Shown here: positions 1 to 38,487 of the stretch, one piece after another
Position numbering within the stretch: position 1 is the stretch's first letter
How the letters are laid out: each line of letters starts with the position of its first letter
Source: Candidatus Obscuribacterales bacterium
GTDB taxonomy: Bacteria > Cyanobacteriota > Vampirovibrionia > Obscuribacterales > Obscuribacteraceae
Assembly: GCA_949127735.1 (NCBI GenBank)
Contig: CASBPX010000104.1
Coordinates: forward strand, 1-38,487
Direction of reading: 5' to 3'
Length of the DNA: 38,487 nt
Program-made: the position numbers and the translations under genes
Notes under the pieces: generated by a model
The model's database searches: none
Told to the model about the DNA's origin: nothing
What the model saw: only the letters and a program-made list of their open reading frames with translations

Positions 1-113
1 ATTCCTTATACTACTAGTTGTAGATTATCAGTCTCGTCTCCAAACTTTTTAGTGGCGTCTGGCGACTTGCAAAAGATTCATTAGTCTCAAGTTAGCATTT
101 ATGAGGATTCGTC

Positions 114-590
114 ATGACAAGGAAAGCTTTAACGGTATTGGCATTCGGCTTGAGTGCAATTTTTGTAGCGCCAACTGCAATCGCCAATCCTCTCAGTTTT
201 GGTAAAGCGGCTACAGCTTCCGCTCCAACGTCTGCTCCCACCAGTTTGGAAGTGGACATGGCTGAGTCGAAAGTGACAAACACGCACAAAAAATTAGAGC
301 AAGCAAAACAGCAGCTAGAAGCCGCCAAGGCGCATCTAAAGGCTGCTGAAGCTGAATTTAGAGCTGCACAAGCAGACAAGCAAGCTTTAGTATTGCGCAC
401 CAAAGCTAGAGAATTGGCCTCAGCTGCTGGTATTGAGCAAACTGTTGATACGGTCACTGGACCAGCTAAAGATGAAGCGCCAGCCCCAGGCGGCAGTCGC
501 ATCGATCTAGTGCCGGCCGAAGGTACTGTGGTAACTCCAGCAGCAGCGGCCTCTACTTCTGCACCCACTCTGCAAGATCTGGCTCAGTAA
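114..590 (+). CDS. Small secreted coiled-coil protein, function unknown
   Basis: A 158-residue protein that I do not recognise. The first 24 residues form a signal peptide (Lys/Arg start, hydrophobic core, Ala-x-Ala end), so the mature protein should be periplasmic or surface-located. Residues about 48-105 are rich in Ala, Lys, Glu and Gln with heptad-like spacing and probably form one long coiled coil. The last 50 residues are Ala/Pro/Thr-rich and probably disordered. An AGGA ribosome site lies 7 nt before the ATG. The gene stands alone and ends in a strong hairpin terminator shared with convergent rnc. It could be a small Lpp-like or periplasmic spacer protein, but it has no lipobox cysteine. 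Confidence 0.75.
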   Translation: MTRKALTVLAFGLSAIFVAPTAIANPLSFGKAATASAPTSAPTSLEVDMAESKVTNTHKKLEQAKQQLEAAKAHLKAAEAEFRAAQADKQALVLRTKARELASAAGIEQTVDTVTGPAKDEAPAPGGSRIDLVPAEGTVVTPAAAASTSAPTLQDLAQ

Positions 591-608
591 CCTAATAAAG
601 CCGTTATA

Positions 609-639
609 AAAAGGGCACCCAGCGGTTGGGTGCCCTTTT
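609..639. terminator. Bidirectional intrinsic terminator
   Basis: A perfect 13-bp stem (609-621 with 627-639) encloses a 5-nt loop. The stem has a GC-rich middle and A/T ends, giving a T run on each strand. It lies 19 nt after the stop of the secreted coiled-coil gene and 5 nt after the stop of rnc, which is read the other way, so it should terminate both transcripts. Confidence 0.92.
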
Positions 640-643
640 GTAT

Positions 644-1435
644 TTAATTGACGGCGCTGGTCGTTTCTTTCAAAACTTGAAACGCTAATTTAGCGGCTTC
701 TTGTTCGGCTGCTTTTTTAGACTTGCCTGATCCCTGAGCCAGTGCCTTGCCTTCTAATTTTACGGCGACGGTGAAAACTGGGTCATGAGGCGGGCCTTCA
801 GAGCTGATGACAACATAGCTCGGGGTGCCTTCTGCCCGTGCCTGTGTCAATTCTTGCAGTTGAGCTTTGTAATTGTCTTTGATTTCATCGCGATCAACTA
901 CGGTAGTTTGATGGCCAAATAAGCGCACTAGAAGAGTCTGGACCTGGAATAGTCCGAGATCTTGATAGATAGCTCCAATTAAGGCTTCCATGGCGCAGGC
1001 CGTGATTGAAGGACGAGTTTGGACATTGCGACCGAGCAAAATGTACTTGCTCAAATTTACTTCTTCGCCAATTTCGGCCAGGATGCGATCTGATACCAGC
1101 ACCGCACGCAACTCTGTTAATTGACCTTCATCATAATCAGGGAAACGCTCTAATAGGTATTCGCTGATCACAAATTTGAGCACTGCGTCACCGAAAAACT
1201 CGAGCTTTTCATAGTCTGCCCAGCCCGGATTTTCTGCAGCATATGAGCTATGCGTCAGCGCTTCGTTAACCAGGCCCATTCGGCCGCACGTTACTCCAAG
1301 CTTCTGGCAAAGTTGATCCAGATCCTTAAAGCGTTTGGGCGAAAGTGAAATTGATTGTGGCTGGGCGGTCATCGGGCTGTTTTTGCTGTATTCGGGGGCG
1401 CTTATAACGTTGGTAATTGAAACTGTTGCTCTCAA
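644..1435 (-). CDS. rnc: Ribonuclease III
   Basis: Double-strand-specific endoribonuclease that processes rRNA precursors and structured mRNAs. The 263 residues show an N-terminal nuclease domain with the signature around residues 74-86 (Glu79 and Asp83 correspond to E. coli Glu41 and Asp45) and a second acidic motif at 146-150. A C-terminal double-stranded RNA-binding domain spans roughly 186-258 and ends in the usual Lys/Ala-rich helix. In the second motif Glu150 (E. coli Glu117) is kept, but the position of E. coli Asp114 is Cys147. The listed start is TTG. An ATG 21 codons downstream (position 1372) lacks a clear ribosome site, so the true N-terminus is uncertain. A hairpin just upstream may control the gene. 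Confidence 0.95.
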   Translation of the reverse strand: MRATVSITNVISAPEYSKNSPMTAQPQSISLSPKRFKDLDQLCQKLGVTCGRMGLVNEALTHSSYAAENPGWADYEKLEFFGDAVLKFVISEYLLERFPDYDEGQLTELRAVLVSDRILAEIGEEVNLSKYILLGRNVQTRPSITACAMEALIGAIYQDLGLFQVQTLLVRLFGHQTTVVDRDEIKDNYKAQLQELTQARAEGTPSYVVISSEGPPHDPVFTVAVKLEGKALAQGSGKSKKAAEQEAAKLAFQVLKETTSAVN

Positions 1436-1445
1436 GGGATTCCCG

Positions 1446-1483
1446 TACCTCTTATCTACCTATTTAGGAGACTACAAGAGGTA
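1446..1483 (-). promoter_or_regulatory. Hairpin in the rnc leader, possibly masking the ribosome site
   Basis: Eight-base perfect inverted arms (1446-1453 and 1476-1483) lie 10 nt before the rnc start. Inside them a second stem can form (TCT and CCT pairing with AGG and AGA with one bulged base), making an extended hairpin. The arm nearer the gene contains the purine-rich AAGAGG that is the best ribosome-site candidate for the TTG start, so folding could hide it. RNase III is known to cleave its own leader in E. coli. Whether this hairpin is a substrate is inference. Confidence 0.5.
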
Positions 1484-1638
1484 AGCCCAAGATGCCGGTT
1501 TTGTTAACCATTGTTTCCACTTCAATTACGCTAAGTCCTACTAATGATGCCCATTTCAGCGATTGAATATCAGACCTGTGACAATCCGTAATTGATGAGT
1601 TCGATCTCAGGATAAATGGGGTGTGAAGTTATGCACTC

Positions 1639-1644
1639 TATAAT
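1639..1644 (+). promoter_or_regulatory. Candidate -10 element for the nuo operon
   Basis: A perfect TATAAT hexamer lies about 240 nt upstream of nuoA. No good TTGACA-like -35 sits 16-18 nt before it, so the promoter call is weak. Confidence 0.3.
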
Positions 1645-1882
1645 CTACGCCTATTAAGCTAATCTCTTGCTATATAGCCTGCTATGCTTTCAATGATTGC
1701 CGGGCGTTACCGATCAAAATCAGCCTGAAAGATTTACCAGGTTTTGATGGATGCAAAGCGTATGGATGATGCTGGTCAGGCAATCTTCGTATGTTAGATC
1801 TGTTTTGCTTCACGGGCGCAGTCAGAACGGATGTCATAAACGTAAAATAGGAAGCGGCGACTAAATAGAGGAACGCAGCAAA

Positions 1883-2338
1883 GTGGATCAAAGTTCGTTG
1901 CAGCTCGGCCAGATATTTCTATTCGTGACGGTGGGCTTTGCTCTGCCAGCCCTGGGGATGATCCTCTTGGCTTGGGTGCTGCAGCTCGCTCTCGGTTATC
2001 ACAGACCAAACGCGATAAAAAATCAGCCTTATGAGTGCGGTATGAAACCAATGCAAGAAGCATTGGTGCAATTTGATGTGCGCTATTACCTTTACGCCAT
2101 CTTATTCATCCTCTTCGATATCGAAATCATCTTTATTATCCCCTGGTTATTGGCCACTGACAGTATTCCTAGGCTTTTGATTGGTGCCGATGCCGTTAAC
2201 CAGCTGGCAGCCAGTGGGCAGATGGAAGAGCTAATGAAATTAAAAATGATCGGCCCCATAGAAATTTCTATGTTCCTTGTCATTCTCGTAGTTGGTCTGG
2301 TTTATGCCTGGAAGAAAGGCGCTCTTGAGTGGGAGTAG
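1883..2338 (+). CDS. nuoA: NADH-quinone oxidoreductase subunit A
   Basis: Membrane-arm subunit of complex I (NDH-1) at the junction with the peripheral arm. The 151 residues contain three membrane helices (about 10-36, 68-90 and 126-143) and the family's conserved loop with the YECG motif at 50-53 followed by a Gln-Phe-Asp-Val-Arg segment and the acidic helix with Asp79 and Glu81. The loop before helix 3 is longer than usual. The GTG start is preceded by AGAGGAA. It is the first gene of an A-B-C-D-H-I-J-K cluster. nuoB starts 7 nt after its stop. Confidence 0.96.
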
Positions 2339-2345
2339 GAAAGAA

Positions 2346-3215
2346 ATGAGTCAAGGAAACATGAGTACTTCTGCTAAACCTAATACTAATCCGGTAGTAC
2401 CGGAAGAAATTAGAGATTCAGTCTCCATATCGTCCATCGATTTTATGATTGATGCGCTCGGGCAGATGCTTTCTCCAGTTTTGAGCCCTGTAGCCAACCT
2501 CGCCCGGTCTAACTCGGTTTGGCCCATGACATTCGGCACTTCTTGTTGCGCTATCGAAATGATCAGTGTGGGAATGTCTGCATTTGATATTTCGCGTTTT
2601 GGTTCTGAAGTTTTTCGTGCCACACCGAGACAGGCCGATATGATTATCACCGCCGGTACGATCACAAGAAAAATGGCACCGGCTCTAATTACTTTGTATG
2701 AGCAAATGCCAGAGCCTAAGTATGTTATCGCCATGGGTGCTTGCACCATTACTGGTGGCATGTTCAACGACTCATATTCTGTTGTTCAAGGTGTTGACCG
2801 AATCATTCCGGTAGATGTTTTTTTGCCAGGTTGCCCACCCAGACCAGAAGGTATTCTTGATGCCCTCTTAAAACTGCAGCAAAAAATTCGTACTGAAAAC
2901 TATGCTGATCGCAGAAAGAAACTCTACGCTCAAACGTCGGTGCGCAAAGTCGACTATGACACAGGTCGCCCGCTGGAAGATTTGATTGGAGTGGTGCAGG
3001 AAGATACCAATGCGGCCTTGAGCTCAGGGCAAGAGGCGATTGGTGATGTAGCTAAAGGCATTTCGCCTAAAGCCGAAGAAGCAAAAACCGTAGCTACTAA
3101 ACCGGTTGCTCCTAAAGTTGAAGTGGCGAAACCGGAAGTAACCAGTCCGGAAGCGAAAAAAGTAGAAAACACTAAAGACGAAGCTGCCGAAAAAGCTGAC
3201 GATAAATCTGTTTAA
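2346..3215 (+). CDS. nuoB: NADH-quinone oxidoreductase subunit B, with long C-terminal tail
   Basis: Peripheral-arm subunit carrying iron-sulfur cluster N2, the last electron carrier before quinone. The cluster ligands are visible as the tandem Cys67-Cys68, Cys133 and Cys163, within well-conserved surroundings that resemble cyanobacterial NdhK. I chose the ATG at 2346 because AGGA sits 5 nt before it; the frame is open further upstream inside nuoA, and another ATG at 2361 is possible. The normal fold ends near residue 217. The remaining 72 residues are Lys/Glu/Ala/Pro/Val-rich and probably disordered, which is not usual for this family. Confidence 0.95.
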
Positions 3216-3244
3216 GCGCTCGATTTGATAGGAACTTGAAGTAG

Positions 3245-3919
3245 ATGACAGACGAGAAGCCTTCAGAGGCTGAAAAGCCAGAAGAGAAAAAAGCTGAAGC
3301 CGCTAAGCCGGAAGCTGCGAAACCCGCTGATGCCGCTAAGCCAGCTGATGCTGCGAAACCAGCTGCGCCCGCGGCGGCTGCACCAAAGCCTGCCGCTAAA
3401 GCACCAGAACCAGTTATTCCTGCTACGGCCGGAAAATTCGAGCAGTTTCTTAAAGAGCACGGCATTCCCTCCGAGCGTCTACCGTTGTCGCTTACGATTG
3501 AAACTATTGCCGTGAGCGGCGACGTTCTGCAGTCTGCTTTGCGTCTCTTGCGCAATAGCTCTGAAGTTCAACTCGATTTGCTACTCACCGTATCTGGTGT
3601 GGAGAGCAATGACACATTCGATTCTGTGTATCACCTCTGGTCTTATTCAAATCTAGACGAACTGGTAATTAAAGTATTGGTGAAGAAAAGCGATGTGCCT
3701 GAAGGCGATCTGCCTGCGGTGCCCAGTATCGCTAATTTTTGGTCAGCTGCTAACTGGCATGAGCGCGAAACTTATGACTTGATGGGCATTCGTTATGCTA
3801 ACCACCCTTACATGAGACGAATTCTTAATCCGTGGGATTGGGAAGGCTATCCGCTGCGCCGTGATTACAAGCAGCTGGTAGATTCCCTGAACGATAAAAA
3901 CCCGCACAGTATGCGCTAA
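3245..3919 (+). CDS. nuoC: NADH-quinone oxidoreductase subunit C, with Ala/Lys/Pro-rich N-terminal extension
   Basis: The 30-kDa peripheral subunit of complex I, which packs beside NuoD. The family domain occupies about residues 63-224 and shows the signature around 172-181 (His-Glu-Arg-Glu followed by a Tyr-Asp-Leu-Met-Gly stretch) and the conserved Asp-Trp-Glu-Gly-Tyr-Pro-Leu-Arg-Arg-Asp-Tyr ending. Residues 2-62 are a low-complexity extension with repeated Ala-Lys-Pro-Ala-Asp units and no predicted fold. The ATG is preceded by AGGAA at about 10 nt. The extension resembles the tails on NuoB and NuoI in the same operon. Confidence 0.95.
   Translation: MTDEKPSEAEKPEEKKAEAAKPEAAKPADAAKPADAAKPAAPAAAAPKPAAKAPEPVIPATAGKFEQFLKEHGIPSERLPLSLTIETIAVSGDVLQSALRLLRNSSEVQLDLLLTVSGVESNDTFDSVYHLWSYSNLDELVIKVLVKKSDVPEGDLPAVPSIANFWSAANWHERETYDLMGIRYANHPYMRRILNPWDWEGYPLRRDYKQLVDSLNDKNPHSMR
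3314..3367 (+). repeat. Three 18-bp units encoding Ala-Ala-Lys-Pro-Ala-Asp in nuoC
   Basis: Three tandem, slightly diverged 18-bp units (3314-3331, 3332-3349, 3350-3367) in frame within nuoC. The third ends in Ala instead of Asp. The same peptide theme recurs in nuoI as 15-bp units. Confidence 0.85.
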
Positions 3920-3934
3920 TTTGAAGGACTGAAA

Positions 3935-5065
3935 ATGGCTACTGAAATTCAAGAGATTGACCTGAAAACTGATGAGATGATCATCAACATGGGTCCACAG
4001 CACCCTGCTACTCACGGTGTTTTGAGATTGCTGCTTACCCTCGATGGTGAGACGGTCAAGCATACGGAGCCGGTTTTAGGTCACCTGCACCGTGGTCAAG
4101 AATGGCAGGGTCAGAATCGCACTTGGTTCCAATATCAAGCCTTGATCGACCGCGTCGATTATTTATCTGGCATGTTCACATCATGGGCAATGGCCCGCGC
4201 ATGTGAAGAAATTGATGGCACAGTGGTGCCACCAAGGGCAGAGTATCTTCGCGTGATGGTTTCAGAAATGAACCGTATTACCTCGCATTTGCTGTGGCTC
4301 GGAACTTACTTGATTGACTTGGGCGCCATGTTTGGTTTCCCCTTTTATCCGTTCCGTGAACGCGAAAAACTTTTTGACTTGTTTGAAGAAATTGCCGGCC
4401 AGCGCATGATGTTCAATTACATCAGAATCGGTGGTGTAGTGCGCGATCCGAAACCTGAATGGTTAGACAAACTAAAGCGTTTCCTTGATGAATTTCCAGA
4501 CCGCATCGATGAATATGAAACCATCGTCACTCAAAATCCAATTTTCTTGAAGCGTACTAAAGATGTGGGTATTCTCACTCAGGCAGTGGCTAAAGATTAT
4601 GGTGTCACCGGCCCTTGTATTCGCTCGTCGGGTATTCCACTAGATTTGCGGCGCACCAAGCCATATTCGGTTTACCCCGAATTGAAATTTGATGTCATCA
4701 CTTTTGATAAAGAGGGTGACACCTGGGACCGCTACATGGCTAGAATTTTGGAAATGCGCCAGTCAATTGAGATCATTCGCCAATGTATTGATAAGCTGCC
4801 TAGCGGCGACATCATGGGCAAAAAGCAGATGGCCGGCATGCGCATCAAAGCTGGCGAAGGCTTCTCTGCCGTGGAATCTCCCCGCGGAATTCTCGGTTGC
4901 TATGTCATCTCCGGCGGTGGCGAAAAAGCATTGCGTTTCCGCTGGCGTAATCCATCATTCTGCAATCTTGCTATATTGCCTGAACTTCTAAAAGGTTGCC
5001 CGCTCTCCGACATCATGGCCATCTTTGGTTCTATCGACGTGATTCTTCCAGACGTAGATCGCTAA
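3935..5065 (+). CDS. nuoD: NADH-quinone oxidoreductase subunit D
   Basis: The 49-kDa subunit that forms most of the quinone-binding cavity with NuoB. The N-terminal motif with the quinone-site histidines (Gly-Pro-Gln-His-Pro-Ala-Thr-His-Gly) is intact, as are the His-Arg-Gly motif, the Asp-Tyr that supplies the quinone-site Tyr, and the C-terminal Asp-Val-Asp-Arg end. At 376 residues it is shorter than common NuoD/NdhH proteins (about 390-410). The missing part is a loop near residues 290-310, just before the conserved Glu-Ser-Pro-Arg-Gly, normally containing a His-Phe-Lys helix and a Gly-Glu-Val-Tyr hairpin. The reading frame is clean across it, so this looks like a true deletion. AAGGA precedes the ATG. 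Confidence 0.96.
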   Translation: MATEIQEIDLKTDEMIINMGPQHPATHGVLRLLLTLDGETVKHTEPVLGHLHRGQEWQGQNRTWFQYQALIDRVDYLSGMFTSWAMARACEEIDGTVVPPRAEYLRVMVSEMNRITSHLLWLGTYLIDLGAMFGFPFYPFREREKLFDLFEEIAGQRMMFNYIRIGGVVRDPKPEWLDKLKRFLDEFPDRIDEYETIVTQNPIFLKRTKDVGILTQAVAKDYGVTGPCIRSSGIPLDLRRTKPYSVYPELKFDVITFDKEGDTWDRYMARILEMRQSIEIIRQCIDKLPSGDIMGKKQMAGMRIKAGEGFSAVESPRGILGCYVISGGGEKALRFRWRNPSFCNLAILPELLKGCPLSDIMAIFGSIDVILPDVDR

Positions 5066-5124
5066 GTTTCGAACTCTCATTCAGTTGTTTTTCGACAGTC
5101 AAAATAAGGTAAAAATCGAACCCC

Positions 5125-6483
5125 ATGTTTTCAAACGGCGATGAAATTTTCAAAATATCAAGGCTGACAATAGTGTGGCTGGCCGGCATTTTCACCATCG
5201 TCTGGATGGTCTGCTGGGGTCTGGGAATTGCCCTGCCCATGTTGCTCACTAGTCAACTGGGCGATAAGGCTGCTTTGACCAACGAAATTTTAAGAGCGGC
5301 CACCCCGGTGATTGCCATTCTGGTATTCATTCCGATTAACGCCATGTTTATGGTTTTAATTGAACGCCGAGCGCTGGCTCTCTGGACCGTGAGAAAAGGG
5401 CCCAACCGCGTTGGACCAGACGGTAATTTTCAGACTGCTGCCGACGCAGTAAAGTTGCTTTTGAAAGAAGACATCACACCTACGGGTGCCGATGCCGTGA
5501 TGCATACGTTTGCTCCTATTCTATTTTTTGCTCCCTCTGTTTTTGGCGCAGTGCCGCTGCTGGCTGCCGTTACCAACAACCATCCGCTCTTCCATGTACT
5601 CAATTTACCCACTGGTATTTTCTTCGTCCTGGCTGCCGGTGCATTGCCTGTGGTGGCTCTAGTGATGGCCGGTTGGGCCAGCAACAATAAGTATTCATTG
5701 GTTGGTGGATTGCGCAGTGCCGCTCAAGCAATTTCTTACGAAATACCTTTGGTACTTTCTCTCATTACTGTGTGTTTGATGGCAGGCACTCTTGACCTGG
5801 TTAAGATTACTGAGCAGCAGGCAGGCGGCATTCTTAATTGGAACTTGCTTGGCGGTGGTGCCTTGACCGGCCTCAATAACGCCCTTGCTGGTGGTGGCGC
5901 TAAAGCGCTGGCTACAAGCTATTTCATGGGCCCTATCTCTTACGTCTGCGCTGGTCTACTGGTAATCTCGCTGATTATCTCTTTCTGGCTTTACTTGACG
6001 GGCGCTTGCGCTGAAATCAACCGCATTCCTTTCGACTTGCCTGAAGCTGAGTCAGAGCTGGTTAGCGGTTACAACACTGAATACAGTGGCATGAAATTCG
6101 CGATATTTTTCCTGGCTGAATTTACCAACTTATTTGTAGTATCGAGTATCACCACCGTGATGTTCCTGGGCGGCGGCGATAATCCGATTCCCCCTTATAT
6201 TTTGAATAACATTCCGGGTATTCCGCAAATGGTCGCCGCTATTCGCGATTCTTATTTCTGCAGCACTTTGCATATCATCAATCCAGAGACATTCTTCGCC
6301 ACACTTTGGGTGATTGCTAAAGTCTATGGTCTGGTGATATTTGCAGTGCTGATTCGCGGCACGTTGCCGAGATTCAGAATAGACCAGTTAATGGCCTTTG
6401 GCTGGAAGCGTTTGATACCACTTTCGCTGATCGTTTTCATCATCGTTGTTTTTGCAAGGGAGTTCGTAATCTGTCATGGCTAA
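5125..6483 (+). CDS. nuoH: NADH-quinone oxidoreductase subunit H
   Basis: Membrane subunit that joins the two arms and lines the quinone entry. Multiple hydrophobic helices are present, with the signature Glu-Arg-Arg-Ala-Leu-Ala followed by Gly-Pro-Asn-Arg-Val-Gly-Pro near residues 78-98. The acidic loop with Asn-Arg-Ile-Pro-Phe-Asp-Leu-Pro-Glu-Ala-Glu-Ser-Glu-Leu is near residue 300. At 452 residues it is longer than typical (about 330-370). Extra residues include a Gly/Ala-rich insert at about 240-265 and an added loop before the penultimate helix. Its end overlaps the nuoI start by 8 bp. Confidence 0.96.
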   Translation: MFSNGDEIFKISRLTIVWLAGIFTIVWMVCWGLGIALPMLLTSQLGDKAALTNEILRAATPVIAILVFIPINAMFMVLIERRALALWTVRKGPNRVGPDGNFQTAADAVKLLLKEDITPTGADAVMHTFAPILFFAPSVFGAVPLLAAVTNNHPLFHVLNLPTGIFFVLAAGALPVVALVMAGWASNNKYSLVGGLRSAAQAISYEIPLVLSLITVCLMAGTLDLVKITEQQAGGILNWNLLGGGALTGLNNALAGGGAKALATSYFMGPISYVCAGLLVISLIISFWLYLTGACAEINRIPFDLPEAESELVSGYNTEYSGMKFAIFFLAEFTNLFVVSSITTVMFLGGGDNPIPPYILNNIPGIPQMVAAIRDSYFCSTLHIINPETFFATLWVIAKVYGLVIFAVLIRGTLPRFRIDQLMAFGWKRLIPLSLIVFIIVVFAREFVICHG

Positions 6484-7228
6484 CCTTATCTCCAGAGCAT
6501 TTGGTGGATTGAACGAAGTTAGACGTGGTCTTGCCACCGTGTTTAAGCATACTTTCCGTGAGCCAATCACTAAAAATTATCCTGATGAAATGCCTGACCT
6601 GGCGCCTCACTTCAGAGGCCGTTTGGCACTGACAGTTAATCCTGAAACAGGTGATCACCTTTGTATTTCTTGCAAACAGTGCGAGCGTGTTTGTCCTGAC
6701 AAATGTATTGAAATTACGTCTCACAAGAGCCCTGAAACCAACAAGCTGGAATTGATCGATTTCAAAATCGACCATGGCCTTTGCATGTTCTGTGGCTTGT
6801 GCACAGAAGTTTGCCCAACACTCTGCATTATCAATACAAATGATTTTGAAATGGCTGATTATTCGCGTGAATCGCTGATTTACGACTTGAAGAAATTGAC
6901 CTTGAGTCAAGACGAATCGGCTTTCTATTTCGACCGTAAAGAAATGCCTTTGCCTAAGCCAAAACCTGCTAAACCAGCTCCTGCAGCTGCTGCCGGTGCT
7001 GCTGCTAAACCGGCTGATGCTAAACCAGCTGATGCTAAGCCGGCTGATGCTAAACCGGCTGATGCCGACGCGAAAACCGTTGAAGTGAAAAAGCCTGAAA
7101 TCAAAGATGACGCGAAACCGGAAGTGAAGACTGAAGAAGCTAAAGCCGATGCTAAGCCAGAACCTAAAGCTGAAACTAAGCCAGAAGCTAAGACCGACGA
7201 GCCCAAAGCTGACGAACCCAAGGCATAA
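6476..7228 (+). CDS. nuoI: NADH-quinone oxidoreductase subunit I, with repetitive C-terminal tail
   Basis: Peripheral-arm ferredoxin-like subunit carrying two [4Fe-4S] clusters (N6a/N6b). Two complete CxxCxxCxxxCP motifs are visible, with cysteines at 63, 66, 69, 73 and 103, 106, 109, 113. The fold ends near residue 157. The other 93 residues are a Lys/Pro/Ala/Asp/Glu-rich tail with tandem Ala-Lys-Pro-Ala-Asp units followed by Lys-Pro-Glu-Val/Ala-type repeats. The ATG lies inside the end of nuoH, suggesting translational coupling. Confidence 0.96.
   Translation: MANLISRAFGGLNEVRRGLATVFKHTFREPITKNYPDEMPDLAPHFRGRLALTVNPETGDHLCISCKQCERVCPDKCIEITSHKSPETNKLELIDFKIDHGLCMFCGLCTEVCPTLCIINTNDFEMADYSRESLIYDLKKLTLSQDESAFYFDRKEMPLPKPKPAKPAPAAAAGAAAKPADAKPADAKPADAKPADADAKTVEVKKPEIKDDAKPEVKTEEAKADAKPEPKAETKPEAKTDEPKADEPKA
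7004..7063 (+). repeat. Four tandem 15-bp units in the nuoI tail
   Basis: Units 7004-7018, 7019-7033, 7034-7048 and 7049-7063 differ only at third codon positions and each encodes Ala-Lys-Pro-Ala-Asp. The synonymous differences suggest that the peptide repeat is kept at protein level. Confidence 0.95.
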
Positions 7229-7240
7229 ACCCAAGGCATA
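7215..7240 (+). repeat. Perfect 13-bp tandem duplication over the nuoI stop codon
   Basis: The 13-mer at 7215-7227 is repeated exactly at 7228-7240. The junction lies in the nuoI stop codon (7226-7228). A single copy would end the protein at the same residue with TAG instead of TAA, so the change looks neutral. Confidence 0.9.
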
Positions 7241-7259
7241 GATAGGAAATCAAATCAAA

Positions 7260-7913
7260 ATGGGACAAGATATGCTCTCAACACTTTTATCGGCACCAAA
7301 TGTGGAAACATGGGCGTTCTATTTGCTCACCACTTTGTCGATTTGCCTGGCTATCGGGGTGTTGGTCGACAGAGTCGTGATTCGTAGCGGTTTCATTTTA
7401 ATCGGTGTATTCGGCACCATTTCAGGAATCTTCTTATTGCTCTCCGCTCAGTTTCTGGCTCTGGCGCAAATCATGATTTACGCAGTGGGCATCACACTGA
7501 TGGTAGTAATTGCACTGATGTTGACTAACCCTCGTTTAGAGCGAGAACAGCTGATTGTCTACAATGACGACAGCCTGCCACCACTGGCTAAACTTTTCGC
7601 GTCTTGCAAACGCAATCTCAATTTGTGGGTAGCGGTTCTAAGCTTTGTCACTCTGTACGCTGCTTTGATTGGTGAAAATCACTGGCCACTAAGCGATCAA
7701 GCCGTGAGTCAGGATGCCGTTCAAACTTTGGGTGAGGCCCTGGTAACCAACTATTCCATTCCCTTTGAATTTGCCTCTGTGCTGCTTCTGGCAGCGCTGA
7801 TGGGAGCAATAATGCTGGCCAAAGGTGAACCGAAACACAAAGTTGAAGATGGCGATTTGACCATTGTCGATGAAACTAAGAAGCAAGAAAACAATCTGGC
7901 ATTGCAAAGGTAA
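7260..7913 (+). CDS. nuoJ: NADH-quinone oxidoreductase subunit J
   Basis: Small membrane-arm subunit next to NuoK. Five hydrophobic helices are seen in 217 residues. The central conserved helix with Gln-Ile-Met-Ile-Tyr-Ala-Val-Gly (around residues 70-85) includes the characteristic pi-bulge region, and the last helix ends with the Glu-Phe-Ala-Ser-Val-Leu-Leu-Leu-Ala-Ala segment typical of the family. A charged tail of about 25 residues follows. AGGA lies upstream of the ATG at about 15 nt. An internal ATG five codons in is an alternative start. nuoK follows after 17 nt. Confidence 0.95.
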   Translation: MGQDMLSTLLSAPNVETWAFYLLTTLSICLAIGVLVDRVVIRSGFILIGVFGTISGIFLLLSAQFLALAQIMIYAVGITLMVVIALMLTNPRLEREQLIVYNDDSLPPLAKLFASCKRNLNLWVAVLSFVTLYAALIGENHWPLSDQAVSQDAVQTLGEALVTNYSIPFEFASVLLLAALMGAIMLAKGEPKHKVEDGDLTIVDETKKQENNLALQR

Positions 7914-7930
7914 TAAGGTAGGAGATCAAA

Positions 7931-8509
7931 GTGGAAAATGTAGTCGGTACGGTGAAAGCACCACAATCTTCAATAACTCTTGCCATTGCTTACTCGGTAA
8001 TTGCTGCGGCGGTCGTTGGCATTTACGCCGGTATACTTTTTACACCGCCAGGAATTGAGAAAATTGTCACTCACCATTTAGATTTTTGGTTCTGTGTCGG
8101 TCTGGCCTTGGCAGGTTGGGTTCTACGCAGTGTTGGCGGCCACAAAGGCGTGATTGTAACCATGACTGTGCTGGCCTCATTCGTCATTCTGACTTTGAAT
8201 CAGCCGATGTTGCTTCGCTATTTGACTTTTGCCGCTTTGCTATTTTCGATGGGCCTTTATGGCATGGTGCAATCGCGCAATGCTGTTCGTGTATTGCTGT
8301 CAATTGAACTTATGCTCAACGCCGTCAACATCAACTTGATTGCTTTTTCTCGTTACGTTGATCCAATCAGTTTAAAGGGTCAGCTCTTTGTTATTTTTGT
8401 GCTCACTGTGGCCGCAGCTGAAGCGGCTGTTGGTCTGGCAGTAGTGCTGGCCATTTATCGCAGTACACAATCTGTGGACATGGATAAATTTACTCTGCTC
8501 AAACACTAA
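7931..8509 (+). CDS. nuoK: NADH-quinone oxidoreductase subunit K with an N-terminal three-helix extension
   Basis: Proton-translocating membrane subunit. Residues 94-192 match a complete, standard-length NuoK/NdhE. They contain both key membrane glutamates (Glu126 and Glu164, equal to E. coli Glu36 and Glu72) and a cyanobacterial-like ending. Before this core are about 92 extra residues with three hydrophobic segments (about 14-37, 50-66 and 72-89) that do not occur in ordinary NuoK (about 100 residues). The GTG start has a good AGGAG about 8 nt upstream. An internal ATG at Met93 would give a normal-sized NuoK but has no ribosome site. No nuoL, M or N follows. Confidence 0.94.
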   Translation: MENVVGTVKAPQSSITLAIAYSVIAAAVVGIYAGILFTPPGIEKIVTHHLDFWFCVGLALAGWVLRSVGGHKGVIVTMTVLASFVILTLNQPMLLRYLTFAALLFSMGLYGMVQSRNAVRVLLSIELMLNAVNINLIAFSRYVDPISLKGQLFVIFVLTVAAAEAAVGLAVVLAIYRSTQSVDMDKFTLLKH

Positions 8510-8536
8510 GTTTCATTGCGCTTCTTAGTTCGGTCA

Positions 8537-9583
8537 ATGAATAAGAGCGTTACTAAAGTAACGCATTTTATCCATAAATATTTTTTGCCGCTCTTGCTTG
8601 TGACTTATACGCTGGCGGCAACATTTCCACAAATTGGGCTGGCTATGCGACAGCTTTCGTTCGGCGACTTGGCCACGCCAGGTCTTGGTACAACGCGTAT
8701 CTCAATTTCGCTCGCGATGCTCTCTTTTCTGCTTTTTAACGCTGGGCTTGGTATTAAAACAAGCGAGTTGCTCAAGCTGCGCAATAGGCCCCAGCTGCTT
8801 ATTGTTGGTTTTTTGGCGAACATGGTCATTCCGATTGTGCTCAGCGTCTGCTTGCGTATAGCAATGACTTTTTGGCACAACGACGATGAAGTGCAAAATC
8901 TCATGGTCGGTCTGGCTTTGATAATCGCTATGCCAATTGCCGGTTCCGCGGCAGCGTGGGCGCAAAACGCTAACGGCAATCTTAGTTTAAGTCTTGGTTT
9001 AATTCTGCTATCGACTTTTCTCAGCCCGTTAACGACGCCAGCGGTTTTGCAATTATTCAGCTTTATGACTCAAGGAGATTATGCCGAAGATCTGAGTGAG
9101 ATGGCGAGTGCGGACACCAATGTTTTTCTTTGTCTTACTGTAGTTTTTCCTTCTTTAGCAGGAATGGCATTGCACTACATCGCTGGCGAAGAGCGAATTG
9201 CTCGAATAAAGCCATACCTTAAATTGGCAAATTTTCTCGTACTGCTACTGCTCAATTATTCCAATGCCAGTATAAGTTTGCCTCAAGTTGTTGCAAAGCC
9301 AGATTGGGATTTATTGGTATTGATTTTGACGGTCACAGCGCTAATTTGCACAGTATCTTTTTTTGCGGGATGGTTAGTTTCCAAAGGATTCCGCGCTGAT
9401 AATTCAGACAAAGCTGCTTTGATGTTTAGCCTGGGTATGAATAATAACGGAACAGGTTTGGTCCTGGCTGCAACCGCTCTGGCAGACCATCCGGATGTAA
9501 TGTTGCCTATGATTTTTTACACTTTGGTGCAGCAGGTGATTGCAGCGATCGTTGATTTCAAAATTTTCAAAACTGAAGAATAG
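8537..9583 (+). CDS. Bile acid:sodium symporter (BASS) family transporter
   Basis: A 348-residue polytopic inner-membrane protein with about nine or ten hydrophobic helices. It fits the BASS/SBF fold, with conserved polar segments in broken helices: an Asn-Ala-Gly-Leu-Gly-Ile motif near residue 70 and a Gly-Met-Asn-Asn-Asn-Gly-Thr-Gly motif near residue 300. Family members move bile acids, pyruvate, pantothenate or other organic anions with sodium, and the substrate here cannot be read from sequence. It starts shortly after nuoK with no terminator between, so it may be co-transcribed with the nuo genes. Neither the ATG chosen nor the in-frame TTG at 8516 has a clear ribosome site. Confidence 0.8.
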   Translation: MNKSVTKVTHFIHKYFLPLLLVTYTLAATFPQIGLAMRQLSFGDLATPGLGTTRISISLAMLSFLLFNAGLGIKTSELLKLRNRPQLLIVGFLANMVIPIVLSVCLRIAMTFWHNDDEVQNLMVGLALIIAMPIAGSAAAWAQNANGNLSLSLGLILLSTFLSPLTTPAVLQLFSFMTQGDYAEDLSEMASADTNVFLCLTVVFPSLAGMALHYIAGEERIARIKPYLKLANFLVLLLLNYSNASISLPQVVAKPDWDLLVLILTVTALICTVSFFAGWLVSKGFRADNSDKAALMFSLGMNNNGTGLVLAATALADHPDVMLPMIFYTLVQQVIAAIVDFKIFKTEE

Positions 9584-9596
9584 TTTTGTTGTGTCT

Positions 9597-11039
9597 CTAG
9601 CGACTGACTGCCATGCGCAAAAAATTCAAAGCCCAATTCTGCAATTGATTCCAATGCAATACATGACGCATTGAAATCATTCGTCTCTTTTGTTCATGCG
9701 TATCCATTGCCAGGGCAATTTTAAAGGCGTTGCATACTTCTTGTGGAGACTTAGGGTCAACAAGCAATGCACCTTGTGAAAGCTCGCGAGCGCATCCGGC
9801 TGCTCTCGACAAAATCAGAGCACCTTGCTCATCGTTGCGGCAGGCGACAAATTCTTTAGCAATGATATTGATGCCATCACTGACCGAATTAATTGAGAGT
9901 GCTGAGGCCGCTTGATACCAGGCTGCTAGTTGCAAATGATCGAGCTTACCTTTTAGATGCTTGATTGGTTGCCAGTCATCGCGCCCATACTCGGCGTTAA
10001 TGGCTGCAATTTTCGCGTCTACCTGACGAACGTACTGCAAGTGCGCACTGTCCTGGTGTTTTGCTTCCTGCGAAATCTGCACATAGTGGAAGCGCTTCAA
10101 ATAAGACGGACTGGTTTTGAGCAATAATTCCAAACCATTCAGTCGCTCCAGCGCGCCTTTGGTATACTCCATTCGTTCGACGCCAAGAATAAATTGGCTC
10201 GCCAGTGAATATTTTGCGGTAATCGCTTCAGCCGTGGGCTGTGAAACTGCAGCCAATTTTTGCCAATAGCTGATGTCTACACCCAGCGGCAATACTACAA
10301 CCGTTATCAACCTTCCTTGAAAGCGAACCAGTTTATTCTCGAGGTCGACTTTTGCTTGATCGAATAACAAAGCCACAGTTTGAAGAAAATTATCGGCATA
10401 CTCTTCAGTATGGAAGCCAATCAGTTTGTTGTGCAAAAGTGCCTGTGTTAGTTCGTGCCCGATAGGTGAGTCTGCCATAGTTTTGGCTTGCGGCCAGGGA
10501 GCGTGCCAGAATTGGGAAAGCACGATACCGGCCTGGGAAGCCAAAATTGGCGAGGCAAGAGCTAGTTGATAGTCATGCAACCAACAAATGGTGGGAAAAC
10601 TTTCGGAGGCAGTGATAATGCATTCAGAAGCCACTGACTGGCAAAGGGCTCGGTAAGATTTCCAGGCCTCTGGGTCAAACTGGCTTTTATTGAGAAATCC
10701 ATGCAATAAATCCCACAGGTAGCCGTTTACGATATTTTGATGGTCGTCAAAAAGTCTCTTCACCGCCTGAGGAGCGTAAAAGGTGAAACCACCACGGTCA
10801 CTTTCAGATTTTTCGTTGGGCGCAAAGTTGGTGGCAGGCAGTTCAGATAGTGCAAACCAGTTTACGCGCGTGCCCAGCTTTTTCACCAGGGGCTCGAGTG
10901 ATACGGGCACGCCACCTGATGCACCAGGACCAGCATATGAAATAACGTTGACTGTTGGCAGGAAGAGTTCGAGGCGCTCGATTTCTTCGTCGGTAACAGG
11001 GGGCAGTAGAGTCGGTAAAGCTGTGGAAATCGGGTTCAT
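9597..11039 (-). CDS. otsA: OtsA-like family 20 glycosyltransferase (probable trehalose-6-phosphate synthase)
   Basis: A 480-residue cytosolic GT20 enzyme, expected to join UDP- or GDP-glucose to glucose-6-phosphate for the stress sugar trehalose. Visible family features are His155-Asp-Tyr-Gln-Leu, Phe-Trp-His near 177-179, the nucleotide-sugar Arg289/Lys294 pair, and Asp388 with Glu396 in the Asp-Gly-Ile-Asn motif. The N-terminal Ser-Asn-Arg motif, whose Arg contacts the acceptor phosphate in E. coli OtsA, is Ser-Tyr-Ala-Gly here (34-37), although the Gly-Gly loop remains. The exact acceptor is therefore uncertain, and a glucosylglycerol-phosphate synthase-like role is possible. No OtsB phosphatase lies beside it. 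It converges with the transporter gene, 13 nt away. Confidence 0.8.
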   Translation of the reverse strand: MNPISTALPTLLPPVTDEEIERLELFLPTVNVISYAGPGASGGVPVSLEPLVKKLGTRVNWFALSELPATNFAPNEKSESDRGGFTFYAPQAVKRLFDDHQNIVNGYLWDLLHGFLNKSQFDPEAWKSYRALCQSVASECIITASESFPTICWLHDYQLALASPILASQAGIVLSQFWHAPWPQAKTMADSPIGHELTQALLHNKLIGFHTEEYADNFLQTVALLFDQAKVDLENKLVRFQGRLITVVVLPLGVDISYWQKLAAVSQPTAEAITAKYSLASQFILGVERMEYTKGALERLNGLELLLKTSPSYLKRFHYVQISQEAKHQDSAHLQYVRQVDAKIAAINAEYGRDDWQPIKHLKGKLDHLQLAAWYQAASALSINSVSDGINIIAKEFVACRNDEQGALILSRAAGCARELSQGALLVDPKSPQEVCNAFKIALAMDTHEQKRRMISMRHVLHWNQLQNWALNFLRMAVSR

Positions 11040-11070
11040 GGCTTTCTAAGTCTATTGAGGGGATAAAAGC

Positions 11071-11092
11071 TTGACAGTTTTGAACCTGTCAA
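11071..11092. promoter_or_regulatory. Inverted repeat upstream of otsA
   Basis: Perfect 7-bp arms TTGACAG and CTGTCAA are separated by 8 bp, 32 nt before the otsA-like start codon. It could be a repressor operator or a small mRNA-leader hairpin. No factor can be named. Confidence 0.35.
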
Positions 11093-11234
11093 ATGACGCC
11101 CTGCAACCGCGAAGAAGTTGCTGAAAAACAAGATTTCAGATGGCAAAACTTGGCGTTAAACCGCCTTAGTAATGTAATGGATATATAGAAGGATATCAAG
11201 CTGCGCCCAGCGGATTTAATAGGAGTTATTGTTA

Positions 11235-11279
11235 ATGTCCGACGTGGAGATTAACGCATTTAATTGGTTAGTCAAATAA
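11235..11279 (+). CDS. Possible 14-residue small ORF
   Basis: ATG to TAA with an AGGAG sequence 9 nt before the start, on the strand opposite to otsA and rimM. It overlaps the last bases of rimM. It has no recognisable product, and the only support is the ribosome site. Confidence 0.15.
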   Translation: MSDVEINAFNWLVK

Positions 11280-11834
11280 ACCAGGCAGATTGACGATTTC
11301 AATGCGACCGGCCTTGATGTCTACGGTGGGCACCAGGGCTTTTACAAAAGGCACCAGATGTGATTGCTCGCCGCTTGTGATTTCGAGCAATTGCGAAGTC
11401 TCGCCAAAGACAGCAGATACAGTGCCTAACTCAACTCCATCAACAGTGAAGGCCTGGAGCCCCACCAGGTCATCGAGCCACCATTCGTCTTCGGCAAGGT
11501 CATTCAACTGAGCCCGCTCTGTAAAAATAGTCGCTCCGATAATGGTTTCACCGGCGGTGCGATCAGGATACTCTTTTAACGAGAGTAATATCAGTTTTTG
11601 CTCTGCCTTAAAAGATGTTACGTGCGCTTTTGATTTGATACCATCTGCGGTGACAACGAGCACGGTGCGAATATTGTCTACCAGTTCAATGTGGCTGCGG
11701 AGCTTGAGCTTAAGGTCGCCGCGCAATCCTTTAACGCCAGTCACTACACCGACGCCAAAACAAAAAGTGCCTTCACCGCTGGGTGCTAGCTGCTTTTTGA
11801 TCCCTGGTAAATTGGCCGGCTTTCCTCTTTCCAT
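11268..11834 (-). CDS. rimM: Ribosome maturation factor RimM
   Basis: 16S rRNA-processing factor that binds S19 during maturation of the 30S head. The 188 residues show the N-terminal RimM domain (from about residue 26, with the Gly-Leu-Arg-Gly-Asp motif near 36-40) and a C-terminal PRC-barrel (about 105-183) that begins with the Trp-Trp-Leu-Asp-Asp-Leu-Val-Gly segment. The ATG lies 49 bp inside the 3' end of ubiX. The ribosome site is weak, so expression probably depends on coupling to ubiX. The first 20-25 residues are not part of the domain, and a later start is possible. Confidence 0.93.
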   Translation of the reverse strand: MERGKPANLPGIKKQLAPSGEGTFCFGVGVVTGVKGLRGDLKLKLRSHIELVDNIRTVLVVTADGIKSKAHVTSFKAEQKLILLSLKEYPDRTAGETIIGATIFTERAQLNDLAEDEWWLDDLVGLQAFTVDGVELGTVSAVFGETSQLLEITSGEQSHLVPFVKALVPTVDIKAGRIEIVNLPGLFD

Positions 11835-12445
11835 CTTTTAAATAGCCCGTTGTCAAATCCAAACTGGTCAAGTACGCGTCCGACCACAAAGTCTATCTGA
11901 TCGTCGACTGTTTTTGGGTGATGATAAAAACCAGGTGAAGCGCAGGCGACCACACCACCAGCTTCGGAGACTGTGACCATATTGCGCAATTGAATCAAAC
12001 CGAAGGGCATTTCGCGCACAAGAATAAGTAGAGTGCGCTTTTCTTTTAAGGTCACTGCGGCCGCTCTGTGAATCAAATTTTCGGTCAGGCCCGAAGCAAT
12101 AGCTCCTAAGGTGCCAAGGCTGCAAGGCACCACTGCCATGCCTCTGGTTCGGTAGGAGCCGCTGGCAACAGAGGCTCCGTAATCAGTGAGGCTGTGTGTT
12201 CTCAATGGCACCGTATTCGGTAGCTTGAGATACTTGAGCAGTTCGTCTTTGAAATTATCAGTAAAGACAAGATCGTGCTCTTCTTTGACCACGCGAATGG
12301 CCGCTTTTGACATCAATAAATCAACTGGCTGCTCTGACTCCAGTAAAAATTGCAGCAGGCGCATGCCGTAGATGGCGCCACTGGCACCAGTTATGGCAAC
12401 AACGAAGGGCAAGTCAGCTGCTTTTTTGTCGTGATCTTGGCCCAT
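11786..12445 (-). CDS. ubiX: Flavin prenyltransferase UbiX
   Basis: Makes prenylated FMN, the cofactor of UbiD-type decarboxylases, from FMN and dimethylallyl phosphate. The 219 residues carry the FMN-binding Gly-Ala-Ser-Gly-Ala motif (20-24), the conserved Ser-Gly-Ser-Tyr-Arg-Thr-Arg-Gly-Met segment with a following Pro-Cys-Ser (about 95-110), and the Arg-Glu-Met-Pro motif near 142-145. No ubiD lies in the window. It overlaps rimM downstream and follows the secreted beta-rich gene by 23 nt on the same strand. Confidence 0.95.
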   Translation of the reverse strand: MGQDHDKKAADLPFVVAITGASGAIYGMRLLQFLLESEQPVDLLMSKAAIRVVKEEHDLVFTDNFKDELLKYLKLPNTVPLRTHSLTDYGASVASGSYRTRGMAVVPCSLGTLGAIASGLTENLIHRAAAVTLKEKRTLLILVREMPFGLIQLRNMVTVSEAGGVVACASPGFYHHPKTVDDQIDFVVGRVLDQFGFDNGLFKRWKEESRPIYQGSKSS

Positions 12446-12468
12446 TGTGTCCTTTAATTTAGAGAGGC

Positions 12469-13446
12469 TTAAAAATCGCTGCCCGGTGCGCCGCTGCTCT
12501 TACCTGTGGGTGTTTTGGCAGAGGGTGCTTCCCCTGAAGCCTCTTGCTCTTCAGTGGCAGGAGCTGGGCGTTCTTTAGCAAAGCGTTTCCCGTTGCGCTT
12601 AGTTACCGGAGCAGACTCTTCCGCTGATTGTGAGTCAAAAGATTGCCCACTGGCTGCGGCAAATGTAATTTTGAGAGGAGCATCGAGCTTAACCGTGATA
12701 GGCGATCCGCTATAAATGTACAAATCTCGATTTCTCTTCACCAGGGAGCGAATCACTTTTCCGCTTTTCTCGTTATAGCCGCTATCACCCAAGATTGGAT
12801 CTTTAAGAATGGCATCTTTACCTAACACGGCTAATTTGCCCGTGCGGTCACGTTTATTAGATAAAGCTGGGTTGACCGCGTCGAAACCTGCTTGCGAACC
12901 GATATAGGCCACACTTGAGCCGCGAGAGCTGAGCCCGGCCGCTCCGCCGCCTCTCTGGCCGGCCTGAACTTCACCGCTCATTGAAGCTACCAGAGGCAGG
13001 GTAACTCCGCTTGGCATTTTCATACTCATTAATTGCACACGCAATTTGCCAAGCGGCTTGTATTTTTTTGTACTATCGCGCTGTTGGCTTGACGAAGAAA
13101 CTGCTTCCACCACTTCGCCGATGATTTCAGTGCCGCTAGGTATCAATACATCGGTGCCATTAGCAAGCACAGGCGCACTGATTTGCACGCTGAAGCGGTC
13201 TCCTTGTCTCGATGCCGACGAGCCGATGGTGCTTTGAATTCTTCCTTCAAAATTAGTGCCAATTGGCAGCATGACGGCTTTGCCGTGATAGCTGCTCGGC
13301 GCTCGAAAATTGTTTTCTTTTTCTACAGCGTCTTCTTTTGGCTTGAGCTCACCTCGATAAGCTTGCGCTGCCAGACTGAGCGTCACGGCACTTAAAGAGG
13401 TGGCTGCTAGAAACAGGGCGCAAAATTTGTTCACTTTACGAAGCAT
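12469..13446 (-). CDS. Secreted beta-rich protein, possibly VirB10/TrbI-like
   Basis: A 325-residue exported protein. I chose the ATG at 13446 because AGGATGG lies before it and because a clean signal peptide follows (hydrophobic to about residue 30, Ala-Gln-Ala end). The frame is open upstream inside the preceding gene. Residues about 55-160 have a beta-rich pattern (Leu-Pro-Ile-Gly-Thr, then Val-Leu-Ile-Pro-Ser-Gly-Thr, then a long strand ending in Leu-Pro-Leu) that resembles the periplasmic domain of VirB10/TrbI. Residues 235-265 look like its final strand. It lacks VirB10's membrane anchor and Pro-rich linker. The C-terminal 60 residues are disordered. The resemblance is from memory; generic outer-envelope beta domains are an alternative. 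Confidence 0.6.
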   Translation of the reverse strand: MLRKVNKFCALFLAATSLSAVTLSLAAQAYRGELKPKEDAVEKENNFRAPSSYHGKAVMLPIGTNFEGRIQSTIGSSASRQGDRFSVQISAPVLANGTDVLIPSGTEIIGEVVEAVSSSSQQRDSTKKYKPLGKLRVQLMSMKMPSGVTLPLVASMSGEVQAGQRGGGAAGLSSRGSSVAYIGSQAGFDAVNPALSNKRDRTGKLAVLGKDAILKDPILGDSGYNEKSGKVIRSLVKRNRDLYIYSGSPITVKLDAPLKITFAAASGQSFDSQSAEESAPVTKRNGKRFAKERPAPATEEQEASGEAPSAKTPTGKSSGAPGSDF

Positions 13447-13729
13447 TTTTACCATCCTGACCATTGCCTTCGACATCAACATCAACCACATCAGAATTAG
13501 AGTCTAAATCAGATTCAGATTTAAAGCTCGCTGCTGCTTGCTTTCTGCCTCTTAAACGCACCATCACCAGTGTCATGGCCAGGGCAATTGCCAGGGCAAT
13601 ACCAATCAAGGTAAACATTCGGCCCAGGCTGAAAACATAACTAAACAGCTCGTTAAACATGACGGCAGCTGCTGCCAGCACGATTGCCGCTCCGCCTATA
13701 AATTTGAGTTGTTCTTTACTAATTTGCAT
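13436..13729 (-). CDS. Small membrane protein with two helices
   Basis: A 97-residue protein I do not recognise. Two hydrophobic helices (about 8-33 and 36-58) are separated by a Leu-Gly-Arg turn and followed by a basic stop segment and a 35-residue acidic Ser/Asp-rich tail. An AGGAAGG ribosome site precedes the ATG at a good distance. Its end overlaps the next gene's start by 11 bp. Two close helices recall small T4SS pilins or VirB3-type proteins, but there is no signal peptide and I would not assign it. Confidence 0.75.
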   Translation of the reverse strand: MQISKEQLKFIGGAAIVLAAAAVMFNELFSYVFSLGRMFTLIGIALAIALAMTLVMVRLRGRKQAAASFKSESDLDSNSDVVDVDVEGNGQDGKNAS

Positions 13730-13786
13730 CGGCCTTCCTGAGGCAATAATATGCCACCACCAGCAGTGCCAGCAGTGGTGATGAGA

Positions 13787-14266
13787 TTATTCTTCGTCGT
13801 CAAATTCTCGAGGGTGAATGTATTTAGACAAGCGCTGAATCACTGTCGGCGCAATAACTTTAGTAGCAAGCCACCAGGCAAAACCGCCGAAGAGTGGCAG
13901 AGAGATGACACGTAGAGCCATAGGCAACACTGAATAGAAACAACAAAGAATTACAGCGGCGATACCCAGGGTAATAGCCATACAGAATTTTTCAATAGTC
14001 TGTAATTGCTCGGCGCGACCCATACGACTAAATGACTTCCTCAGAAAGTCAAAGTAATTGGTCATTACTTTTTTCAGGCTGCTTTCGCCTTTCTTCCATG
14101 CTTTCGAATCACGAATATCATGCGGTTTGCCGGCCGATTTACCATCGTGGGAAATATCGACACCGTCTTTTTCGGGGGTGGCGTCAAAGACGTCATCTTT
14201 CTTGCGCAAGCCAGACCTGCCCTTTCCGACTTTTGATAATTTTGAATCTTTTTTACCGACAGCCAT
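13787..14266 (-). CDS. Membrane protein with basic N-terminal domain, unknown function
   Basis: A 159-residue protein with a Lys/Asp-rich, probably disordered N-terminal half (1-65), a short amphipathic stretch, and two hydrophobic segments (about 95-115 and 120-137), ending in a charged tail. GGAGG lies 7 nt before the ATG. It sits 18 nt after the second TPR gene and 57 nt before the small two-helix protein, in one operon. No family was recognised. Confidence 0.75.
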   Translation of the reverse strand: MAVGKKDSKLSKVGKGRSGLRKKDDVFDATPEKDGVDISHDGKSAGKPHDIRDSKAWKKGESSLKKVMTNYFDFLRKSFSRMGRAEQLQTIEKFCMAITLGIAAVILCCFYSVLPMALRVISLPLFGGFAWWLATKVIAPTVIQRLSKYIHPREFDDEE

Positions 14267-14284
14267 CAGACCTCCAGTCTTTTG

Positions 14285-16216
14285 TTATTCTGCGTCGCTA
14301 GCTTTCTTGTCAGCGCTTTCGCTGCCGGCGCTATCTTTGAGGGCTTCCTTCACCGGTGCGTCTTCAACTGGTGCCTTTTTTACAGGGGCTTCCTTTACGG
14401 TTTCCGGTTCGGGCTCTGGTTCTCTACTGACAGTCTCTCTAGGCGCACTGCTTTTGCTCGGAGTTTCCTTAAGTGGTATCGGAGCATTTGCTTTTCCTGG
14501 TGCGCGTTTTTTCAATTTGACCAGGCTAGTTTCAACTTCTTTGCGCAGCGGATTGGTATCTTCAGAAGCTTCGAGAAAACATAAAGCATAGTTGATTGCT
14601 TGACCAGCATCTTGTTTTTCTGATTTAGTGAAAAGATTGAATAGCCCATAGTATGCGCCCGGATATTGTGGGTCAGCCGATAGTGCCTGGTGATAGTGAT
14701 CTTCTGCTACTTCAGGAATTTTCCAGGTGGCGTCTCCCAGCTTTACCTGACGAGCCGCTTCGTTGCGTTGGTTATTAATGCGGCTTAAGCCCTGTTCTGC
14801 CCGAGTAGAAACTTCGCTCAAATCTTTAGCATAAAGAAAAGCTTTTTCGGCAGCGCGGTAATCGCCTTCTTGATAGCACTGATCACCCAGTGACATCACT
14901 TCATATGGTTCTTCGCGATGCTTTTCAATAGTGCTGTTGAATAAGCGATTAGCTTCTCTGAAGCGGTTCTGGGTCAAAGCTTTTTCGGCTTCCGAAAGCT
15001 GGATTTTCTCTTGCAAGTCAGAGGCGTCGTTTTTGATCATGCGACCTTGAACTGAATGCTCAGTCACCACATTTTGCAGTTTATCCATTAGCTGTGTAAA
15101 GCCAGCAGGGTAAGTGCCTTCTTTGCGAAATTTGCGAAAGCCCACGCGAGCCAGGCCGAGCAGCGCTTTTGGATCATCGGCTTTACTTTCTAGAATTGTT
15201 TTAAATTCGCCTTCTGCTACGTCTAATTTGTCCTGGCGCAAGGCCAGTTCTGCCAGTTCGCCGCGCATTTCAAAATCGTTGGGCAAAATATCAAGGGCGT
15301 TATGATATTCAGAAATGGCCATTTCGCCATCACCGCGAGTGGCATAATATTCGGCCCTGCGCTTGTAAGGGTCAGGGTTTCGGGGATCTTCCGAAATCGA
15401 TTTTTGCCAGCTTGCCAGAGCTGATGGCCCGTCGCCTTGTTTGCGATAAATGTCGCCTTCTACTGCATGCCACTCAGATTGACGGGCACCATCAGCGATA
15501 TTACGCAATTGCAAAAAGGCTTCTTCGTTTTTGCCTTGGTTAGAGAGCACAACAGCTTTTTGAAGGTGAGCAGGGCCGTAGTCACTTTTTAATTGCAGCG
15601 CTTTATTGACCAGTTCTTCCGCTTCTTTGTCGTGAGGGTTAACGTGCAACAAAGCTTGAGCCAGCAAAGACAAATTGACGCAATTTTCAGCCAGTGATGT
15701 AGCTTTGCGCAGTGGGGCAACCGCGCCGTCCATGTCATCTTGAGCCATTTTGACCATACCTAAAGTCTGGTGGGCAATGACGATATTGGTGTTTTCTCTA
15801 ATTGCTTTTTTGCATAGGTTTTCGGCCGCTTCTAAATATCTGTCTCGAAGAGCAGGAGACGCCACAGTCTTAGAGTGAATATAAGCAACGTAGCCTGCTG
15901 CGGCCATGACATTAGGATTATCCGAAAACTTTTCTTTGGCATTCTTCAGCAGCTTTTCGGCTTCAATCAATTTGGCGGGGGAAGGTTGCTTGGCTAAAGC
16001 CACAGCCAGCCCGGCTGATGCATCGCCTGCTTGATCTTCTTCAAGTAATTCACGGTAAGCTTCTTCTGCTTGCTTGAGTTTATTCTGCAAAAGTAAACCG
16101 TCGGCGTCGGCAAGTGTGGTGGCAAAAGCAGGGGCGCCATAAGACTGTACCGACAGAGTCAGACAGCCGATTAAAGCGCATTTGAAGAAAGAATTATTTT
16201 GCTTTCTCCGCGTCAT
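14285..16216 (-). CDS. Secreted TPR-repeat protein
   Basis: A 643-residue protein starting at the ATG at 16216, which gives a compact signal peptide (basic start, hydrophobic core, Ala-Phe-Ala end near residue 33). An upstream in-frame ATG at 16252 is also possible. At least ten tetratricopeptide-like helix pairs run from about residue 37 to 560, with typical Ala/Gly/Pro spacing, for example the Asp-Pro-Arg-Asn-Pro and Ala-Glu-Tyr-Tyr-Ala segments. A Lys/Glu/Pro/Ala-rich disordered tail of about 75 residues follows. It is probably a periplasmic scaffold for protein interactions. It overlaps the preceding TPR gene by 23 bp, so the two are probably coupled. Confidence 0.85.
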   Translation of the reverse strand: MTRRKQNNSFFKCALIGCLTLSVQSYGAPAFATTLADADGLLLQNKLKQAEEAYRELLEEDQAGDASAGLAVALAKQPSPAKLIEAEKLLKNAKEKFSDNPNVMAAAGYVAYIHSKTVASPALRDRYLEAAENLCKKAIRENTNIVIAHQTLGMVKMAQDDMDGAVAPLRKATSLAENCVNLSLLAQALLHVNPHDKEAEELVNKALQLKSDYGPAHLQKAVVLSNQGKNEEAFLQLRNIADGARQSEWHAVEGDIYRKQGDGPSALASWQKSISEDPRNPDPYKRRAEYYATRGDGEMAISEYHNALDILPNDFEMRGELAELALRQDKLDVAEGEFKTILESKADDPKALLGLARVGFRKFRKEGTYPAGFTQLMDKLQNVVTEHSVQGRMIKNDASDLQEKIQLSEAEKALTQNRFREANRLFNSTIEKHREEPYEVMSLGDQCYQEGDYRAAEKAFLYAKDLSEVSTRAEQGLSRINNQRNEAARQVKLGDATWKIPEVAEDHYHQALSADPQYPGAYYGLFNLFTKSEKQDAGQAINYALCFLEASEDTNPLRKEVETSLVKLKKRAPGKANAPIPLKETPSKSSAPRETVSREPEPEPETVKEAPVKKAPVEDAPVKEALKDSAGSESADKKASDAE

Positions 16217-18095
16217 CTGCTTTTTTGATCTCCTTTGCTGCTTCGCCTTCATCGCCCATTAACTTCAATATTTCAGCTAATTTGCGATGCAGGTTTGATA
16301 AATTGGGTGCGAGAATAATCGCTTCTTTGTAAATCGCTGCGGCGCCAGAGTTGTTTTTCTCTAACAGCAGTTTCTCGGCATCCTTTAGTAATGGTTGTAC
16401 CCTGGAAGTGTTCACTTGCCTCAGGGCATCTGCCGCGCCGGGCTCTTTCAGGCCAGCCGCCTGTCGGTAAGCAGTGGCAGCGTCATCGAGCTTGCCCTGC
16501 TTTTCCAGTGCCGTGCCTTCTAGCAGCCAGACTTTTCCATCGCTCGGTGAGGCTCCAGCTAGAGTGTCTGCTTCTTTGACCGCTTCGTCAAGCTTATTTT
16601 CTTTGATCAGGCTTTCAATTTTGGCGTAGCCGGCGCTATTGTTGACTGGCACTGGTTTTTCCGGAGCGGTAGCTGACGACGCTGTGGTGTTGGTTGGCGC
16701 ACCGAGAGCTCCAGCTGTGGCACTTGCAGAAGCCCCGGCTCCGGCTGGGCCGGTGGCGGCTACGCTTTTGCCGGTTAAATTATTGTAGAAAGGCACCAGA
16801 TTTGGGTTGACAAATTTATTAATAGAAATGGCTTTGTCAGCCGCTTCTATGGCTCCTGCCTTCTCGCCTTGACGGTCACGACCGCGCGATAATATGTACC
16901 AGAGCTGTGCATCATTTGGATTTAGCCTGATTAAATCGTCCACTTTCTGCACTGTTTCAGCCAGACGCATGGGTGTTGACAGTGGAGTTTCAACTACGGC
17001 CTGGTGATAAGCGATGCGTGCTTTTGCCAGATCAGGATTGGTCGGTTCGGCCCGCCATGCCTTTTCGTAGCAAACTTTGGCCCGGTCAAAATCGGCTTGT
17101 AGTAAGTAGGCACCACCTAAAAGCATTTCATTTCTAAACGATGGCGTCACGGCGCACGCCTCTAGGGCGACGTTGGTGAGGCCACGCACTGCGTCCATAT
17201 TGCTCGGATTAATGGTGACTGCCCGGCGATATGCAGTGGCGGCATTGTTGAGCCGGCGCGTAAAAATTGTTTTGTCAGGATAAGTCTTAGCTTTATAAGC
17301 AAAGTCTTTGAGCGTATCACCTAGTAAAGTGTGACACTCACTCAATGTATTAGCGTCATCTTTAGGCCAGTCTTTGCGCAGGGCAATCAACAACTCTTCG
17401 TAGCCTTCAAGAATTTTGCCGCCTTTGATCAAGCAAGCTCCGAGGCGATAATGATTAATGCCCGAATCTACTAGTTTGGCTGCTTTGCGATATTCCACCA
17501 CGGCATCTTCAAAGTGACCCGGCGCCCCTTCGAAATTTCTTGCCAGCTCTGTCCGATAAGTAGAATCAGACGGGTTACGACCCAGATTATTCAAGCACCA
17601 GTCAAGATTGCTGTCAGCCGGCCCGTTGGCCGGGTCGGCAAAAAGAGCCTTACGGTAATGGGTAATTGCTGCTTGGGGATTTTTTGCGCCGCGCAGAACG
17701 TCGGCATATCTAAGTTCGGCGCTGGAGAGGTTTTTGCGAAAAGTAATATTTTCAGGATCACCTTCTGCCGCCAGCTGGTGCTCTTGAATGGCCTGCTGCC
17801 AGAGACCCTTCGTACCGTACTCAACGGCCCTGTTATTGTGCTCAAGCGGGTTAGTCGGGTTGGGAGTGGTGAGATAAACGCTGCGGCCGCCTCCACCGCC
17901 TCCACCTTTGCGGGCTGGTTTGGCCTGGGAGGGTCCGATAACATAAGGAGCGGCTACAAGATTGAGGGAAAGCGCAAGGCAAGCCAGTTTGAGAAGGCTA
18001 GATGCTTTGGAACGATTTGCTTTTGCCTGAATTTTCGCTGGCGAGCTAGTGATGCTGATAAAACTTTTTCTCTTACTAAGGTAATTAGCGTTCAT
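16194..18095 (-). CDS. Secreted TPR-repeat protein with Gly-rich linker
   Basis: A 633-residue protein and the first gene of the minus-strand string. The ATG at 18095 has a weak GGGAAG site; a TTG eight codons upstream is an alternative. A basic N-region and hydrophobic helix at about 37-58 form a long signal peptide or anchor, followed by a Lys-Gly-Gly linker. Several TPR units follow (about 85-435), then a 60-residue Ala/Thr/Pro-rich spacer, then a second TPR block (about 500-633). Its promoter must lie in the shared region with the divergent T4SS-like operon. The specific role is unknown. Confidence 0.83.
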   Translation of the reverse strand: MNANYLSKRKSFISITSSPAKIQAKANRSKASSLLKLACLALSLNLVAAPYVIGPSQAKPARKGGGGGGGRSVYLTTPNPTNPLEHNNRAVEYGTKGLWQQAIQEHQLAAEGDPENITFRKNLSSAELRYADVLRGAKNPQAAITHYRKALFADPANGPADSNLDWCLNNLGRNPSDSTYRTELARNFEGAPGHFEDAVVEYRKAAKLVDSGINHYRLGACLIKGGKILEGYEELLIALRKDWPKDDANTLSECHTLLGDTLKDFAYKAKTYPDKTIFTRRLNNAATAYRRAVTINPSNMDAVRGLTNVALEACAVTPSFRNEMLLGGAYLLQADFDRAKVCYEKAWRAEPTNPDLAKARIAYHQAVVETPLSTPMRLAETVQKVDDLIRLNPNDAQLWYILSRGRDRQGEKAGAIEAADKAISINKFVNPNLVPFYNNLTGKSVAATGPAGAGASASATAGALGAPTNTTASSATAPEKPVPVNNSAGYAKIESLIKENKLDEAVKEADTLAGASPSDGKVWLLEGTALEKQGKLDDAATAYRQAAGLKEPGAADALRQVNTSRVQPLLKDAEKLLLEKNNSGAAAIYKEAIILAPNLSNLHRKLAEILKLMGDEGEAAKEIKKADDAEKAK

Positions 18096-18260
18096 GGCTT
18101 CCCGGGCTGCTTTTGACAATATTTTGTTTTTGAATTACACCGACTATTGGTGATCAGCCAATGTCGATTCCTAAAAATGGTAATACCCATTCTATCGACC
18201 TGGCAAAATTACGCCTGCTTTTTGGCTAGGATTTTCCCTGAGCTTTTTCATTGATTTTCT

Positions 18261-18281
18261 AATGGTGGGAATTCCACCATT
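18261..18281. promoter_or_regulatory. Inverted repeat between divergent operons
   Basis: Arms AATGGTGG and CCACCATT enclose 5 bp. Outside them TTTTCT and AGAAAA extend the symmetry with a 4-nt offset on one side. The central position between two divergent operons fits an operator controlling both, but a hairpin in the minus-strand leader is also possible. Confidence 0.4.
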
Positions 18282-18435
18282 CCCAAGAAAATGTTGGGCA
18301 GCTAACATTCTTTGGGGGGTTAGCACATATTTTTGTTGACAAGGGGCTTCAAAACGATTAAGTTTTGGTCACCCCAGTAGTGGTTCACGGATTGCGCTCG
18401 CGTATTTAAGGAGAGCAGAAGGCGCGAAGTCCGCA

Positions 18436-18441
18436 TATAAT
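18436..18441 (+). promoter_or_regulatory. Candidate -10 element of the T4SS-like operon
   Basis: A perfect TATAAT about 104 nt before the first gene of the plus-strand cluster. No convincing -35 hexamer is present at the usual distance, so an activator or another sigma factor may be needed. Confidence 0.3.
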
Positions 18442-18544
18442 CTTGTTGTCAAGCCCTTACATTTTTGTTTTTGGCGTTTCTTTTACTAGTAGATATGGGC
18501 ATGAAGAAGACATACACCCATTTTGTCCCCTGGAGGGATAAAGA

Positions 18545-19528
18545 TTGAATCACCCCAATTCATCTCAATTATCAGCCGTGCAAGCCGTTTTCAGCAGACT
18601 CAATCAGGGTCTGCCTTTAGCTTTGGCTAGTTCTCTGGCTAGTTCGCTGGCTGTAATTACCTTTATAGGATGTTTGCCGGCTTTCGCTCAGTTGCCGCCC
18701 GTCAATATGGGCCGTTGGGTCAAGCAGCCTGGCGATAATCAATATTCGAGCGACACCCAACAATCACGGCACGGTGGCGGAGCCCCTGCCTATCAGGTGG
18801 TTCCTCAACGCACTGCAGTCATTCCCCAGCAATCGGCACCTATGTGGCGGCCAACTCCCAGAGCGAAGCGTTCAGATATATCGCTCGAACCGATCGTTTG
18901 TGATGAACCCATCGCTCCTGTGGGCTTCGCGCCATTGCCAGAGTCGTTAGATTTGCCAGGGCTGCGCGGCGGCTCAAGCGGATTTGCCGGTGGCAGTCGC
19001 GGCGGGGGCGGTATGGGTGGTGGCGGCGGTATGGGCGGCGCTAGTTTTTCTTCCAGCTATCAAGGTTCAGCTCCAGGTATGGCTGGTGGCGGAGGAGCCC
19101 CTGCGCGTGTTGAATCGCACCAGGGCTACAACACTCACGAGCCCGGTGCTTTTGTGAAAAAGAAAACTCCTTACGCTAACGCCAACAATAGTGGCACTGG
19201 TGGTGGTGGCGGAGATGTTTATTCGAGCGGCGATGGTGCCGGCGGCGAGCCCATGTCAGAAGATCAAAGAAGACTAAGGGGCCTTGGTCGCGAGCCTAGC
19301 TTGAAAAAAGGTGGTTCTGCTGCACCTGAGGCACCGCAGGCGGTGCAAGTCAATCAAGCCACTACTCAAGATCTGTCTCTACCTGATGACGATAATCCAA
19401 ACAATAACAAGCGCAAGTCGGGTAGCCAGTCTGGCAAATATTTCAAGAATCGATTGAAGCAGGCAACGAGGCAAATGCTCAGACCAATAAATTCAATGCC
19501 TCTACCTAGAATGCCTATTGGACGTTAA
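18545..19528 (+). CDS. Secreted Gly-rich protein, first gene of the T4SS-like cluster
   Basis: A 327-residue protein of unknown function. The start is TTG, chosen because a strong GGAGGG sits at ideal spacing and no ATG is available. A long signal peptide ends near Ala-Phe-Ala at residue 48. The mature part is low-complexity: Gly/Ser-rich stretches (about 138-185 and 218-232), few hydrophobic residues, and a basic amphipathic C-terminal segment of about 30 residues. It could be a surface or periplasmic structural component of the machine encoded downstream. No family was recognised. Confidence 0.75.
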   Translation: MNHPNSSQLSAVQAVFSRLNQGLPLALASSLASSLAVITFIGCLPAFAQLPPVNMGRWVKQPGDNQYSSDTQQSRHGGGAPAYQVVPQRTAVIPQQSAPMWRPTPRAKRSDISLEPIVCDEPIAPVGFAPLPESLDLPGLRGGSSGFAGGSRGGGGMGGGGGMGGASFSSSYQGSAPGMAGGGGAPARVESHQGYNTHEPGAFVKKKTPYANANNSGTGGGGGDVYSSGDGAGGEPMSEDQRRLRGLGREPSLKKGGSAAPEAPQAVQVNQATTQDLSLPDDDNPNNNKRKSGSQSGKYFKNRLKQATRQMLRPINSMPLPRMPIGR

Positions 19529-19589
19529 GTAAGAGAAATGGCGAAGCGCAATAAGCGCACTGGCGATGGAAGTAGTGAGGAATTTCAGG

Positions 19590-20246
19590 ATGTTCAAGAT
19601 GAGTAAGATATTTAGTACTAATAAGTTGCATTTGATTACACTAGCTGCGGTGGCCGCTTTTGTTTGTTCGGCTTCAAACGGTGCCAGTGCGCAAAATTCT
19701 TCTGTCACTATGAAGAAAGGTCAGTTGCAGCAAGCGGGTTGGTTTAAATCAGCTCCGCAAATTCAAATTGTTGACGATGGCCCTGTCGTCCACGATTTGC
19801 GCACAGCTCCAGCTCAAGATCAAAGTTACCAGCTGCCCATCGGGCCAGCCGGTACCAACGGTCGCATTCCTGAAGGCGGCATTCCTTTAGGCAATGGTGG
19901 CGGGCCAATGCAAATGCGCGTGGCACCAAACAATTTGCCACAAGCCGGTTTCGGCAGCAACGTTCCCGCTCGGGGCATGGGCCCTGCTCGTGCTCTGCCT
20001 GGCACTGAGATGGGTCAACTTGGTAAACAATATGCTGCAGAACAACGCCGCAATGCTCAATCGAGCGTCTCGGCCAGACCAATCGGTCGCCGTAGCGGTC
20101 AATCAGCTGTGGCCGCTCCTAATCGCATCGCTTCTCCAGCCGCCGCTTATGGTGGTGGTTATCAGAGCAGCGGCGGCGGATATGTTGCTCCTTCATCAAG
20201 TTCCAGTACATCATTACGAGGTGTGTTGCTCGGCAAAGGCAAATAA
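19590..20246 (+). CDS. Secreted Gly/Pro-rich protein, unknown function
   Basis: A 218-residue protein with a signal peptide ending near Ala-Ser-Ala at about residue 34. The ATG at 19590 has GAGGA 8 nt upstream; the ATG at 19599 is nearly as good. The mature region is rich in Gly, Pro, Gln and Ser, with a Gly/Ser/Tyr-rich segment near the C-terminus and a short basic end. It is similar in composition, but not clearly in sequence, to the preceding gene. It may be a secreted partner of the T4SS-like system. Confidence 0.72.
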   Translation: MFKMSKIFSTNKLHLITLAAVAAFVCSASNGASAQNSSVTMKKGQLQQAGWFKSAPQIQIVDDGPVVHDLRTAPAQDQSYQLPIGPAGTNGRIPEGGIPLGNGGGPMQMRVAPNNLPQAGFGSNVPARGMGPARALPGTEMGQLGKQYAAEQRRNAQSSVSARPIGRRSGQSAVAAPNRIASPAAAYGGGYQSSGGGYVAPSSSSSTSLRGVLLGKGK

Positions 20247-20281
20247 GTAGAACTGTCCAATTGCTTCAGGTAATTTAGTCC

Positions 20282-22363
20282 ATGCGTTTTCCGTTACCAT
20301 TATTAGCGCTAATCTCCATCCTGCTTACAGGGTGTAGCCCGCTTGGTGGCAGCCTCGGACGCGTGGACTCTAAATCTCATACACCCGGCAATGGTGTGCT
20401 CGGCCAGCTGCGTCCGAAAGTCGACCCGCGCTATATTGAGCGAGCCAGACAAGAAGAATATGCCAGAGCGCAAGAGCAGATGGCTCAAGCCCAGGCCCAG
20501 GGTGGCATGAACAATGGCAATGGTGGCATGTCTACCGATGGCATGGGTCGCGTTTTACCGCGGGTAATTACTGATCCTATATCTGGTCAAATGTCGAGCG
20601 CCGGTACGCTTTCGCAGAGCAGCAACGAGTCTGTCAACGCTGATCTAAATGCCGGTACTAATCCTGCTGTTCAATCTGCTCAAACCGCTCAAGCTAATTC
20701 AGGCACTGGCACAGGTCCAGAGGGCACGATTACGCCGGTTTCTGATCAGTCTCAAGGTCAAATCATGGTCGCTGATGCTTCCAAGGCAGCCAGCTATGGC
20801 GCTTACGGTTCAACGGTGCCGCCGCCTCCGCCAGGTTCGCTTTCAGGTGGGAGTTTGTCTCCGCCACCACCAGCGGTGACTCTTTCTACTCAGGCTAATG
20901 TCGGCAGTTACCAGGATCCTAATAACCCATACGGAAATCCCAATCCTTACGCTAATCCGTATGCTCAGCAGAATCCATATGCCAATCCTTATGCTAACCC
21001 TTACCTCAACCCTTACGCCATTCCTTATCAAGGACAGGGTTATCCGCCACAACCAATGATTCAGCAGCAACCAGAAAGACCATCTGGTCTTTTCGGTTCT
21101 GGACAGAGGGCACCAAAACGCGACGACGAAGAAGTGGAACGCAAAAAGGTTTCTACTTTCGTGCCGATTACACCAACCGGTATGGACTCGCGTTCACCAT
21201 ACAAGCAACGCGACGATCTTAAAGTGCTGTGGAAAGGCGCGCTTTCGACCGCCACTATTCAGCAAATAAGCGGCAAAGACCCTCGCCTCGCCGAAAGTTT
21301 GAATCGCATCGATGTGGGCCTGCCTTTAGATGGCTCTAAGGGAAATTTCAGCGTGGCTCAAAGACAAATAGACGCGATCTTCAAACCAGTAGCCATCGAC
21401 CGACGTGTCGCTCCTGCTGTGAAGCGCGCCCAGACTGACCTTGTGCAGTCTTATTATCGCTATCTTTATACTTATAACAAATTTGCTCTGGCCCAACAAA
21501 CCTATGCCGCTCGCAAACAAGAAGTAGAAGTGGCCACAACTGATTCGGAGAAACAAAGAGCAGCAGCCGATGTGGCTCAATCGCAAAACGAAGCTGAAAG
21601 TTCTCGCGATGATATGAAGACGGCACAAATGGAACTATCGGCGGTGGCCGGTGCTAATGCCGCTCGCTCTATTATTAGCAGAGTATCTGGTATCTCTCCA
21701 TCAATGGAAGCCTTGACTCAGGCCGAGCCACAAGCCGCACCTGCTGAAAGAACTTCGATGTTCGGTGGTCTTGGTGGCCTTGGTAATCTAGGCGGCATCG
21801 GTTCATTCTTTGGCATGGGTAATAAACCAAAAACCAATGAACAAGAGGCTCCAGTAGCAAGAGTGGCAATGGCAGCTCCGGCGAAGAAAACTGAGAAAGT
21901 TCAGAACGTTAAACCAGGCAAAGAGCCGAAGAAAGAAAAGGTTAAAGAGAAGAAAAAAGAAGTAGCGGACAAAGGTGATTTGCAACCGTCGAGCATAGCT
22001 GCAGCCTCAGCTCAAGCAGCGAGGGAAGTAGCCAGAGAACCAGAAAGAGCACCTGTAGCAGTAGATAGTAGCCCTGTTCAATTGCAACTCAAAGGTGTCA
22101 CTACCACTGCCCGCAAGTCTGTTTTGACCGTTGCAATCAAAAATAGCGGCCAGAGCGATTTTTCATTCAATCCTGAATCATTTGCCGTCTCTGAAAATAA
22201 TCACAAACTTTCTGAAGCAGCAATGCGCGCTGACTTCGAGACCACACTGGTGCAACCCAGTCAGGAAGTAAACGGAACCATCACTATTTTTGGCAGGCCC
22301 TGGAACGAACGCCTGACTATATCGCTTTCAGACGGCACACATAATTTGCAGATGCACCGATGA
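20282..22363 (+). CDS. Large lipoprotein with Asn-Pro-Tyr repeats, part of the T4SS-like cluster
   Basis: A 693-residue lipoprotein. The lipobox Leu-Leu-Thr-Gly-Cys18 follows a short signal peptide, so the protein should be membrane-anchored. Order of parts: low-complexity Gln/Ala/Gly region; a Pro-rich region with about ten Asn-Pro-Tyr units at about 213-250; a helical region (about 320-470) with a strong coiled coil; a basic linker rich in Lys-Glu; and a C-terminal beta domain (about 600-693) of an Ig-like type. Lipoproteins with beta domains are found in the outer-membrane core of T4SSs (VirB7/VirB9), but homology is not visible. Its stop overlaps the next start (ATGA). Confidence 0.8.
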   Translation: MRFPLPLLALISILLTGCSPLGGSLGRVDSKSHTPGNGVLGQLRPKVDPRYIERARQEEYARAQEQMAQAQAQGGMNNGNGGMSTDGMGRVLPRVITDPISGQMSSAGTLSQSSNESVNADLNAGTNPAVQSAQTAQANSGTGTGPEGTITPVSDQSQGQIMVADASKAASYGAYGSTVPPPPPGSLSGGSLSPPPPAVTLSTQANVGSYQDPNNPYGNPNPYANPYAQQNPYANPYANPYLNPYAIPYQGQGYPPQPMIQQQPERPSGLFGSGQRAPKRDDEEVERKKVSTFVPITPTGMDSRSPYKQRDDLKVLWKGALSTATIQQISGKDPRLAESLNRIDVGLPLDGSKGNFSVAQRQIDAIFKPVAIDRRVAPAVKRAQTDLVQSYYRYLYTYNKFALAQQTYAARKQEVEVATTDSEKQRAAADVAQSQNEAESSRDDMKTAQMELSAVAGANAARSIISRVSGISPSMEALTQAEPQAAPAERTSMFGGLGGLGNLGGIGSFFGMGNKPKTNEQEAPVARVAMAAPAKKTEKVQNVKPGKEPKKEKVKEKKKEVADKGDLQPSSIAAASAQAAREVAREPERAPVAVDSSPVQLQLKGVTTTARKSVLTVAIKNSGQSDFSFNPESFAVSENNHKLSEAAMRADFETTLVQPSQEVNGTITIFGRPWNERLTISLSDGTHNLQMHR

Positions 22364-24852
22364 CACATAAAAACCAGAATTTCCATTTCAATTTTACTAA
22401 TTTTTCTTTCGGGTCGAAGCACACTAAGCAACTGGGTAGAGAAGGGATGAATAAGCTAGCGAATAAAGCAATGAGCAAGGCAACTACGGTTGTCGCTTCC
22501 ATCGCTGGGTGCAGAGCGCTCCGGCTATTTACTTTACTAATGCTTGTCCTGGCTCTGTCGTTCACAGCCCAGGCTTTCGCTCAGGCAGTCAATCCAGGGG
22601 CCACACCAGCTCAAACGGTGCCAGACCCTAACGATTGCTCCGCCGAAGATATCTGCAAGACTTACGACAAGCGTTTTCCTTTCGAGGCAGAGCAACGCAG
22701 ATCTGACACCCACACCAGAAAAGCCCCTGGCACTAACAACGAAGAGTCAGATGAAGGCGAAAATAATGAAGTTGAGGCTTATAAATTTGTGCTTAAACGT
22801 TGCGATCTTTGCCAGTATGGCATTGCCTATATGCAAATTCCAATGACCGCTAACAATAGAACTTTGCAATCAAGAGACAACGAAGTATTCAAAAATACAT
22901 TGAAAACCAATGGTTTGCCACTGTCAGATACTCAGTTTCAGGTGATTCAGAGAGAGAACCATCAGCGTTTTCTTGAGCAATTGTATGATCCTGAAAAAAT
23001 GATGTGGGCTGCTCAAGCCACCGCACAAATGCAAGGTGCTGCAGCCGCCAACAGTACAGCAGGTACTGCCGAGCAATCTTTCGGCACCGCTCTAGATCGT
23101 ATCGTTAATGCTGATAGCGGCAATTGTTTGATTAACGTTGCTAATGAAGCATCAGGCGCTGGTTATCCTGGTCGAGTAGTAGAGAAAACTATTCCTGAGG
23201 CAGTGGGCATGGTGCAGACCATGTACAGGAGAGTCTTCATACCGATGGCCATTCTGTTCCTGCTGCCTGGTGCTGTTGCCAGTCAGGTAAAAGGTCAAAT
23301 CGGCCGAGGTTTTAACCTTGGTTATGCCGAAGGTGCTAATCCTTTTGAAGGAATTCTGCGTTCGATTGTAGCGATTTTCCTTATTCCCAGCACACAAGTG
23401 ATTGTCAGCTGGTCTATCGACACTGGAAACTCAATGGCGCTCAGTGTGCGCGATTGGGTCGACACTGGCATGATTCAAGATTGGGCCAGACAGCTTTCAT
23501 ACAACACTAGGGCGGAAAGAGACCAGAACGTACTCAATAAGGGCTCCCTTATTTCAGCCAGCACCGCTCAGGCCAGCACTGCTGGCTCAGGCAGCGGCGG
23601 TGGTGGTCTGGGCTCGCTGATCTCTAGCTTGGGCAGTGCCATCGGTGGTACCATCGGCGGCTGGATTTCTTCTCTGGGTGCCTTTGTCACCGCCTCTGGT
23701 GGTGATGGTTTAGGCGCGCAACAACCAGAACAAGCGGCTATTTCAGAGAGGGTAGGTAACCTTTCTCAAATTATGCAACTTAGTTTAAATACGATGATGA
23801 ATATGGCTTCCATTTTCCTCGTCATTCTAGGTGCCTATCAAATTGTCATGATTTGCTATTTGTTCTTACTCGGACCTCTGGCCGCAGCATTCTACGCCTG
23901 GCCGCAAGTAGGTAAAGGCAAACTCTTTAGAGGTGTATTCGGCGCCTGGGTTGAAGGCGTTATTCAAGTATCGCTCTGGCGCTTCTACTGGATGGTAGTG
24001 CTGGCTGTAATGACTCAGAGGCTGATTTACACCAATGGTGGTACCTCAGATTTGCAGTGGGAAGTTTGTATGTTCACCTGCTTCCTTGGCATTCTTCTCT
24101 GGGCTCCGGCCAGTCCATTTAGCTTCTCACCTAATGGTGGTCTCGCTTCAACTGAAAAAATTGCTTCTGCCAACAAAGACAGCGGTAAAGGTGGTGGCGG
24201 CGGTGGCAAAGGCCCTGGCGGCGAAGGTGAGAAAGGCGCAGCTGGCGCACCTGGCGCTGATGGTGACAAGCAAGATGATAAATCTGGCGCGGCTACAGAG
24301 CAGAAGGTGCAGCCTGAGGGGCAAGGTCAGCAGCAAGAAAATCAGACCCAGACTCCCGCTCAAAGAACCACTGAAGATGGTACCAACAAGAAAGAGCCCA
24401 CTGAAATTCAAGCCGCTCCACCTACAGAAGGTCAGAAGTCTACTGAGCAACAGGGCAACCCCACAGTCAACACTGCACCTCCTCCAAATGCGAACAGTGG
24501 GGAGCCATCCGGCGGTAAAGAGAAATCGCAGTCACAGGCACCAGTGGTTCAAGCATCAGCCGAGGTCAATGCCGGCAACATGCAACCTGGTCAAGCTCCA
24601 GTGCCGCTCTCAGGCTCAGGTGGTGCTAAGACATCTACTAATCCTGGCGTCGCTGGCAATCAAACCGCCCCTACTGGGGGCGAAGGCGCCAAAAAGGCTG
24701 GTGGAGGCGGCGGTAAAACCGGTGCTGGTAACACTACCGTCAACGTCCAGGGTGGTAATACTTCGGCCGGCGCCACAGCCAGCGCCAGTGCGGCACAGAA
24801 AGTGACCGGCGCTGCTGATCAAATTCCGAAAGAAAAGAAAAAAAATGAATAA
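22360..24852 (+). CDS. VirB6/TrbL-like polytopic membrane protein, copy 1, with collagen-like tail
   Basis: An 830-residue inner-membrane protein. A signal-like helix at 53-75 is followed by a Cys-containing periplasmic region and hydrophobic segments at about 292-309, 332-352, 482-514, 531-551 and 570-584. The central segment Gly-Pro-Leu-Ala-Ala-Ala, followed by an amphipathic loop and two further helices, is the pattern seen in VirB6/TrbL channel proteins. The last 240 residues are soluble, starting with a Gly-X-Y collagen-like stretch and continuing as Gln/Pro/Gly-rich sequence. Large parts of the first 580 residues match the next gene, so the two are paralogues. The start at 22360 relies on ATGA overlap; ATG at 22447 is an alternative. 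Confidence 0.78.
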   Translation: MTHKNQNFHFNFTNFSFGSKHTKQLGREGMNKLANKAMSKATTVVASIAGCRALRLFTLLMLVLALSFTAQAFAQAVNPGATPAQTVPDPNDCSAEDICKTYDKRFPFEAEQRRSDTHTRKAPGTNNEESDEGENNEVEAYKFVLKRCDLCQYGIAYMQIPMTANNRTLQSRDNEVFKNTLKTNGLPLSDTQFQVIQRENHQRFLEQLYDPEKMMWAAQATAQMQGAAAANSTAGTAEQSFGTALDRIVNADSGNCLINVANEASGAGYPGRVVEKTIPEAVGMVQTMYRRVFIPMAILFLLPGAVASQVKGQIGRGFNLGYAEGANPFEGILRSIVAIFLIPSTQVIVSWSIDTGNSMALSVRDWVDTGMIQDWARQLSYNTRAERDQNVLNKGSLISASTAQASTAGSGSGGGGLGSLISSLGSAIGGTIGGWISSLGAFVTASGGDGLGAQQPEQAAISERVGNLSQIMQLSLNTMMNMASIFLVILGAYQIVMICYLFLLGPLAAAFYAWPQVGKGKLFRGVFGAWVEGVIQVSLWRFYWMVVLAVMTQRLIYTNGGTSDLQWEVCMFTCFLGILLWAPASPFSFSPNGGLASTEKIASANKDSGKGGGGGGKGPGGEGEKGAAGAPGADGDKQDDKSGAATEQKVQPEGQGQQQENQTQTPAQRTTEDGTNKKEPTEIQAAPPTEGQKSTEQQGNPTVNTAPPPNANSGEPSGGKEKSQSQAPVVQASAEVNAGNMQPGQAPVPLSGSGGAKTSTNPGVAGNQTAPTGGEGAKKAGGGGGKTGAGNTTVNVQGGNTSAGATASASAAQKVTGAADQIPKEKKKNE
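24184..24270 (+). repeat. Collagen-like Gly-X-Y stretch
   Basis: About 29 codons at the start of the cytosolic or periplasmic tail of VirB6-like copy 1 encode a Gly-rich run followed by several Gly-X-Y triplets with Pro, Glu, Lys and Ala. Confidence 0.6.
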
Positions 24853-24865
24853 GGAGGTGAGAGAA

Positions 24866-27800
24866 ATGCGATTAATGCGACTGATGCAGATAAATAAGGC
24901 CAATGAAACAGTACATTCCACAATAGAGCAGCCGAAAATGAAATTCGAAATCAACATTTGTAGAAATAAGCGCAATCCTCTCACTGCTTTCAGCATCTTG
25001 TTGGCAATGGTGCTTGCTTTATTTGTCAACAATCCTAGCTTTGCTCAGGGCGCGGCCACAAACCCGAACCCTAATGATCACTCGTGCGAACAAATTATGG
25101 CTTCATTCTGCCTTAGACACAAAGCCGCCGAGCAGTATCACGATGCCGACGTCGTCAGAAACCAGGAATCACAAGGCCCTGGTACTGTCAGCCACGGCGG
25201 TGAGGAAAATAACCCAGTACAGGTGTGGCCCACGTATATTCCGTCTGCTGAATCAAAAGTGCCGACCCTGCGCGATACCGCCATCACCAAAAATATGTTT
25301 AAGACTTTCGGTTATCCACTTTCTGATACTCAGTATCAGGTAATCGAACGCTATAACCAGAACCGTTTCATGGAGCAACTCTACAACCCTGAAAAAGCTC
25401 ACTGGATGGCTCAAGCTACAGGTGGTCTAGCTGCCAACTCTGCCGCCAACAGTATGGCTGCCTTTGCTATCAACCAGGCACTCTCAGCCATTGATTTTTG
25501 CAAACAATTTCTTACCAATTTCACGGCTGAACCAGACAACGTCTGGCAAAGAATCCGCGACCAGCTGTTTGTGCCTATGGCGATTTTGCTTCTGCTTCCT
25601 GGAGCCGTCTTAGCTCAAGTAAAAGCAATTGTTGCTCAAGGCTCTCCAGTACTCGTCGGCGACGTTCACCCATTTGAGGGCATATTGCGCTCGATTGTGG
25701 CTATCTTCTTAATTCCTGGTACTTTCCTTGTTATTAACTACGGCATTGACGTAGCCAATTCAATTACGCTGACGATTGCCGATGAGTATAGAAATATTTT
25801 CGGCGCCGATATGTACGAAGATGCGAAATGCGCCATCGTCAGAGCGTTCCCTATGAACAAACCTGAGTGGAATAGAAACGCAATTGGTCCTAAAGAAACC
25901 CCTCGCTTTGTTGGAACTGGCCCGTGGGCCCGCCTTGAAGGCACCACCATTGCCACCGCCCGAATCGACCCATGCGCCGGCATAGAAGAAAGCCGCGTGC
26001 CTGACGAAGATGTGGTGCAAAGCAAAAACATCAACCGTTTGATGATGAATGGTTTAAATGATACGGCCACCATGTCGTGGAATCTTTCGTGCGCCTTCCA
26101 GATGGCCTTCCTTTATTACCTCTGGTGCATGGGGCCTATTGCAGCTGCATTGTGGGTATGGCCCGTGCAGCAAATGCGCGGCGCTCTGGCTAGCTGGATT
26201 GACGGTGTTATTACAGTTTGTTTCTGGAGTTTGTTCTGGAACACCACCATCTTATTGATGGCTTGTTTCAGAGGTGTAGGTGACTCAGGCACTATCATTA
26301 TGACTGCTTTGATTTTCCTTGCTGTCAACTCTGTTAAATCTGCCTTTGACTTTGCTGGCCTAGCTTCCGCTGCAGTGCAAGACGCTGCTAATAAGGCCCA
26401 GCAAGTCGCCAGTGCCGCCAAGGGTGGTGGCGCAGGTGGTGGCGGCTCCAGTAGTGGTGCTGGCGCGTCTAATCAGGGATCTGGTCAAAAAGGCGGTGCT
26501 GGACCCGGTGTTGGAGCTGGTAACACTGGTGGCGGCGGTGGCGGAGGTGGCGGCAGCGATTCCGGCAGATCTCAATCGATCGGCGGCACTGCGCCTAAAG
26601 CTGACGGTATCAGCACGGCTCAGACCACTAGCGACACTGGTGCACCAGCTACTAAATCTGGTGTCGGCAGCGATGGTCTGGGTGGCACCTTGCCAGCCTC
26701 CACGAGCTCTGGCAATGGTGATAAAGCCAAAGCCGAAGCTGGTCAAGGTGAAGGCAGTACTGATCAGGGTCTTCCTCCTCCTGCAAGCGGCGAAAAAACT
26801 GCCACCGCTGGTGGTGAAAGTGACGGGCCTCCTACCGGTGACGCTGGTGGAGCTGGTGCTGACGCGCTGACCGGAGCACTTGGGTCGGCCAGTGTTGACG
26901 CGTCCGGAAACATTGGTCTGCAAGTATCTGGCGATGCCGGCAACGGTACGTTAGGTATCACGACTTCAGGCGACGGTAACACCGGGCCTGGCGGAGTGCC
27001 GCTCACTGGTGATGGAGTTACGGCCGGTCCTGGGGATGGTCCTGTGTTCGGTGAAGGCGCTGCTCCTCTGCTCGGATATGGAATGGGCAATGCTGAAACT
27101 CCGATGCCTTTCGGTCTAACTCCTGAGACGTTTAAAGGCAATGCGTTCGAAGCGCTTGGTCTCGGACCTGACCTGCAGATTCCTGGAGTTGGCAATGAGC
27201 AAGGCCTGGGAGCGCTGGGAATAGGTAATGCTCAAGGACAGACTGACGGTAAAGGTGCCATTCCAGGAACCGATCTCTTCGGCAAACCAGATGCTACTGA
27301 ACTCGCTCCAGGCACTGAAAATGCCTTGAACAAGCTCGGAGCTGACGGCCAACCTCTTCTTGGGGCGGACGGCAAGCCAATGCTTGATCCGACTAGAGTA
27401 GGCGACGTGCCACCATTGACCGGAAATCTGGCTAATGATCCGGCCGCCTTGTCTGCGCAGAAGACCGCCGTAGACACGATGGCCATGTCGGGTGTCACTA
27501 CTGACCAATTGAAGACTGCCATGGATAATCCGAACGGTGCCGAATACAAGGCAATCGCTGATGCGACACACGTTGCACCGCCAATACTTGACGCAGCCCT
27601 GCACGGTAACACCAGTGCCGGTGTCATGACCGCCGTTGGTTTCGGTAGCACTGAAACTGCCAACTCATTTGCTGCACCTGGTGTAGGGAATGAAACCGCA
27701 GCCATGGCTACCAATGCCTTCCAGCAGGCCCAAAGTGTGGCCGGTGCTGATCCTGGCATGATCGACCGCGCAACTCTCGGTATGGACGCTAAGGCCGGTG

Positions 27801-30535
27801 CCCAATTGCTGAACTCGCCAGCTATGGATGCACAATTTGCATCAACTGTGAGCGGTTATCAGCAGGCTTATGGTGCCACAGGCAGCTACGCTCAAACTGA
27901 AGGCCAATACGCCTCGGCCGCTTCCTTTGGTAGCGCATCCGGTGCCTCTGGCTTCTCTGGAATCTCACCAAATATGGTTGGTGGAGATCTCAGCCCAGCC
28001 GGCTCAATTGCTTCTGCGAACAACTTCCAGTCGCCGTATACTCCTATCAGTGGTGATGCTGGTGGTGCCTCCGCTCAACGCGGTGCTGCTGACATCTTGT
28101 CGCTGACTAATACGACACCGCAAGAGATGCAACGAGCGCTGTCCAATCCGGGCGGTGCCGAGTATCAGGCCCTGACTGAACGCATCGGTTCATCACCCGC
28201 TCTAGTTGACGCTGCCTTGAAAGGTAGCGCCGCAGCTGGTGCGATTGTAGAAACTGGCTTCGGACAGACCGCTACTGCGCAAGCTAATGCCGACACATCG
28301 TTCACGGCTAACCAATCCGTGTCCATGTATCAGGCCGCTGCCAGCACCTATGGAGCTGATACTGTGCAGCAAGCCGCAGTCAATATGAATGCCGGTGCCG
28401 GTGCTCAAATTCTGCAGTCAGCGCAAATGGATCAACAATTTGCTTCTACTGTGCAGAGCTATCAGCAGTCGTATCAGACGAGCGGTAGCTATGCGTCCGC
28501 CGATGCCGGATATGTCAGTTCGTTTGGTTCAACACCAGCGGTTACTTCTTCTCTAGTTACCGGTGATGTTAGCGCTCCTGGAGCTGTAGCTTCGTCGATG
28601 GGTTATTCGGCACCGTACAGTGTGCCGGCCAGTGATGCTGGAGCGCTCTCTGCCCAACGCGGAGCCACCGACATCATGGCCTTGACTAATACGACACCGC
28701 AAGAAATGCAACGAGCGCTGTCTAATCCGGGTGGTGCAGAGTATCAGGCCCTGACTGAACGCATGGGTTCATCACCCGCTCTAGTTGATGCTGCCTTGAG
28801 AGGTGGTACCGCGGCTGGTGCGATTGTAGAAACAGGCTTCGGACAGACCGCTACTGCTCAAGCTAATGCTGGTACTTCTTATACAGCCCAACAATCTGTA
28901 TCTATGTATCAAGCGGCGGCCACTCAATACGGTGCTGATACCGTGCAGCAAGCGGCAGTCAACATGAATGCCAGTGCTGGTGCTCAGATATTGCAGTCAG
29001 CTCAGATGGATCAGCAATTCGCCTCTACTGTGCAGAGCTACCAACAGTCGTACCAAAGCGGCGGTAACTTCACACAGGCCGATACGAGTTATGTTTCCGC
29101 TGGGGGCCCAAGCCCTGCCATCACCAGCTCCGTAGTTGGTGGTGAAGCCAGCCCATCCGGCTCATATGCATCGGCAGCAGGCTACTCGGCACCATATACG
29201 GTGTCAAGTAGTGATCCGGGAGCAGTAAGCGCCCAAAATACGGGTCGCGACATCATGGCCATGACCAATACCAGCCCAACAGAGCTGCGTACTGCTCTGG
29301 CTCAACCTGAAAGTGCACAATATCAACAGCTAGCCGAACGCATGGGCGTTTCGCCGGCTCTGATAGACTCTGCCCTTCGTGGTAATGTCAGCTCTGCTGT
29401 AGTTGCCTCGGCCGGATTCGGTGCCACTGAAACTGCTCATCGATTTGAATCGCAATCGGTCACGGCCGCTCAATCGATCCAATACAATGCCAGTGCTCAG
29501 GCGGCTGGTGGAGGAGCTGACGCTGTCTATCAAGCAGCAGTCAATCTCAACCCAGAAGCCGGACAGAGGATACTCGGAGGTACTGGTCTGGATACTCAAT
29601 ACACAGCTACAGTCAATGCTTACCGTGCAGAGGCTGCCAGTGGTGGCGGGTATACGCAAGCACCGGTGGTGCCAAACTACATCACCAGCAGTGGTGGCTC
29701 AGCGCCGATGTCGCAAGACATGATTTCGGGAACGAATCAGGCGCAATATAGCTATGGCGCTCAGCCAGGTCAGACATATACCGCAGGGGGTAACGAAGTT
29801 GCACTACAGCAACAGCATCAGCAGTATGTAGCTGATTCTGGTTATGTCCAACAACAACAACAACAGCAGCAGCAATATGTCGCTGATCCTGGAGTTGTCC
29901 AACAGCCGCAACAACAACAGCAGCAGCAGCAATATGTCGCTGATCCTGGAGTTGTCCAACAGCCGCAACAACAGCAGCAGCAGCAATATGTCGACCCTGG
30001 AGTTGTCCAACAACTTCAGTCACCCGGTGTCGGCACCGGCCAATCAATCGTTGCCCACAACGATGTTGGGTATACCGGCTCTGCATCCACTGTAACCGGA
30101 ACCGGATGGACTGCTCCTCAAGTGCTGCCTGATGTCACCAGTGGTGGAACTCACGGGCTTGTCCAGCCTGAACAGCATCACCATGTTGAGCAGCAGCAAC
30201 AGCAAGTGAGACAAGACAGCCCTGGTTATATCGCTGATGGCGGTCCTAGAAAAACCTTCTCCAATATTCTTGGAGCTGGGGCGGCTGGACTGGCAGCGAA
30301 GAGCCAAGAGCAGAGCCGACCAAGTGGTGGTGCTCCAAATGCTGAACCGAAAGAATCGGCTCCTTCGCCACAACAGAAAGAAGGTGCTCCGCCAACGGAA
30401 GGTTCGAGCAATAAGGGCATCAACCTCACACCTGGCCAGAAACGCAAGGCCGTGACTCAACGTGAGTTAGACGAGCAGCAACGTCGCTTGCTGGAAGAAC
30501 AACGCAGGAACATGCCTGGCTTCAACGACGATTAG
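24866..30535 (+). CDS. Giant VirB6/TrbL-like membrane protein, copy 2, with repetitive 1390-residue tail
   Basis: A 1889-residue protein. I chose the ATG at 24866 because a perfect AAGGAGGTGA ribosome site (24851-24860) fits it, rather than the ATG at 24845. A signal peptide ends near residue 61. Hydrophobic segments at about 234-252, 272-294, 410-432, 444-468 and 475-494 align with those of the preceding paralogue. Shared marks include a Leu-Ser-Asp-Thr-Gln motif, Pro-Met-Ala-Ile-Leu, Phe-Glu-Gly-Ile-Leu-Arg-Ser-Ile and Gly-Pro-Ile-Ala-Ala-Ala. The tail has a Gly-rich linker, four units of about 193 residues, a Gln-rich block and a basic coiled-coil end. Rickettsiales also carry tail-extended VirB6 proteins. 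The tail's side of the membrane is unknown. Confidence 0.8.
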   Translation: MRLMRLMQINKANETVHSTIEQPKMKFEINICRNKRNPLTAFSILLAMVLALFVNNPSFAQGAATNPNPNDHSCEQIMASFCLRHKAAEQYHDADVVRNQESQGPGTVSHGGEENNPVQVWPTYIPSAESKVPTLRDTAITKNMFKTFGYPLSDTQYQVIERYNQNRFMEQLYNPEKAHWMAQATGGLAANSAANSMAAFAINQALSAIDFCKQFLTNFTAEPDNVWQRIRDQLFVPMAILLLLPGAVLAQVKAIVAQGSPVLVGDVHPFEGILRSIVAIFLIPGTFLVINYGIDVANSITLTIADEYRNIFGADMYEDAKCAIVRAFPMNKPEWNRNAIGPKETPRFVGTGPWARLEGTTIATARIDPCAGIEESRVPDEDVVQSKNINRLMMNGLNDTATMSWNLSCAFQMAFLYYLWCMGPIAAALWVWPVQQMRGALASWIDGVITVCFWSLFWNTTILLMACFRGVGDSGTIIMTALIFLAVNSVKSAFDFAGLASAAVQDAANKAQQVASAAKGGGAGGGGSSSGAGASNQGSGQKGGAGPGVGAGNTGGGGGGGGGSDSGRSQSIGGTAPKADGISTAQTTSDTGAPATKSGVGSDGLGGTLPASTSSGNGDKAKAEAGQGEGSTDQGLPPPASGEKTATAGGESDGPPTGDAGGAGADALTGALGSASVDASGNIGLQVSGDAGNGTLGITTSGDGNTGPGGVPLTGDGVTAGPGDGPVFGEGAAPLLGYGMGNAETPMPFGLTPETFKGNAFEALGLGPDLQIPGVGNEQGLGALGIGNAQGQTDGKGAIPGTDLFGKPDATELAPGTENALNKLGADGQPLLGADGKPMLDPTRVGDVPPLTGNLANDPAALSAQKTAVDTMAMSGVTTDQLKTAMDNPNGAEYKAIADATHVAPPILDAALHGNTSAGVMTAVGFGSTETANSFAAPGVGNETAAMATNAFQQAQSVAGADPGMIDRATLGMDAKAGAQLLNSPAMDAQFASTVSGYQQAYGATGSYAQTEGQYASAASFGSASGASGFSGISPNMVGGDLSPAGSIASANNFQSPYTPISGDAGGASAQRGAADILSLTNTTPQEMQRALSNPGGAEYQALTERIGSSPALVDAALKGSAAAGAIVETGFGQTATAQANADTSFTANQSVSMYQAAASTYGADTVQQAAVNMNAGAGAQILQSAQMDQQFASTVQSYQQSYQTSGSYASADAGYVSSFGSTPAVTSSLVTGDVSAPGAVASSMGYSAPYSVPASDAGALSAQRGATDIMALTNTTPQEMQRALSNPGGAEYQALTERMGSSPALVDAALRGGTAAGAIVETGFGQTATAQANAGTSYTAQQSVSMYQAAATQYGADTVQQAAVNMNASAGAQILQSAQMDQQFASTVQSYQQSYQSGGNFTQADTSYVSAGGPSPAITSSVVGGEASPSGSYASAAGYSAPYTVSSSDPGAVSAQNTGRDIMAMTNTSPTELRTALAQPESAQYQQLAERMGVSPALIDSALRGNVSSAVVASAGFGATETAHRFESQSVTAAQSIQYNASAQAAGGGADAVYQAAVNLNPEAGQRILGGTGLDTQYTATVNAYRAEAASGGGYTQAPVVPNYITSSGGSAPMSQDMISGTNQAQYSYGAQPGQTYTAGGNEVALQQQHQQYVADSGYVQQQQQQQQQYVADPGVVQQPQQQQQQQQYVADPGVVQQPQQQQQQQYVDPGVVQQLQSPGVGTGQSIVAHNDVGYTGSASTVTGTGWTAPQVLPDVTSGGTHGLVQPEQHHHVEQQQQQVRQDSPGYIADGGPRKTFSNILGAGAAGLAAKSQEQSRPSGGAPNAEPKESAPSPQQKEGAPPTEGSSNKGINLTPGQKRKAVTQRELDEQQRRLLEEQRRNMPGFNDD
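27452..29690 (+). repeat. Four long in-frame repeats in the giant VirB6-like tail
   Basis: Units begin at 27452, 28070, 28649 and 29228, with spacings of 618, 579 and 579 bp. Each opens with Ser-Ala-Gln and contains a conserved helical core (Ala-Glu-Tyr, then a Ser-Pro-Ala-Leu-Val-Asp-Ala-Ala-Leu motif, then Gln-Phe-Ala-Ser-Thr-Val). Units 2 and 3 are nearly identical, while units 1 and 4 have diverged. Confidence 0.92.
29822..30010 (+). repeat. Gln-rich tandem repeats (51-57 bp period)
   Basis: Copies begin at 29822, 29873, 29930 and 29984, the last one partial. Each encodes Gln-Tyr-Val-Ala-Asp, Pro/Ser-Gly, Val-Val-Gln and a run of CAA/CAG glutamine codons. Unit lengths differ by whole codons, as expected from replication slippage in frame. 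Confidence 0.92.
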
Positions 30536-30550
30536 TCCATTGATTTGCAC

Positions 30551-30581
30551 CCTCAGTCTCGGCTCTACACCGAGGCTGAGG
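30551..30581 (+). terminator. Strong hairpin after the giant VirB6-like gene
   Basis: A 12-bp stem (30551-30562 with 30570-30581, one G-U pair) encloses a 7-nt loop, 15 nt after the stop codon. No T run follows, so it is not a standard intrinsic terminator. It may protect the 3' end of the upstream mRNA or reduce read-through. Confidence 0.5.
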
Positions 30582-30658
30582 AGCGATTCAGGATTCAGGC
30601 CCGCGGTTCAGAAAACAATTAGAAGCAAGCACTGCAAGTTAAAAAGGAGCTGTCCGGC

Positions 30659-30687
30659 GCGACAAGATTTAAAATAACGCATAAGAT
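30659..30687 (+). promoter_or_regulatory. Candidate promoter for the DUF2225-VirB3-VirB4 group
   Basis: GCGACA at 30659-30664 and TAAGAT at 30682-30687 match 4 of 6 consensus positions each and are exactly 17 bp apart. They lie in the 179-bp gap after the hairpin, 27 nt before the chosen GTG start. Confidence 0.35.
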
Positions 30688-30714
30688 AGAACTGGCACCT
30701 TGGAGAAATTAAGC

Positions 30715-31344
30715 GTGGACCTGGCCGATGTCGGTGTTAAGTGTCCTAACTGCGGCGTGAAGTTCAACAGCAAGCAACTTCCACAAGTTGTCGATACTGG
30801 TTTGCGCAATAGCGAATTGCGCCAGCATATTGGTAACGTCAAACCTCAGTATGAGCAATATTCAGTGCTGACTTGCCCCAGTTGTGGCATTTCAGACTGG
30901 GCGACTTCATTCATTCCCACCACCGAGCTTTGCGTGCTCAATCAGGGAAATAGTCCACCACATTTGCAATATCGCAACGCCGCTATCGGCGCCGAGCGTA
31001 AGGGCGGCAACTATTTCGGTGTGGCCATGTTTTATCTCTACGCCGCCTGGTGCGCCGATGATGTCAATGCTGTGCCTCAGGCGCGAGAATACAGAAGGTT
31101 GGCCACAGACGCTTTCCGTAAATCTCTTGTTGACGTCTCCTGCCCCACCGAAAATCGCCCAGAAGTGGAATATTTAATTGGCGAGCTTTGCAGGCGTACT
31201 GGTGACTTTGCTCGTTGCAAAGAATACTATCAAGCGGTGATTGGCCGCTTACCGGCGCTCTATGCCGCAATGGCGCGAAAATTGATGCGCATGTCCGATA
31301 TGGGTTCTGCCGAAGACATTCAATTTGATGGCATGGGCAACTAA
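30715..31344 (+). CDS. DUF2225 zinc-ribbon protein
   Basis: A 209-residue soluble protein. Two CxxC pairs near residues 10-13 and 55-58 should bind zinc. Between them is the Arg-Asn-Ser-Glu-Leu-Arg segment typical of DUF2225. The C-terminal two thirds are helical, TPR-like repeats (about 95-200). The GTG at 30715 has GGAG 9 nt upstream; a TTG at 30700 lacks one. DUF2225 has no known function. Its position between VirB6-like and VirB3-like genes suggests a cytosolic helper of the machine, but it might be an unrelated passenger. Confidence 0.82.
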   Translation: MDLADVGVKCPNCGVKFNSKQLPQVVDTGLRNSELRQHIGNVKPQYEQYSVLTCPSCGISDWATSFIPTTELCVLNQGNSPPHLQYRNAAIGAERKGGNYFGVAMFYLYAAWCADDVNAVPQAREYRRLATDAFRKSLVDVSCPTENRPEVEYLIGELCRRTGDFARCKEYYQAVIGRLPALYAAMARKLMRMSDMGSAEDIQFDGMGN

Positions 31345-31375
31345 AGGCGAAGCTGATAATTAAGGACGGAATCAC

Positions 31376-31753
31376 GTGTCACGAGTTCACAAAGTCATTG
31401 TGCTGAATAAGCCTTTTAAGCTATGGGATTTCACAATTCGCCAGCTTCTGATGATGGTGATTGCCGTGGCCATCTCAGTCACTTTGCTTTCCAAGGTGCC
31501 CAGCAATCTAAAAATTGGCAATTTGCCCGCCAATATTCTCAGTGCCATTGTGTTTTTCTGCGCCTGTCTGCCTCTGGTTAAATTTACAGACTTAAAGCCC
31601 ATGAGCTGGTGGAAAAATGTTTTTCTCTATCGCCTGCATTTTGAACCCACGGTTTATGTGCCTAAACCGGAAGAACAAACGGCCATTTATCCTGACCCAA
31701 CCATCATTGAACCCACTAAAAAGTCAGACGAGTTCTATATAGGCTCCAATTAG
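31376..31753 (+). CDS. VirB3/PrgI-like small membrane protein
   Basis: A 125-residue protein with two hydrophobic helices (about 20-42 and 48-66) introduced by a Thr-Ile-Arg-Gln-Leu-Leu segment, then a basic/aromatic stretch and a soluble tail with Pro-Glu-Glu. This architecture is that of VirB3/TrbD/PrgI proteins, inner-membrane partners of VirB4 that are usually encoded directly before it, as here. It has a GTG start with AAGGA upstream. The assignment rests on architecture and gene order more than on strong motifs. Confidence 0.65.
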   Translation: MSRVHKVIVLNKPFKLWDFTIRQLLMMVIAVAISVTLLSKVPSNLKIGNLPANILSAIVFFCACLPLVKFTDLKPMSWWKNVFLYRLHFEPTVYVPKPEEQTAIYPDPTIIEPTKKSDEFYIGSN

Positions 31754-31772
31754 CCCGGTTTTGCGGCTAAAC

Positions 31773-31803
31773 TGGTCAGCACAGCTTCAGAACTATATAT
31801 AAT
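31773..31803 (+). promoter_or_regulatory. Possible promoter before the VirB4-like gene
   Basis: A perfect TATAAT at 31798-31803 sits in the 94-bp gap before the VirB4 start. The nearest -35 candidate, TGGTCA at 31773-31778, is 19 bp away, which is long. Confidence 0.3.
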
Positions 31804-31847
31804 GTTTCCTATAGCGTACGAGCCAAGAGCCCTGTGAGCGTTCATCA

Positions 31848-34658
31848 ATGGTAAGAAGTGCCGGTTCATCACCCATAAGAAGGACGTCGAGTTTGCGCGG
31901 CAGACCTCAGGCTAACGACGACATGGATGATGACGACGACGATCTTGATGATTTTCGTGGTCAGAGACGACCGCGCCCGACTACCGACTCTCAGATGCCC
32001 GAAGGCAAGCACATGCCGCTTACGCCGGGCCCTTCGCTAAACAATATCATTGCCGGATTTTACAACGGCTTACCAGGTCAGCTGCGCGACATGCTGCCTT
32101 TTGGCCAGGAATCACATAGTGGTGGCAGCGGCGGCGGTGGCTCAGACGATGACCCACCACCAGACAAACGCGGTGCCACCAGCTGGCAAGATGTCTGTTT
32201 CATCTATTCCATTCCTGGCGAAGACGAAGAAGACGGCCTGGTAGTTTTATCAGACGGCAGTTTTCGCAAATACATAGCCTGCAAAGGCATTAACGCTCTG
32301 CTTTTCGATGAAGCCGATCGCGAAACCATGGCCCGCACTTTTGCCAACTTTGCCAACTCCTGCGAATCAGATATTCAAATCATCATCAAGAGCCGCAACG
32401 TCTCAGTTGACGAATATCTTTCCCGCTATCAAATTTTGCTGAAAACCGATAATGATTATTTGAAATGGTACGCCGACTACACCGATAAATGGTTCCGCCG
32501 GGTTCAAGACGTTACTTTCGTGCCCCAGCGCGAATTTTATATCGTCATCAGCTTCCACCCGCCAGACTGCAAAAGCGGCAAAATGTGGAACGGCCGCCGC
32601 TCAATTCAAAAGCACGAAGAATATTTAGAATCGCTCAATCGCCTTGTTAAGACTGCCTTTGAACAATTGCGCGGCTCCAACTTGAGACCCAGTATTCTCA
32701 CTCGCAAAGAAGTGCGCAATCTGATTTATTCAGATTTGAATCCATCGCTTTATGAAAAAGACGGCGAGGCACCACCTTCGCGCACCAACGTTTCAGAAGC
32801 TTCAGTACTGGCTGGTTCGGCTTTAAAAGTGACAGACGATCACTTGTGGCTTGACGGCAAATATATCGGCACCCAGTATATGTTTGCTCCGCCCCACGAA
32901 ACCTGGATGGGCTGGCTTGTTGACCTGCTCACTCTATCAGTGGAGTACACTCTTTCGCTCTTCATTCACCAGTGCGATCAAGACAAAGTCAGACGCAACC
33001 TCAAGCTCAAGTATCGTATGGGCCACGTCGCCAGCACACAGCTAGCCACGCCCGACATTGAAGGGATGGAGTCGACAAGATCGGCCGCCACAGCCATTCA
33101 GGAGTTTTTGCGCAGCGCCAATAAAGCTTTTGATACTTCAATGTACATCCGCTCTTATGCCGATTCGCCTGAGCATCTGGCACAAAACATGGATGAAGTC
33201 AGGCGCATTTTCAAAAACCGCGGCGCCCAGATGGATAGAGGGCAAGTGCTGCAACTCGACCTCTGGCAGTCGACGCTTTCAGTGGGCGTAGATCGCATGG
33301 CGGTGGTGCACCGCGTTATGTCACCGATTGTGGGCACCATGTGGCCGTTTTTCACAGCTTCTTGCGGCACTCCTGATGGTGTACCATTTGGTTTTGCTCT
33401 CGCTTCAAGAGAGCCTGTGCTTTTAAATCCGTTCTTCCGGGGCCAGGGTAAAGACGCGAACAATATGTTCGTAGTAGGAACGACTGGTGCCGGTAAATCA
33501 TTCGCCGTATCGATGCTAATTCTGCGCCTTTTGCCACTGGGCACCCGCTTTGTTTTAATTGATAAAACCGTAGACAAATTTGGTGCCTATCGTTTCATTA
33601 CCGAGCTGCTCGGTCCAGAGCTTTGCGCCTACATCGACTTAGGGCCTAGTTCAGGCTACATTCTCAACCCCTTTGATCTCGGCCCCGAAGATAAAGAAGG
33701 CGAGCCTTCTGCCGACAAAATCAGCTCGCTTCTATCATTGCTCGACTTAATGCTGGCCCCTGAAGGTCGAGAAGAATTGAACGTTGAAGAAAAATCATTA
33801 CTCGATGGTTTGATTCGTGTAGCTTACATGGACGCTCATTTTAGAGGCGTCATTCCTACCATGTCAGATTTGGCTCGAGTGACAGCCCAGGCTGCTGCTG
33901 ATGAAGTAGATCCACTGCAACGTGATCGCTTACAGCAATTCGCTCGTGGTCTTTCTCTGTTCACCAGATCTGGTGCCTTTGGTGGATTAGTTGACGGTCA
34001 CACCAATATTGACACCGAAAAACTATTCATCGTATTTGATACCAGAGAGGTTAACGAACCTAGACTGGAAAGAATCGCCGTGTACATTTTGGCTGAGTTT
34101 ATTCGCCGTCGTGCAGCTGATTCAAAAGCAAGGGGAGTGCGCTTTGCCGCCATCATCGACGAAGCCGCTACGCTGATGCGATTTAAAGCCGGAGCGCGCC
34201 TGCTGGACGATTTGTCGAGAAGAGCCAGGCACTACGGTATGATGCTGGTAACAATTACTCAACAGCTGAAAGACTTCTTCAGACAGGCTGAGCAAGCTGA
34301 TTCTGTGGTGAAAAACTCGCACATGAAAATCATGTTGCGGCAAGATCCATCTGACTTGAAAATGCTCAAAGAAACCCTGCGTTTGACCGACGCTGAAACA
34401 GTAGCAATCGAGAATTTCTCTAGAGACGAAGAGAAACGTCGAGACAGCCAGTGCCTGCTAATTGTGGGCGCTGTGCACGGAACGATCAGGCTGGTACCAA
34501 GCCCCATGGACTACTGGATTTGTACTTCAGAGCCAATCAAAGACATTCCTCGCCGTCTAGATATGATCAAAGACGTGAAGGCCAAAAATCCTAAACTTTC
34601 TCATACTGATGCTTGCCGCCAGGCAGTCTATTACCTCGGCTTGCAGCACGAGGGATAG
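31848..34658 (+). CDS. virB4: VirB4/TraC-type secretion ATPase
   Basis: A 936-residue cytosolic ATPase that powers type IV secretion or pilus assembly. The Walker A motif Gly544-Thr-Thr-Gly-Ala-Gly-Lys-Ser551 and the Walker B Ile-Ile-Asp771-Glu772 are intact, followed by the Arg-Arg-Ala-Arg-His-Tyr-Gly and Thr-Gln-Gln segments typical of VirB4/TraC. The N-terminal domain (about 110-500) is the usual VirB4 assembly region. The first 110 residues are an extra disordered extension with a run of Asp at 24-35 and a Gly-rich linker. The ribosome site is weak. The next gene's ATG follows the stop immediately. This is the surest marker that the cluster is a T4SS relative. Confidence 0.93.
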   Translation: MVRSAGSSPIRRTSSLRGRPQANDDMDDDDDDLDDFRGQRRPRPTTDSQMPEGKHMPLTPGPSLNNIIAGFYNGLPGQLRDMLPFGQESHSGGSGGGGSDDDPPPDKRGATSWQDVCFIYSIPGEDEEDGLVVLSDGSFRKYIACKGINALLFDEADRETMARTFANFANSCESDIQIIIKSRNVSVDEYLSRYQILLKTDNDYLKWYADYTDKWFRRVQDVTFVPQREFYIVISFHPPDCKSGKMWNGRRSIQKHEEYLESLNRLVKTAFEQLRGSNLRPSILTRKEVRNLIYSDLNPSLYEKDGEAPPSRTNVSEASVLAGSALKVTDDHLWLDGKYIGTQYMFAPPHETWMGWLVDLLTLSVEYTLSLFIHQCDQDKVRRNLKLKYRMGHVASTQLATPDIEGMESTRSAATAIQEFLRSANKAFDTSMYIRSYADSPEHLAQNMDEVRRIFKNRGAQMDRGQVLQLDLWQSTLSVGVDRMAVVHRVMSPIVGTMWPFFTASCGTPDGVPFGFALASREPVLLNPFFRGQGKDANNMFVVGTTGAGKSFAVSMLILRLLPLGTRFVLIDKTVDKFGAYRFITELLGPELCAYIDLGPSSGYILNPFDLGPEDKEGEPSADKISSLLSLLDLMLAPEGREELNVEEKSLLDGLIRVAYMDAHFRGVIPTMSDLARVTAQAAADEVDPLQRDRLQQFARGLSLFTRSGAFGGLVDGHTNIDTEKLFIVFDTREVNEPRLERIAVYILAEFIRRRAADSKARGVRFAAIIDEAATLMRFKAGARLLDDLSRRARHYGMMLVTITQQLKDFFRQAEQADSVVKNSHMKIMLRQDPSDLKMLKETLRLTDAETVAIENFSRDEEKRRDSQCLLIVGAVHGTIRLVPSPMDYWICTSEPIKDIPRRLDMIKDVKAKNPKLSHTDACRQAVYYLGLQHEG

Positions 34659-35141
34659 ATGGACCAAATATTTCGCTTCAGCAAATGGTTTGTTTTATTT
34701 TGCGCACTACTGGTGGTCGCCAGATTGGCGCAGCAGTATGTGGCTGACCGAGCTTTTGAAGAACGTGCCAGTGCTATGGGTGAGAGGATTTTTGGCTGGC
34801 GCTGGGTCAATGCTGCTGGTAATGTAGATATACAGAGCAGCGCGCAAGTGACCAAAGCTAAAGTCATTCATCGTCGCGAGACTGATGGACAGGTGCGGGT
34901 GGAAGGCACCCAGCTCGTGATGTCACCAGATATAGGGTCAGCCAGCGATATTAAAAATTTAAATTCAGTGGATAATTCAGGCGTTAAATCACAAGGAGAA
35001 ACTCAACCAACAGATGTTAATTCGGCGGGAGCCGGCAGTGCAGGGGCTTCAAGCAAACCCTTATCGGGCAAATTTGCTGCTGTTCTCACTCTCTACAAAG
35101 ACAAGAATGAGTGGAAACTGGGAAAAGTGGAGGCTGAGTAA
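34659..35141 (+). CDS. Single-pass periplasmic protein in the T4SS-like cluster
   Basis: A 160-residue protein with one N-terminal membrane helix (about 8-27) and a periplasmic part. That part has two beta-rich segments (50-90 and 132-160) separated by a Ser/Gly/Asn-rich linker. It starts at the base after the VirB4 stop, so it is clearly co-translated with it. The layout resembles small VirB8/VirB5-class components, but no motif supports a firm name. Confidence 0.7.
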   Translation: MDQIFRFSKWFVLFCALLVVARLAQQYVADRAFEERASAMGERIFGWRWVNAAGNVDIQSSAQVTKAKVIHRRETDGQVRVEGTQLVMSPDIGSASDIKNLNSVDNSGVKSQGETQPTDVNSAGAGSAGASSKPLSGKFAAVLTLYKDKNEWKLGKVEAE

Positions 35142-35144
35142 TAT

Positions 35145-35687
35145 ATGTATTGGAGAGTTCAAAAAGTCGGACCGGAACAGCTGGTAAAGCTTTACGGCGT
35201 GCACTTACTTTTGATTTTAAGTCTGCTTATTAACGGTTTTCAGTGGATCACTCGACCGGCCAAATCAATGCCCGAGGGAGTGAAAACCGACATCGAAGCT
35301 TTTTCGCGCAAACTCACTAATCACCTGCTTGATACCAGCTATATTTCCTGCGAAGCCAATATGACCGCCTTGCGATCTGAGCTTGACCCGCCTCTGGCAG
35401 CCAATCTAACACAACAGGGCATATTGCCCAAGACGGCTCAAGACATGCGCGCTATGGTATTAGATATGCAAGAACGCAAACAGATTTGTGCCGTGCGCAT
35501 CGATGACATCAAAGTCAGCGAACCCACAGCCAAAGGTCTAATTCCGGCCCGAGTGACCGGCATTTGCGCTATTCACTCAGCTGCTGAAACCGCAGAGAGA
35601 CGTTTTACTTTTCAATATTTAATTGGCCAAAGAGGCGATACTGGACAACTCATTCTTTCTCAATATGAAGATCTGTCACCGCAATAG
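35145..35687 (+). CDS. VirB8/TraE-like periplasmic protein (candidate)
   Basis: A 180-residue protein with a short cytosolic N-terminus, one membrane helix (about 17-34) and a periplasmic domain. The domain order (helices around 45-105, then beta strands ending in an aromatic Phe-Thr-Phe-Gln-Tyr strand and a final Leu-Ser-Gln-Tyr-Glu strand) matches VirB8/TraE, which have an NTF2-like periplasmic fold. Two cysteines (about 66 and 106) could form a disulfide with Cys143 nearby. It follows the preceding gene by 3 nt and closes the cluster. The assignment is by architecture only. Confidence 0.6.
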   Translation: MYWRVQKVGPEQLVKLYGVHLLLILSLLINGFQWITRPAKSMPEGVKTDIEAFSRKLTNHLLDTSYISCEANMTALRSELDPPLAANLTQQGILPKTAQDMRAMVLDMQERKQICAVRIDDIKVSEPTAKGLIPARVTGICAIHSAAETAERRFTFQYLIGQRGDTGQLILSQYEDLSPQ

Positions 35688-35740
35688 TGTTAGTTGAAGT
35701 CGTCTGTAGTCACCACCCGTAACACCATAATAAGAGAGCT

Positions 35741-36358
35741 ATGTTTTCAGGAATTGTTGAAGAAGTTGGTCAGGTGCTTGAAATTAGCGATACTGACGGC
35801 GGCCGCCGCCTGAAAATCGGCGCCAAGGACATTATGTCTGACGCTCAGATAGGCGAATCAATTAGTTGCAGCGGCTGCTGTTTGACCGTGGTTGATTTTG
35901 GCAGCGACTGGTTTGCCGTTGACGCTGTGATTGAGACTTTAAGACGCACCAATCTGGGCGATGTAAGAGTCGGCAGTCGGCTCAACTTAGAAAAAGCCCT
36001 GCGGGTGAGCGATCGACTTGGCGGCCATATAGTCACTGGTCATATTGATACAGTGGGTAAAGTGGCTTCAGTTCTAGAAGAAGGCTTCTCTTATCTGGTC
36101 ACTTTTAACTTAGAAGGCCGCTGGGCGCCGTTCTTCGTTGAAAAAGGTTCCGTTTCGATAGACGGCGTTTCACTGACCGTGGCCGATTGTGGAGCCCTGC
36201 CGAAAAATCCCGAAGATGAGTTCTGGTTTAAGGTTGCCCTCATTCCCCACACCTGGGAAGTAACTACGCTCGGACAAATTAAGGCCGGATCGGCTGTGAA
36301 TGTGGAAACTGACATCATTGCCCGCTATGTAGCCAGGCTCACTAATACTAATGGTTAA
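35741..36358 (+). CDS. ribE: Riboflavin synthase, alpha subunit
   Basis: Converts two 6,7-dimethyl-8-ribityllumazine molecules to riboflavin and a pyrimidinedione. The 205 residues contain two lumazine-binding domains. The N-terminal Met-Phe-Ser-Gly-Ile-Val-Glu, the Cys-Leu-Thr-Val active-site loop near residue 48-51, the Gly-Gly-His-Ile-Val-Thr-Gly-His segment and the second-domain Asp-Gly-Val-Ser-Leu-Thr-Val are all present. It begins 53 nt after the T4SS-like cluster with no terminator between. No FMN riboswitch is visible upstream. Confidence 0.96.
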   Translation: MFSGIVEEVGQVLEISDTDGGRRLKIGAKDIMSDAQIGESISCSGCCLTVVDFGSDWFAVDAVIETLRRTNLGDVRVGSRLNLEKALRVSDRLGGHIVTGHIDTVGKVASVLEEGFSYLVTFNLEGRWAPFFVEKGSVSIDGVSLTVADCGALPKNPEDEFWFKVALIPHTWEVTTLGQIKAGSAVNVETDIIARYVARLTNTNG

Positions 36359-36436
36359 TAAAGTTGATCAAAAGGTTCCTTTGGCCCGTTTTCTTGGCTA
36401 TGCTTTGATAGTCCCTTGACATATACAGGAATTCTG

Positions 36437-37777
36437 ATGGAAACAAAAGCGGTTAGCGGCGACCTGCAGGCTCAAGTTGAAACTCAGCAGCCCAGCAATT
36501 CTTCCGGTTTTTCAGCCTCAGATTTTGACCCAGCAACTTTCAACACCATCGAAGAAGCCTTAGCCGACCTTAAGGCCGGCAAGTTTGTCGTAGTCTCAGA
36601 CGACGAGGGCCGCGAGAACGAAGGCGATTTGATTTGCGCCGCCGAGCTCATCACTGCTGAAATGATCAACTTTATGGCCACCGAAGCGCGTGGCTGGATT
36701 TGCCTGTCACTGACAAGTGAACGGGCCGCCGAGCTCGGTCTATCGATGATGGTGGAGCGCAACACCGAATCGCAAGGCACCGCTTTTACCGTCACTATTG
36801 ATGCTGATACCAGATTTGGTGTGACCACAGGCATTAGCGCCTATGACCGTGCCACCACTGTTAAAGTGGCTGTTGATCCGCTATCTAAGCCATCTGACCT
36901 GAGAAGACCTGGCCACGTATCACCATTAGTTGCTAAAGATGGCGGCGTGCTCAAACGGGCTGGCCACACCGAAGCTGCCGTAGACCTGGCTCGCTTGGCT
37001 GGTTGCAACCCCTCTGGTGTAATTTGCGAAATCATGAACGCCGACGGCACCATGGCTCGTGTGCCGCAACTTCGTGAATTTGCTCAGAAGCACAATATCA
37101 AATTTATCAATATTGCTCAGCTGATTGCTTACCGCCTGGTGCGCGAGCGCTTTATCGTTCGTGAAGCTGAATGCGAGATGCCATCAGCCTATGGCGATTT
37201 CAAACTTTATGCTTATCGCAATGTGTTAGATGGCAGTGAGCACATCGCTGTTGTTAAAGGTGATGTTGTCGGACATAGCGACGTCATGATACGCGTGCAC
37301 TCAGAATGTTTGACTGGTGACGTATTTGCCAGCTTGAGATGTGACTGCGGCCCACAGCTAGAAGCGGCCATGGCGCTTATTGCCAAAGAAGAGCGCGGTG
37401 TGCTGGTCTATCTGCGTCAGGAAGGTCGAGGCATTGGTCTGCTCAACAAAATCAAAGCTTATGCCCTGCAAGAAAGCGGCCAAGACACCGTGCAAGCCAA
37501 CGAGTCATTAGGATTTAAACCAGACTTGCGTGATTATGGTGTCGGTGCACAAATACTCAGTGACCTTGGTCTGACATCGGTGCGCATCATCACTAATAAC
37601 CCGAGAAAGATTGTGGGCTTAGAAGGCTATGGCCTCGAAGTTACCGGTCGCGTGAGCATGCCACCATCATGCAACAGTCACAACATGAACTATCTGTTCA
37701 CTAAAAAAGAAAAGCTCGGTCACTGGCTTGAGCTGGCCGGACAAACTGAAAATCAGAACTTTGAGAGAGGCGAATAA
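36437..37777 (+). CDS. ribBA: Bifunctional 3,4-dihydroxy-2-butanone 4-phosphate synthase / GTP cyclohydrolase II
   Basis: Supplies both branches of riboflavin synthesis from ribulose 5-phosphate and GTP. The 446 residues hold an N-terminal RibB domain (about 30-235) with the acidic Asp-Asp-Glu-Gly-Arg-Glu-Asn-Glu loop and the Arg-Ala-Gly-His-Thr-Glu-Ala motif. The C-terminal RibA domain has zinc ligands in the Glu-Cys ... Cys-Asp-Cys-Gly motif and the Gly-Arg-Gly-Ile-Gly-Leu loop. I chose the ATG at 36437 with AGGA 7 nt upstream over the TTG at 36416. The N-terminal 28 residues are an unstructured lead. ribH starts 3 nt after its stop. Confidence 0.97.
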
Positions 37778-37779
37778 CC

Positions 37780-38280
37780 ATGGCTAAGGGCGAAGCTGAA
37801 GTAATTGAAGGTCGTTTGATTGCCACCGGATTGCGATTCGGAATTGTAGTTAGCCGCTTCAATGACTTTATTACCAGACCGCTTTTAGATGGTGCTTTAG
37901 AGACCATCAGACGTCATGGTGGCGAACTCAGTGACGTCGAAGTAATGTGGTGCCCTGGAGCATTTGAAATTCCACTGGTGGCCAAACAGGCCGCTTCAAG
38001 CAATCGCTATGATGCCATCATTTGTCTTGGTGCCGTCATTCGCGGCTCCACAGCGCACTTTGATTTCGTTGCCGGCCAGAGCGCGTCTGGTGTGGCTGCG
38101 GTGGCACTAGAAACCAATTTGCCTGTTATTAATGGCATTCTCACAGTTGATTCAATCGAGCAAGCTATTGAGCGCGCAGGCACTAAAGCTGGCAACAAAG
38201 GCTCAGAAGCGGCTGCCTGTGCTATCGAAATGGCTAACTTGCTGGCTGCGATGAAAAGCCATGCAGAAGTTAAGGCTTGA
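37780..38280 (+). CDS. ribH: 6,7-dimethyl-8-ribityllumazine synthase
   Basis: Condenses the products of RibA/RibD and RibB to form the lumazine precursor of riboflavin, usually in 60-mer or pentameric shells. The 166 residues show the Arg-Phe-Asn motif near 26-28, Pro-Gly-Ala-Phe-Glu-Ile-Pro (59-65), the Gly-Ala-Val-Ile-Arg-Gly-Ser-Thr substrate loop and the following His (about 92), and the C-terminal helix. It is tightly packed after ribBA and overlaps the following lipoprotein frame by 20 bp. Confidence 0.97.
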
Positions 38281-38487
38281 GCTTAAATACTTAAGCAGAA
38301 AAATTGGGTGGCTGTTTGCTGCGCTGTTAATTGTGGCTGTTTCAGGCTGTTCTGCCGGAAAGCCTTCTTTGTCTGAGACTCTGAATCACGGTATAAATTT
38401 CGGTGACTGGAAACAGACCGAAGCACTCTGCAATCAAATTCTTGAGAAAAATCCTGATGATGCCGATGCGCTTTTGGCGAGGGCACG
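38261..38487 (+). CDS. TPR-like lipoprotein, truncated by the window edge
   Basis: The frame opens at ATG 38261 inside the end of ribH and runs off the window with at least 75 residues. A basic N-region, a hydrophobic helix and a Val-Ser-Gly-Cys30 lipobox indicate a lipoprotein. The downstream part (Asn-Phe-Gly-Asp-Trp, then [12 protein letters not shown]) has the spacing of a TPR unit. Its ribosome site is weak, so it may be translated by coupling to ribH. The strong lipobox and TPR signature argue for a real gene. Confidence 0.7.

Follow-up and report, generated by a model that had tools for sequence, protein, structure and literature searches.

The gene cluster described here is a lineage-specific, domesticated type IV secretion system (T4SS) of the Obscuribacterales, which are non-photosynthetic relatives of cyanobacteria; its substrate could be proteins, DNA or both. 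Machines of this type, which export DNA or protein, usually reside on conjugative plasmids. The cluster, referred to below as locus A, lies in a window of 38,487 nucleotides (the whole stretch of DNA analysed), which belongs to a genome of 4.7 Mb in 246 contigs that is 78% complete. Locus A almost certainly encodes a T4SS-related apparatus, given the position of its VirB4 ATPase in a phylogenetic tree and the predicted VirB8 fold of one of its products, and there is hardly any doubt that it is a fixed device of the host chromosome, because its order-wide synteny beside rib and ubiX-rimM is conserved. A first-pass annotation of the window had already favoured a fixed chromosomal device over a conjugative element and had guessed at a cyanobacterial relative as the host; both views proved sound, the named relatives being Candidatus Obscuribacter and Obscuribacterales.

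Components of locus A and its surroundings

All ten open reading frames previously placed on the plus strand between positions 18545 and 35687 were recovered at the same coordinates:

18545..19528, plus strand: secreted Gly-rich protein SecA1, 327 aa (TTG start; signal peptide by eye)
19566..20246, plus strand: secreted Gly/Pro-rich protein SecA2, 226 aa
20282..22363, plus strand: large lipoprotein, 693 aa (lipobox LLTGC; candidate outer-membrane component)
22360..24852, plus strand: polytopic membrane protein B6a, 830 aa (VirB6-like layout, candidate)
24845..30535, plus strand: polytopic membrane protein B6b, 1896 aa (C-terminal part long and of low complexity; VirB6-like layout, candidate)
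30700..31344, plus strand: DUF2225 Zn-ribbon/TPR protein, 214 aa (PF09986 5.7e-13)
31376..31753, plus strand: PrgI/VirB3-like protein, 125 aa (two TM segments; PF12666 E 1.3e-3, below cut-off)
31848..34658, plus strand: VirB4 ATPase, 936 aa (Walker A GTTGAGKS; VirB4 profiles)
34659..35141, plus strand: single-pass protein SP1, 160 aa (no Pfam match)
35145..35687, plus strand: VirB8-like single-pass protein SP2, 180 aa (AlphaFold model and Foldseek)

The genes are tightly packed, with spacings of -4, -8, 0, 3, 31, 35, 37, 53, 94 and 164 nt, and the housekeeping flanks were likewise found, namely nuo genes with rnc, and GT20, rimM, ubiX and rib. Differences between virB4 of the window and that of a relative (L042) affect 9, 3 and 48% of first, second and third codon positions, respectively, which argues that locus A genes are under purifying selection.

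The VirB4 ATPase carries the intact Walker motifs that had been claimed for it, i.e., Walker A GTTGAGKS and a Walker-B-like motif (AAIIDE/AAVIDE) in the 11 locus A homologues checked. It matches the NCBIfam profiles conju_CD1110 (8e-61), TraC-F (2e-55) and VirB4_CagE (2e-36), each under its curated cut-off (206 bits against 325 for the CD1110 equivalog of MPF_FA and 188 bits against 567 for the TraC-F equivalog), as well as P-loop_TraG (4e-19) and TraC_F_IV (4e-8) in Pfam. PF03135 (CagE_TrbE_VirB, the MPF_T VirB4 domain) has no match in the window's genome, and the sole PDB sequence match of the ATPase is 4ag5, a VirB4-like protein. In a quick maximum-likelihood tree, the VirB4s of locus A and of a sister locus B (see below) fall on the VirB4 side of the VirB4/VirD4 split with 99% SH-aLRT; their long branches permit no finer placement, and sisterhood of A and B is not resolved there.

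Directly before VirB4 stands the small protein that had been called VirB3/PrgI-like. Its position, its length of 125 aa and its two TM segments agree with this description, and the profile match remains below cut-off; in the family as a whole, PF12666 is found, again sub-threshold, in 5 of 24 orthologues. The window's genome also has an ORF of 428 aa in which a PrgI-like N-terminus is followed by a VirB4 N-domain. The two proteins at the end of the cluster are indeed single-pass, and the last of them had been considered VirB8/TraE-like in layout. The AlphaFold model of SP2 (pLDDT 81) shows a four-stranded sheet and several helices besides a TM helix. The best eight Foldseek matches of this model in the PDB are CagV, TraM, DotI and chains of the R388 inner-membrane complex, followed by Brucella VirB8 and Bartonella TrwG (target TM-scores 0.66-0.72), but from rank 9 onwards the matches include ARC6/PARC6 domains and further NTF2-like proteins, and the fold alone is thus not unique. 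It is the genomic context, added to the predicted fold, that makes VirB8-like the natural reading of SP2. A profile of the VirB8-like family gave only spurious polyubiquitin matches among PDB sequences, which arose from repeated weak matches, and SP1 was considered as a second VirB8, for which hhalign was not significant.

As for the two polytopic proteins, B6a and B6b are paralogues of each other; the label VirB6-like given to them in the first-pass annotation derives from topology. No consistent Pfam match occurs among the members, and no significant fold match was obtained; for the AlphaFold core of B6b (pLDDT 75), TrwI/VirB6 structures appear at ranks 3, 36 and 37 in the PDB with E 0.6-2.4.

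At the outer membrane, no convincing VirB7/9/10 core was found. The LLTGC lipobox of the large lipoprotein was verified; this protein is without homology, its C-terminus matches DUF4352 sub-threshold (E 0.005), and its slot is kept across relatives. SecA1 has homologues that precede locus A in L034, L036, L038, L040 and L066, and the SecA2 slot is occupied likewise in L034, L036, L038, L040, L061, L066 and L082. VirB11 was not detected among the window proteins scanned, nor were a VirB1 hydrolase and a relaxase in locus A. Further genes lie in the divergent flank:

12469..13491, minus strand: secreted TrbI/VirB10-C-like domain protein, 340 aa (PF03743)
13436..14266, minus strand: two small membrane proteins of the divergent operon, 159 aa (13787-14266) and 97 aa (13436-13729)
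14285..18119, minus strand: two TPR proteins, in divergent orientation to the cluster

The TrbI-like gene was absent from the first-pass annotation, as were the DUF2225 gene and everything beyond the window. The TPR pair also adjoins locus A in L034, L036/L037, L038/L039 and L040, the 159-aa membrane protein is conserved in 14 genomes, and the TrbI-like protein occurs in each of the 14 relatives for which this region was read. All 15 members of its family match PF03743 (best 3.3e-5) and no other Pfam family, and the family profile has no match among PDB sequences. However, 56 of 60 genomes have PF03743 matches, outgroups that lack VirB4 among them, and the profile scores proteins of T4SS-less genomes up to 43 bits. 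The match is thus not diagnostic, and a VirB10 identity was rejected on this ground; the protein is a possible outer-membrane partner.

Order-wide fixation and a sister locus

The locus A VirB4 is found in 38 of 39 genomes of the order, the window's own included, with full-length matches that are 74-99% identical; it is missing only in G029, which is 71% complete. Outgroups from the class (n=21) yield at most two weak matches, and in a phylum sample of 292 genomes searched at E 1e-10 it was not detected beyond the window's genome. In 41 loci taken from public genomes, which with few exceptions bear the label Obscuribacterales, Melainabacteria or Cyanobacteria, the gene order is the same where contigs suffice, and in most cases rib genes follow locus A, either at once or past a few inserted genes. 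The traits of a conjugative element are not seen: no relaxase was found among the locus A proteins and no PF03432 match in the window's genome, and the distribution is neither sporadic nor at variable sites but order-wide at one site.

A second VirB4, belonging to locus B, occurs in 36 of 39 genomes of the order (in fragments in G037; not seen in G024, G031 and G033) and is ~33% identical to that of locus A over the matched part. Locus B comprises, in order, genes for secreted proteins, a pilin-like protein of 142 aa, a large polytopic protein, DUF2225, a PrgI-like protein, VirB4, a VirB8-like protein and VirD4. The remark that VirD4 is lacking thus applies to the window but not to the genome, the sole PF02534 match of which is the VirD4 of locus B (4e-18, over the Pfam cut-off). 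The VirB8-like protein of locus B matches TraE weakly (E 0.018) and aligns with SP2 in hhalign (E 1.6e-4), and its profile has no match among PDB sequences. In the window's genome, the contig with locus B stops within the polytopic gene, and the pilin-like gene is known from relatives. The pilin-like protein has a signal peptide, two hydrophobic segments and no Pfam match, is 78-100% conserved in most genomes and is often encoded in 2-3 tandem copies. Its domain is also found fused to VIT-domain membrane proteins.

Loci A and B have a block in common, DUF2225-PrgI-VirB4, with DUF2225 in the same slot ahead of PrgI; in both, a gene for a polytopic protein precedes the block and one for a single-pass protein follows it. 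Judged from sequence, this arrangement suggests that an entire module was duplicated; profile comparisons support kinship of the two PrgI-like proteins (hhalign E 1.8e-5, probability 78) and of SP2 with its counterpart in locus B.

Relaxase/VirD4 cassettes and comparison with known systems

PF03432 relaxases are present in 19 of 27 genomes of the order and in 0 of 13 outgroups, a co-occurrence for which genome size and shared descent are confounders; none was found in the window's own, 78% complete genome. Most of these relaxases adjoin a VirD4 of another class, with stronger matches (PF02534 about 1e-40 to 1e-56). The 11 cassettes that were read all encode the relaxase and VirD4, together with an RHH/NikA-like protein (10/11) and a membrane protein of ~220 aa (9/11), and within the stretches read they contain neither VirB4 nor any other recognised T4SS gene. 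According to the VirB4 family model, the genomes of the order that were searched possess only the A and B proteins; the exceptions are G007, with two T-type systems, and G019, with one more. A separate VirB4 search found additional A-type copies in G028 and G033, and in some genomes degenerate paralogues. Elements with their own relaxase and coupling protein that recruit the pore of a helper are known (PMC5704250), and the Obscuribacterales cassettes are of the same design as such integrative mobilisable elements. Unlike the published case, however, Obscuribacterales genomes usually show no conjugative helper besides the A/B machine. The resident A/B machine is the evident candidate for the channel on which the relaxase/VirD4 elements would rely; such use is conceivable, if somewhat doubtful, and the cassettes might instead depend on a transient conjugative plasmid.

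The Obscuribacterales are diderm bacteria. Their machine resembles the Gram-positive MPF_FA/FATA systems (CD1110-type VirB4 with PrgI) in its best VirB4 profile, in a PrgI-like protein placed before VirB4 and in the CD1115-like VirD4 of locus B, whereas it differs in its VirB4 score (206 bits under 325), in that the locus has neither a VirB1 hydrolase nor a relaxase, and in its identity of only about 23% to the plasmid proteins. With F-type conjugation it shares TraC-F as the second-best VirB4 profile and the weak alignment of the locus B VirB8-like protein to TraE, but no TraF/H/U/W/N set is recognised in the locus and VirB4 is under the curated cut-off.

The nearest published parallel is the chromosomal T4SS of Patescibacteria, a clade-wide system without relaxases, the genes of which are reported to be essential for epibiotic growth (PMC12102498). 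Both systems are clade-wide and chromosomal and include VirB4; VirB3/PrgI of Patescibacteria has a candidate counterpart in the PrgI/VirB3-like protein here. In Patescibacteria, VirB6 and VirB2-like pilins are part of the system, the relaxase is usually absent, and VirD4 lies far from virB4 in most genomes, as it lies away from locus A here (PMC12102498). The Obscuribacterales differ by their large genomes, two paralogous loci, a DUF2225 partner, a VirB8-fold protein and signal peptides plus a lipoprotein. The T4SS of Vampirovibrio chlorellavorus had been offered as a precedent. Such a system has indeed been reported there, as T-type, partly on conjugative plasmids and proposed for predation (PMC4451040), in the same class of bacteria; but it is of another class than the Obscuribacterales machine, which is not T-type (no PF03135), is chromosomal and order-wide, and it has no direct bearing on function here. 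In a limited literature search, with most subscription journals outside it, no description of the Obscuribacterales machine was found.

Proposed function and its alternatives

It is reasonable to assume, from the gene content, that VirB4, VirB3/PrgI, VirB8 and the polytopic proteins would form an inner-membrane translocon powered by VirB4, and that the lipoprotein and the secreted proteins, perhaps joined by the divergent TrbI-like protein, might provide passage across the outer membrane. Locus B may contribute substrate selection through VirD4 and a surface fibre through the pilin-like protein, either as a second machine or as a second module of one. The most likely job would be contact-dependent export, and translocation to other cells by the A/B apparatus is indeed what we expect with fair confidence. 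Host substrates, whether proteins or DNA, would enter via the VirD4 of locus B, and mobilisable elements that encode a relaxase and a VirD4, yet no VirB4, could dock this VirD4 on the resident channel. The proposal as a whole, i.e., a chromosomally fixed T4SS of Obscuribacterales with contact-dependent export and cassettes docking on it, is one that we regard as probable, with a lesser degree of conviction.

Among other readings, the machine could inject protein effectors for predation, antagonism or symbiosis, like the bacteria-killing T4SSs of Xanthomonadales or the T4SSs of Patescibacteria, with the cassettes unrelated to it. A relaxase-free, clade-wide chromosomal T4SS with VirD4 in a sister locus would suit such a role, and the closest biological precedent is that of Patescibacteria (PMC12102498); however, the Obscuribacterales genomes sampled, at 2-9 Mb, are not reduced as in obligate epibionts, and we consider this explanation rather unlikely, if worth keeping in mind. 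It appears distinctly improbable that the T4SS core builds the locus B pilin-like protein into a fibre on the cell surface or into a device for adhesion, and presents surface proteins, without any translocation between cells. The extreme conservation of that protein, its tandem copies and the VIT-domain fusions speak for such a device, whereas a VirD4 coupling protein would be superfluous for a fibre alone and locus A is without a recognised pilin.

Chromosomal T4SSs for DNA uptake or release are known, e.g., Helicobacter ComB and the gonococcal genetic island. Uptake of DNA, or its release into the medium, would fit a locus A that itself lacks VirD4, but the absence of a PF03432 relaxase from the window's genome weighs against it, and we give this role slightly less credence still. 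There is very little to commend the idea that an unrelated AAA ATPase is accompanied by small membrane proteins that are alike by chance: the PrgI and VirB6 assignments are weak and PF03135 is without a match in the genome, yet VirB4 profiles reach 8e-61 and a second locus repeats the same order with a true VirD4. This reading is largely refuted by the position of VirB4 in the tree, the VirB8 fold of SP2 and the VirD4 encoded in locus B.

Returning to the preferred proposal of a host-owned export machine, a further step may be considered, although tentatively and with the chances against it: a conjugation channel would have become a permanent, vertically inherited host organelle of two modules, and mobile elements would have shed their own channels and would ride that of the host with a relaxase and a coupling protein. 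A second clade-wide case, in large-genome relatives of cyanobacteria, would show that domestication of T4SSs recurs. If it is true that the elements use the A/B machine, the conjugation channel and the DNA sent through it would have different owners, and the exchange of genes could be put to the test in a lineage not yet cultured.

Further VirB4-related genes and the neighbour of VirD4

The genome carrying the window (G000; C, contig; L, stretch read) contains additional genes related to its type IV secretion-like loci, among which locus B is the paralogous sister operon that includes VirD4 and, in relatives, a 142-aa pilin-like protein.

L032 7797-9857 (G000:C65): third VirB4-like protein of this genome, 686 aa, surrounded by TPR genes
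L033 8843-10129 (G000:C98): 428-aa ORF in which a VirB4 N-terminal domain comes after a PrgI-like N-terminus
L031 3047-4189 (G000:C140): next gene downstream of the locus B VirD4, identified by eye as encoding a serpin-like protease inhibitor

No Walker A motif was found in the 686-aa protein, and the ATPase domain is absent from the 428-aa ORF, which is resembled by matches of 400-445 aa in five other genomes (G001-G004 and G018).

Mobilisation and conjugation genes in related genomes

Many Obscuribacterales possess a conserved cassette comprising an RHH protein, a relaxase, VirD4, and a membrane protein of ~220 aa (L123-L133); in L125, a Fic-domain gene showing a weak VbhA-like match comes next. 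One genome of the order, G007, harbours two conventional T-type VirB4/VirB10/VirD4/relaxase sets (G007:C1:50000-77000, read as L134 and L147, and further on G007:C1). Across the class (e.g., L149 and L151-L154), secreted proteins with a TrbI/VirB10-C-like domain are common, also in genomes without VirB4.

A motif shared by pilin-like proteins, large membrane proteins, and macroglobulins

In the locus B pilin-like protein (L091, L083, L100), the near-invariant motif GLVGAPVDPRYGQSNEVGQLADYGYD comes after the signal peptide. The motif also occurs in the C-terminal anchor region of membrane proteins of ~950-1020 aa, of which the two scanned matched a VIT domain. In bacterial alpha-2-macroglobulins of ~2000 aa, it lies in the stretch separating the BRD domain from the A2M domain, as placed by the Pfam coordinates of L141 and L142, approximately where the bait region is expected. 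Motif-profile matches were obtained in 36 of 60 genomes, every one within the order.

Loci with GLVGAPVDPRYGQSNEVGQLADYGYD, as grouped
L091, L083, L100
L138-L140, L143, L145, L135, L146
L137, L141, L142
L144

GLVGAPVDPRYGQSNEVGQLADYGYD may be a recognition site for one endogenous protease or sorting enzyme, and the macroglobulin copy may serve as bait for this putative enzyme.
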